Origin: Lantana camara
Taxonomy: Eukaryota > Streptophyta > Magnoliopsida > Lamiales > Verbenaceae
DNA: 64,000 nucleotides
Assembly: GCA_037501455.1 (NCBI GenBank)
Contig: CM074855.1
Coordinates: forward strand, 28,237,501-28,301,500
Reading direction: 5' to 3'
The notes under the pieces are model-generated. The model was not told where the DNA came from and did no database searches. It saw nothing but the letters and a program-made list of their open reading frames with translations. Shown in pieces: positions 1-64,000 of the stretch. The translations under genes and the position numbers were made by a program. The stretch's first letter is position 1. Every line of letters begins with the position of its first letter.

Positions 1-10
1 GGAATATTTT

Positions 11-1070
11 ATGTTCTTCTATTGTGATAATTTTGCCTACCTTGAGCCAAGTTTGCTTCCCTTCGTTCTTTATTCATGCCATTACGCCGCTCACGTTCGA
101 TTGTTCTCCATTCCACACGAACAACTATGTAAAGTATATTAATGGTTAAACGAACACAAAATTTTAATTTATTAAAGTAAAATTTACAAATTGGTTTTAA
201 ATGAATTAAAATTTCTTATGACTCGCCTTCATATTGCTGTAAACGAAGATATTATTATTGTGTGTTTGTTAATACGTGCAATTGTTGTTTCTTATTCCTA
301 ATATAGATACTAAAAATCTATATATATATATATATATATTATTGGAAAAATGAATGAAATAATAAATAAAATGTCATCAAATAGAAAAGATTTTTAGACT
401 TAAAGGAAGTAATGTGGGGGGAAAAAAATAGAAAATATCTACGTTGTAGTAGTGATAGAAAAAAATAATAATAATTTTAGAGTCCAAGAGACAAACGGAT
501 TTTGTAAGGGGCTCTCACTTAGTAATTTCAAAATGATAAAATTAATGTACAACTCACTATTACCTGGATTTTGATTAGGAATAGTATCAATACGACCTGT
601 ACCACCCCATTCATATGTCGACCCAACATCCATATCCATATACGTTATTGGTTCTGAAATTGATGTTTGTTGAACAATTGATTGAGGCTCTGTTACATTG
701 CATAGTTCAACAAATTAATTTTTTTAATTTCATTACAAATGTAAAATCCATAAAATTAGGTTGTGATGTACCCGTTGCATTATCAGTCGCTGGTATATTT
801 TCTATTCTTCTATTGTGATAATTTAGCCTACGTTGAGCCAAGTATGCTTCCCTTCCTTCTTCATTCATACCAATACGCCGCTCACGCTCGATAGTTCTCC
901 ATTCATCGCGGACATCTGTATAAAGTATATCAATGGTTAAACAAACAAAAAAATTCTTATTATGTTAAATTAAAATGACAAATTGGTTTAAAACGAATTA
1001 AAAATTCTTAAGACTCGTCTTCATATTGCTGTAAACGAAGATGTTATTATTGTGTGTTTGTCAAAATCAT
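11..1070 (+). repeat. Direct repeat of about 270 bp, two copies 791 bp apart
   Basis: Bases 11-280 and 802-1070 align along their whole length with scattered substitutions. They include the exon copy above and flanking intron-like sequence down to a shared GTGTGTTTGT block. The exon was therefore duplicated together with its intron. Confidence 0.7.
338..525 (+). repeat. Dispersed repeat of about 190 bp, copy 1
   Basis: This segment starts at ATTGGAAAAATGAATGAAAT and ends at GGCTCTCACTTAGTAA. It is related to 13493-13687 in the same orientation. No terminal inverted repeat, coding potential or target duplication was found, so its class is unknown; a short MITE or SINE-like unit is possible. 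A (TA)n run sits directly on its left. Confidence 0.55.
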
Positions 1071-1625
1071 GCAATCGTTGTCTTTTAGAAATCTTTTGAC
1101 TGTTAATTAGTTGAAGAGGAGAGAAAAAATGATTATGTTGATAAGAATATTTATGTCGTACCCGTGATTTGATTATCTGAAATGATTTGTGTTCTTCTTT
1201 GACTGTAGTTTCTCCTACGTTGAGCTAATTGTGCAGCCCGTTGTTCATCGTTCATGGCATGGTGACGTAGATGATAATATGATCTCCATTGTTCTCGTTG
1301 TTGAGCTCTTGTGTTCGAGGGTGAACGGTCCATATATTTCACTGAAGAAAAAGTGCTCCATATTGTTTGTTTTAAAGATACAATACTATTATATTGTCAA
1401 TAAATAAAATGAATCAAAAATAATAAATTAATCGAGTAGATATACTAAATTTATAATTTTCCTATAATCTGAATCTAACAATTTCAAGACTTCACCAACA
1501 AAACTTTCACTTTCTGTGGATTGGCAATATAGATTGCATTTCGTTTACGCCACTGGCATATGTAAGGAAAATTGAGGCTGACCGGATTATTAATTTTAAA
1601 GTGTTAAATTAAAAATTAACCATAA

Positions 1626-1694
<69 letters not shown>
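1626..1694. repeat. (AAT)n microsatellite
   Basis: An uninterrupted run of AAT/ATA units about 68 bp long. Confidence 0.95.
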
Positions 1695-1696
<2 letters not shown>

Positions 1697-2329
1697 CCAT
1701 TCAAAAACATTTTAAAAAATGATTTCACTGAAAGAATAACGTTAGAATCCTTGTCTTCTAACGATATCAATACCTTAGTTTTGAATTAGTCTAAAAGAAT
1801 ATTGGATTATTTTAAAAAAATATTGGCTTAAGATTTCAACACAGAACAAATTTCTTGTTATTTTCCCGGCTTCACTTCCCTGCTACACTAATAAAATATT
1901 GGCAAGTGTCCCATCTAAAAGAGATTGAGGCATAGAGAATCTCTTAATTAATGTTAACGAATTTTCTCAAACCAATTTAACCATTAATATATATATATTT
2001 TTTGGTGTTCTACTTTCTTTTCTCTCTCTAATTTCGATTAATTTTTTCACTTTTCAACAATTTAGATTAGAAGTATTAACATTCAAACTATTTCAGTTAA
2101 ATAATACATCTAAGAATTGTGATCTCCACAATTATACAATATTGAGAATTTTTTTTTTTTTCCACATGATATGCAGGAAATTATCTTCTAGTAAGAGTGT
2201 AAGACAATTATATGAATCTTGATTTTTTTTTTTTTTTTTTTTTTTTGTGTCTAATTCTTATGTTTTCTTTGAATTTTTTGTTCTTTTATTTTTTACTTTT
2301 ATTTTTTAGGTCTTCTTTTTTTATTACTA
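1695..2329. other. AT-rich sequence without recognisable gene
   Basis: Poly-T runs at about 2150-2161 and 2224-2246. I see no coding segment on either strand. Confidence 0.6.
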
Positions 2330-2357
2330 CTAGTCAAATCAACGTGCGTTGCACGTT
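2330..2357 (-). mobile_element. Helitron 3' terminus (CTAG end with hairpin)
   Basis: Read on the minus strand, a 7-bp stem with a 3-nt loop (AACGTGC, AAC, GCACGTT) is followed by seven bases, then CTAG and a T. Helitrons end in CTRR a few bases after a short GC-rich hairpin and insert between A and T. The plus strand reads A|CTAG at 2329/2330, which fits. The element body would extend to the right, toward the Rep fragment at 7.4-8.2 kb. I could not find a convincing TC 5' end. Confidence 0.55.
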
Positions 2358-3720
2358 TATCATTTAATTTATTTAAATAAATTTAGTTATTATATTTATT
2401 GAACAAATTAAGATATTAAAAATATCTAGTTTGATTAAATAAATATAATAATATCTTTAATGAACCATTTAATTTTGAATAGTAACATATACAAAAATAT
2501 TTATATAAGATCTCTCTTTCAAATCATGTATAATAAGTATATAGAAATTCGAAGTAGAGAAACATGTAAATAAATAAATAATAAAAATATTTGAAACTAT
2601 ATTATTACATAAAACAAAATATTTAAAGTGTATACTATTAATTTGTCCAAATAGTTCTAACTTTTAAGTATAAGTAATAGTTTATAGCTTTCAAATATAT
2701 GCAATAAATAAAAAAACATATATAAAAGAATATAGACAAAAATTTAAGAGATCATATAAAATGCCATATTAACTATATGTATTTTATTCCTTATATTGTT
2801 TATTTTTTTAATATAATTTTTAATTTATTTTTAGTTTTTTTATGAAGTTTTGCAAAATCTTTTTATCGTCATTCAAAATCTGAAAGTTATATTCACTTTC
2901 AAAATTATAATTTTTGCACCTATTTTTTTTTTTCCATATTTCCGACCTCGATTCCATCATTTAAAATGGGAGCATTGTTTTTTTCTTTCTATTTTATTTC
3001 ATAATCTTGAGATATTGTAACTTTTGATATTTATCATCAATTTTAGTATAATTACCTTGCACTAAATATTCATATCTCAAAACCGTGGGTTTGACATATT
3101 ATCATTTTCAATATTATCCACTTTCTCAAATCTCCATCTTCTTCTCCATAATTGTAATTTGATTTAATGAGTATTTCTATTTTGATTTTTGTTGACATCT
3201 TGGATTATACTTTTTTAATTATATTGCACCTACCTCATGAAATTTTCAATTGATAACTTTTACTATTCGATTGCAGTGACAAAACAAAACTTTGTGGATA
3301 CTTGTAAATTAAGTTCCCTATAATATTTTGAGCTATATTCTCCTTAAACAATTAAAAGTGTTAGTAATTTAATTATATAAAATATTAATAGAGCTTTTAA
3401 TAATTTATTTATTTATAAAGTATCAAAGAAATAATATTTTATGAAAATTAATTTAACTCTCGGTTGAGCAATTTATGTACTCCTCAAATAATATGATGTA
3501 TAATATTTAGTTTCATTTTGTACCTATTATTAATTCAAAAATATACTTATTGATGGTTCGATATTTTTATATTACTTTGTATAGATTTTATATTTTCATC
3601 ATTGCACTTTCAATAGGAAACACCCTTTTCAAATGTTTATATTGATATATTGCATTTTTTACACGTTTCGTACCATAAGAAGGATTTGTTTCAATCCTGT
3701 CAGTCTCTCTTAAAACAATA

Positions 3721-3789
<69 letters not shown>

Positions 3790-3799
3790 CCTAAATAAA
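2358..3799. other. AT-rich sequence, possibly Helitron interior
   Basis: No open coding segment with recognisable similarity. It lies between the Helitron 3' end and the LINE tail and contains the long (TA)n run at 3725-3784. Confidence 0.4.
3725..3784. repeat. (TA)n microsatellite
   Basis: About 28 TA units. The apparent tyrosine-isoleucine reading frame across it is a repeat artefact. Confidence 0.95.
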
Positions 3800-5818
3800 G
3801 CAACCCAACACAGGAAAAGCAGTCTCAAGTTAAGACTCATCTAGTTTTGTCGGCAGAGCATTCTAGACACAGTAACCATCTTAAACCTTGTGACCTGTCC
3901 TCGCTAATTTATCTGTCATCATGTTTCATTATCTCGAGATTTATTTGATCCAAGTTTCCCAAGACTTTTGGAGTAAATTTCGCCAATCAAATATTACATT
4001 TCTCATTAGCTTCTTTTCTAAATCTTTCGTTGTTATCCATTTCACGATCGTCTTCGAATCAATCTCCACATTAATCTTCAAAAAGCGCCTCTCCCAAGCT
4101 AGTGTTAATCCTTTAAGTAAGCCTAATAACTATGCTACATTATTGAAACTATACCAAGATTCAGAGCATATCCTAGAACTCATCTTAATTAGTTGTTATC
4201 TCGAATGACGCCCCTGGCCAAGCATTGTTGGTGTGGTTATAAAAGCTTCCAACCGAGTTTAGTTTTACCCATCACTTCTCGGGTTTATCCCACGACAACT
4301 AAATGTAGATTTTCTTTTGCCTACACTTTTGTCCTCACTGATTAGTACTAAGATCTTAGATAATTCTTTTATGTGGCGAAAAGTGACTCTTCTAAGATTC
4401 ATAAAATTTTGATAGCTCCATCAGTTCCATGCTTTTCAAAGATTCAAAAGCATCAAGATCAAGACAAACCACCCAAGATATTCTAGGAATATATTGCTTA
4501 AAATTTGGCTATTAAAGCTCTCTTTAAGCCTGTTTGACACTCGCAAGCCACGAAAATTTCTTCAAGTTTGTGTATCAACAATCTTGTCCCACACCCAAAG
4601 TGCGAATGGAAAACTTCTCAGCAAGTGGTCCATATATTTATATCCTGTACAACAGTGCGTACATACATCATTTTCCACAAATTTTCTATCATACTTCAAT
4701 ACATTAGTGAGAAAGCTATCATATTAGCAAAGCTATAGAAAAATCATGAACTTTTAGGGCCAAGGTAATTTCTAAGTTCATTTTCAATTTTTCTCGCATG
4801 TCTCATCTGACACCATAAGCAGAGTATAGTCATTATATAGGAGAATTTATCTTTAGTTAACCCAGTCTAGACTCTCTTATCTCCGTTATCATGTAGCGCG
4901 ATTAGGACACTAAGTATCTCATCCACCACCTCCTTGAGCAGTATTGTTTTCACCTTATCCAAGTTTCAGTTTTTATCTATGTCAATGAGATTACATACAA
5001 TAAGATCTTTATCCTCCCCATGTATGTTATCTCTAAAGATGTCCGCTAGTTTTCCTTATGATAACCATCTATCATTCCATAAAGATGTCCATTCACCGTT
5101 CCCGATCTTCCATTTATAAAATGGTTCCACCATCCAAGTGCTTCTAACTATCCCCTTTCATGCTCAGGAAGCCATAAGTTGGGGATTATGTTCAAGAATG
5201 TCATCCCCTTTTAAATATTTTTTCTTATGTATCTAGTTTCACGCCATCGTCTCCTTATTGAACATTCTTCATCCCATTTAGCGAGCATCGCTATATATTT
5301 TTTTTTTGGGCATCTCTAAGACCCAATTTACCTTCTCGCTTCTTTCTAACCACCTTCTTCCACCCTACAAGATGGGTCCATTTCCTTGTTATATGAGTCA
5401 ACTAAAAAAAGTTGTATTTAAGTCGATTAAGTTTTTTTACGTGTGATTGGAGAACCAATTTGTGTGCATGTAGTAGATGGGGATTGAGCTCGTGATGCCC
5501 AGAATAAGTGTTATTCATCCGGTAAGGTTTGTCGTTTTGGCTTTCTATCCCAGAGGTATTTTTCGACTCTCTTAATCACAATCGAGAAATATTCATTATA
5601 GTTTCGGCCAAAGTTCTTCCGCACCCCCCAAATAATTCATTAAGTTGTCTGTACTTTACATGCCCAAACTTCTAGTAACCTGTTGCTTTAAATCATTTGA
5701 CATATAAGGTGTAAACAACACATGTGATTTGCTGAAGTTTAGTTTGAGGTCCAACTCCTTGTGAAATGCCTCAACCACACTGTAAATGCACTTCGGCCCA
5801 TCCAAGGTATCTTTAGCT

Positions 5819-6097
5819 GAGTTTATTGCACCAAAAACCCTGTGATATACCTAATTAGCACTCAGAACCTGTGATTTGACAATTCTCAAAACGAACCCTG
5901 TGATTGTAATAAATTAGCACTCAATTAGAATTTCAAACCCTACAGCCTTGGTTGTAGGGTTTTGAGTGCTAACTTTAATACAATCACAGGGTTTTCAGTG
6001 CTAATTTATATAATCACAAGGTTCTCTTTGAGAATTTTTAAATCATAGGGTTCAGAGTGCTAATTAGGCATAACACAGGTATCCAAGCAAAAAACTC
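5819..6097. mobile_element. Foldback MITE, Mutator-like, nested in the LINE
   Basis: The 279-bp element is nearly one long inverted repeat. The ends read GAGTTTATTGC on the left and, inverted, GAGTTTTTTGC on the right; both halves then continue with CTAATTAGCAC blocks. It is flanked by the 10-bp duplication ATCTTTAGCT at 5809-5818 and 6098-6107. Removing the element and one duplicate restores continuous LINE sequence. Long inverted ends with a 9-10-bp duplication point to mobilisation by a Mutator-like transposase. No coding capacity. Confidence 0.85.
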
Positions 6098-6524
6098 ATC
6101 TTTAGCTCCCAACATTGTTCGTAGAAAGCAAGTGTGAGATGTGAGGACCTCTCTGACATACCGTAATTAGCTTCCAGTGACCGACTAAAATGACCTCCTC
6201 AGTCATATACGTAAGTTATTCCGTACAGAGTACAAACAAATAAGGCGAGAATGATTGCCTTATCTGATGCCAATATAGCCTCTATCGGTTCACCATTCCA
6301 TAAAACCTCTAGTTGTGTCCCCTTCATTCTGCTCATACTGATATTGATGATTTTCATCGGGGATTTGAAGAAAGCTTTAGAAAACTCCACCGAACTTTGC
6401 CGAATGCCTTTTCAAGATTCAATTTAAGCACCATACCCCTTTTTTTTGTCATTGGAATGATGTAGCGTTCGTAACACTTCTTGAAGCAGTAAGATATTGT
6501 AATGGGTGTCTCGGCTTGGAATGA

Positions 6525-6698
6525 AGCTATTCTGGTTTGGGCTCACAATTTATTTGATATACGACTTAAACGAAGTATAATCATCTTGGTGATCATTTTG
6601 AGCAATAAGTTAGCTATTCTGGTTTGGGGTCATAATTTATTTTATATACGGTTTAAACAAAGTATAATCATCTTGGTGATCATTTTGAGCAATACGTT
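6525..6698. repeat. 87-bp tandem duplication in LINE RT
   Basis: Units 6525-6611 and 6612-6698 match along their length with a few substitutions. The unit is 29 codons long, so the duplication keeps the RT frame and doubles the N-V-L-x-K-x-I-T-K segment. Confidence 0.85.
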
Positions 6699-7399
6699 AC
6701 TCAATGTAAGGGACCGAATCTCTTTTGTTTTTCTGGAGAATTAACTTTCGAAATCAGACAAACAAACGTTTGATAAGCCTTCTTGCGAATTGATTCTCTC
6801 TCCATACAATCATTGATAAATTTCACTACGTCTCCTACTATATCCTAACAGGTTTGAAAAAAAATAGGCTTGGAAACCATCTGCTTCCAGTGCTTTGTAC
6901 GGGTGCATGCTCTTCACTACCCTCAAGATTTCCTCATTACAGGTCGTTCTTTCCAAGTTATTTTTTCACTACCACCTTAGTGTTCATTGGTGCAAGCTAA
7001 TACCTAGACTCATCACCTCTTCGATAATATCTCCACTGAATAGTACTTAGTACTCTCAAGTGTGTTGCTTGAGTTGATCATTATTTGTTACCCATTCGTC
7101 ACCTATTATGTGAGCATTTATCTAGTTCGTCTTTCTTCTCGTTATGGTTGAGGGATCAAAGGAACGTTTATGTTTATCCCTGAATTGGAGCCAATTAATT
7201 CTTTACTCTTAAAACTAAATAATCTCTTCTTGTTGCAATAGTTTGTTATATTCTGTCATCACTCCTTTTTTCAAATCTTTCGAATATTTATCCTGTTTGT
7301 CTCATATATAATGCTCTAGAAATTTTTTTTAAATTTTTTTGGTTGCCTTTTTCGCTTTTCGAGCACATTAAAGATTGTTCAATGACCATTATTCTAGAG

Positions 7400-8215
7400 C
7401 AATGATCCCAAGTCAAAATATTTTTCAAATTTTGATTCGGCCAATAAGTCATGTAGTGCTGCTTAATTTTGATGATATTGATCTAAATTGGTAATTGCTA
7501 GATCAATCTCATTCAAATTAAATTCAAAAGTTCTCCATATTTTTTCTTGAGCTAAAACCCAATCTAGCATTTTCAAATTGTTTAATCAAATCTTCGGAAT
7601 TTTGTTTACCATTCTATGCGATATTTATTCTCACTTTGTCATATCCTTTGTAAATATATTTGTAAAGATATTTCACAGTTGTCACTCTAAGAAAAATCTC
7701 GATGTTAATTGAGAAATATAACTTAATAATAGATATGGGTTATAAGGTACTACATATTGGTTATAAAGTTGTGTATTGTGAACTTGGACCATCACTCTGA
7801 TTCTTCTCCTTCCACATACCAGATATCCATCTTTACTTTGTATTGAGTTTTTGTAATATGAACATAAGTAATGATATTTATATTCTCCATCCATCATATA
7901 AAAATTATTTAAGCTCTTTTATCCACATGATTCATGCGCCATGTGTTCCATAACTAACTCATAAAGTTTGGGATTCTTTCCTTAGTCAAAAAACTTAACA
8001 CAGATAAATTGATCAAGTTGATCGTGTATTGCAATTTTATATTTTGACTCCAAAATTATCAAAATATGAGCATGTGTCAACCATTTCTTTTGAAACTCGA
8101 TTGCATGAATATGTGCAACCACCTTTTTAGAAATCTCCTTTTTGAATAATTGATATTTTAAATCCTGCAACTTTTCCCAAAAAACTCGTGATGTCTTTTA
8201 AATTATGAACAATAA
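7400..8215 (-). pseudogene. Helitron Rep (HUH endonuclease) fragment
   Basis: On the minus strand this reads as the Helitron_like_N / Rep region in order. Near 8120-8190 is a segment with R-V-F-W-E-K-L-Q-D-L. At about 8060-8110 is I-E-F-Q-K-K-x-L-x-H-A-H-I-L, which holds the HUH motif His-Ala-His. At 7730-7830 is D-G-Y-x-V with V-V-P-Y-N-P-Y-L-L-L, and at about 7440-7600 a segment with I-K-Q-F-E-N-A-R. These match the rolling-circle initiator domain of plant Helitrons, which nicks and joins DNA. Several frameshifts and stops are present. The helicase half is absent, because the sequence runs into the LINE near 7400. It has the same orientation as the Helitron 3' end at 2330, so one original element is likely. 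Confidence 0.75.
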
Positions 8216-9138
8216 ATGATACGATTAACTACTGATCACTAAGTAAAACATAACAAAATTAATAAATACTTGCATTCCTTTTCATGTGAAAGAACTTCAT
8301 TTGCATATGAAAATTTGATAACCGAGTGACATCATTATTAAATCAAATAAAAAATTTTATTTGGATTGTTCATTAATTTAGGTATGCGTTTGTATATACA
8401 TTAAAATCAAGTAATTCTTTCTTTCAACTAATTATTCTTTATCTCTTTTTTATTCTCTCTTCATTTGATCTTGGATTCTATTTTTTATTTATATTTTTCT
8501 AATGAACATTATTTAAGATTTATATTATTTTTTATTATTTATTTTATGTATGTAGTAGAATAATTAAAAAGTGTATATTTATATAAAAAACTCAAGGAAT
8601 GTTAAATTGAACATTATAAAAATAATTTATAAAATTATATTATATCTTATTTTTACATACACATATATTGAGTCTCCTTAAAATTCTTAATTTAAAGTAA
8701 CTCTGGTTTGACTACCTGCAATTCTAAATTATGGTATATTAAGTCGTAAGAAATCAAAAATGCTATTTGTACTTTTTAATATATATAGATTATGTTAATC
8801 ATCCTATCTAAATAATATTTATGCATTTAATTTATATTTGATTGTATAAACTAAAGGAAGATTATATGATTAATTAAATTTAGATAATTATAATTATATT
8901 AGTATTAGTTAATTGAAAATTATTACATTAACATTCATTCATTTATTAAAAAATATTTTATGTATATCATTCAATTATATTATTTTATTAATTAGATAAG
9001 TTTATACAATTATAGTACGATTATAATTTAACAAAGTTTATGAACTTAGGTAATTAGAATTATGGACTTAAATAATTAGAATTACATTAGGATTGATTTA
9101 TTGAAAATTGTCTTATGTAACTCATTCAATTTAAATTA
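8216..9138. other. AT-rich sequence, nothing recognised
   Basis: Roughly 900 bp of very AT-rich DNA without a coding segment or a clear repeat structure. Confidence 0.5.
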
Positions 9139-9147
9139 TATTTTATT

Positions 9148-10211
9148 GAGGAAATTGCTATTTTAGTCCCGTAATGTACCCACTTTTTAATTTTGGTCCC
9201 AACCATTACCATTTTCGCAATTTTAGTCCCGTATTGTTTGATTTTTTGCAAATTTCGTCCCAAACAGCATATTCCTTTAAATATTCCATCTCAAAAACTA
9301 ATTCTGTTAAGATTAATATCATTTTACCCCCTTATAATATCTTTTATCATCGAAAAACCCCAAAAAACAAATACATATACATTAACACCATCTTCCCCAC
9401 ATAACCACCCCACCCATTCCAAACACCCTACTTCACTATCGCCCCGCCACCACCACACCAAATCGTCACCACCACAGCCACTATCGCACCAAATCACCGC
9501 CACAACCGCCACACCCTCAGCAACTCGCCACCACCCTGACTACCTCTAGGCCAAATTGTCACCACCGCCACCACAATCACACCAAATCTCTGCCTTTGCC
9601 GTCACTACCATTGCAAACCCATTAAATCGCTGTCATTGCTACCATAGATTTATAGAAGAGGGAAGGTGAGGTTAAGAGAAAAAAAGAGTTGGGTGAGTTC
9701 TGATGAGTTTTAGGGGAAGAGTGTTTAAGTTGGCGTGGGGAAAGGGAGGGGTGTGTGATGTTTTTGTTTTTTTGTTTTTTTTTTCTATTATAATTTTATT
9801 TTTATATTTTAGTTTTTGTGAATATATGATAATGTGTTATACACACACTCATATATATATTAGGTTTTCAAAAAGAATTTTTTGGGTGATCTTTTTAAAA
9901 TTTTAAAATTTCTAGTTAATTTTTTTTTTAACTTGTTATTACATATATTTTTAAAATGTTATCATGTGTATATATTTTTTAATTTTTTTAGCAATTATTT
10001 TTGTTTTTTTTTCAATGTATATATATTATATTCTTTTTTGAAAAAAATCATCATGTGAATGTTTTTTTTATTAGCATATTCTAGTAATTTTTTAACTTAA
10101 TAAATTTTATTTATTTATTTTGTAAAGGTAATAAATATATGTATACATATTATTAATATAGTTAAATTTGTTTGATATAAATAATACAATATTGTTTTCT
10201 TTTAAATATAA

Positions 10212-10256
<45 letters not shown>

Positions 10257-10633
10257 TTTTATACACACACTCATATATATATTAGGTTTTCAAAAAGAAT
10301 TTTTTGGGTGATCTTTTTAAAATTTTAAAATTTCTAGTTAATTTTTTTTTTAACTTGTTATTACATATATTTTTAAAATGTTATCATGTGTATATATTTT
10401 TTAATTTTTTTAGCAATTATTTTTGTTTTTTTTTCAATGTATATATATTATATTCTTTTTTGAAAAAAATCATCATGTGAATGTTTTTTTTATTAGCATA
10501 TTCTAGTAATTTTTTAACTTAATAAATTTTATTTATTTATTTTGTAAAGGTAATAAATATATGTATACATATTATTAATATAGTTAAATTTGTTTGATAT
10601 AAATAATACAATATTGTTTTCTTTTAAATATAA

Positions 10634-10690
<57 letters not shown>

Positions 10691-11293
10691 TTTTATACAC
10701 ACACTCATATATATATTAGGTTTTCAAAAAGAATTTTTTGGGTGATCTTTTTAAAATTTTAAAATTTCTAGTTAATTTTTTTTTTTAACTTGTTATTACA
10801 TATATTTTTAAAATGTTATCGTGCGTATATATTTTTTAATTTTTTTAGCAATTATTTTTGTTTTTTTTTCAATGTATATATATTATATTCTTTTTTGAAA
10901 AAAATCATCATGTGAATGTTTTTTTTATTAGCATATTCTAGTAATTTTTTAACTTAATAAATTTTATTTATTTATTTTGTAAAGGTAATAAATATATGTA
11001 TACATATTATTAATATAGTTAAATTTGTTTGATATAAATAATACAATATTGTTTTCTTTTAAATATAAAATAATATATATATATATTAAAATTTTTGTTG
11101 GGTCTTAATCGAGAACAAAATATTTGAGAAGGGGTAAATTGCAATTATTTTTGTTTGTAATTGACGTATAATAGACGGTGGGACGAAATTTGCAAAAAAT
11201 CAAACAATACGGGACTAAAATTGCGAAAATGGTAATGGTTGGGACCAAAATTAAAAAGTGGGTACATTACGGGACTAAAATAGCAATTTCCTC
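9148..11293. mobile_element. Non-autonomous Mutator-like element, 2146 bp
   Basis: Perfect or near-perfect inverted ends of 114 bp (9148-9261 and 11180-11293) start with GAGGAAATTGCTATTTTAGT. The flanks carry the 9-bp duplication TATTTTATT at 9139-9147 and 11294-11302. Long inverted ends plus a 9-bp duplication are typical of Mutator. There is no transposase gene, so it depends on an enzyme encoded elsewhere. The interior consists of a GC-richer, CCACC-rich block (about 9370-9650), which could be a captured fragment, followed by three long tandem repeats. Confidence 0.9.
9839..11090 (+). repeat. Three tandem copies of a 420-434 bp unit inside the Mutator-like element
   Basis: Copies start at 9839, 10261 and 10695 with ATACACACACTCATATATAT. 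Each ends in a (TA)n run followed by TTAAAATTTT. Apart from (TA)n length and a few substitutions (for example ATCGTGCG against ATCATGTG in the third copy) they look identical, so the amplification is recent. Confidence 0.95.
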
Positions 11294-11302
11294 TATTTTA
11301 TT

Positions 11303-13365
11303 TTACATAATTACCAAAATTTATTGAAATTATAAAGTGAATCAATTTGTTGGTTTTCAATTTGTCAGATATATCTTATTATAGCATTTTAAATTATAGG
11401 CCTTAAAATTAAAAAATGGACAACTTATATTATAAAATTTGAATATAATTAATTAATATATTAATATTAAAGCAATCCTTGTTGAACTATGTTTCTTTTT
11501 TTGGTAAGTTGAAGAAGTTTTAATTATACCAAGAGTCCTATTATAAATTAATAAGTACTTTTTAGATATTGGTAAATTAATAATTTATAATATGTATTTA
11601 CATAATTATCCTTAACTAATAATTATTCATATAATTATTATGAGGTTATTTTAGGCGATCTATATTTTGTAAGAAACTTTCGTGCTTTTATAAGATATAT
11701 AGAAAAGTTTGAGAATAAGAGAAATAAGAGAATTCTTTCCAATCGTGAATTTTGCTGAAAGAGTGTTTTTTTTTATATTGTGAATTATATTGAAACAAAA
11801 GAAAGAAAATAATTGAGAAATAAAAATAAAAAAATAATTGAGAAAGAAGAATAATATTTTTTTGAATTAAATAGATGTAAATGCTCAATGTTATCTGCTT
11901 TTTGTTAACAAACAATATCTTCTAGTGAATAAAAGTTTTTAAAACTTTTGATTCTCTTAGAATGATGTCAATAGCTATGAAACTGTATACATTTTAAACC
12001 TCATCTTGATTAATCGATATCATGACACAAAGCGATAAACTTTGATAAATGGATCACAAGGCAAATTGCTATAAACAACACTTACCTCTTGAATCCGAAA
12101 TCAATTTATGCACAGAATGATCTCTTATGCGATCCACTCAAACAGAAGCAGGACTTGAAGCACTTCTTAAGTAAACCTCCAAAAATTATTCGAAGCCACT
12201 GTAAATATAAAAAAAAAAATCAAATAGCATTCAAAATACAACATTTTTGGTTTAGATGCGATTCAAATCATGCAATGTGGAACAGTTAAAAAATAATTTC
12301 ACCCGCAACAAATTAAAATAACAGCAAAAGAACAAATTTGACATAATGTGTTTGCTTAAGTAGTTATGAACGGTAGTAAAGCTGAACTGCCTTAATTCCG
12401 ATGTGGACACCTGTAATGCTAATCTTTGTAAAAAATATTTTCTCAAGCAAATAGAGTTTCTATGAAATGTTCTATCCTTAGGTAGGATGAATATTATAAA
12501 AATAAAAGAAAATTGATTTTCATGTAATATATTGAAATTCTTACCTTTCCATTTGAGATGGAATTGGATTTCAATCAATTACAAGGCGGATGTTCTTTTC
12601 CTATAAAAATAGAAGAAAAATATAAGAAAATTAATTATTGTAATTTCTATGTTCTTAAAAAAAATACTCTTCAAGCGAAATGTTCTTTTCTTTCCAAGAA
12701 AATACGTAAAAGATAAAGAAATTTGATCTTCTATACTATTATATGTTAGAATTCTTACCATTTCTCGATTGTGGTAGACTCAAGCAAATCTTCAAAGAGA
12801 TGATCTTCTCAAGAAATCAAAGATTCTAGTATAAACGAATTGCTAGTGATGATCTTACAAGAATCTGAAAGGTTATGACCTCGAATAACCAAGATACTGG
12901 TTTGTCGATGTGCACAAATAAAAGTTGAAATTTCTCTTGTTTGTTGATGTGCACAAATGAAAGTTGAAATTTTCTAAACAGTTAACTGTTCAGTCGACCT
13001 AAATTCAAAATTTAAATTTGAGTTGGGTGCAGAAATTTTAACAGATAATAGGAGAAAGTGTGATAACCGAAATCTTTTTCTTGAAAATAATTCAAAAAAC
13101 TAAATCTATGCGTAGAGATTCTAGCAACTATGTGTGTGTGCATACGTGGAGTAGTTAGTGGGTTAACAAAAATCTTTTTTTTTTTTCTAGCTATCACGTA
13201 ATGATCAATTTTATTTTTCAAATTAAATAATTTTGTATTCCTTAAAAAAAAGGTAAAAAATTAAAAAAAGACCAAGTAACATGTTTCTCTAGTTAGCCTC
13301 TCACGTAAAAATCAATTTTATTTTTCAAATTGAATAATTGTTTTTTTTTAAAGAATAAAATTCAT

Positions 13366-13367
<2 letters not shown>
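11303..13367. other. AT-rich sequence with local duplications, no gene recognised
   Basis: Short open frames occur on both strands, but none resembles a protein family I know. A 30-bp direct repeat around GATGTGCACAAAT lies at about 12905-12975. The segment could be old retroelement DNA; nothing in it decides this. Confidence 0.4.

Positions 13368-13431
<64 letters not shown>
13368..13431. repeat. (AAT)n microsatellite
   Basis: About 21 AAT units in a row. Confidence 0.95.
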
Positions 13432-13434
<3 letters not shown>

Positions 13435-13492
13435 TTTTGTAATATTCTTTTTCTATTGGATTAAATTCTCCATATTAATACACTGAAGTATA

Positions 13493-13687
13493 TATTATTG
13501 GAAAAATGAATGAAATAGTAAATATCTCATTGAAAAAGAAAAATTTGTTCGCATCGGAGGAAGTTATGTGAGAGAAAACAAAAGGGAAGCTAACTACGTT
13601 ATAGGAGTCATCAAAAATAATAAAAAAAAATATTAATTTTAGAGTCCAAGAGATCAAACGATTTCTCTAAGTGGCTCTCACTTAATA
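13493..13687 (+). repeat. Dispersed repeat of about 190 bp, copy 2
   Basis: Related to 338-525 in the same orientation, including the shared start ATTGGAAAAATGAATGAAAT and the shared 3' part around AGAGTCCAAGAGA. A (TA)n run (about 13700-13736) directly follows it, whereas copy 1 has its (TA)n run on the other side. Confidence 0.55.
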
Positions 13688-13698
13688 ATATAGTATAG

Positions 13699-13740
<42 letters not shown>

Positions 13741-13989
13741 TTATATAAAATAAAATATTGATAGAAGTATTCAATATTACAATCCAATTCAACATTTAAA
13801 GTCCTTACAAATAACATTAATATATTTTTTTACGAAAATATAGAGTTAACTCATCAAATGATGTTTGAATTTTGAGTATACACTCCAAATCAAAAAATTT
13901 TTTAGTGTATTCTCTATTTTAAAATTTAATTTTTGCTTAACTCCCTAATTATTTTAAAATGACTTAATTATCCTTTATTTAACCATATT

Positions 13990-14309
13990 GCTGAATAATA
14001 TGATAGTTCCTCGAAATTCAAATATAGTTCTACAAAAACATAATTTTATAGTTCATTTTCAAAAAAAAATTCTTTATTTAATAATTATGTAACATTATAA
14101 TTTCTTAAAGTTCATATATAGTGCTCAAAATTCAAAAGTAAATATTTCTTATCAAGATAAAAGTTCTTAATTTAATGTTTACTTGTCGTAACCCAATAAT
14201 TCTTCAATATTTAGATATAATTCTACAAATCCAAATATTAATATTTTATATTAAGAGAAAAGTACTTCATTAAGTTATTTTATTCAGCATAACACGATAA
14301 TGCCTCAAA
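13990..14309 (+). repeat. Minisatellite, left part (interrupted by CACTA)
   Basis: Degenerate units of about 100-120 bp repeat the elements ATATAGTTCTACAAAT, AAGTTCTTCATTTAA and AACANAATAATTCTTCAA. The array resumes after the CACTA element at 23039-23290, so the transposon inserted into it. Confidence 0.65.
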
Positions 14310-14327
14310 CACTACAAGAAAAACCCG

Positions 14328-14862
14328 GAAAACCGACGGCCAAAACTGATGGAATTTTGTTGGCCGTCGGAATTTGAGATTTCCAACGGCTATCCAACGG
14401 GTAACCGACGACAAATCATCCGTCGGCTAACACATTGTCGGAACAGCCTACGGTCGGTTATCCGTCGGTAAACCTTTTCCAACGGTACTCCGACGACGTC
14501 CCGACGGAGGTTGGTGGTGCTGACGAGTGAACATACCGACGGGGTGGCCGTTGGTCTTCCGTCAGAATTCTATCGACTGATTTCCCATGAATTACCGACG
14601 GACATTTCCGTTTGGAAATGGCAACGGCTTCCACCAGCGGACTGTACCGATGGGACTGATTCTGTCGGCCTATTCCGACGGTGTACCGACAGTTGTTCTT
14701 CCGTTGGAATATGTAACGGCTAGTTTTTTAAAGTATTACTAATGGGGTTTGCCGTCTGTTTTCCGTCGGTGTTCCGATGGGATACCGACGACCTTATTCC
14801 GTTGGGGACATGTAACGGTTATTTTTTTAAATATTACCGACGGGGTCTGCCGTCGGTGGAAA
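14328..14862. promoter_or_regulatory. Left subterminal repeat zone of CACTA
   Basis: More than fifteen copies of the heptamer CCGACGG or its complement and one-base variants, in both orientations, many arranged as inverted pairs. In CACTA elements such repeats bind the TNPA-type protein and bring the ends together. Confidence 0.85.
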
Positions 14863-15604
14863 ATATTACGAAATAAATTTTTTTTTTTTTTGGCCAAATT
14901 TGTTTTTTCCCCTAATTCCAAAAACCTGTTTATTTCAATTCTACAAAATCTGTAGCAATTTCCCAAATGTAAATCAACCAAACCATAAATTGTTTGATGC
15001 ACACATTAACTTCAAACGAGCCAAACCATAGATAATTTGATCCATACCTTAATTTCCAACGAGCCAAACCATAAATATATGTCAATCCACTTATTAACAT
15101 TTCCGAACAGTAAACTAAAAATCCAATATTTCAAATGCGAACATCATCAAACTTAAGTAATGTATCCGGTTTTCAAATTGTAAAACAAACCAGAACTACC
15201 GACGTCCAACAAAATTAAAATCCCTTGCCTAAACAGCCACCAAACATGGCCCAGGAACACCAACATGAAAGTATTTAACCTGCACCCAAAAAAAATAGCA
15301 ACATTTAATACAACTCCAAACTACAAGATTGCAAGTATTTGCAACAATCATACACTTTTGTTCATGCAGCAAGCAATTTTCAAGAATAAATTAGAACAAT
15401 GTCATTAAATTGATTAGTTAAATGCAGCAAGTAGTTTCCCGACTAACATACACGGGCATAAGAGTAAGTGTTGTTAAAGAAGTTTTCATTAAACTACAAT
15501 AAATTAGAATAAAGTGCAGCAAGTAAGCACATATTCTGTTGTTAATGAAAATTTTCACTAAATTGATACTAAACATATGTATAATGCAGCAGACATACAT
15601 ACAC

Positions 15605-15645
<41 letters not shown>

Positions 15646-15779
15646 GTATCTAACCTGTGATTTGCCTAAATCTAAAATGAATCTATCAAACTGCAATAAA
15701 TCCATCAAAGTGCCTAATTTGTTAATAAAATGAAGATAGATACGTATGTCCTAATAAATTGGCATTATTGTAAACATAC

Positions 15780-17021
15780 CTCAGTCACCACCACCGTCTT
15801 CACTCTCATCGGCATTACTCGGCCCCTGCACACCTTTTCCCCTTGCTCTGTGCCTGCATCAGTTGGAACATTTGTTGCACTGTTTCGAGCACTTGTTGCT
15901 GAGAAGTTTTCAGGTGAGACATCTCATCCTTCAGTTGTTTGATATCATCGTCCTCCCTTGGCCCAACAAAATATGAGCTTTGAGCAGCGTTTGACCCTGC
16001 ACTAGAAGGCAACGAGAGAGAGCTTATCGGCAAGTGGTTCAATCCAGTCAGCCGACCTTTCTTTTTTGGCCCTCCCTGTACTTGGGACCACAGCATGAAC
16101 TCGTCCATTCCATGAAATCCGGATCCTCAACCCTATGTTTTTTCCTGCTCAACTAGGGCCTCGTGGAATCTTATCTACATACGACAATTTTTCAACACTT
16201 AATAATTTTGAAGTGATCGTTACGTAGTAATTCCAAAATTATATGATCAAACCTTGTATTGAGCGCGCTGATCTTCCGGGGAAAGATTCTCAATTACTTT
16301 ATCTCGATCCACAACCTTAACAAATGTCTTGTTATAGACAACAGCCGGGCCCGGTACTTGTCCAGTGGCAGCTTCCTACATAATTAGAAACCATTAGTTT
16401 GAAAATATGTGACAACAAGTTTTAATGATACGTTAATTTTAATGATTGTATGTACACTTTGAGAGCCTCCTTCCCCTGTTGCGTCCAGATTTTGATCATG
16501 TAATTTCACAGCAATAAGATAACAATTTAATTACCGGATACAACAGCAAGCACTCCACCGCAACACCTAATCAACCTTTTAACCCTTAGAGAAATCATGA
16601 TTCAGGTTTTGTTTGGATTAAGACAATGACATTAGCATCAAGTTTAATCTGATCCACTTCAAAATTTTCAAACTATAAACATATAACTTGAAGTTCTGTT
16701 ATGCGAGGAATTGCTGTATAACTTGAACTTAATTACCGTATTTTTAATGATTGTATGTACACTTTGAGAACCTCCCGTATATGTCGGTGCCCCCATCGCA
16801 GACAACCTATTTGCTTTATTTCTCCTTCCAATAGCCTGATAATCTTCGGTGTCCCAACATACACGCAAGACGTTGTAAACCTCCTCAAGCATCCACCCGG
16901 GCTTTTTACCACTTTTTCTAACGTCATGGTAGATATCTCTCATTCGTTCGCCGGTTTTTTCCATGAATGTGCCGTACATATGTGCTTCAAACTGAGGATC
17001 CCAACAAATAAATTTCTGCAA
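15780..17021 (-). pseudogene. CACTA tnpA-like gene (Transposase_24 type), broken
   Basis: Coding blocks on the minus strand resemble the plant En/Spm Transposase_24 family. Block 16735-17021 includes M-R-D-I-Y-H-D-V-R-K, a K-P-x-W-M motif, N-K-A-N-R and T-G-G-S. Block about 16260-16375 reads as V-V-Y-N-K-T-F-V-K-V-V-D-R-D and ends at a possible donor (AAG before GTTTGA). Block 15800-16170 ends in a Q-rich coiled-coil segment (L-K-D-E-M-S-H-L-K-T). The G-G-S-Q-S-V-H-T segment occurs twice, near 16770 and 16455, so one exon end has been duplicated. A frameshift near 16140 separates the last block. The family binds subterminal repeats; this copy is probably dead. Confidence 0.65.
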
Positions 17022-17195
17022 AAAAAAGTTGAAAGTTGAGTGTTAAATCGCTCACTTGAGATATTCTTTTTTCTGTCAGCTCGTTGTTCTCTCTATCTCC
17101 GTTGCAAATGGATTTGACAAATTCGCTTAAAGAAACATGAGTTTGTTAATTAATTGAATTTGAGTATGTAATTTGAATTGAATGCTTTAAATCGC

Positions 17196-19935
17196 TTATT
17201 TGAAATAATTTTCGACCTCATCACAGTTTATCAAAATATAAAGCGCGACAGCGTTGTACTCCTTTGAAGTAGTAATATGACGTTCTTTCACTGCACCTGA
17301 TCCACGCCCCGGATGATTGAAAATAGAAACTGGAGGTGCTATTTCGTCATCATCATCACCTCCATCATCATTTCTACAAACTTGAGTCCTCAATGAACGA
17401 ACTTCAGATTCAAAATAGAACGAGCAAAAGTTTGCCGTCTCACGTCGTAAATACGCTTGACAAATTGAACCCTCCACCTTGGATTTGTTTTTCATGATCC
17501 TTTTAATTTTTCCTAAAAACCTATATAGATTAATAAAAAAATAAATGTATGATTAGTTAATTGGACAAATGGTAGGAGATCCATGCTTAATTTAAATGGA
17601 TAGATTTACCTTTCGAAAGGATACATCCACCTTAATTGTACTGGGCCTCCATTTCGAGCCTCTTCGATGAAATGGATCGGCAAATGTTCCATTAAGTCAA
17701 AAAAAGACGGCGAAAATACCCTCTCAAGCTTGCAAAGAATAATAGGTATGTTTTTTTCCATCCTGTCCAGATCTCATGTCTTAGGGCAACAAGATCTTCA
17801 TGTCTTAGGGTAGTGGCACACAAATCCTTAAAAAATTTACTCAATTCAGCTAATAGCTTCCACACATCATCCGGCAATTCTTTGAAGGCAATCGACAACA
17901 ATTGCTCCAAAAATATATGACAATCATGACTCTTTAAGCCATGCATCTTAGTTGATTGAACGTCAACAAACCTTGCCAAATTTGAGGGATAGCCATCGGG
18001 CATACGGAGCTGTTTTATCCATTCACAAATTACCCGTTTTTGCTCTAACGTGAAGGCATACTTAGCTTTCGGCTTTCCCCATCGCCCATTTCCTCGAGAT
18101 ACCAACTCCAGTTCTGGACGCCTACACAACTCCCGCATGTCTAACCGTGCATTTACATTATCCTTGGTTTTGGTTGGCATATCCATCACCATACTGAAAA
18201 TATTATCAAAGATATTTTTTTCAATATGCATCACATCTAAGTTATGGCGTATCAACAGATCCTTCCAATAAGGTAGCTCCCAAGAGATGCTTTGTTTCTT
18301 CCAGTTATGTGATTTACCACACCCCGGGATCTTCGGATTATCAGGATACTCCATAACTTTTGGGAAGTATTGCATCTGTTCCCACAAATCATGTCCACCT
18401 AACTTTGGAGGTGGAGGATCATATTCAGTGCAATTTTTTTTAAAATTTATTTTGTTATTCCTAAACGGATGATTTTCATTCAAAAACACCCGGTGGCAAT
18501 CAAACCAACTGAATTTTCTCCCATTTTTCAGATAGGTGGATTTACTTTCACCCATGCAATAAGGACAGGCCAATCTACCATGAGTGCTCCAACCAGAGAG
18601 CATTGCATACGCGGGGAAGTCATTAATAGTCCACAACAATGCAGCTTTCATGATAAAATTTTTCTTTTTGGCTGCATCATATGTAGGGAAACCAACTTCC
18701 CACAGTTCTTTTAATTCGTCAATTAACGATTGTAAATAGACATCAATATTCTACTTCGGGTTATTTGGGCTTGGAATGATACAAGTTAAGAACAAATACG
18801 GCATCGTCATGCACATTTCAGGTGGAAGATTATATGGTGTAATTATAATAGGCCAACAGGAATATGATGTCGCAGACTGCGAATAAGGAGTAAACCCATC
18901 GGCGCATAATGTAAGTCTGACATTTCTTGGGTCACTCGCAAACTCCGGATGTGTCTGATCAAAATGTTTCTAAGCTTTACCATCACATGGATGGGACATT
19001 GTCCCTTCCGGACGTTGACTCTTTGAATGCCATGTCATATGAGGTGAGGAGCTCATGGATGCATAAAGTCGTTTCAATCTTGGAATGAGAGGTAGATAGT
19101 GCATACGAGAGCATGGGTTTTTTTTGCTCCTACCTCTATGATCCATATTTACATCATATCGAGCTGCGCCGCAAAATTTGCATTCCGTCAAATCTGTATC
19201 CTCCTTGTAATACAACATGCACCCTTTCACACAACAATCATCAATCTTTACACTTTCAAGCCCTAATTTCTGTACAAGTTTTTTGGCTTTGTAGAAGTTC
19301 TTGGGTACCTTATGCCTCGCTGGGCATAATTCTGACGCTAACTAGATGAACTCATCGACCAAATCATGTGTGGCATTGTAATCATTTTGGATACTCATTG
19401 TTCTGGCTGCAATTGACAAGGGTGAATGTTTATCACACCCCTCCCACACGGGCTTGTTAAACTCATCCAGAAGGTCATAAAACTTTTGTGTGTCTGCATT
19501 AGGCGCATCCTCATGATCTGCCCTCAACCCAACATTTTCCATTGCTGCATCGAAACACATTTCTCTATATCGACTCAATGGTTCTAGAGTGTTTTCATGA
19601 TTTAGGTTACTAGGCCCACCACGATCAATATGTGGTGCTGCATCGACATAACCAACATGAGGTGCTTCCTCACCATGATCAGTCCAACACCAATAGTTGG
19701 GTTTAAAGCCATTTGAATACAAATGTCGTCTCAAATCATCGGGTTTCAATAAGTCGTAGGACCTTATGCATTTCTTACATGGATAATGGATGACCCCTTC
19801 TTTTATAAATGGCTCCAACTTACTTGCATGCTCAATGAATTTCTCAATCCCTTGAATATATTCTACCCTACAACCCCCCGTTCTGGATCTGTAGATTATA
19901 CATCCACAGTCTCTCGTGAGGAATGTTCATTCTCT
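17196..19935 (-). pseudogene. CACTA transposase, tnpD-like (Transposase_21), three amber stops
   Basis: One minus-strand frame from 19818 down to about 17770 reads in order as a transposase-associated domain (H-Y-P-C-K-K-C and L-Y-S-N-G-F-x-P-N-Y-W), a linker, then Transposase_21. The latter has C-K-F-C-G-A-A-R-Y, the conserved W-T-I-N-D-F-P-A-Y-x-M-L-S-G-W-S-T-H-G and C-P-Y-C motifs, and N-L-D-V-M-H-I-E-K-N. The frame is broken only by TAG codons at 19342-19344, about 18974 and about 18752. A small duplication near 17780 then shifts the frame into the DUF4218 region, which ends at a donor (17610, GTAAAT). After an intron of about 97 bp it resumes at 17512 with the second DUF4218 exon (K-V-E-G-S-I-C, L-I-N-C-D-E-V). 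A frameshift near 19870 breaks the N-terminus. The enzyme would cut and join the CACTA ends. Confidence 0.9.
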
Positions 19936-22420
19936 ACGGTTGAAATAAATTAATTACATTGCATTCAATATGAATAAGTTAGATTTAATTGCAACACATA
20001 TATTAATGCAGTTTGTATTTAAGTGTTTTCATGCACTAAACAGTCTACTTTAAGTGATTATAACATACTCTTTAACCAAAAAAAACAGTGATTAACGAAA
20101 ACACTTAAATACAAACTAAGGTCTCAACATTAATTTCATTTTTAGTTCAAAGGCATTCCTAGAGAAATTGAAATATTACAATAACATCCCTGTAAGGAAT
20201 GTTTCTGTGCCAAAAATGAAATGTCAGGAACTGGTATAATTAATACATCAGACTTTAGAGGGACTAATTTTTTATTTATCCCTAAACTCAGGGGTGGTAT
20301 ATGTAATATCCTCTTCAAATTTTGGTTCAAAAATTTATCATACTGCATCTTTTAGAATACATAATAATCCTTCAAAAACTCTAACAACTTTTACAAACAC
20401 AGTGCAAATTCAGTTCAACTTCATTACTACATGAATAATCAAAACATCATTAAGAGGAACATTTGAAGTACAGTTAATTTCTCTACAAATTGAGGGGAAT
20501 TTTCCAAGATTATAAGCACAATCAATAAATACATCAGCTCTCCTTGATTTGTTAGTGATGACAACAATGTTGGTAAGGCAAAGAATTGAAGACAAAAGTA
20601 TCGCAAAGTCCAAATTGTATACATTAACACATATTATACCGTGGAAACCTATATTTCTTTTCCTATATTGCATCATCCAATATTAGGTCAACTCATAAAT
20701 GATACCAAGGAGCCGAACTGTAATCATTTAAAGAAAACAAAATATTGGATGCTCAAGGGATGAGATCTTACTTGTTTCAAAGCAGAAATAGCCCACAAGA
20801 TTGGTTCACCAGTTTAATCACATCAACGGCTTTCCTAATAGGCAGAACAATGTTAGTTTATTTATAACACAAAAAATGAGGCAGTCACATTAGCAAAATC
20901 CCATAATATCTTTGAAAGTATAAAGATGTACCTTAGATTGAATTTTGATGTGTGAAACTAAAGTTTTAGATGAAAAACCCACTGATAAAGGAAGGAGTTT
21001 ACCAGCAGCCTGCAAAAATCAAAGAATAGTGAGTATTCATCGACAAAATATGCAAATAAGAATTTTTAGCCAAAAAAAAAAAATTGCTTATCAAAGGCTG
21101 TAATATGCAGTTAAAATTACAGAATTTATGACATCCTTCGAGTCAATTATGTTGCAAAAAAACATCAGACATACTAAAGGTTGTTACATGCAGTCTGATT
21201 TATTTCTTAATTTTATCATGGTGGCCCAAATTTTATGCATATACCTACTCACAAGGGGAAGGTATAAGCTTTATCCATGATCATGGAAATATTGCAAGGA
21301 AAAAATTCAATTATTTTAGTTCAATGGTCTCATTTACCCCAGCTGAAGCCACATGGGAAGACTATTCAGCCATGATGTAAAGGTTTCCTAATTTCAATCC
21401 TTGGGGACAAAGATTAACTGAAGATGGGGGAAATGTTATGAAAATCTCTACTAATTATCTCTGCTAATCTCTGTACTAGCTGTATCTTTTGCTTTCAAGA
21501 AATGAAATCAGATTTCTAGCTTTCTCATCTCTTTCTTCTCTATTTCCCATCCCCTTCTTATCAATTATATGTGCAATTTCTATATATATTTTACAGAGCT
21601 TTACATCAAGAAAATTTTAGGAACTCCAATAAGGAAGGGCAGGAATACGAGAAAGAGAAAATGAGTGCCAGAAAACATGAAAATGCAAAAATCCAGAAAA
21701 GCATAAAGGATGCACCTGTGAGCAAGCAACAAGTACTTCACTATTTCAGAATCACCACAAAAAAACGTCAAGAAACAACGAATTCTTTGCAGAAAACACA
21801 AATAATACACGAAAGTATCACATAATTTACCTTCCTGATTCATTAATCAAGTCAATCCTCTCTCCATCACAACTATAACTTAATCCACCCCTTCACTCGC
21901 CCCCACATTTCAACAATGGAAACCCAATCCCGCCTGCTTAATTAAACGTTCCCCAAACACATCAGCAATCCATCATCCCCATAAAAACCAGACAAAATGT
22001 GCTAAAACAAAATTTTTCCAAAAACAAGCCAGCCAAAATGGAAAGAAAAACACCACAATCAAAACACACCACAATCAACTCACCAAAGGACAACAATCGA
22101 AGGTAAACAACAGACAACAATCGTTCCGGTCTGAATAACTAGCAACAAGAACACACATTAGCTTTCATCATCTTAGCTTTGAATCGAACAAATCCAACGC
22201 ATTGTACTTGGGAGGAGAAAGACGAACGCAGTTGACCTCGACTAACGTAATGTACTGAGGAAGAAGAAGAGGAACACAGTTGAGATTTCGATTCGGCAGC
22301 TTTGGATTTGGAAGGAATACAACGTTGGTAGCTGAGATTGCTGAGATCTTAGCTGAAGACTAGACCTCGCGAATAAAGATGGAAAGAATAGGGTTTTTTG
22401 GGATGCAATCAGAATTTTAA
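19936..22420. other. CACTA internal non-coding region
   Basis: About 2.5 kb upstream of the transposase gene. It contains a perfect 20-bp inverted repeat (20011-20030 and 20097-20116) and short frames that resemble nothing I know. It may hold the 5' UTR and promoter of the minus-strand genes, or older insertions. Confidence 0.4.
20011..20116. repeat. Perfect 20-bp inverted repeat with 66-bp loop
   Basis: GTTTGTATTTAAGTGTTTTC at 20011-20030 is exactly reversed at 20097-20116. It could be the remains of a tiny MITE; no target duplication was found. Confidence 0.8.
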
Positions 22421-22427
22421 TTAAAAT

Positions 22428-23018
22428 TGCCGACGGCGAACCGACGGCAAAGATCCGTCGGTCACCAAAAAATGGAATCACAAGCACCGATGGGATAATC
22501 CCGTCGCTATACCGTTGGAATACGTCAATGTAAAATAAAAAACCAAAACTACCACGGCTAACTGACAGAATTATCCCGTTGGTAAACCAAAAAAGGAATC
22601 AGACGCACCGACGGACAAATCCCGTCGCTATCCAGTCGGAATGTGTCAACATAAAATAAGAAAGCCAAAACTCCCGACAGATAACTGACGAAATTCTCCC
22701 TGTCGGTACACTTGTAAATTCCCGACGGGATGTGCTGTCGGTATTCCATCGGTATCTGTCCAAAATATATCTTGTCGGCCAAGATAACCGATGGTGTTCC
22801 GACGGGATTATCGTTGGAAAAATTGCCGTATTTTTTCCGGCCGCACGCCAAAACGAACTGACGGAATACCGATGGATAACCGACGGGATTTCCGTTGAAA
22901 GGGTTATTTCGTAGCAGTAGAACCACCGTCGCATTACCGTCCCTCTTCCGTCGGTTCCCCATCAGAATTTTCGACGGTATTCCTACAGACATTCCCGTCA
23001 GAAGTTTTCCGTCGATTT
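22428..23018. promoter_or_regulatory. Right subterminal repeat zone of CACTA
   Basis: Dense CCGACGG/CCGTCGG units and variants in both orientations, mirroring the left zone. It lies upstream of the minus-strand genes and so may overlap their promoter. Confidence 0.85.
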
Positions 23019-23038
23019 TCCGGCTTTTTCTTGTAGTG

Positions 23039-23290
23039 AAAATAAAAATATATTTATATAAACACAAATGTAAATACTTCATATTTAGAATAAAATTCTT
23101 CATTTAACTCCTCATTGCTAAATAACACAATAATCCCTTATAATTTAAATATAGTTCCACAAATGTAGAAGAGGATACTTCAAATTAATGTAAAAGTTCT
23201 TCATCCAACTACAACTATTATGTAACAGAATAGTTCTTCAAAACTTAGATATAGTTCTACAAATTCAAATTTAAGTGCATCATATTAAGA
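23039..23290 (+). repeat. Minisatellite, right part
   Basis: Continuation of the array at 13990-14309 with the same ATATAGTTCTACAAAT and AAGTTCTTCAT elements. Beyond it, 23290-23450 is a degenerate inverted counterpart of 13830-13990, so an older foldback element probably contained the whole array. Confidence 0.6.
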
Positions 23291-23563
23291 TAATTAAGGG
23301 TAAAATAGATAATTTATGTTAGTAGGTAGTTTATAAAAAATGAAATCTCAATTTAGGAAGTAAACTAAAAATTTATTTGAAGTGGGGAGTGAGCTAAAAT
23401 TTTTTGGTCAAACAGGGAGATTTTTCAAAAATTCCCTTTTTTTTTATTTAATAATATTATGAAAAAAAAAATTGAATTTAAATTAATATTATACATCTTT
23501 TAAAAAATTTATATAATTCTTTTTTTCCTTAAAAGATTATATCCTCAAATTTTTAGGAAAAAT

Positions 23564-23567
<4 letters not shown>

Positions 23568-23606
<39 letters not shown>
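23568..23606. repeat. (TA)n microsatellite
   Basis: About 19 TA units. Confidence 0.95.
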
Positions 23607-23609
<3 letters not shown>

Positions 23610-24083
23610 AATTTTTCGTGTTGAAGTGTCCGAATTGTGTCGGACACGTGTTCAAGCCGTGTTCCCGGCATTTTAGATTTTTCTTTCTAAAATTTTTAGA
23701 CACATTTTACCGTGTCCAACATTGCACGGGATGAAAGTTCAAAGTGTTCATACATTATAGAGGAATACAATGTGAACAGATATAAGCTCCTATTGTTCAT
23801 TTATGGATTTATTGATTTTGAAGTTTCTCATTTCTCATCTCGTTAGAAATAATGATGGCCATAGATCATGTAGCACACGTATAAATTATTAGTCATATTC
23901 GTTTTTCCATAATTGATTCAAATTATATAATACATATTATGATATTCATGTAAAGACTATTTGGCACGTAAAGATTTCTGCATATAGTTTTTTGTCTTGA
24001 GCACTGACCCTTACGTAAAAATGATAGTTGATTATGATAGTCTAATGAAAAGGGACTACTAATTTCCAATTCTAAAGGCCATG
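23607..24083. other. GTGTCGGACACG-type palindromic remnant and unassigned sequence
   Basis: Bases 23620-23730 contain TGTCGGACACGTGT and related short palindromes, also seen at 42895-43045. The rest is unassigned. Confidence 0.4.
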
Positions 24084-25298
24084 CGGGAAATTCTATCCCG
24101 AGCCCGGCTCGGCCGAGCACGCGAAATAAAACTCGCCAAGTGGAATTTAATTTTAAATTAAAACTAATTATTAAACTCAAGTAATTCTCTTAACTCTAGT
24201 TAACCATATCTAATTTTAATTTATGGTATATAGAATTAAAAAGATTATTTGGTCAAAATCAATCTCAAAAGATTTCTTCCGACAAATTTCTTTTCATGAT
24301 TCTGGAATATAGCTTGCGAGAGAATATCGTCGTCTTCAAATTTCTTCATCATAATTTGGGGATATCGTTTAAGCTTTTTATTCATTGAATTCCTGATTTC
24401 ATAATACTTAACTCGTGCAACGGTTTCCTTCTTGATGAACAGGCAATAATAGGAATGTGTTATTTTGTATTCATCGCCTTAAACAAGGATGAAGGCCCTA
24501 AAGTGGGTGGAGAAGCTAGAAGAATTATGGAGAAGCACAAATAAAACCCAGTTCTTGAATCTGCTTTCCGGTGACGAAATTGAAGAGATGGCTCACCGGC
24601 GATCAATAGTACTTGTAATTGATATACGGCGATTTTAATTTCCTGAAGTAACCATGGAATTTTTAAATGATTCGTTGCATATTCTTGATCAATTGTATCT
24701 TGGAAGTTCTGTGCCAAAAATCATGTTCTTTTGCTCCTGCATTATAATGGTGTCTTTCATTTTAACTTCAAATGAACTAATCAAAGTAGTTATTAAATGT
24801 AACTTTTTGTTAAATCTAAGAGGGGTACAACTTGCATTGTACTAATCCAAACTCTCTATTTAATGGAACCAATTGATTTAGTATTTAGCACACTGACCAG
24901 GGTATTGCTTGTCTTCATGGTCGTTACTCGTTATTATCTAATGAAGAAATTTGAAGAAGACGATATTCTCTCAGAAACTATATCCAAAATTATGAATGGA
25001 AGAAGACGATATTCTCTCAGAAACTATATCCAAAATTATGAATGGAAGAAGACGATATTCTCTCGCAAGCTATATCCCAGAATTATGAAAAGAAATTTGT
25101 CGGAAGAAATCTTTTGAGATTGATTTTGACCAAATAATCTTTTTAATTCTATATACCATAAATTAAAATTAGATATGGTTAGCTAGAGTTAAGAGAATTA
25201 CTTGAGTTTAATAATTATTTTTAATTTAAAATTAAATTCCACTTGGCAAGTTTTTATTCGCGGGCTCGGCCGAGCGGGGTTCGGGATAGAATTTCCCG
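24084..25298. mobile_element. Foldback element with long inverted arms
   Basis: The arms of about 270 bp (24084-24350 and about 25040-25298) are inverted copies. Outermost is CGGGAAATTCTATCCCG, then a CTCGGCCGAGC palindrome, then an AT-rich stretch down to GAGAGAATATCGTCGTC. The loop of about 600 bp has no gene. The right arm holds extra 46-bp repeats that the left arm lacks. I found no clear target duplication, so the class is open; the Mutator type is the closest fit. Confidence 0.7.
24953..25089 (+). repeat. 46-bp tandem repeat, three copies, in one arm of the foldback
   Basis: Units starting GAAGAAGACGATATTCTCTC lie at 24953, 24999 and 25045. The opposite arm has this sequence only once, so the array grew after the foldback was formed. 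Confidence 0.85.
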
Positions 25299-25645
25299 GA
25301 ACTTGCATTAAAATAGGGAAAATTGCAATTTTAGTCTCATTAGATTCAAACCGTTGCAATAAAGGTTTCATTAGTTTGAAATACCCAAAACACATCCCAT
25401 TGGATTCTAAAAAGTTGCAATAAAAGTTTCACTGGTTTAAAAATCCATAATACATCCCATTTGATTCTAAAACATTGCAAGACTAGTCCCATATTTGATC
25501 AACTAACAAAATAATTAGATGTTTCGTTAGTGTAAAAGATTTTTCTTCTTCTTCTTTTTTTTTTTTGGGGGAAATCACCTTTTTTTTTTCTAAAATATTT
25601 TATTTTCACCCATATTTATTCGAATTTTTAATATCCTATATTTTC

Positions 25646-26037
25646 GGGAAATTCCCGAAAAATCCCCAAATGAGAACTCAAATTTGCTTTAACTCCCCAT
25701 TTTTAAAAAAGTTCCTCTTTGCTCCCTAGATGACAGGCCAAATTTGCTTTAACTCCCCATGGTTGTATTAAAACTCAAGAATCTCGTACCCGAACCCCGA
25801 AATCACGTACTTAAATGCCCAAATGATGTATTTGGGGGTAAATACATCATTTGGGCATTTAAGTACGTGATTTCCGGGTTCGGGTACGAGATTCTTGAGT
25901 TTTAATACAACCTTCAAAAAAAATGGGGAGTTAAAGCAAATTTGGCTTGTCATCTAGGGAGCAAAGAGGAATTTTTTTAAAAATGGGGAGTTAAAGCAAA
26001 AATTTTCAACTTTTAGGTACTTTTTAAAAAAGATCCC
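25646..26037. mobile_element. Near-perfect foldback (hairpin) element
   Basis: Bases 25683-25836 and 25837-26000 are nearly perfect inverted copies, meeting at AAATACATCATTT around 25836. They contain TTTGCTTTAACTCCCCA twice per arm. The outer flanks (GGGAAATTCCCGAAAAATC on the left) are more diverged. A transcript would form a hairpin of about 150 bp. Confidence 0.8.
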
Positions 26038-26657
26038 TATTTTTATTTTCCCCCATATTTCTCCTAATTTTCACCTCATTTATGTTATTTTATTAAAGAT
26101 TTTTTAAAAAAAAAAATAATTATTTTCCGTCCCTATATGTTTTGATTTCCACCAAATTTTTCTATTTTTTTACTACGAATATATTTTTTTTAAATTTCTA
26201 TAATGCACTATGGATTACAATGAAATAAATAACTCCTATTGTGAGTAATCCAAAAGGAGATTTTCATTTCTCACATCAAAAGTATCATATGTATATATAA
26301 ATGTGCCAAGGAATGTTTTCATTTATAAGGAGTAAAAAAGTAATTTTTTTTAAAAAGAACTCTTTAATAAAATGATAGGAAAATACTCTTAATAAAAATT
26401 AAAAATACTCATAACAATAAATAAATAAACAAATAAATAAGTCCTCTAATGAGTAAGCGAAAATGAGATTTTCATTTCTTACTTAAAAAACATCATACGA
26501 ATGTGTCAAACAATATTTTTTATTTCCTCCCCTATAAATGAAACCATTGAAAAATTTGTTCTTTTTAATTTTTATTGAAAGTAATGTAGAATTTGAAAAA
26601 AAAAAAAAAATCTTAATAAAAGCATAGAAAATTTTGGTGGAAATCAAGAGATATAGG

Positions 26658-27505
26658 TGATGATGCTGGAAATCGGACTTCCAAAGATGCAAAAACACTT
26701 TAATATTTGTATGGAAAGGGAAAGACCATCACAAGCGTGAGGGCCTCAGGATCTGGGTTTCCTCGTGAGCGTGAGTTCTTCCAGCTAGGATAACACGAAG
26801 AGTGCAAGATGCAATGGTGATGCTACTGTGGTGAGAATGATATGAAGCTTGAGAAGATCAGGGAAAATGCCCAGAACAATGCAGTAAGTATGTATGCAGA
26901 GGATGACTTGGGAGAGAGTGTGGGTGTTCACTCCTATTTATATGTTAGGGGTGAGGGTAAATTGGGTAATTTGACCGTGTGGTCCCAAACTTGTGTTGCC
27001 CTAACACGTGGCGGTCTGTGATGGCATGAGAGTGATAGCTCTGAAAAGTGGGCGGGGTGCCAGGTACGAGGTGCACACTGCCATAGTGTCAGAGGTTGTT
27101 AGCGAGGGCCGCATGAGAGGAAGGCCCAAGGTCCGCTCCGCTAGGGTTTGAATCCATCACGGTGGGGAAGGATCATACCCGAGCGCTGGTGGCGCTCGAA
27201 GGGCGCACGGAGGGGTTCCCCGAGGCTGATGACCCTTGAGCGTCAAAACCATGAGCATCGGGAACGTGCCCTTGCGCAGGTGCCCTCCTGAGAAGGGTAA
27301 CCCTGAGGGCCGAGATGTGAACGCCAAGCCTGTCGGCTCGGGCCCTTTACCTGAATAGTTGACCGAGGCTCAAGGGCCTGTACTAGTTGGCAAGTGAGTG
27401 GGCTGGGTTGGCCAGCGAGCCCATCAACGCGAGCGTATAGTCTTCAAGTCAACTGATGGTGACACGTGGACGGCTCTGATACGAGCGTGTTTTTATGCCT
27501 CATCA
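26658..27505 (-). mobile_element. Solo LTR, 848 bp, minus orientation
   Basis: The ends are TGATGATGC and GCCTCATCA, an imperfect TG...CA inverted pair. The flanks are ATAGG (26653-26657) and ATAGT (27506-27510). The same region exists uninterrupted in the inverted arm near 26110-26150, where the site reads ATAGGG on the opposite strand, confirming a 5-bp duplication with one later change. On the minus strand, TATAAATA (26935-26942) precedes a CT-rich leader, as in an LTR promoter. No internal domain remains, so the other LTR and body were lost by recombination. Family not identified. Confidence 0.7.
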
Positions 27506-27610
27506 ATAGTGGGTGGAAATAATTAATTTTTTAAAAAAGAACTCTTTAATAAGACCGTAGAAATGGGGTGAAAATTAGGAGAAATATGAACGAAAATAAA
27601 ATATTGAAAC

Positions 27611-30600
27611 TGTGACGCCCCGTATTCTCGAAGGGCGTCCTGACGATATTAACAAGTAAGTCTCTACACTTGTGTGTGTTTAATTTAAGAGTTTCTTGAG
27701 TTATGTGATTTAATGTAAATCCAATTTAATATGTGATCATTCGAATTATTCTAAGATTAATTGTCAACTTGATTAATTACGCACATATGTAACCCTAACT
27801 GTCTAATTTGATTTAATTCAAATTTATTCCATGAAATAATTGTCAAGTTGAATTTAAATCCATCATGTTACTTAACTTGTTTAATTTCGGTTTACTTGTA
27901 TTCCTTGAGATTAATTGTCAATCATGTGTTTACGAAGTGTCGTTAAATTTTACGAAAGGTTTCTAAAATTAAATTGAATTAAACTCTAATTGGTAAATCT
28001 CTATTTCATTTTAATTTATAAAATTAATTCGGAGCTTGAATGTTTATTCGTAACTTTACCAATTTTATTTACGATTATTTGTACGTGCTATTACTCTTTG
28101 CTACGCGATAAGGATACCCGATTGTATATAACTTGTGCACAAGACACATTTCTCCCAATCTCTTCTTCTCTCTCCTGGTTCTCTCTTTCTCTCTCTCATT
28201 CCCGCAGACACACTACACCTAAAACACACACTAATCGTAACTTGGCCGTTTCTCGACGGAATTCGACGAATGATAGTCCATTTCGATGAGCTCGACGAGA
28301 GGATCACGATGGTGTAAAGATCTTGGCCAAACGACCAACGGTGGAGGAGAAATCTGCGATTTTCAGACATGGCTGCTGATAGGTTCGGAATTCGCTACTG
28401 GATTGCGGCCTCAACTTCTACAGCCTCGTACGGCCTCCTCCGACATCGGAATATAGCGAACTTTGTATGAAAATCGAACATCTCGATGAGATCTAAAACA
28501 TGGAAGTGGTGTCGCAGTCATTAGAGCAGCGGTGGCTCCACACGCACGGCTCAAAGATCACGCCACTGGTGGTGGATCTGGGCAAACTTCGCTGGTCGTT
28601 TTCGGTGATTCCGGCGGTGGTTTTCGATGGGGCTTGATGGTTTCCAAGGTTGTTCGACCTCCTGAGTTCATTTCCGGTATCAATTTCACTAGATCTTGGC
28701 TGTAGGTGTTGGTTCCGGCGACGTGGGCGGCGGCAGAAACTTCGGCGGCCAACGGGGCCCTTTTCCGGCCATCTTCTGGCCTCGGGCTCTTCAAGAAAGT
28801 TGTTCGGAACAGCGAGAACTAGTAGCATGTGAACAGGTGACTCCAGACTCGGTGGTTTGGAGACGGCTCGTGGCGGCACAGTGGTGGTGCAACGGCGGCG
28901 CTAGCTCCGAGGATTTTTCCGGCGAGCTACCTTAGGGCTTTCGAAGAGCTCATCACGGGTAAGACAATGGCTTTTATGGATCGCATTTTGGTTCACCGAT
29001 TTTGAAGTAATTTGAGTTTGAAAATTTTAGGGTCTTCGTGTTCTTAGATCTGAAATTGGAGGAGATTGACTTGGAATTTCCAGAAATTGATCGAGGATTC
29101 GGAACGGGCACAAAGACTTCATTCAGGACTGATTTTTCGGGATTTTTCCGGCGACTTTCGACGGCGGCCCGGTGGCGGCCGGGCGACTTTCCGGCGGCTC
29201 CGGTGGCGGCACTCCGGTGACTTTCGGACAGAATGTCGGTCTCGACGCGGTGAGTCCAACGCCACTTTTCGTTCGTTAATCGGACACTCGATCTATTTAT
29301 TACGAATTATTTTGCGTAATTGTGATTATTTGAATTAATTGTTTTAAGTGCAAATAAATTGGTTATTGTTGGTTTGTTGATCGCGATGTATTTCAATCGT
29401 ATATGAAAACATGTATTGAATGGATTGTGATATGCATGAATGTTTCGATTTACAATTTGAATCCGATGTGATGAATTTACGCTATTTGTTAAGTACGAAG
29501 GGGTGTTAGTGTAATATTTAGAAACTAATCTTTTATGTGACTAAATGAACGTGAATGATATTTTAGAAGAACGAACATGTTGTGATTTCTCTATATGAAT
29601 TTGAGACGTTCTTAATATTATGTTTGTTGTAAATTGTGTTTCAAATATAAAATTGAGATACATGAAAGATGTTTGAACAACTTGAAACTTGATGCATGAT
29701 AGGAGTTAGAATTGTAATATCTTGATTTACTCTTACTACTCGAAAATGATATATTATGACTTACGATAAATTGATAATTATCATGCTTGTAAGTAATTAA
29801 TTCCTAGTTGAATAATTGTATAAACACTTTAAATGAACAATTATGCTTAGCAATCGACTAAGGGGATGTATGTGTAATAATTCTAAACTTTTATAAATGA
29901 CTTAGGGGATGTAAGTGTAATATTTATGAAACTATGAATGTGACTTGAGCTTGTGTACCAAACATGTTGTGAAGTTGTAAAGTATGATCTTAAGTGAATT
30001 AAATGCACTCTTTATTTGTATCAAGCATGCCATCTACGTACAACAACCTTGTATGTTTATATGATCAAGTTGCTCTTACTTATGCACTTTATAACTCGTC
30101 ATGAACTTGATGCTTAATTCTAATATTATAATTGAACCCTGTGGCATTGGATGATTTAATATGCATTTGGTGAATACATTGACTTCCTAAATTGATCGTG
30201 CATCTTTGGATATGGAATTACATGTCGGTTGCTTGTAAATATGACCTTGTTGAGCATTGATATGCCTTGAATGACCACGACACCTTATCCAAGCACAACA
30301 TGAACACTTATGTATAACCACAATCATGTTGAGCAACGCCGTGCGTCTTGTTTGGTTCATATAGAGTCTAAGTCTGGGCTTCTGTATGTCTTTGTCACAG
30401 AGTTTGGTGGTGCCGGTGGTACCGAGGTTTAGGGTGTTTGGCCCTTCACACTCTCAGACTCTACTTTCACGAGGTGAGGTTTAGGATTTTGTATAGTTAT
30501 GCGACCTATGGCCTTAATATGCTGATTTCAACCCTTGCATGCGAGTATATCTATTATAAATACGTATGTGTTGGATATGATATGTTTATGGCCTTGTGAA

Positions 30601-31776
30601 TCAGCTCTGTTTTGGAAAATTAGATATGAAAGCATATGTAAGCTGTTTTGAAAAGTTATGTTATGTTATGATCTGTTCTGTAGCGAGTTAGCCATGATAT
30701 ATGGTATCTGTTCTGTTCTGTTCTGTTATGGATCCGAGGAGGTATGGGTAAGGAATCCCTGGGACGGTATAGGGCCGTCAGGGCTCGGCCTGTGCATAGT
30801 CTCCATTTGAGATATCATTGCGCGACTCAAGGAGATAGGAGAGGCGTGATATCTTGAGCCTTCGGTGTACAGCCGGGGAGGACTCTTGTGGGTTCGCTAC
30901 CCCTTGAGGGTTTGTCTGATATGGATGGTTTGGGGACGGTATATCCCCTCCATCATTGGTGTGACGGTTGGATTGACTTTTGTATTCTATGATTTGATAT
31001 GTTCTGAGGAGTAAAGGTTGGACGCTCGTACTCGCCGAGCATGTGTTCTGTTCTGTCTGGGAATCATGAATCGAGATAGAGTTTTTGAAATATTTTCTAA
31101 AGCTTATACTTATAACTATCTTTTGGGTACTTTTGGAAATGTCTTTGGTATGCAACACCTATCTCCGGTTCATGAGTCCACCCTTCTGATATGTGTTATG
31201 CTCTATATATATATAATGGGTGTGCGTTAGCCCCCTCACTCAGTCAGTTGACTGACACCTCATTTTATCTTTTAGTTGCAGGTTTCTTTTGGCTTGAGCT
31301 AGGCGGAAGTGAGTCTTCTGAGTCACACTTGTCGGTTTAGTTGATGTTAAGATGCATTTGTCACATACTCTATTTATGTTATGTATTCTTATTTCGCTTT
31401 TGGAGATTATGTTTTATGCTTTACTTAGACTTAGACCCGTGTGGGGTTAGTATGCTAGCATTTGGATGTAATTAGCTATTCTGCTGATACTTATATTGGT
31501 TTATTACGTTGCGATGATTTGAGATTCGGGACTAGGTATCTATGCTGGTTGAACCCGTCACTTATTTTGTACGTTGATTTAATTGCTTCCGCTATCTGAT
31601 GATAATTGTTTAAATTGCTTCCGCGCTCTGAGTCTGTCGAGTTAGATCCGCCTAGCCTAGTGTGTGAGTTGGTCTCCCGTTCGCTTTGATTCGGATTCGG
31701 GTATGGACTTTCCATTTCGTAACCGGGTCTGGGTCTTAGTGCGGGGGATGTGGCATCCTCCGTTTGGGGTGTTAGA
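27611..31776 (+). repeat. Tekay-like long LTR, 4166 bp
   Basis: Starts TGTGACGCCCCG and ends GGGGTGTTAGA. It shares blocks with LTRs A, B and C, including GCCGTGCGTCTTGTTTGGTTCAT (30340, quoted in part), AAAGGTTGG...CTCGCCGAGC (31010), a GCCTAGC...TCTCCCGTTCGC stretch (31650) and TAGTGCGGGGGATGTGGC (31738). A TATA-like GTATATAAC (28123) precedes a CT-rich leader. The GC-rich open frames at 28.1-29.3 kb are not a known protein. Confidence 0.7.
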
Positions 31777-31845
31777 AATGGTATCAGAGCCGGGGCCCGG
31801 GCCGGTGTGCCAGCGAGGACGCTGGGCCCTCTTAGGGGGGTGGAC

Positions 31846-32056
31846 TGTAATAGCCTAAGGTGGTTGTCCCACATCGGTTGGAGAGGGGAACAAAGCCTCC
31901 TTGATAAGGGGGTGGATACCTTTCCTTTGTTGAGGCCTTTTCCTGGGTGGGCGCCTTTGGGCTTAAATTCCACCGGGAAGAACAAAACTGTGAGGGTGGT
32001 GTCGCTTAGCCCACCAAAGCGGACAATATCGACAGGCGGGTTTTCGGGCTGTTACA
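31846..32056 (+). repeat. TRIM LTR copy 1 (211 bp)
   Basis: Begins TGTAATAGCCTAAGG, contains the TCCCACATCGGTTGGAGAGG block typical of a widespread plant TRIM group, and ends CGGGCTGTTACA. It is about 97 percent identical to copy 2 by eye. Confidence 0.85.
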
Positions 32057-32125
32057 AATGGTATCAGAGCCGGGGCCCGGGCCGGTGTGCCAGCGAGGAC
32101 GCTGGGCCCTCTTAGGGGGGTGGAC

Positions 32126-32336
32126 TGTAATAGCCTAAGGTGCTTGTCCCACATCCGTTGGAGAGGGGAACAAAGCCTCCTTTATAAGGAGGTGGATACC
32201 TTTCCTTTGTTGAGACCTTTTCCTGGGTGGGCGCCTTTAGGCTTAAATTCCACCGGGAAGAACAAAACCGTGAGGGTGGTGTCGCTTAGCCCACCAAAGC
32301 GGACAATATCGACAGGCGGGTTTTCGGGCTGTTACA
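32126..32336 (+). repeat. TRIM LTR copy 2 (211 bp)
   Basis: Same structure as copy 1. Its end (GCTGTTACA) is directly followed by the GAAAC target repeat. The 69-bp internal segment between the copies carries the primer site and an AGGGGGGTGGAC purine tract. Confidence 0.85.
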
Positions 32337-32643
32337 GAAACTAAGAGAAATGGGGGTGAAAATAAAATATTTTATAAAAAAAAAGGTAATTTCCCAATAA
32401 AATAAGCCGAAAAAGGTAGACATTAATGAAATAGGTAATTATTTTGTTAGTTGACAAACAATGGGACTAGTCTTGCAATGTTTTAGAATCAAATGGGATG
32501 TATTTTGGATTTTTAAACCAGTGGGACCTTTATTGCAACCTTTTAGAATCCAATGAGATGTGTTTTGAGTATTTCAACTAATGGGATCTTTATTGCAACG
32601 GTTTAAATCTAATGGGATTATTGCAATTTTCCCCATTAAAATA

Positions 32644-33805
32644 TTATAATTGAGAAAAAAATCATCACTGGCAAATGTGGTACATTATTTTTAATAGAGA
32701 TATGTTTAGAATGATTAAATTAATAATTCGACTCAAACTTATATATATTGAATAATATTGTTACATGTCAAAAATTAATGATACGACCTAAAACTATATT
32801 TGATAATGGTGGAGTTGATAGTTCGTTAATTCGTCTTCTTTATGACTAAATTTTGGTCCGGACTAGTGTTTTAATTGATAATATTTTAGAAAAGATTAAT
32901 GCATTGTTGTCTTTATTGTAGAATCGGGACTTGAATACGAGACGGAAGCATATGCGATCGTTTTATGAAGAAATCCAAGCAGTTCTGGAGAACTGCATAC
33001 ATGGACGTGATTTTGTGAAAATAGCCAAATTAATTTGGAAGTTTGTGGGCTAAACTATTGGGCTGTGTATTTTGTCCTCACTATTAATTAAGCGGGCCCA
33101 CATTGATTGCTTGGATGGTTGACTTGTGAAGGACAGGCTCCACTTTTGGAATTAATTAGCAAAAGCCCAAATTCGAGTTAAACTTGGGCAGCAAGTCAGC
33201 AACGTGAGTCCTTGTGGGATTAGGATTTGCAAGAAGGGTGGACTTTGGGCCGTGTTAGCAGCAGAATTTCTCAACTTTTACGCACACGCATATTTCGGGA
33301 ATCGGGATTTTGGGAGGATTGGAGGAAGCAGCTTTGAAAGACATCCGAGCGTCGAAAATCATTCCTCAAGAGTTCTTTTTAATTTCTTGTTTTAGTTAGA
33401 TTATGCTTTTGATTTATTTTGAGTTTATGGACATGATTATCATGTAAAGCTAATTTCGTAATACTTAGCCAGAGATTTGTGATTCAGTTAAAACGTTCGT
33501 TATATATTTCAATGCAATTCAAGTATTTATTAATTCTCTGAGTGTCGTGTTTATTGTGATTTATTTGCTTAGTAATAGGGTCATCATCTAAGTAGATTTA
33601 ATTACATAGTACCATTCATTGATGCATGAAGTTTATGTAATTCTTCATGATGCATGAAGTTTATGTAATTCTTAATTGATGTTTGTGGTGCATTAATGAT
33701 AGGGATTGGTTGCAGTTCTGAATTCGTGAGAATTAATAATCGGGTTTAAATCTTGCACGTGTCGTGATTTGGTTGAGAATTAATAATCGGGTTTAAATCT
33801 GCACG
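32644..33805 (+). other. Unassigned sequence, possible old Athila/Tat-type LTR (left part)
   Basis: No coding segment. Together with 41097-41605 it flanks Tekay A. The right-hand part contains CTCTGTGGTTCGACCCA (41507), which resembles the end region of Athila/Tat LTRs, compare CCCTGTGGATTCGATCC (minus strand of 49760-49775). I could not place the LTR start, so this is weak. A 49-bp tandem duplication (33728-33805) abuts Tekay A, and a 28-bp one lies at 33620-33675. Confidence 0.3.
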
Positions 33806-36561
33806 TGTAACGCCCCGCTTTTCCATTTATGCATTATATGATATTATATGGATTTCACAACATTAGATGCATTATATTTCCATGAACTTTTATGAAATTA
33901 ATTGTTAATGTGTCTAATTGGATTTATGTGAATTAATTGACTATTTGGTTATATGATCATATGATTTAATTCCATTTCATTTCATTTCATTGTATTTTCT
34001 AATATATGCATTATTTTATGCATTCATGCAAGAGACATGCAATTATATATATATGCATAATTTTTCTAAATAATACACTCACACATGCACTATATATGTA
34101 TATATTAATAGAGCACTAAAGATTTATATACATATAATATGCATAATATCTAACTTTATACATATATGATATATATCTATAATTATATTACATTACATAC
34201 ATTGTATACAATATAACATATATGAAAGACACACACGCAAACACAAAGTAAATCTCTAACACACACACACACTCCATCTCGTTTTAAACACCATAGAAGA
34301 GGAAGGAAGATTTCATCTCATTTGCAAGCTTGATCTTGAGGAAATTTGCATACTTTGGAAGCATCATCCCCATATTATTCCTTCATCCTTTCTTTCTTTC
34401 ATTTCAAGGTAAAATGAGGAATTACATGAATCTCTTGAATCTTATATGAGTAGGGTTTGATGATTATGCGATTCTTTCTTGTTTATCTTTGGTTAGAAGC
34501 ATGTTTAGGGCTTTTATATTTCAAGACTTGCATGAAACCATGAGCTTATATGAAAGTTGGAAATCATGAAATTATATGGGTTTTGAATGATGAACTCTTG
34601 ATGATTGATGCATAGTTAATGGTTTGTTTGATGCCAAATTGGTGTATATGAGTTATATGCATGTTATATGTTAGTTTTGAGTTGTTTCTTTCCTTAGTTT
34701 GGTGTTGGGAAGGTTTGGGAGCCAATTCCCGTGCATAACCCCTGTTTTTCGCCTAGGTCTCTTCCAAATGGGCGTTTGGTCCTTTAGTTATATTCCCAAA
34801 CGCCGGTTTATAAAGATATTGCCTCACCCGAGGACCCTCAAATGCCCGTTTTTGCTTTCAGTGCATTTTGCAAATGCCCGTTTACCCCTCAAACGAGCTC
34901 CAATTAACCTGAATTTTGAACCCACGGAAACCTATTGAAGTCTAAAAAATTATCCAAGTGGAATCACCTCATTATCCTTTCTATATTGTGAGTTATAATC
35001 CATTCTTCTTGGTGTCATCACTTTACCGACAATCTGCGTTCATTCAACCTTGGATCTACGCCATTTTCACCTCGTTTTGAACCATGATTCGTGCCATATA
35101 TCCTTGGAAAGGTCTATGTGTCTAGTTTCATATCCAACAAAAAAAACTAATTCCAACTTCTATAACTCAAGATATTCCAGTTTTCCTACATCGTGTACAT
35201 TTTCGAAAACTGTCAGCTTTTACCCAACTTTGCCAAAACCTTTCATATTGTATTCCTTTCACTTCCTTGGCTCCCGTATGTGACTTATATGAGTAAATGC
35301 TTGGTTAATTGATAATTTTGCTCATATTTGACATTCCTTAATTGTTATTTCATGACATATTGATTATGACTGTGCCGTGCGCCTTAAATGGTTCATACGA
35401 GTCGTGTCTCACAAACACTTGTCCTTGTTGCACATAACTTCTTTCTATTGACAAGGAGCAGGCTCCATAGTTGTATACTTGTTATTTTATCGTCATAGGT
35501 GAGGTTTAATTATAAATATATAGGACCCATACGACCCCATGTGACATTTTAAGCCAAAATGTATATACATATATCTATAGTTTTCCAAACCTTATGAATT
35601 TCAACGGATTTCCTGGACTCAATGAACTTGCCGTGATTGATCGTGTTTTGGCCAGTACTATTGATTGTTCACTGTGGGTCCGAGGGTAGGGTATTGAGCC
35701 AACCGGGAAAGCAAGGGCTGACGGGTAGTCTTACACTATCCTCACCATTTTGGGATGCCCCCTGAATCCACTAGGAGGTTTGGTGGCGGAAGGAGTCTCG
35801 TGCGTGGGAGTCATATTCCTAACATATGTCATTATTGGATGGTGGGGCCTTGCAATCCCACCATCAACCGTAGGAAAAAGGGTTCGTAAAACTGCTAATT
35901 GTGCATTGTAACAACTTGCATGATCACCATTGAATTGAAACCTAAATATTGATTATTCACAATCGGAGTAAAGGTTGGAGATTGCCCTCACTCGCCGGGC
36001 CACGGATTGAATTGATAATGATTGAATTGTTAAATTGAATAATTGTAGTCTCGGGAGAGAATTTACTTAATTACTTGAACTTATATTGTTTCCTTTTTAT
36101 AAAACCTTACCCGAGATTATGACTTGCATGTTATTTGCGCTAATATTTATTTAAACCCCTTACTCAGTCTTTCATAGACTGGCACCACACATTTTCAGGT
36201 TTGCAGGGTGCGTACTAGGCGGGATTGAGCCAGGTCTTTATTTTTGGGTCTAGCACGGTTCATGTACCTTGTTTTGCATATCTTTTACTTATGAATTACC
36301 TTTCCTTTGGTATTTTGGGGAGATTGTATATATGTAAATGATGGAAATGAATATGTTAATGAAGTGAATGTAAATTATGCTTCCGTTTTATTGTTTAGGC
36401 ATGTTGGTAAATATTTGAGGGTTAGTCCCGCCTAGCTAGAGAGTTGTTTTTTTATTTATCTCCCGTTCGCTATAGGCTTGAGTCATGTATGGGTGTCTGT
36501 TCCATATGTGGATTGAACTATAGTGCGGGGGATGTGGCTACCTGGCGTTCCGGGTGCTACA
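33806..36561 (+). repeat. 5' LTR of Tekay A
   Basis: TGTAACGCCCCG to GTGCTACA, 2756 bp. It has a potential 5' splice site (CAAG before GTAAAA, GT at 34409) and a palindrome array at 34764-34885. Confidence 0.9.
34764..34885. promoter_or_regulatory. Palindrome array in LTR A (5' copy), four units
   Basis: Sixteen-base palindromes start at 34764, 34796, 34838 and 34870 (spacing 32, 42, 32). The first is CCAAATGGGCGTTTGG. The consensus core is A(C/T)G-CC-CGT with AA/TT arms. The 3' LTR repeats them at 39290-39411, where the last unit is the perfect GTAAACGCCCGTTTAC. Function unknown. Confidence 0.75.
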
Positions 36562-36854
36562 TCCTAAGGTAGTATCAGAGCCCGGTTACAAAATCGCGGT
36601 TCTACGGTCATGTCATGCCAAGTCTAGGTCGTACGGCTTAGGAACTATTTGATAATTTGTGCATTGCATTGATTCTTGCTACTAATTGTTGATTGATTGA
36701 CCTCATATTACTTGATTTTTATGTGATCAATGTTTTTTAATTTAACTTTGTTGCATTAATTATTGCATTTTGCATCCATATGTTTTTAAATGCTAATTAT
36801 GTGTCATTTGCAACCACTAATCCAACGTGCATACTTAGTGTTTCAATTTTAGAA

Positions 36855-38015
36855 ATGCCTCGAGGTCGCCCTCTTCGTGAGCATTCCCCGGGTCATAGGA
36901 GACATCGCCGAGACCGTTCTCCTCGGGTTCCTTTACATCCACCCCCTCCAACTCAACCTCAAGATTTTCTCAATTCTATAGTTCGTCTTTTTTATCGGAG
37001 GATAAGACATTAAGTTCCTCCAGCACCACCAGCTCTACCACTACAAACAACACAAATTTCGGCTGTACTCAAAGAGTTTCAAAACCAGCAACCTCCAAAG
37101 TTTTATAAGGGAAATGATATACAGGCGGAACAACGGTTGAAGGAAATCGAGAGGGTTTGGGAGTTGATTCCGTGTGAGTCTCAGGAGAAGGCTAATTGTA
37201 CTCTTTCTTTTATTCAGAGAGAGGCTTATTCTTGGTGGGAGAGTACAAAAATTATTTTGGATGCTGCGGGTGAAGAGATAACTTGGGAGGTCTTTGTCCG
37301 AGAATTCAAGAATAAGTTTATCCCTCCGTTTTCTCGGACTCGTAGACTGAAGGAATTTACTAATGTAAAGCAAGGAGAAAGGTCCGTTTCGGAGTACATA
37401 TCCGAGTTTGAAAGGTTATCTCACTATGCGCCTAATATAGCAAGCGATGACTTCCACAAAGCAATGCAATTTGTTCAGAGACTCCTACCAGACATACAGA
37501 TGGCTTTGGAAGCGGTTAATACAAGTACTTGGATCAAAGCTACCACCAAAGCCTTGAAAGTTGAAGATTCAGTGAATGCGAGGAGGCCTACTCCTAATTC
37601 CGGACAGGATTCTAATAATGGGAAGAGGCCTATCTCTTATCATACACCGTCACCTCAGGAAGGGTCCCAAAAGAAAAAGAATCGATCACCTGGATTGGGT
37701 TTGGGAGCTTCACGTACCCCGACTTCAACAACACCTTCGGGGAAGCCTCTGTGCACTTATTGTGGGCGTGACAACCATACTTATAATGGTTGTAGAAGGC
37801 GGTTGGGCTTATGTTTGCGATGTGGAAGTGATGAGCACCAATTACACACATGCCCGAAGCGACGAGAGAAGTCTATCGGGGATGAGAGGCCACTTGTTAG
37901 GGCTCGCTCTTATGCTTTAGAGAGAGAGGTACAAAATGTAAATGGGGATCCGGCCATGGTAGCAGAAGGTATCAATTATATTCATGACATAATCAACGGT
38001 GAACGGTACACCTAA
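36855..38015 (+). pseudogene. Tekay A gag, one in-frame stop
   Basis: Starts at ATG 36855 (M-P-R-G-R-P-L-R-E-H-S-P), just after a possible acceptor TTTTAG. An in-frame TAA at 37011-37013 replaces the tyrosine codon found in element B's D-Y-V-P-P. After it the same frame is open to 38015. It contains the gag core ([29 protein letters not shown]) and two zinc knuckles (C-T-Y-C-G-R-D-N-H near 37752; C-L-R-C-G-S-D-E-H near 37815). The frame ends at the point where protease starts in element B. Gag packages the RNA into particles. Without read-through only a short N-terminal peptide is made, or initiation would have to occur inside. Confidence 0.85.
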
Positions 38016-38330
38016 CCATGCATATCACGTGCATCACGGATCTTATTGTTGTTGTATTTAATTTCTTATTAGTTACAAATTTGTTAGTTTATGAATGGTA
38101 ATTGATGTGATTAACATGATTATAATTGTTCTTTATGTGATAACTATGTAAATGTTTGTATAAGTGTCCTCTTGAATTGTTATCCCGTAGCTTGTTTGAG
38201 AGACGGGGTTCTCTCATTGCTTGTGGAGAGACGGGGCTCTCTCATTATTTACTAATTTTAAAACTCGGCAGTGGACCTCGGGACCAGGTCCTTTTAACGG
38301 GGCCGGGGGGGGGGGGGGGAGGGGGGAGAT
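38016..38330 (+). other. Tekay A 3' internal remnant and polypurine tract
   Basis: About 290 bp of non-coding DNA, with two related phrases (GAGACGGGGTTCTCTCATT and GAGACGGGGCTCTCTCATT at 38200-38242). A run of about 17 G and the tract GAGGGGGGAGAT follow, directly before the 3' LTR. It serves as the plus-strand primer in this family. Confidence 0.7.
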
Positions 38331-41091
38331 TGTAACGCTCCGGTTTCCCATTTATGCATTATATGATATTATATGGATTTCACGACATTAGATGCATTAT
38401 ATTTCCATGAATTTTTATGAAATTAATTGTTAATGTGTCTAATTGGATTTATGTGAATTAATTGACTATTTGGTTATATGATCATATGATTTAATTCCAT
38501 TTCATTTCATTTCATTCTATTTTCAAACATATGCATTATTTTATGCATTCATGCAAGAGACATGCAATTATATATATATATGTATAATTTTTCTACACTA
38601 GTACACTCACACATGCATTATATATGTATATATTAATAGAGCACTGCAGATTTATATACATATAATATGCATAATATCTAATTTTATACATATATGATAT
38701 ATATCTATAATTATATTACATTACATACATTGCATACAATATAACATATATGCAAGACACACACACAAACACATAGTAAATCTCTAACACACACACACTC
38801 CATCTCGTTTTAAACACCATAGAAGAGGAAGGAAGATTTCATCTCATTTGCAAGCTTGATCTTGAGGAAATTTGCATACTTTGGAAGCATCATCACCATA
38901 TTATTCCTTCATCCTTTCTTTCTTTCATTTCAAGGTAAAATGAGGAATTACATGAATCTCTTGAATCTTATATGAGTAGGGTTTGATGATTATGCGATTC
39001 TTTCTTGTTTATCTTTGGTTAGAAGCATGTTTAGGGCTTTTATATTTCAAGACTTGCATGAAACCATGAGCTTATATGAAAGTTGGAAATCATGAAATTA
39101 TATGGGTTTTGAATGATGAACTCTTGATGATTGATGCATAGTTAATGGTTTGTTTGATGCCAAATTGGTGTATATGAGTTATATGCATGTTATATGTTAG
39201 TTTTGAGTTGTTTCTTTCCTTAGTTTGGTGTTGGGAAGGTTTGGGAGCCAATTCCCGTGCATAACCCCTGTTTTTCGCCTAGGTCTCTTCCAAATGGGCG
39301 TTTGGTCCTTTAGTTATATTCCCAAACGCCCGTTTATAAAGATATTGCCTCACCCGAGGACCCTCAAATGCCCGTTTTTGCTTTCAGTGCATTTTGTAAA
39401 CGCCCGTTTACCTCTCAAACGAGCTCCAATTAACCTGAATTTTGAACCCACGGAAATCTATTGAAGTCTAGAACATTATCCAAGTGGAATCACCTCATTA
39501 TCCTTTCTATATTGTGAGTTATAATCCATTCTTTTTGGTGTCGCCACTTTACCGATAATCTGCCTTCATTCAACTTCGGGTCTATGCCATTTTCACCTCG
39601 TTTTGAACCATGATTCGTGCCATATATCCTTGGAAAGGTCCATGTGTTTAGTTTCATATTCAACAAACAAAACCTAATTCCAACTTCTATAACTGAAGAT
39701 ATTCCAGTTTTCCTACATCGTGTACATTTCCAAAAACTGTTAGCTTTTACCTAACTTTGCCAAAACCTTTAATATTGCATTCCTTTCACTTTCTTGGATC
39801 CCGTATGTGACTTATATGAGTATATGCTTGGTTAATTGATAATTATTCTCCTCTTTGACATTCCTTAATTGTTATTGTATGACATATTGGCTATGACTGT
39901 GTCGTGCGTCTTAAATGGTTTATACGAGTTGTATCTCACAAAAACTTGTCCTTGTTGCACAGATCTTCTTCTCGTTGACAAGGAGCAGGCTCCATAGTTG
40001 TATCCTTGTTATTTTGTCGTCACAGGTGAGGTTTAATTCTAAATATATAGGACCCATACGACCCTATATGACGTTTTAAGCCAAAACACACATATATATA
40101 TATATATAGTTTTCCAAACCTTATGAATTTCAACGGATTTCCTGGATTGAATGAACTTGTCGTGATTGATCGTGTTTTGGCGAGTACTATTGATTGTTCA
40201 CTGTGGGTCCGAGGGTAGTGTATTAAGCCAACCGGGAAAGCAAGGGCTGATGGGTAACTCTTGCATTATCATCACCATTTTGGGATACTCCCTGAATCCA
40301 CCAGGAGGTTTGGTGGAAGAAGGAGTCCTGTGCGTGGGAGTCATGTTCCTAACGTACGTCATTATTGGGTGGTGAGGCAATGCAATCCCACCATCAACCG
40401 GAGGAAAAAGGGTTCGTAAAACTGCTAATTGTGCACTGTAACAACTTGCTTGATCACCATTGAATTGAAACCTAAATATTGATTATTCACTATCGGAGTA
40501 AAGGTTGGAGATTACCTCACTTGCCGGGCCACGGATTGAATTGATAATGATTGAATTGTTAAATTGAATAATTGTAGTCTCGGGTGAGAATTTACTTAAT
40601 TACTTGAACTTATATTGTTTCCTTTTTATAAAACCTTACCCGAGATTATGACTTGCATGCTATTTGTGCTAATATTTATTTAAACCCCTCACTCAGTCTC
40701 TCATAGATTGACACCTCACATTTTCAGGTTTGCAGGGTGCGTGCTAGGCGGGATTGAGTCAGGTCTTTATTTTTGGGTCTAGCACGGTTCATTTACCTTG
40801 TTTTTCATATCTTTTACTTATGAATTACCTTTCCTTTGCTATTTCGGGGAGATCGTATATATGTAAATGATGGAAATGCATATGTTAATTAAGTGAATGT
40901 AAATTATGCTTCCGTTTTATTGTTTAGGCATGTTGGTAAATATTTGAGGGTTAGTCCCGCCTAACTAGTGAATTGTTTTTTTTATTTGTCTCCCGTTCGC
41001 TATAGGCTTAATTCATGTATGGGTGTCCGTTCCATATGTGGATTGAACTATAGTGCGGGGAATGTGGCTACCTAGCGTTCCGGGTGCTACA
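38331..41091 (+). repeat. 3' LTR of Tekay A
   Basis: TGTAACGCTCCG to GTGCTACA, 2761 bp. Divergence from the 5' LTR is uneven: several percent in the first 450 bp and the last 1.7 kb, but about one difference in the block 38831-39325. Confidence 0.9.
39290..39411. promoter_or_regulatory. Palindrome array in LTR A (3' copy), four units
   Basis: Units at 39290, 39322, 39364 and 39396, the same 32/42/32 spacing as in the 5' LTR. Units 2 and 4 are closer to the perfect palindrome than their 5' LTR counterparts. Confidence 0.75.
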
Positions 41092-41096
41092 ACACG

Positions 41097-41605
41097 TGTC
41101 GTGATTTGGTTAATTCGGGTTAGTGTTTCATAGCTTTTAATATTGTTAGTTCATTAAATCATATCGAGTGTCTCTAGGGATTGTGAAATTGATTAGGGAA
41201 AATAGTTGTCGAGTCTATTCGATAAATTAAGTGAGGTGGAGTCGAGTGTCTCTATCTGCTATAGCTGAATTATATGAAATTATCCTTGATGACGTGATCG
41301 TAATAACTGAATTATAATTTCTAGCTAGTTGTTATTTCCTCTCATTGATTTACTCCTATCTCTTAACGTGTGTTAGTCGAGTTCTTTTAGTTATTAGTTT
41401 TAATTAATTGCTTTGTTAATTTAATTTAATTATTTAGTTAAAACTCCAAAAATCCCCTTTTAGCGAATTTTCGTGCAACTTTAATTGAATTAATTTCTCT
41501 CAATCTCTGTGGTTCGACCCATTTACACTATACTCCGTATTAATCGTAAATCAGAATTATATTTATTTTTGACGGATTTAACACCTGTCAAGAGTATTCA
41601 TCCAC
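41097..41605 (+). other. Continuation of the sequence interrupted by Tekay A
   Basis: Resumes the interrupted phrase GTGTCGTGATTTGGTT also present at 33758-33776. It ends in an LTR-end-like stretch (CTGTGGTTCGACCC to ACACCTGTCA). See 32644-33805. Confidence 0.3.
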
Positions 41606-43478
41606 ATTTCACATAGATTAAACTATTCATTATCGTATCTCACTATTAATTTCATTATTTATATGTGACATTTCATATCAAGTAACAAAACTAACACATG
41701 ACCCAAACTTAAAAGAGAATAAGAAGATGGTCCTGATATTATTTTTTTTAAGAAAAAGGAAAGAGAAAATAAGAAGGGTAAATACTAATATTTTCCACAC
41801 AGAGGACGATATTAATAAAGAAAAGTTGGATGCATTATTTCAGACAGGGACAAAGCCAGGATTTCATGGAAGGAGGATGAAAATTAAAAGTATATATAAT
41901 ATTTTTTTAAAAATAAATATTATTTTATTAAAAATAGAAATATTATTTTATTCAATATATATAAACAAAACATGTATAATTTAAAACAAGTGTAACTTAA
42001 AACTTTAACTTATTATTTTATCGTTGAAATCTCAAGAATAGATGCATTGTCTGTTGAAATGTGAAAAATAGGTGCATTGCAAGTGCCAAGAATAGGTGCA
42101 TTGCTATTATCTTTACGAGGTTTCTTGAACTAAAACTCCAAATTCCAAGAATAGGTGTATTGCTATTATTTTAGGTGCATTGCTATTATTTTAACGAGGT
42201 GCATTGCTATTATCTTTACGAGATTTCTTGAACTAAAACTCCAAATTCCAAGAATAGGTGCATTGCTATTATTTTAACGAGGTTTCTTGAAGTAAAACTC
42301 CAAATTTCTTTTACTCATACACCCTAAATAAATTAAAAAAACCATAAACTCAATTTAACTTGATTTAAAATAAAATAATAAAGTCAAATAACAAAACAAT
42401 ATAAAAAAATAAAAAACCATTTATCTTTAAGCTATTCTGATAGTTATAGAGATAAAGAAGACTATAGTAACTATAGTTAATAAAAGAAAAACTAAAATTA
42501 ACATATTTATCTTCATAATAAAAGAAAAACTAAAATTACTATTAATATATAATCTTTTAACTAAATAATCTATCTATAATAAAAACTAAAATTAACATAG
42601 TTATCTTAATAATAAATAAAGAAATCTTAATATACAAAACTTATATCAACACTAAATTATCTAAAATTAAATTAATCACAGTTATCTTTATCCAATTCTC
42701 ATAGAGATAAAAATATGATATTTCCTCAAAAACATAAACTCTACCAATACTAAATTATCTAAAATTAAACACAGATCGCACGTACTTATCTTTAACCTAT
42801 TCTCATAGAGTACAATTTTTTCTCAAAATATTGATCTAATTTACCATTAACAAATTAAGCATAAATTTTATCCTATGATGCACGGACACTTCTAAAAATA
42901 TCATTTTAGAGTGTCTTGTCGTGTCGGACACTCGTGTCGGATACCGTGTCCGACATTCCACACGTGAAAAATTCAAGAAAAAATTCGTGTTGCCGTATCC
43001 ATATCGTATCGTGCACAGTCCGTGTCGTCGTGTCTGTATCCGTGCATCATAGATTTTATCTAAATAATTTATTTATAATAAAACTATAAAAAATAAACTA
43101 AAATTAAATATAAGTTAATATTACATTTTGGTTTTATTGGATAATTGGGACCATGATCAATTTCTTTTTCCCACAATTGTAGATTTTGAAAACTAGAAAA
43201 ATGAGGGTTTTAAGTTGAGGAGAAGAAAAAACGAAGAATAGAAAGATGAAAGAGAAAGAAGACATAGTCTTCAGGTAAAGAGAGAGAGAGAGAGAAAAAA
43301 AAAAAAAGATTAATCTGAGATTTTTTATCGAAAAGAAGATCAAAAGACTTTTATTGAGAAACGAAGTAAAAAGTGCATTTGGATTGCGAAAAATAATCGC
43401 AATTAAAGTAAACTAATACTAAAATAAATTCTAACTATTATGATTGAGAAAATTCTAGCTTTTAAATTGTCATCAATA
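41606..43478. other. AT-rich sequence with minisatellite and palindromic remnant, no gene
   Basis: Holds the tandem repeats listed at 42030-42305, a cluster of GTGTCGGACAC-type palindromes at 42895-43045 and a GA/A-rich run at 43278-43308. Short open frames are not convincing. Confidence 0.5.
42030..42305 (+). repeat. Irregular minisatellite, GAATAGGTGCATTGCTATTA units
   Basis: At least seven copies of AATAGGTGCATTGC or close variants, alternating with two or three copies of TTTCTTGAACTAAAACTCCA. Confidence 0.8.
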
Positions 43479-43623
43479 CTTTGTAAAAAATATTAGATTG
43501 TCATATCGGCCATTTAGATACTAACACATGACTCGTTTTTTGGCGAAAAATTGTTTTGTCGGAAATGTGGCACATGTTAATACCTAAATGGCCGAAATGA
43601 CAATTTCAAAAATTTTTACAAAG
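43479..43623. mobile_element. Short foldback MITE
   Basis: Arms begin CTTTGTAAAAA and share TTGTCATNTCGGCCATTTAG followed by a TA(A/T)TAACA(C/T) block in inverted order. The loop is about 30 bp. The similarity may extend 20-30 bp further out on both sides. Target duplication not resolved. Confidence 0.65.
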
Positions 43624-43905
43624 TATAAATTACAATCTGAAACATTTGAAAATTCGAATAAAAAGTTGTAAACGGAATCCTAATACAGAAAGTAAATTGT
43701 TTTTTTCTTTAAATTTTTTTAAATATTTGAATTTATATAAGACAATTTTTTGTGCTTGCAAGCTCATATTTTAGAATTTATAAATATTTTGTGAAGATTG
43801 TTCTCCGACAAGTAACAACAATCTAGGAGATTTTTTCAAAAATAATACTTTTTTATTCATGTTTCAGAAAATGGTACCAGTTGGGGAGGTTTTAAGATTC
43901 TAATA

Positions 43906-44084
43906 TTAGTCGCGGGGATCTCCCACGACTCCGATTATTTTATTATTATATACTGTGGAGTTGTGGAGATCTCCTGCAACTCCAATATTTTATATTAATT
44001 TAATCGGAGTCGCGGAGATCTCCTGCAACTCCATATTTTTTTAATAATATTTTATATGGAGTCGCATCTGACACCTGCAACTCC
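43906..44084. promoter_or_regulatory. Four 27-bp palindromic repeats upstream of the PMD gene
   Basis: Units at 43906-43932, 43957-43983, 44006-44032 and 44058-44084, spaced 49-52 bp. The consensus is GGAGTCGCGGAGATCTCC followed by TGCAACTCC, near-palindromic around AGATCT. Outer units are more degraded in the centre. They lie just upstream of a CT-rich, GC-rich segment that looks like a 5' UTR (44110-44261). Confidence 0.75.
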
Positions 44085-44109
44085 TACTAAAAAATAATTA
44101 TTTTTTTTA

Positions 44110-45988
44110 AGTGGTGGTCTAAATCTAGTTCTGGACCATTCACCTCCATCGCCATTCAAGCTCCCCCCTCCCGACGCCTCAGTTGGAGGAGTCGTCCATC
44201 TCCCGTCGCTGACTCGCGGTGCCCTGAAGTGCAGCCGGCGCCGCCCACTCCACCAGTGAAGGTAAGTTTCAATTTGTGTAATTTTAGTTGTCTTTTATTC
44301 TTATTTTGTTTTTATAATTAGTTATTAAAATTTTGTAAATATGTTGTTAATTAGTTATATAACGTTAATATGTTAGTTTTCTTTATCTAATCTATGATAT
44401 TATTCATGTTAATTTATAGTTATTAATTCATTAAAAAAACTATACTTCTTAATTGTTTTATTAATCATCTAGACTATAAATAATCAAATTATTTAATTAT
44501 TCGAAATTGTTATTCATATTAGTTAGTTTGGTATTTATTAATAATGTTGGTAATTACATTTATTATAAATAATGCGTTTATTATTTATCTTTAACTAATT
44601 ACGCATGCTAACTTTAGTATGGTATATTTATTAATTCCATTGTTAATGATCTAAACTACAAATAATTAATTTGTTAATTATTTTAATTAATTTAGTTATA
44701 AATAAAAGTATTAATTTAGTTGTTGTAATGAATATTTGACTAATTTAAGTAATGAATATTTGACTAATTTATGAAATATTTTGTTAATTAGTTAGTTATA
44801 GTAGGTGTTAATTGAGTTTTAATTTTTTTTGTTGATGTCTAGATATATTTACAGTCCAGAAGAAGGCGATTTACTTTATTTACAAGACATGCATCGTTGG
44901 AATATGTTTTTAATGGGCATATTGATCGGATTATAATCTCAAGACACAATAACACGACTGGATTTAGTCACGATCTCGAAGACGATAGATATGTACACGT
45001 AAATGATGATATCATTGTTATCTTGTATGACATGGGTTTTTATGGAGTTTTTAGTTGTGGATACATACTGAGCGATGCACATTTAACTACTGCATTATTA
45101 GAAAGATGGCGTATGGGCATACGTTCCACCTTCCAGTTAGGGAGGCCACCATTACTATGGAGTAGGGATGACAACGAGCCAAGTCGGCTCGCGAGCCAGA
45201 CGAGCCAAACCCGAACTCAAGTCCTTTGAGTCTTGGCTCACGAGCCTATCTATTTAATTAAAAAATAATATTTTAATTTTTGTATATATAAATATTTTAT
45301 TAATATATAATATTATATATATATATTTATTAAATTTTATACAAAATGAATAAAAAATAATATATTTATTATATATAAAAATATATTAAATTATTAAAAA
45401 AACTAATTTTTTTTAAAATAAAAAACAATATAATATGGACGAACTTCAAGCCGAGCCGAGCTCGAGCTAGGAAAAAAAGTCATCGGCTCGGCTCGGCTCG
45501 GCTCGGCTCGACTCATTGCCATCCCTACTTTGGAGGACGTGGTTATGCTATGGGGGCTTCCAATTCAGGGTGATCCAATAATTGGGACAGATGAACGTAC
45601 TCCAGCACCGTATGAGTCTTGGATGGATTGTTGTGGTGGTATATTAGGATTTTTCCCATACGGTGATGATCTTATTGGATCGCGAATTAAGATGATAGCT
45701 TTAAGAAGACAGTTAGTTGAGAATCCACTCAATCCAAAAAGTCCTGCCGGGGAGATAATGCAACACGCCAGGTGTGTCGCGTTACTGATAATGGGTGCAT
45801 ACATGTTTACTGACACTAGTGGAAATAAGGTGTCCCTACTATACCTACGACATATGCGTTCTGTAGAAGAGTGTCGGAGTTGTAGTTGGGGGAGTGCTGT
45901 GTTGGCGTTTTTGTACCGTGAATTATGTGGAGCGAGCAACAGCTACAACCATAATCAAAATATTGGTGGAGCTTTACAACTCTTACAG
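44110..45988 (+). pseudogene. Plant-mobile-domain (PMD) gene fragment
   Basis: A GC-rich leader (44110-44261) ends at a strong donor (GAAG before GTAAGT). After an AT-rich intron, coding starts at ATG 44835 and gives L-L-Y-L-Q-D-M-H-R. A shift near 44895 then leads to F-N-G-H-I and the PMD core: M-G-F-Y-G-V, L-L-E-R-W-R, then E-D-V-V-M-L-W-G-L-P after the hAT insertion, and finally I-G-G-A-L-Q-L-L-Q ending at a donor (45988, GTAAAT). PMD proteins of the MAIL1/MAIN and phosphatase-7-long-form group act in silencing and genome stability in plants, and also occur as passengers of transposons. Later exons are missing. The frameshift plus the insertion make it non-functional. Confidence 0.75.
45163..45527. 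mobile_element. hAT-type non-autonomous element, 365 bp, in the PMD exon
   Basis: Inverted ends TAGGGATGACAACGAGCC and TAGGGATGGCAATGAGTCG. The flanking 8-bp repeats CTATGGAG (45155-45162) and CTTTGGAG (45528-45535) differ at one base. Removing the element and one repeat restores the PMD reading T-I-T-(L/M)-E-D-V. A (CGGCT)n run lies at 45483-45512. Confidence 0.85.
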
Positions 45989-45994
45989 GTAAAT

Positions 45995-46384
45995 CATTAA
46001 TCCCATTCTCTTTACCAGCAAATGAAGAAGTCATGTCAGACCTCCCCGAAGGAGAAGTGAAAGAATTCCAGAATGTTGGTTTACTAAGTTGTACAGAAAA
46101 CTCTCGCTTCGCCCATCGAATTGAATAGTCCTTAACAGAGGCTTGAGCATGTTCTTTGCTTTGGAATGTCATCCCATACAATATGGAAATTCCATCGAAT
46201 CGGCGTTTCAGATCCTGTGGCGGAGTAGAATGGATAAGCTTCGTGGAGTTATGGATTCATGTCTCCGGTGTGGTGTGGTGCCAACACATCCTCAGTAGCG
46301 GCAACCTCTTCGGTGTCATTCGCAGTGGCATTCGGCATATCATCTATCTCCAGATCCAGCAACAGATCGTCCATTTGTTGGGAT
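45995..46384 (-). pseudogene. Mutator transposase N-terminal fragment
   Basis: The minus strand reads first an acidic segment (M-D-D-L-L-L-D-L-E-I-D-D, from about 46373). After a stop and a frame change it reads Y-G-M-T-F-Q-S-K-E-H-A-Q-A-S-V-K-D-Y-S-I-R (from about 46181), the start of the MuDR DNA-binding domain. The rest of the transposase would lie to the left but is absent, since the PMD gene ends there in the opposite direction. LTR C cuts it on the right. Confidence 0.6.
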
Positions 46385-49355
46385 TGTAATGCCCCGCATT
46401 CTCGTACGAACAGGTAAGTGGTATGTGCGTTATTTCATTCCCTATTTGATTTAGATTCCATTTATACAATTGAATTGTTATAACATGAAATAGTTTCTCA
46501 AAATTTTGTTTGATGTTTTATTTGAATTGTAAATATATGAACGGACTCGTGTGATTGCGAATTTCATGAATTTGATGTTAAATGAATGAGATTATGTGAT
46601 TTTTGTATATTGAGGAGTTAATTGCAACTTATTTGAATGTTTTGGACTCAATTGGAAATTGAGTTTGGGCTTAATTGCCACTTTTTGAAAGTTTAGGGAC
46701 CTATTTAAATAATAGGCAACCCGGAACGGTTTTCTTAATATCTTGGGCCCCGAACCTCGAAATTGAGATCCATCTTCGACATTGAACTTGTTTCGACAAT
46801 TCCTAACCAGTGAACCTAACCTCACACCTTTTCAATCTCGTTTGAATTTCCGACGGAGCATATTTCAATTCACATGACCTTTTTGATAATACTTGACCCT
46901 TCAAATCCTTTTTGGATTCGGTTCGAACCGTATTTGACCCATTTCTTCATCCTTAAGAGCTGAATTTTCCTTCTTCTTGCTTCCATAATGATCGATAATC
47001 ATCCTTTCAAGAAGACAAGAGAAGCTCCAATAAACCCCATTCTTGATCAACCAAACCTTGAGTTCAAGATCAACCCTCATCCATACTTCTTCCAAGGTAA
47101 AGATAGATATGGAATCTCCTCATCTTCATCTATATTTTCATCCATAAGAAGCATGATTTATGATAAAAATTCATGAGGGTTAGTGATGAGCATGAATAGT
47201 TAAATAGAAGCTTGAATCTTATTAGGTGATAATCCATGGTTTAAATCGAGTTTTATTATAAGAAGTATGATCATTTCAGCTTCTCCATCATTTATATAAG
47301 CAAGGATTTAGTGTAAAGTGATTAAGCCTTTAATTGCCATTAATGGAGCTCTAAGCTCCTTGCATGAAACATGAAGAGAGAAATGGATGTTTTCAATGAT
47401 TTTGAATGAATCCTTATGTGGGAGATTGAAATATATGTTTTTCCTAATTTATTGTGATGATTTCATGTTAATTTTCAAGGTGGGATATTGGTTGTTGTTG
47501 CTGGAGCTCGAACAGGGGGGTGTGCATGTTTGTGTGTTCTTGGCGTGAGGAAGAAGAAGAGAAAATAGGGGATGATGTCTGGGCTTGTTAACGCCCGTTA
47601 ACCATTTTTGTACTAAGAAAGGTAACGCCCGTTACCTTCCCTCCTTCCTGAAGTTTTAAACGCCTGACCTCGTTAATGCCCATTACCTTTTTTGCCTACA
47701 AAAACCTTAACTCGCTTTAACCACCTTGGAGGAAGCTACTGCCGCTGTTAACCCCCATTAACACTTTTGGTCTGGAAATTGTTAACCCCCATTAACCCTG
47801 CAGAATGAGGTGATCAAGGGATATTTGTATAATTTAATTTGTTTCGTTTACGTAAAACGTTAACTTTGTTACGTGCTTAATGGGAGATGCACTTCATTAA
47901 GAATATGATACGTGTGCGAATATGAGTTGTTATTATGTATACGTGCATTAAGATTAAATGCTATCAATGTGATATTCAAAAGGAATTATATGTTTTAATG
48001 ATTATGAATGAATACGGTTCCGCCGTATATTGGATAAATGACTTGTTTATGTGTTTATATGAACGTAATTGCACTCATGATCATCTTCATCACATGTTAT
48101 TATCTCATATGCCTTCCATACCACGTTTATTGCATTACCAAGCGTCAAATATAGTCATTTGAGTCTCACACCAATTTTATTGCACAGATCTTGGTCAGGT
48201 TGGAGACGAGGCCGGACAGTGAGGTCCTTGTTTCATTCTTGTGGTAAATCAGGTGGGTTTTTCTTATATTAGTTAAACATATGACCCGATATACCCAATG
48301 TGCAGGTTTTCGGCCAATGTATATCTATAATTATATTGAATCTTTCAAGAGTCAATGTTTTCAAACGTAAAGCCCTTATTTTATGAGCCCTACCAAATGT
48401 TTTGGCAAAAATGGATTGAGCACAATGAATGGAGGCCCTGGGACTCAGTGTACGTGGCTATCCGGGAAAGCTCGGGCTGACGGTGATCCCCGTACACTAG
48501 TTCTACCAAACTACAGTGATACCGGACTTCACTAGAAGATTAGTGAAGGATGGGAACCGGGCTTTTGGGGATTCATGTACCCCACTAGCCATAATGAATG
48601 GGTGGTCGGGCCTTGTAAACCCATCTACTACCCGGAGGAAAAAGGAGTAAATGAATGATTGAACAAATGATCAATGAATGAGCACAAAAGATGATATGTG
48701 TGTGATCACAAATGATTAAAATGATTAAGGATACATAAGGTACAGGTTGGAGACTTAGCCACTCGCCAGCTTACGTATAATCTAAAGAATGAAATTTGAA
48801 TGTTATAATTTCATTCGTTGTATTTCTTGATTTATCCCACTTGGGAAATGTTTTAACACCTCGTTCGGAATTATAACTCGCATGCACTTGTTTAAATTCT
48901 GGATTATTATTATATTATGCCTGTTTTATACCCATCAGTCTGTCTAAGACTGAACCCAGAGTTGTTCAGTATCTCTTTTGCAGGTTGAGATTTGCTAGGA
49001 GAGAATACAAGTCTAAGAGAGAGTCTTGCATTAGTGTCTAGCGTTTCTTTATGTATACACTCATGCCTTCATCCCTTTTGGATATTATATGTATTATGGA
49101 GCGTATATGAATGATATGAGGCCATGTGAGGGCTGTAAAGTGATGTATCATGTAAATATAATATTTTATGCTTCTGCTTTTAATGCTTGCTCTGTTGAAT
49201 TATGCTTGAATGAATGGATAAGGGTTAGTCCTGCCTAGCTTAGTGTGTGTGTTGTGTCCCCATTCGCCATGATTTGGCACGTGTATGGAAATCCATTTCA
49301 TCTACGGGTCGGGTCTTGGTGCGGGGGATGTGACGTCTTGCGCTCGGGCGTTACA
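46385..49355 (+). repeat. 5' LTR of element C, 2971 bp
   Basis: TGTAATGCCCCG to GGGCGTTACA. Carries a donor-like CCAAG before GTAAAG (GT at 47097), a palindrome array (47587-47796), and the block TCTAC...GTGCGGGGGATGTGACG near its end, shared with the other Tekay LTRs. Confidence 0.85.
47587..47796. promoter_or_regulatory. Palindrome array in LTR C, six units
   Basis: Sixteen-mers start at 47587 (GTTAACGCCCGTTAAC, perfect), 47621 (GGTAACGCCCGTTACC, perfect), 47672, 47706 (degenerate), 47747 and 47781 (both GTTAACCCCCATTAAC). Spacing is 34, 51, 34, 41, 34, so three pairs each 34 bp apart. A weak extra copy may lie at 47656. Confidence 0.8.
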
Positions 49356-49571
49356 TCCTTAAGTGGTATCAGAGCCTAGTGTTGCAAAACCCGGGCTCTC
49401 GTGTCGTGTTGAGTCAGTTTAGGTCACACGGCATTAGGAACTACTTGTCAACGTGTTTCTGCTGCATCTTTTATGTGATTATGTGTATTATTTCTTGAAT
49501 ATTGATTGAAATACTTGCACCATCATGAATGGACTAAAACATCGCATGTATTCCAGTGTTTCTTCCTACAG

Positions 49572-49692
49572 AATACGTCCGAGAAGAGACCGAGAGAGAT
49601 CTCCAGGTCGTCATCATCGCCGGGATCATTCTCCTAATCCACAACCACCACATATGAACATGGAACATTTTATGGAGGCCGTATATAACTGT
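49572..49692 (+). pseudogene. Element C gag N-terminus, truncated by Athila insertion
   Basis: About 40 codons: R-P-R-R-D-R-E-R-S-P-G-R-H-H-R-R-D, then a P-rich segment and M-E-H-F-M-E-A-V. This matches the basic, His/Arg-rich gag start of A and B. The frame runs directly into the Athila LTR at 49693. Confidence 0.7.
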
Positions 49693-51221
49693 TGCAAAGG
49701 ATTTTACTACAGTTAAAAACCAATCGTGCAAGTGTACACTAACACACGCGTAGCACAATAGGATCGAATCCACAGGGAAGGGAAATCAATCACTACTCTC
49801 TATTCCTCTCTAATCTAAAGACTTAACTGAAGCAAGGGTTATTTCTATTAATCTACTAATGCAGAAATTAACAAGTAACTAGAATAAAATTGCAATTAAC
49901 AACTTAAACACGCGAATTAAATTCAGTAAACTAAAAAGGCAGGGGAAAAGCTTTGAATCATACAATCAAGAGCTGACGTGATACTTGTTTGACAAGTGTA
50001 ATCCTACAACCTAGTCACTTATATTTGAATTACATTCTCACGAGGTGAACCAAGTGCTTAATTAGTGTTCAATGTTGCTCTCGCAATCACCAATAGTTAA
50101 TTAAACCATAGAAACAAGACTAGTGTAATTCAGTATTCTAGCGGCTCGGCATGGAATAAGATTACTGTTGTATAAGCTAGGACCAAATCTCTTTGTACCC
50201 TACAACTTACAAGTATTGAAAACAATCCAAATCACCATAAATCTCTTAATTTATAGGCAATTCTGAGACATGCTAAGGTTGCCCAAACCATTGCAATTCA
50301 AATTACGTCCGCTTTCAAAACTAAGAATCGTACAAGTCATTCAAGCATTACATCAAACATATATCATGCATTCATCATCACTCCTCTAGCCTTAGAGAAT
50401 TAGCTACTCATAGTAAAGGCAAAACTCAGAAAACTAAACGAAATTGCATTAAAATGAATCATAGTCATCAAATCCAAACAAAGTCTAGAAAATAAACTCA
50501 TAAACATTCTAATAATTCCAGAAAATTAAATCTCTCACACGAAAACTGAATTTAGGCAGAATTAGTTTGAATTATAAAGCAGTAAAACTAGAAAAAGGAA
50601 TTAGTCTCAATTGATTTGTCTGAATTCTCTGAGAAATCTCTTGAACTCTCCCACAACAGCCTTCTTCTCTCTCTTCCCCTGAACTCGTCTGTCTCTCCTC
50701 TCTCTCAAAAAGTCCTCAAAACGCGCATATATACTAACCCTAAAATCTCTCGCCGACAGGGGTAACGGGTGTTACCTGTCCCCATGCAATTCTTGTTAAC
50801 GCCCGTTAACCGGATGAATCGTGTCAGCGCTTATATAAGTAGTAACGGGGGTTAATGCTTTTCTTCAGTGAAAAGGTAATGGGCGTTACCACTCCTTCTC
50901 CAGAATTCATCTCCTCCTGTGGCTTTAAACGGGCATTACTGAATCTGTGCTGCCAGGGAGTAACGGGCGTTAATCCTTTGAATCGTCCCGTGCAGTGCTC
51001 CTGTGTTCGTTAACGGGAGTTACACACAGTGTGCTATTGTATGGTAACGGGGGTTACCACCATTCTTTCCTCAAAACATGTGAAATCGTTATGCTTTGCC
51101 GTTTCGTAACTCCAATTCTAAAATTACCTAAAATGGGCCAATTTAAGCACATAAACACATCAAACAACACAATTTGTCATCAAATTAACGCTAAAAAATC
51201 ATGTAATTTCAACATACAACA
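49693..51221 (-). repeat. Athila 3' LTR, 1529 bp
   Basis: On the minus strand it runs from TGTTGTATGTTG to ATCCTTTGCA. Minus-strand TATA-like sequences are at about 50725-50735 (GTATATATG) and 50830 (TTATATAAG). The 3' side carries the CCCTGTGGATTCGATCC phrase common to Athila/Tat LTR ends. Confidence 0.8.
50761..51058. promoter_or_regulatory. Palindrome array in Athila LTR, eight units in four pairs
   Basis: Sixteen-mers start at 50761, 50795, 50841, 50875, 50925, 50959, 51009 and 51043. Spacing is 34, 46, 34, 50, 34, 50, 34. Examples are GGTAACGGGTGTTACC, GTTAACGCCCGTTAAC and GGTAACGGGGGTTACC. The array is in U3, upstream (in the minus sense) of the TATA-like sequence at 50730, so a promoter or enhancer role is possible. 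Confidence 0.85.
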
Positions 51222-52398
51222 AAATCCCCCACACTTGAATATTGCTCGTCCTCGAGTAATACGAAAATTAAGAAAACACATCCTCATCAAACCCTCTCCT
51301 CTTAGCAATCATCAAACCTTCACCTAAACAAGTCTAGCTAATCAAATCAAATACTCATAAATATGAAATCTTCAAAATTTAGTATGAAAAGTAAACCCTT
51401 GTGCAGTGTGTGAGTCAAACGATACAATGTACAAAAATTAGAATGACCACTTCACAATTTCCTCCTAAGCTCTAATCATCAACTTCGGAACACACTCTTC
51501 GCACCTATCTCCACTAATGGAATTAAATCAAACCTTTGAATCGGTAGGTCTTTCGAGCTTGTAATGTAGGCTTAGGGTAAGGTTATGGAAATTTGGATCA
51601 AGTGACTACTCACCAAGCTTACATCATTTAATCTAATCAAAACACGAACACTTCTATTCACCATTACCACGAAAAAAATATTATCCCAACTCTTCAATTG
51701 AATCCCACACTTTCAAATTCACACTTCGCATAATCTTATTTTTCTCTTCTTTGCTCTTTCTCTTTTCATATCTTTTCTTTTTCTCATTATTTTTCTTTCG
51801 TTTGCTCTTTTTCTTTTCATATCTTTTCTTTTTGCACACTAGCTCCTCACTCTCAATCACAAGAATAACTACAGAAGGGGTCTAAGAATAGATAATTACC
51901 ATACAAATTCAAATGAGCAAGCCTTGGTGAACAAAATTATCAAGGTAGGTATTTCTATGTTGTGCTTTGGCTTATAATATGGCTACAAAAATCTTTGCAC
52001 AACAATTAGGCTCAGCGGGGTCAATAAGATTACGTTATTTAGTGAAAAACGGCTAAATAGAAAGGCTTAAAATCCTCAAACAACAAATGCCTACTTCACT
52101 TCCTTAGTCTTTCATTAACTCAAAATTTCGCCTCAATAGGACTAAAGTGCATCCTAATCAAATCCTAGACTCATTCGAAAATTATCAACTCATCTCTCTA
52201 AGTTAAGTATATTATTTCGTTCAAAAGTGCTCAAAATATAAGCGCATACTAACACTCTAAACCATCAAATCGCATGCAACTTTCCTCAATTCAAAAAGCC
52301 CAACTTATTCTAGCAAAAGCTCAACAATCAAACTACGAAGAAAAAGTTCAAAATGAGAAAAAATTTTCAAAAATTTTCAAAATTACTCGAATTTTAGC
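51222..52398 (-). other. Athila 3' non-coding internal region
   Basis: No coding segment. Begins (plus sense) CCCCCACACTTGAATATTGC. A very similar phrase, CCCCCACACTTAAACTTTGC, recurs at 62531 on the other side of Tekay B. Confidence 0.6.
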
Positions 52399-52403
52399 AA
52401 ATT

Positions 52404-55044
52404 TGTAACGCCCCAATTTCCGGAAGTTCAGGTAAGCACTCCACGAGCGGGTCTTCGGGAGTTGGGAGGTTAAAATTACCTGTTTGTTCATTTAATTACA
52501 AGTTTCATCATATTACTTACCATATGTTCCCATACATTTATATGAAATATCATTTATATGAATTATATGAAATAAGTGAAATAAGTGCCATATTTGTATT
52601 ATATGATCCTTAATTGTCCCTTATGTGAAATTGTGTAATGAGTGTATACCATGACTTGAAGTTAATTGCATCAATTGTTAGAAATTATACTTATGTGCAT
52701 CAATTTAAATAAGCAAGGGACTTTTATGCAAATAAGGGTGAATCACATATTTCCATACAAGACTTAGGATATATCATGATTTCCACATTATTCCATTCAT
52801 TTCTTCTATATTCCAAGAACAAAAATCCCACACACACACACCTAGTGGATTACGGTTTTTACACCAAGAAGAGAAGGAGATTTCATTTCAATTTCAAGCT
52901 AGATTCTTGAAGGATTCTTGAAGATAGAAGCATCATTAACCTCATATCATCATCTCATCCACCATCTCTTTGATTCAAGGTAGAACTTGATGGTTTTGTA
53001 AAATTCTTGAATATGTGATCAAGCATGGACTTATGAATTTGTTGATGAATTCTTGCATGATTAGAGTAGAAAGTATGATACTAATCTTTTGGAGTAAGGA
53101 TTGCATGAAAATATGGGGTTTCATGGAGATTAGAAGCATGATCAAATATAGGGGTTTCAAGCTTGATCTTTGCCATTTTAATGTTTATTTCTTGGTTAGT
53201 TTGATGAATACTTGAAGTATGATGTTTATTGGATGAGTTTCAACATTTGTTATGGTTGGAATTTGGAGATATTGTGGTTTGGAGTTGGTTTGTGCATGGA
53301 AACCCCTGTTTTTACCCTGTTTTTCTGTCACGCACAGGTGACACGGGCGTGTCACCTTTGCTTTGTTTTGGGTGACACGGGGGTGCAGGTTGGCTGGGGC
53401 GGTTTTCTGTACCGTGACACGGGGGTGTCACGGCTTAGTGTAATATGGTGACACGGGCGTGTCACTTTCCTGCATTTTGCCCAACTTCGGACGAACGCCA
53501 TTTTCACCTCGGTTTGAATTAGAAAGCGTGCCATATAGCGTTGGAAAGGTCTATGTGTCTACTTTCATTCCCAACAAGCAAAAGTCAATTCCCACTTCTA
53601 GAATTTAAGATATTCCAGTTTTCCCACAACATGTACATTTCCCAAAATTGTCAAGTGTTCCTAAACTTCACCAAAATCTTTCCTATTGCATTTCTTTTAC
53701 TTTCTTGGTTTCCATATGTGAATTATATGACTTTTATGCCCTATTTGATCATTATTATCTCAAATTGCTAAATTGAACATGTCATGATCATTATTGATTG
53801 AAATTGTATAAGTAACATTATTGGAACATGCCGTTCGTCTTCGTTGGTTCATAGGGGTAGAGTCTTATGTACACTTGTCCCTTTGTTACACAGATCACGG
53901 TCCGGGAGACGAGGAACACGCTCCATAAGGTGTATCCTTTCTTCTTGTGTTGGTAAAGGTGAGGTTATTTCTAATTATATTGAACCCTACAACCCTATGT
54001 GGCTTTGGACCAAAACAAATAATTATATCTATAGTTTTCTGAAAAAATTGAATTATTCCTTTATTGTTTGATTGGTATTGTACCGAGTTATGGAATTGAT
54101 ATTGAATTGGATTGATTGATTGTTTTGGCGAGTAAAACATGTTCACAGAGGGCCCGAGGGTAGTGTATTGAGCCAACCGGGAAGGCAAGGGCCGACGGGC
54201 AACTCTTGCACTATCCTCACCAAATTGCGGGATGACCCCTGAATCCACTAGGAGATTAGTGGAGGAAGGAGTTCCGGGTATAGGGAATCATGAACCCTAT
54301 ACTCAATGAGATTGGATGGCGGGGCCTTGCAATCCCCCATCACCCGGAGGAAGAAGGATGGATTGATTGAAACTGTCTATTTGTGCACTGAATTGATTGC
54401 CTGATCACTTAATTGATAAAATGGAATTAATGTACACTGTCGGAGATTGGTTGGAGATTTGCCCTCACTCGCCGGGCCACTGATTATTGAATTGTATTGA
54501 AATAACTGAATTGAAAATGGAATGATTGTAACCTCGGGCGAGCTTTGTTTATTTATTAAACTAATATTGTTTATGAAAATCTTACCCGAGTTTACAATTT
54601 GCATGGTATTTGCGCTTTTAAATTATAACCCTCACTCAGTCTTTCATAGGCTGACACCTCACAACTTTCAGGTCATGAAGATCGCGTGCTAGGCGGGATT
54701 TGAGTCCATTTTACGCTTTTGGGAGTCTAGCGTTGGTCTTTTGTATTTTGGTACATGTTATGAGCACTTGGAACTTTTGGTGAACTTGACTAATATCTAT
54801 ATATCATGACCTATGTTTGATAACTGACGGATGGTGATGTAATTATGTAATGGAGTAATGTATAACTTTATGCTTCCGGTTTTATTTTGGATTGTTGTAT
54901 TATATGAGGGTATCCCGCCTAGCTAGGGTTATGTTTTATTGTCTCCCGTTCGCTATAGGCTTGATTCATGTATGGGTGCCCGTTCCATATGTGGATTGAA
55001 CTATAGTGCGGGGGATGTAGTGCCCTTGCGTTAAGGGTGTTACA
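52404..55044 (+). repeat. 5' LTR of Tekay B
   Basis: TGTAACGCCCCAATTTCC to AAGGGTGTTACA. Donor-like CAAG before GTAGAA (GT at 52980) and palindrome array at 53336-53466. Confidence 0.95.
53336..53466. promoter_or_regulatory. Palindrome array in LTR B (5' copy), four units
   Basis: Cores ACGGGCGT or ACGGGGGT start at 53343, 53377, 53419 and 53453, spacing 34, 42, 34. Unit 1 is a perfect 22-bp palindrome with 10-base arms (GGTGACACG and its inverse around GG, plus one further pair). Unit 2 has a degraded right arm, unit 3 a GGGG centre, unit 4 nine-base arms. Confidence 0.85.
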
Positions 55045-55052
55045 TCCTAAGG

Positions 55053-55064
55053 TGGTATCAGAGC
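55053..55064 (+). other. Primer binding site of Tekay B
   Basis: TGGTATCAGAGC, complementary to the 3' end of initiator methionine tRNA, eight bases after the LTR. It primes minus-strand DNA synthesis. Confidence 0.9.
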
Positions 55065-55287
55065 CCGGTTGCAAAACCGAGGTTCTAGTGTCGTGTCATG
55101 TCGAGTCTAAGTCGTACGGCATAGGACTACTTGATTAATTGCGAGAATTGCATAATGATTGAGTTTACTTGGATTTGTCTGAATTACTTGAATTATTTGA
55201 ATTATGTGATTTATGTGAACTATGAGTTTATTCCACTCATCTGCACTTGTTAATCGAACATGCATGTACAGTGTTTTGAATTTCAGG

Positions 55288-58200
55288 ATGCCACGTGGGA
55301 GGCCTCGTAGAGAGCATTCTCCGGGACACAGGCATCACCATCATGAGCATGTTCCTCCACCTCCACCCCCTCAAGCACAACCACAGGATTTCCTAAATTC
55401 TATGGTTCAACTAATAGATCAGAGACTGCGGGATTATGTGCCTCCTGCACCACCGGCTCCTCCAGTAGCACCACCGGCCCCGATTTCAGCTATATTAAGG
55501 GAATTTCAAAATCAACACCCGCCCAGATTCTTTAAAGGGAATGATATGCAAGCTGAGCAGTGGCTTAAGGAAGTAGAAAGAATTTGGGCTCTTATTCCTT
55601 GTGATTCAAGAGAGAAGGCCCGGTGTACTCTTACTTTAATCCAGGGAGAAGCTTATTCGTGGTGGGAAAGCACCAAGATCGTTCTTGACGCGGCCGGAGA
55701 AGAGGTTACTTGGGAAGTGTTAGTGCGGGAATTCAAGAACAAGTTCATTCCACCCTCTTCACGCACCCGAAGGCTCAAAGAGTTTACAGAGCTTAAACAA
55801 GGAGGGAGATCCGTGTCCGAGTACATAGCAGAATTTGAAAGGTTATCCAAGTATGCTCCCAATATTACCGGCGATGATTTCCATAAAGCTATGCAGTTTG
55901 TTCAAGGACTAAGGCCGGACATTCAAGCGGCGATCGAAGCGGTTAATACTAGCACTTGGAAAAAGGCTACTCAAAAGGCCTTAAAGGTGGAAGATTCAGT
56001 CAATGCACGAAGGTCTTCTTACCGGTCAGGACAAGGCTCAGGATCGGGATCGAGAGTGGGATATAATCCGGGCAAAAGGCCAATTATTCAGGGGACAGCT
56101 CCTCCACAATCTAAGGGTCCAATGAAGAAGTTTAAACAACAAGGGCCGACTCAGAAAATTTCTCAGCCTTCTAGTGTACCACCGCCTCCCGAGAAACCAA
56201 AATGTACCTTCTGTGGACAGCCTACTCATCACTATGATAATTGCAGAAGGCGTCTCGGGTTGTGCCTCATTTGTGGGGATGCCGATCATCGAGTGGATAC
56301 ATGTCCGGATCGCCGGGATCAGCCTGCCGGGGGTCAGAGGCCGATGATTAGAGCCCGAGCCTATGCTTTGGAAGGAGAGGAAGCGGATCCTGATATAGAC
56401 CCTGCAGCCGTGGTGGAAGGTACTATTTGCATCCATGGCACGAACATACATACTTTATTTGATCCGGGAGCTACCCACTCCTTTATTTCCCGTGCTATTT
56501 CTGTGAATTTGCCTTTATGTGTTACTTTATCTTCTGCTTATTATCATGTTAGTACTCCTTTCGGTGATAGTATAGAAACTAACCGGGTTTTTCGAGCGGT
56601 GCCGGTGAGTATTGAGGGTCGAGTTTTCTCTACGGATTTTATTGAATTGCCAATGTCACGCTATGGATCTATATTGGGGATGGATTGGTTGTTTGAGCAT
56701 AATGCCACCGTGGATTGTCGAGCCAAGAGAGTCCGGTTGGGTTCAGATGTTATTACTGGTTGGAGTTCGAAATCGGTACCTCTATTATCTTTTGCAGAAG
56801 CTCAGAAATTGGTTCGTGACGGGGCTACGGGATTCATAGCTTATATACTTAATCGACCCAAGGATCAGGTAAAATTGGAAGAAACGGAGGTTGTTAAGGG
56901 ATTTCCCGAAGTGTTTCCGGAAAAATTGGATTCGTTGCCACCAGAGAGAGAAATTGAATTTGTGATCGACTTATATCCGAATGCCGAGCCGTATTCCAAG
57001 ACTCCATATCGGATGGCTCCGGCGGAATTGAAAGAATTGAAAGTCCAACTTGATGCTTTATTGGAAATTGGGTATATAAGACCGAGTTCGTCACCGTGGG
57101 GAGCGCCGGTATTGTTTGTAAAGAAAAAGGATGGTACTTTGAGGATGTGCATTGATTATCGGGAATTGAATCGGATGACAATTAAGAATAAATATCCTCT
57201 TCCCCATATCGAGGAGTTGTTTGATATACTCCAAGGATCCAAAGTATATTCGAAACTTGATTTGAGACAAGGTTATTATCAGTTACGGATCCGAGCCGAA
57301 GATATTCCAAAAACGGGTTTTAATACAAGATATGGGCATTATGAGTTCATGGTTATGCCGTTCGGTTTGACAAATGCTCCCGCCGCCTTTATGGATATGA
57401 TGCATAGGATTTTCCGGCCGTTCCTTGATAAGTTTGTGGTTATCTTTATTGACGATATTTTGGTTTTCTCCAAGTCGGCCGAAGAGCATGCCAGGCATCT
57501 TGAACTTGTGTTGAGAACTTTAAAGGAACATCAATTATTTGCCAAGTTCAGTAAGTGTGAGTTTTGGATCGATCGGGTATCGTTCTTGGGGCATATAATT
57601 TCGGGAAACGGGTTGGAAGTTGATCCTTCCAAGATCGAGGCCGTCTTGAAGTGGGAGAGACCTAAGAATGCCTCCGAGATTAAGAGTTTCTTGGGATTGG
57701 CGGGGTATTATAGGAGGTTTGTTCAAGATTTTTCTAAAATTGCCGCTCCTTTAACTCGGTTGACTAAGAAAGATGTTAAGTATGATTGGGATGACAAGTG
57801 TGAGACAAACTTCAATGAGTTAAAGAAGAGATTGGTGTCAGCTCCGGTTTTAGCTCTTCCAGACGGGTTAGAAGGATATGCAGTTTACACGGATGCATCT
57901 AAAGAAGGTTTGGGATGTGTTTTAACTCAGAAGGGCAAGGTTATCGCTTATGCTTCCCGAAAGTTAAAGGATTATGAAAAGAATTATCCGACACATGATC
58001 TAGAGCTTGCAGCGGTGATATTCGCACTTGGAAAATGGAGACATTACTTATATGGAGTATCTTTTGAAATTTTCACGGATCATAAAAGTCTCCAATATCT
58101 ATTCACCCAGAAAGATCTTAACATGAGACAACGAAGATGGATGGAACGGTTAGAAGATTATGACTGTGTAATCAAGTATCATCCCGGGAAGGCTAATATA

Positions 58201-59784
58201 GTAGCCGATGCTTTGAGCCGGAAAGTTGGAATTTCAAGTTTGGAAGTTGATGAAAGTAGCCACATTGAGCCTATTGTGATAAAAGGTCGGGTGTTCAACA
58301 TCACCATTCAACCGGAATTAAAATTTAGACTGTTTGAGGCTCAAGGAAGGGATCCGGAAGTTCAGAAATTAGTTACTAAGGCAAGAGAAGATCCGGAAAG
58401 TCCATTCGGGTTTGATGAAGCTGGTTTTCTTCGCTTCAAGAACCGACTAGTGGTACCCGATGAATTAAAACGAGTATTGTTAGAAGAGGCCCATAAATCA
58501 GCCTATTCGGTGCATCCAGGAGGGAACAAGATGTATAAAGACTTGAAACAATTTTATTGGTGGCGTGGACTCAAGAAGGATGTGGCTGAGTTTGTAAGAT
58601 GTTGTTTGACGTGTCAACAAGTTAAAGCAGAACATCAAAAGCCCGGAGGTCTTCTACAGCCATTGCCTATCCCTGAGTGGAAGTGGGAACAGGTAACAAT
58701 GGATTTTATAACCGGGTTACCAAAGGTGAAAGGAGGGTATGACGGTATTTGGGTGATTGTGGACCGATTGACTAAGTCTGCTCATTTCTTACCGGTCCGT
58801 ATGTCCTTCAAGATTAAGAAATTGGCCGAGATTTATAATAGAGAGATTGTTCGCCTTCATGGAATTCCGGTGAGCATTGTTTCGGATAGAGATCCCCGCT
58901 TTACTTCTAAGTTGTGGCGAGAATTACAAGATCTTTTGGGAACGAAACTTCAGTTTAGCACGGCTTTTCATCCTCAGACTGATGGCCAATCTGAAAGGGT
59001 AATACGATATTTGGAAGATTTACTACGGTCGTGTGCTTTGGACTTCTCGAATTCGTGGTGTGACCAACTCCCCTTAATTGAATTTGCCTACAATAATAGT
59101 TATCAGTCCACAATTAGCATGGCTCCGTATGAATTACTTTATGGACGAAAATGTCGGTCCCCGTTATATTTTGATCTAGAGGAATGGAAGTGGACAAAAC
59201 AAGAGGGAGTAAAGAAGGAAGGAAAATTGGAGAAACCTTCTAAAGCCGTGGAAGCTATGATTGAAAAGGTTCAGTTAATACAACAACGGATGAAAGCTGC
59301 ACAAGATAGACAGAAAAGCTACGCCGATATCCGTAGAAGGGATCTTAAGTTTGAAGTTGGAGATCGGGTTTTCTTGAAAGTATCCCCAAGAAAGGGGTTT
59401 TCTCGTATTGGAAAGGGAGGAAAGCTTAACCCTCGCTATTTGGGTCCATTCGAGATTCTTGAGAGAATTGGGGAAGTGGCTTACAGATTGGACCTACCTC
59501 CTAATCTTACCGGGATTCATAATGTATTCCATGTCTCTCAGCTCAGAAAATATTATCCAGATGAAACAGAAATTCTCCCCGTTGAAGAAGTTGAGTTAGA
59601 ACCAAATCTCTCTTTTGTTCAACAGCCGGTTAAGGTGTTGGATAAAAAGTATCAAGAATTAAGAAATCGACGGATTCCTATGGTCAAGGTGTTATGGAGA
59701 AGTGATAAATCCGAAGAGATGACTTGGGAACCAGAAGAAAAGATGAAAAGGTTCCACCCTGAGTTGTTCAACTCCGATCAGTGA
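55288..59784 (+). CDS. Tekay B gag-pol polyprotein (1498 residues)
   Basis: Start chosen at ATG 55288 (M-P-R-G-R-P), because this start is shared with element A and follows a TTTCAG acceptor-like site. An upstream in-frame ATG exists at 55222. Domains, counted from 55288: basic N-terminus and proline-rich linker; gag core 81-235; two CCHC knuckles, C306-C319 and C326-C339; protease with D392-P-G-A; reverse transcriptase with D658, D722 and D723; RNase H with D869, E906, D931, D974; integrase zinc site H1069, H1076, C1106, C1109 and catalytic D1139, D1200, E1236; chromodomain about 1449-1493. This order and the chromodomain identify a Tekay-type chromovirus. No stop or frameshift. The protease has DPG where DSG or DTG is usual. 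Gag forms the particle and binds RNA, and pol makes and inserts the DNA copy. Confidence 0.97.
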
Positions 59785-59805
59785 ATCTGGGGACCAGATT
59801 CTTCT

Positions 59806-59819
59806 AAGGGGGGGAGAGT
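59806..59819 (+). other. Polypurine tract of Tekay B
   Basis: AAGGGGGGGAGAG-type purine run directly before the 3' LTR; primer for plus-strand DNA. Confidence 0.85.
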
Positions 59820-62460
59820 TGTAACGCCCCAATTTCCGGAAGTTCAGGTAAGCACTCCACGAGCGGGTCTTCGGGAGTTGGGAGGTTAAAATTACCTGTT
59901 TGTTCATTTAATTACAAGTTTCATCATATTACTTACCATATGTTCCCATACATTTATATGAAATATCATTTATATGAATTATATGAAATAAGTGAAATAA
60001 GTGCCATATTTGTATTATATGATCCTTAATTGTCCCTTATGTGAAATTGTGTAATGAGTGTATACCATGACTTGAAGTTAATTGCATCAATGGTTAGAAA
60101 TTATACTTATGTGCATCAATTTAAATAAGCAAGGGACTTTTATGCAAATAAGGGTGAATCACATATTTCCATACAAGACTTAGGATATATCATGATTTCC
60201 ACATTATTCCATTCATTTCTTCTATATTCCAAGAACAAAAATCCCACACACACACACCTAGTGGATTACGGTTTTTACACCAAGAAGAGAAGGAGATTTC
60301 ATTTCAATTTCAAGCTAGATTCTTGAAGGATTCTTGAAGATAGAAGCATCATTAACCTCATATCATCATCTCATCCACCATCTCTTTGATTCAAGGTAGA
60401 ACTTGATGGTTTTGTAAAATTCTTGAATATGTGATCAAGCATGGACTTATGAATTTGTTGATGAATTCTTGCATGATTAGAGTAGAAAGTATGATACTAA
60501 TCTTTTGGAGTAAGGATTGCATGAAAATATGGGGTTTCATGGAGATTAGAAGCATGATCAAATATAGGGGTTTCAAGCTTGATCTTTGCCATTTTAATGT
60601 TTATTTCTTGGTTAGTTTGATGAATACTTGAAGTATGATGTTTATTGGATGAGTTTCAACATTTGTTATGGTTGGAATTTGGAGATATTGTGGTTTGGAG
60701 TTGGTTTGTGCATGGAAACCCCTGTTTTTACCCTGTTTTTCTGTCACGCACAGGTGACACGGGCGTGTCACCTTTGCTTTGTTTTGGGTGACACGGGGGT
60801 GCAGGTTGGCTGGGGCGGTTTTCTGTACCGTGACACGGGGGTGTCACGGCTTAGTGTAATATGGTGACACGGGCGTGTCACTTTCCTGCATTTTGCCCAA
60901 CTTCGGACGAACGCCATTTTCACCTCGGTTTGAATTAGAAAGCGTGCCATATAGCGTTGGAAAGGTCTATGTGTCTACTTTCATTCCCAACAAGCAAAAG
61001 TCAATTCCCACTTCTAGAATTTAAGATATTCCAGTTTTCCCACAACATGTACATTTCCCAAAATTGTCAAGTGTTCCTAAACTTCACCAAAATCTTTCCT
61101 ATTGCATTTCTTTTACTTTCTTGGTTTCCATATGTGAATTATATGACTTTTATGCCCTATTTGATCATTATTATCTCAAATTGCTAAATTGAACATGTCA
61201 TGATCATTATTGATTGAAATTGTATAAGTAACATTATTGGAACATGCCGTTCGTCTTCGTTGGTTCATAGGGGTAGAGTCTTATGTACACTTGTCCCTTT
61301 GTTACACAGATCACGGTCCGGGAGACGAGGAACACGCTCCATAAGGTGTATCCTTTCTTCTTGTGTTGGTAAAGGTGAGGTTATTTCTAATTATATTGAA
61401 CCCTACAACCCTATGTGGCTTTGGACCAAAACAAATAATTATATCTATAGTTTTCTGAAAAAATTGAATTATTCCTTTATTGTTTGATTGGTATTGTACC
61501 GAGTTATGGAATTGATATTGAATTGGATTGATTGATTGTTTTGGCGAGTAAAACATGTTCACAGAGGGCCCGAGGGTAGTGTATTGAGCCAACCGGGAAG
61601 GCAAGGGCCGACGGGCAACTCTTGCACTATCCTCACCAAATTGCGGGATGACCCCTGAATCCACTAGGAGATTAGTGGAGGAAGGAGTTCCGGGTATAGG
61701 GAATCATGAACCCTATACTCAATGAGATTGGATGGCGGGGCCTTGCAATCCCCCATCACCCGGAGGAAGAAGGATGGATTGATTGAAACTGTCTATTTGT
61801 GCACTGAATTGATTGCCTGATCACTTAATTGATAAAATGGAATTAATGTACACTGTCGGAGATTGGTTGGAGATTTGCCCTCACTCGCCGGGCCACTGAT
61901 TATTGAATTGTATTGAAATAACTGAATTGAAAATGGAATGATTGTAACCTCGGGCGAGCTTTGTTTATTTATTAAACTAATATTGTTTATGAAAATCTTA
62001 CCCGAGTTTACAATTTGCATGGTATTTGCGCTTTTAAATTATAACCCTCACTCAGTCTTTCATAGGCTGACACCTCACAACTTTCAGGTCATGAAGATCG
62101 CGTGCTAGGCGGGATTTGAGTCCATTTTACGCTTTTGGGAGTCTAGCGTTGGTCTTTTGTATTTTGGTACATGTTATGAGCACTTGGAACTTTTGGTGAA
62201 CTTGACTAATATCTATATATCATGACCTATGTTTGATAACTGACGGATGGTGATGTAATTATGTAATGGAGTAATGTATAACTTTATGCTTCCGGTTTTA
62301 TTTTGGATTGTTGTATTATATGAGGGTATCCCGCCTAGCTAGGGTTATGTTTTATTGTCTCCCGTTCGCTATAGGCTTGATTCATGTATGGGTGCCCGTT
62401 CCATATGTGGATTGAACTATAGTGCGGGGGATGTAGTGCCCTTGCGTTAAGGGTGTTACA
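59820..62460 (+). repeat. 3' LTR of Tekay B
   Basis: Same length as the 5' LTR, offset 7416 bp. All short open frames of the 5' LTR recur identically here. Confidence 0.95.
60752..60882. promoter_or_regulatory. Palindrome array in LTR B (3' copy)
   Basis: Identical to the array at 53336-53466, with the same 34/42/34 spacing. Confidence 0.85.
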
Positions 62461-62465
62461 AAATT

Positions 62466-64000
62466 ACAAGTGAAACTATATCTAACCATGCAAATATTCA
62501 ATAAAGCTCATAGCAAACATGCACATTCCTCCCCCACACTTAAACTTTGCAATGTCCTCATACAATTGAAAGAATTAAAGGATTAGACAACTCCCTGAGT
62601 AAATGAAGAGCCAACAACGTGCTAGCAAAGCTTCCGAACATGAACAAGTGACTAGAAAACACAGATCAAGTGCGCAGGCAATTGACAATCAACATGCATC
62701 CAACAAATATCAAACAAGTCACAAGTTCAAATTAAGAAAAGCACAGTTGCAATATAAAACAACAAAGTTAAGGCAAAACGGGGAAAATAAGACAACAAAA
62801 GTAGCACAATTATCCACATAGCAGTAGTACAGAATTCAGAAAGCAATGAAATGAAAGACAGAGCTAAGAGCAATACAGTCACTGATCAGGAGGGGGAGCA
62901 GGGCCTCTGAAGTATCCATCCAAGCGCTGGTAGAACCCCTAAAACTGCTCATCAACATGGGTGGTCCATATGTCAAATCCCTGATCAATGTGGGTCCAGA
63001 AGTCCACCATCTCTTCCCTCTGTTCATTCAGTCCCATCTCAACCCTAGCTATCCTGGCATTGGCTTCTGCAAGATCCAGTCGCATCGTGGCCATACTGAT
63101 GTTCAGAGCCCTCACGGACAAAGGCTCATCCCCCTCTTGAGGAACTTACCTCGGGACATCATCTCTTCCTTCCGGCACATCCGGAATCTCGTCGATAGCG
63201 GCCTTCAGCTCATCAGGCACCTCCTCATAGGAGGCGTACCCCCAAGTATACATCTGCTGAAACCTATCGCGGGCCCTCTTCGGCCACCATGGCAGTAATC
63301 GGTCTTCAAGGGGTTCCTCCTTCCACTCAATGACTAAGCCTATGTGCTTCCAGTTGTCTTCATCCAAGAAGGGATACATAGTCAGTGGCTCAGCCTTTTT
63401 AGGCCTCCATCCAAAACGCCTGGCGATCATGGTCACATAAGCTCCATGGCCAATGGCACCCGTGCTCTTGTTGGAAACATCCAACATTGCAGTTAAGTCC
63501 CAGGTACCATTATATCGCTGCCCCTCCCGCATCATGTACATGATGGCCAACTCTGTAGCTTGGATATTGCTCTCGCTAAGATTGCGGGCACAAAAGCTGT
63601 AACTCAAGATCTTATGCACAATCCTCCATACGACACTATCCAAATATGTTGCCTTGGTGTTCCAGACGTGATAGTCGGGTGTGTTGGGCTTCAAAGGGAA
63701 GTACCTCCATATTTCCTCACGCCGCTCATTGCTCCAAGTGCGAAGGCGAGTCTCGCCGTCCTGAGGAAAGCCAAACACTTCCCTCAATGTACCAAGAGAA
63801 ACGGAGTGCGTCCGTCTACCATCCAACGAAAATTTAACTGGCTCATTGTGTCCCGGGTGCCAATTCACTGTTGTGAAGAATGCCGCATTGAGCTCCGGAT
63901 AAGTTGAAGCGTCGGTCTCCAAAAATCCAAGCCAACCAATGTTATTGAATAATATCCGGATCTTATCCCACACGCCCATATGGATCAATGAATCTCATTT
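62466..64000 (-). mobile_element. Athila-type retrotransposon, internal part (continues beyond the window)
   Basis: Resumes the Athila element after Tekay B. It contains a second CCCCCACACTT phrase (62531) about 350 bp from the end of the coding block, then a broken gene. The 5' LTR, gag and pol would lie past 64000. Confidence 0.7.
62879..63988 (-). pseudogene. Athila-type extra ORF (ORF1/env-like position), with stops
   Basis: Frame open from 63988 to 63146 (280 codons). It then continues in the same frame past TAA (63143-63145) and TAG (62939-62941) to TGA (62879-62881). It includes W-L-G-F-L, Y-P-E-L-N-A-A-F-F, V-S-L-G-T-L-R-E-V-F-G-F-P and R-F-G-W, a pattern seen in the Athila ORF1-like / putative plant transposon protein family. 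The C-terminal part, 62940-63145, is a coiled coil (A-R-I-A-R-V-E-M-G-L-N-E-Q). It has no known enzymatic motif. It lies 3' of where pol should be and about 1.6 kb (without Tekay B) from the 3' LTR, the place of the Athila env-like gene. An upstream in-frame stop near 63997 indicates a frameshift there. Confidence 0.65.

Follow-up and report, generated by a model that had tools for sequence, protein, structure and literature searches.

Paired palindromes with class-specific spacing in LTRs of chromovirus and Athila-type retrotransposons of Lantana camara

Why should the LTRs of several retrotransposons carry short palindromes in pairs, at distances that hardly vary? The question arises from a 64,000-nucleotide stretch of the Lantana camara genome (assembly GCA_037501455.1, contig CM074855.1, forward-strand positions 28,237,501 to 28,301,500; hereafter the window). 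Here a first-pass annotation described palindrome arrays in four LTR families and proposed selection on their geometry, through either a protein that binds two palindromes at once or an RNA/DNA secondary structure (Table 1). These represent about two lineages, because the LTRs of A, B and C are of chromovirus type and related to one another: those of A and B have common stretches that are 73–82% identical, and the C LTR is a distant relative. Element B is a Ty3/gypsy chromovirus with an open gag-pol (chromodomain match E 8e-5, 22.8 bits, below the cut-off of 25.1), and element A is a putative non-autonomous chromovirus relative with gag alone in its internal part. Apart from gag-pol in the internal region of B, and gag in A, neither holds an ORF of at least 150 aa. 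The Athila element lies on the minus strand inside element C, and element B lies inside the Athila element, with the TSD AAATT. The match to ATHILA ORF-1 is slightly below its Pfam cut-off, and the protein search gave no homologue.

Table 1. Positions of retrotransposon features and palindrome arrays in the window
Feature	Position	Strand	Details
Element A 5' LTR	33806..36561	+	pairs with 38331-41091, 94.6% identical
Possible relict fifth dyad upstream of A array	34736..34747, also 39262-39273	+	two mismatches to A class
A array, 5' LTR	34762..34887	+	cores 34768, 34800, 34842, 34874 (32-42-32); AAAC class
Element A gag	37014-38012		Pfam match
Element A 3' LTR	38331..41091	+	pair partner of 33806-36561
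A array, 3' LTR	39288..39413	+	cores 39294, 39326, 39368, 39400 (32-42-32)
Element C 5' LTR	46400..49355	+	start not located; end GGGCGTTACA, then Met-type PBS TGGTATCAGAGC
C array	47585..47798	+	cores 47591, 47625, 47676, 47710, 47751, 47785 (34-51-34-41-34); TAAC class
Athila LTR (3' LTR of its element)	49700..51225 (ends approximate)	-	PPT-like AAGTGTGGGGG at minus-strand start
TATA-like box GTATATA	50728..50734	-	starts 31 bp after last palindrome core of Athila array
Athila array	50759..51060	-	cores 51047, 51013, 50963, 50929, 50879, 50845, 50799, 50765; TAAC class
Element B 5' LTR	52404..55044	+	1 difference from 3' LTR over 2641 bp
Possible relict A-class dyad upstream of B array	53300..53311, also 60716-60727	+	one mismatch to A class
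B array, 5' LTR	53337..53466	+	cores 53343, 53377, 53419, 53453 (34-42-34); GAC class, GG centre
Element B gag-pol ORF, with integrase and chromodomain	55219..59781	+	
Element B 3' LTR	59820..62460	+	LTR pair
B array, 3' LTR	60753..60882	+	identical to 5' LTR array
ATHILA ORF-1 Pfam match	63149-63994		PF03078, E 4.8e-4, 19.5 bits (cut-off 20.2)

The four, four, six and eight palindromes reported for A, B, C and Athila proved correct together with all their spacings, and for A and B this holds in either LTR; in element sense the Athila spacings read 34-50-34-50-34-46-34. When the window was scanned throughout with a consensus, these sites came up again, along with scattered weaker matches in other places. 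The core had been given as ACG-NN-CGT, but the exact ACGNNCGT occurs in 10 of the 30 palindromes; many of the other cores carry a C-to-T or G-to-A change at a core CpG, and the third core base is variable. The core has four invariant columns (A, C, C and T within AAC-NCCC-GTT) among 22 non-duplicate copies oriented to CC, and its centre, described as mostly CC or GG, is CC in 21 of these. Both the CC and the GG orientation are found. The exact ACGNNCGT is present 17 times in the window against 3.3 expected, a number reached in none of 100 shuffles. Each of the four palindromes in the array of the A 5' LTR has one core change (0/4 cores exact), and the A arrays of the 5' and 3' LTR differ from each other in sequence; in element B, with one LTR difference in 2641 bp, the array is the same in both LTRs.

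Spacing within the pairs is 34 in nine of 11 and 32 in both A pairs, with seven between-pair gaps of 41–51; the long gaps vary freely, whereas the short ones do not. Under random placement, equal odd spacings have P values of 0.019 (A), 0.018 (B), 0.0004 (C) and 0.00001 (Athila), and permutation of the 18 window spacings gives 1 in 200,000. The possible relict dyads of A and B lie in a block common to both, and three of 400 shuffles score as high.

The palindrome phenomenon is much larger than the window. Exact ACGSSCGT pairs 32–36 bp apart number 16,033 in the plant's own 1.27-Gb genome, against 115 in a reversed-pattern control; the corresponding counts are 4,948 against 76 at 34–35 bp, and 16,792 against 713 over the 31 spacings from 37 to 67. 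Among the first 50 listed pairs of the 32–36 scan, 27 are at 32, 22 at 34, one at 33 and none at 35–36, and the 50 listed pairs of the 34–35 scan, where some places represent both LTRs of a single element, are all at 34 and none at 35. At 18 loci chosen for a long gap, 68 other spacings between neighbours were measured, of which 40 equal 32 or 34 and three equal 31 or 33. Odd spacings occur as well (four pairs at 31 in a random genome sample); the genome samples all come from contig C1 and comprise related copies, with redundancy removed in part. Many of the examined pairs sit in retrotransposon LTRs. The proposed enrichment at 32–34 bp has therefore withstood this check in the own genome, with the reversed pattern as control in place of shuffled LTRs.

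What did not survive is a constant 34-bp pairing; spacing is instead class-specific, at 32 or 34. Arm class, centre and spacing co-occur. A spacing of 34 goes with TAAC arms and with GAC arms that have CC or GG centres, and one of 32 goes with GGA arms, with AAAC arms and with GAC arms around a GGCC centre. Across 36 pairs with unrelated spacers, 30 are at 32 or 34, and the other six (five GGA, one TAAC) are one base off, at 31 or 33. By class, 34 is taken by 13 of 14 TAAC pairs and all six GAC pairs with other centres, and 32 by both GAC-GGCC pairs and nine of 14 GGA pairs. Selection on geometry is strongly supported, by the genome-wide excess at 32–36, by the 49 of the first 50 listed pairs that are at 32 or 34, and by a spacing that follows class despite unrelated spacers. 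Could the spacing simply be inherited, from old tandem duplications without function, with arm symmetry supplied by template switching at quasi-palindromes in reverse transcription? Arrays are inherited within families, and the three pair spacers of C agree in 8/16 letters. However, most spacers within and between the window arrays are unrelated in sequence at identical spacing (those of C and Athila, both TAAC-34, agree in only 2–8/16 letters), the 36 pairs repeat this pattern, and the long gaps are free where the short ones are fixed, all of which makes such descent very improbable.

We interpret the arrays as likely promoter-proximal LTR modules, in which each palindrome is a predicted dimer site and the dimers would stand as a fixed pair; we assign this reading a probability of roughly 0.58. 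Each 16–22 bp palindrome would be occupied by a single protein dimer, and neighbouring dimers of a pair would be fixed 32 or 34 bp apart along one double helix. The reader would be a dimeric DNA-binding protein, in the simplest case a host transcription factor family in which every class has its own member or group, and it would raise transcription of the element and render the module enhancer-like. Pair geometry would be kept by selection, and class would change when an LTR acquires or evolves another array. Of the two mechanisms offered at the outset, a protein on duplex DNA is the predicted and favoured one, because spacing is base-precise while spacer sequence is free; the presence of both CC and GG orientations is as duplex recognition expects.

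The other mechanism, a single-strand structure, would have the palindromes fold as hairpins (arm stem, NCCC or GGCC loop) in element RNA or single-stranded cDNA, with a role in packaging, silencing or template switching. Fold energies of the arrays are below those of shuffles on the sense strand (z of -3.7, -3.8, -2.6 and -2.2 for A, B, C and Athila) and on the antisense strand (-2.8, -6.8, -1.7 and -1.1), and an excess of small RNAs is described in maize Sireviruses for regions whose predicted structure is strong because of palindromic motif clusters, in the part of that work available (PMC10760457). The predicted folds, however, mix 1-2, 2-4, 3-7 and 1-8 pairings, with no plan or architecture shared by the four arrays; GCCC and GGGC loops are both in use, and a 32 or 34 spacing with free spacer is more readily a property of the duplex. 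We consider hairpins unlikely.

The outer arm letters are variable, yet the two arms of a palindrome remain symmetric there, with no match to the partner palindrome: at arm position 6 the left arm of the same palindrome is matched in 32 of 60 cases and the partner in four. The compensatory arm changes expected by the first-pass annotation are therefore real within each palindrome, but absent between the two of a pair. Such covariation at arm positions 4–7, with the letters free, suits hairpins; the arm mismatches do not, since 99 of 246 are G-T or A-C, with strand not resolved, and show no clear G-U excess. Symmetry at positions 4–6 is also all-or-none in excess of what independent positions predict (of 93, 18 have 0/3 and 23 have 3/3, where 9.2 and 14.0 are expected), as block copying by template switching would produce. 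Symmetry at sequence-free outer positions is not predicted by independent half-site contacts, and a further cause is needed.

The promoter-proximal part of the preferred reading can be followed in Athila-type LTRs. A TATA-like box starts 31–33 bp past the last core in seven of the ten TAAC arrays examined, all seven with Athila-type flanks; beside the window copy, the six other LTRs with this flank have the box at +32 or +33. Chance occurrence of such a box is 2.7% per 28-nt window. In the remaining three arrays it is at +97, at +101 or absent. The LTR start was usable at 11 chromovirus loci; here the array is situated 824–1222 bp inside the LTR, with no strict TATA box in the 150 bp after it. 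Proximity to a promoter is therefore shown for Athila-type LTRs only. In the C LTR, a TATA-like site precedes the array by about 300 bp.

TAAC-34 is common to C, which is chromovirus-like, and Athila, and homologous places in related LTRs are occupied by different palindrome classes: in summed alignments, A (AAAC-32) and B (GAC-34) LTRs align over 1.1 kb at 73%, C (TAAC-34) and L273 (GAC-32) over 1.2 kb at 77%, and A and L264 (GAC-32) over 1.9 kb at 77%. On the preferred reading, LTRs would swap the enhancer-like array module. A more far-reaching and tentative possibility is a swappable lock-and-key code, where each LTR would bear one palindrome class (arms, centre, 32 or 34 spacing) read by a matching paired-dimer protein; unrelated lineages would share keys, close relatives would differ, and switching would let elements follow or escape the reader. 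On this view the reader family would have diversified, and key switching would extend over upwards of 10,000 sites of a single genome. Class switching may alternatively reflect an arms race in which the sites recruit a sequence-specific demethylation or anti-silencing factor, by analogy with VANC. The VANC-target arrays of VANDAL elements are likewise dense, lie in non-coding DNA of the element and consist of short motifs that change from one family to the next, according to the part of the source available (PMC5735166); here too class changes family-wide and related LTRs differ, and the CpG observed/expected ratio of every array exceeds that of the remaining LTR (1.05 against 0.64 in A2, 0.88/0.58 in B, 0.77/0.69 in C and 0.92/0.73 in Athila). 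The VANC reader is, however, element-encoded and its motifs run tandem in one orientation (PMC5735166), whereas the present motifs are palindromes in fixed pairs with mostly unrelated spacers. With no additional protein, and so no candidate element-encoded reader, found in A and B, we regard recruitment of this kind as quite unlikely.

Short repeated sites upstream of an LTR promoter are familiar from Tnt1, Tto1 and ONSEN, where they are boxes for host factors; to our knowledge they are not paired palindromes at two fixed spacings. A literature search by motif letters gave no title recognisably on such arrays among the matches listed. The closest known system is that of the palindromic repeated motifs, or RM boxes, in the LTRs of Ty1/copia Sireviruses (Bousios et al. 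2010, PMC2829016), called Sirevirus-specific among the elements compared in the available part of that paper. Both systems repeat a palindromic motif in the LTR with constant core and variable arms, and the GGCC-centre classes of the own genome (ACGGCCGT) contain CGG-CCG, the core of the RM boxes. The window arrays, in contrast, have CC or GG centres in a core ACG-SS-CGT without CGG-CCG, and their hosts are Ty3/gypsy elements (chromovirus and Athila-type). RM boxes are placed a short way upstream of a TATA box, which applies here to the seven Athila-type LTRs and not to the 11 chromovirus loci. Section 9 of PMC2829016 gives no pair spacing or class-to-spacing rule. A design known from Sirevirus LTR promoters is found in similar form in two Ty3/gypsy lineages, here with a pair spacing that depends on site class. 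If the sites are read by protein, a small number of dimeric factors is predicted from the classes, each of which supplies an exact probe. One could then test by which host proteins thousands of retrotransposons are driven, or restrained, and if the factor changes with the swap of a 110–300 bp module.

The LTR termini offer one more comparison. The A (5' LTR) and B LTRs start TGTAACGCCC, and the C LTR ends in its complement (9/10 letters); these termini resemble the U3 att published for Del/Tekay chromoviruses, TGTAACACCC (PMC4029996), which equals the complement of the U5 end of B. The available text of that paper describes plastic 5' CpG islands in Del/Tekay LTRs, none reported in the eudicot group, and does not mention palindromes, tandem repeats or inverted repeats. 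The A/B terminus also matches dyads of C and Athila in 9/10 letters, a score that 2,000 random TG-starting 10-mers reach in 0.6% and 0.15%, so the half-sites might conceivably be internal integrase-binding sites. This comparison was chosen after the data were seen, however, and Athila, which holds one best match (9/10), has an LTR start that matches its own array in 5/10; we hold the idea to be the least probable of those considered. The B terminus is matched by the B array in eight letters and by the A array in seven, so B changed its arms with the terminus unchanged.

The window contains nested LTR retrotransposons (Table): the related chromovirus-type elements A, B and C, and an Athila-type element that B has entered with a 5-bp duplication, AAATT. 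Each LTR carries an array of palindromes with the core ACG-NN-CGT, which we sort into classes by arm and centre. The numbers of palindromes per LTR and their spacings, as listed in the first-pass annotation, were borne out for every LTR, and a consensus scan of the window recovered the same sites, with weaker matches scattered elsewhere. The same annotation counted four LTR families, which now reduce to about two lineages, given the kinship of the A, B and C LTRs and the lack of any Athila match outside the arrays. Common stretches of the A and B LTRs are 73-82% identical, and short blocks common to both flank the array on either side (shuffles scored as high in 3/400 cases upstream and 0/400 downstream); C matches A and B weakly, and no match was found between Athila and A, B or C outside the arrays, the B junction itself excepted. 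Array class is discordant with this kinship: A carries AAAC arms paired at 32 bp, B carries GAC arms at 34 bp, and both C and Athila carry TAAC arms at 34 bp. Recent tandem duplication of the window's pairs was rejected as most spacers are unrelated; the spacers of C are 8/16 alike, and a duplication may have occurred inside C.

Table. Positions of elements, arrays and other features in the window and in extracted sequences (L-numbers).
Feature	Position	LTR comparison	Remarks
Element A LTRs	33806-36561 and 38331-41091	94.6% identity	interior with gag frame only
Element B LTRs	52404-55044 and 59820-62460	1 difference in 2641 bp	open gag-pol, integrase and chromodomain
Element C LTR	end at 49355		single LTR seen; followed by Met-type primer site
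Athila-type LTR	~49700-51225		minus strand; inserted in C
Chromovirus LTR terminus TGTAACGCCC	33806, 52404, 49346-49355
Open frame with Plant mobile domain	45434-45997		PF10536, E 1.6e-23; upstream of C array
GAGAG array in A	38200-38241		internal region, before 3' LTR
GAGAG arrays at other genome loci	L243:438-549; L264:2280-2365; L279:4220-4310; L282:3494-3580
ATCC-ACCCCCGT-GGAT pairs (genome loci)	L259:1104-1174; L276:5817; L285:5114		32-bp pairs
Short palindromes such as GATTTCGGGGACGAAATC (bacterial-assembly contigs)	L003:5551; L004:6185; L009:2037		downstream of pol-related match

The palindrome pairs are a real feature of this plant and extend genome-wide. In its own genome (1.27 Gb, 378 contigs; the window is C1:28237501-28301500), exact ACGSSCGT cores, to which all these counts are confined, formed 16,033 pairs at spacings of 32-36 bp against 115 for the reversed pattern used as control, 4,948 against 76 at 34-35 bp, and 16,792 against 713 over the 31 spacings of 37-67 bp together. 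Among the first 50 places listed for the 32-36 search, 27 were at 32, 22 at 34 and one at 33, and the first 50 for the 34-35 search were all at 34; some listed places are the two LTRs of the same element. A motif-blind sample of C1 (20 evenly spread 10-kb stretches, 200 kb) held 21 exact cores, and its commonest neighbour spacing was 32 bp (13/38), with 31 bp in four cases and 34 bp in one. At 18 loci chosen for a long gap from the places listed in the 37-67 search, mostly of the GGA class, the other neighbour spacings were 32 or 34 bp in 40/68 cases and 31 or 33 bp in 3/68, a tally that omits gaps above 70 bp, leaves out 10 of the 18 selected gaps and counts the remaining ones in. The first-pass annotation would have given up its claim of selected geometry if such spacings lacked enrichment; in the own genome this test did not refute it (16,033 against 115).

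Spacing goes with palindrome class and not with LTR kinship. Palindromes with TAAC arms, or with GAC arms around a CC/GG centre, pair at 34 bp, and those with GGA arms, AAAC arms, or GAC arms around a GGCC centre pair at 32 bp. In a set of 36 pairs with spacers less than 60% alike (relatives removed at 60% flank/spacer identity; AAAC class absent), 13 of 14 TAAC pairs and 6/6 GAC pairs with other centres fell at 34 bp, 2/2 GAC-GGCC pairs at 32 bp, and the 14 GGA pairs at 32 (nine), 31 (three) and 33 bp (two). Classes differ despite related flanks between A and the genome locus L264 (1.9 kb summed alignment, 77%), C and locus L273 (1.2 kb, 77%), and A and B (1.1 kb, 73%); many shorter flank alignments likewise link LTRs of different class. 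The further class ATCC-ACCCCCGT-GGAT was also seen in pairs.

Arm symmetry was analysed in palindrome sets thinned of relatives at 60% flank/spacer identity, which kept 127/281 in one analysis and 93/208 in another. In the set of 93, complementarity within copies exceeded class-matched shuffles at arm positions 4-7 for TAAC (P 0.033, 0.0008, 0.023 and 0.0028), at positions 4-6 for GAC (P 0.001, 0.0006 and 0.0022) and at position 6 alone for GGA (P 0.0066); no excess was found at position 8 or in the seven AAAC copies. When the members of a pair are unlike, each right arm agrees with the left arm of the same palindrome and not with that of the partner (36 pairs with unrelated spacers). At position 6, own matches outnumber partner matches by 41 to 8 of 72 in 48 pairs and by 32 to 4 of 60 in the 36; position 8 is reversed in the 48 pairs (own 11, partner 30 of 70), a reversal that is gone in the 36 (11 and 10 of 48). 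The single palindrome is therefore the unit, and the pair as one long hairpin is ruled out, since the outer arms match their own palindrome rather than the partner. Compensatory arm changes, which the first-pass annotation had proposed as a test, are thus present in the own genome within each palindrome but not between partners. Centre order in 34-bp pairs was GG-then-CC in 10 and CC-then-GG in one of 19, so that many of these pairs are mirror-symmetric as a whole too.

Arm symmetry that is free of sequence remains beyond what simple half-site contacts explain. It is the main point in support of hairpin formation, in which the palindromes would act as single-strand structure, and it likewise supports an alternative, quasi-palindrome correction by template switching during reverse transcription. 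Sense-strand RNA folds of the arrays are better than shuffles (z -2.2 to -3.8), but the palindromes that pair in the predicted folds differ from array to array, loops occur in either sense, and no common RNA fold was seen; hairpin formation is the less favoured reading. We favour recognition of the duplex rather than of a single strand: two main spacings 2 bases apart, few odd values and a free spacer would suit a protein pair seated on a single rigid duplex. Judged from sequence, the most likely role of the arrays is regulatory, as a module to which dimers would bind in pairs; a reader protein and an effect on transcription are predicted.

Promoter proximity is evident in one lineage only, that of the Athila-type LTRs. 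Seven of the ten TAAC arrays examined have Athila-type flanks (the window and six loci), and in these seven a TATA-like box begins 31-33 bp beyond the final core. The seven LTRs are related and hence not seven independent events, and for the six loci the flank that served to set the Athila type was also the one used to measure the box. Two others have such a box at +97 and +101, and C has none in the region after its array. In 11 chromovirus loci whose LTR start was usable, the distance from there to the array is 824-1222 bp, and no strict TATA box occurs within 150 bp after the array; L245 and L248, whose apparent LTR start resembles a dyad half-site, were excluded from these distances. The chromovirus LTR terminus matches the dyads of C and Athila in 9/10 letters, and the Athila terminus has no such match. 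Upstream of the C array, an open reading frame encodes a Plant mobile domain.

Sirevirus RM boxes are similar in design. They are palindromes of Ty1/copia elements in which the CGG-CCG core is constant and further letters are specific to the element; each element has 8 to 32 of them, ahead of a TATA box (PMC2829016). The RM-box section of that paper mentions no pair spacing. The RM-box CGG-CCG is present in the GGCC-centre classes of this genome and absent from the window's own arrays. The present arrays would work like RM boxes but are not classed as such because their host elements are not Sireviruses. VANC target arrays (PMC5735166) are the nearest case of arrays changing with their reader. 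Searches of open-licence literature yielded no account of either this core or the 32/34 pairing.

Beyond this genome, viral contigs yielded neither TAAC-arm pairs nor relatives of the B protein, and the translated B array as query returned no homologue. Shorter-arm pairs, which were tallied only, occur in viral contigs and look like phage repeats or coding sequence; AACGSSCGTT pairs in IMG/VR contigs (L012-L131) are concentrated at a spacing of 22 bp, with 41 pairs against 11 at 45 bp, the second most frequent spacing, some being composed of 11-bp GTTSAACG-like repeats. Contigs from bacterial assemblies (L001-L006, L009) encode chromovirus reverse transcriptase of a plant-like type, which shares 57-71% identity with B, and are probably contamination; no array was found in these pieces, which contain little LTR. 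Short palindromes were noted in three of them, that of L009 ending ~20 bp before the LTR start. In the own genome, a second array type, GAGAG-ACGGGG-YT-CTCTC, runs in single file at spacings of 28-30 bp; in A, L243, L264 and L282 it is located no more than ~230 bp upstream of an LTR start.
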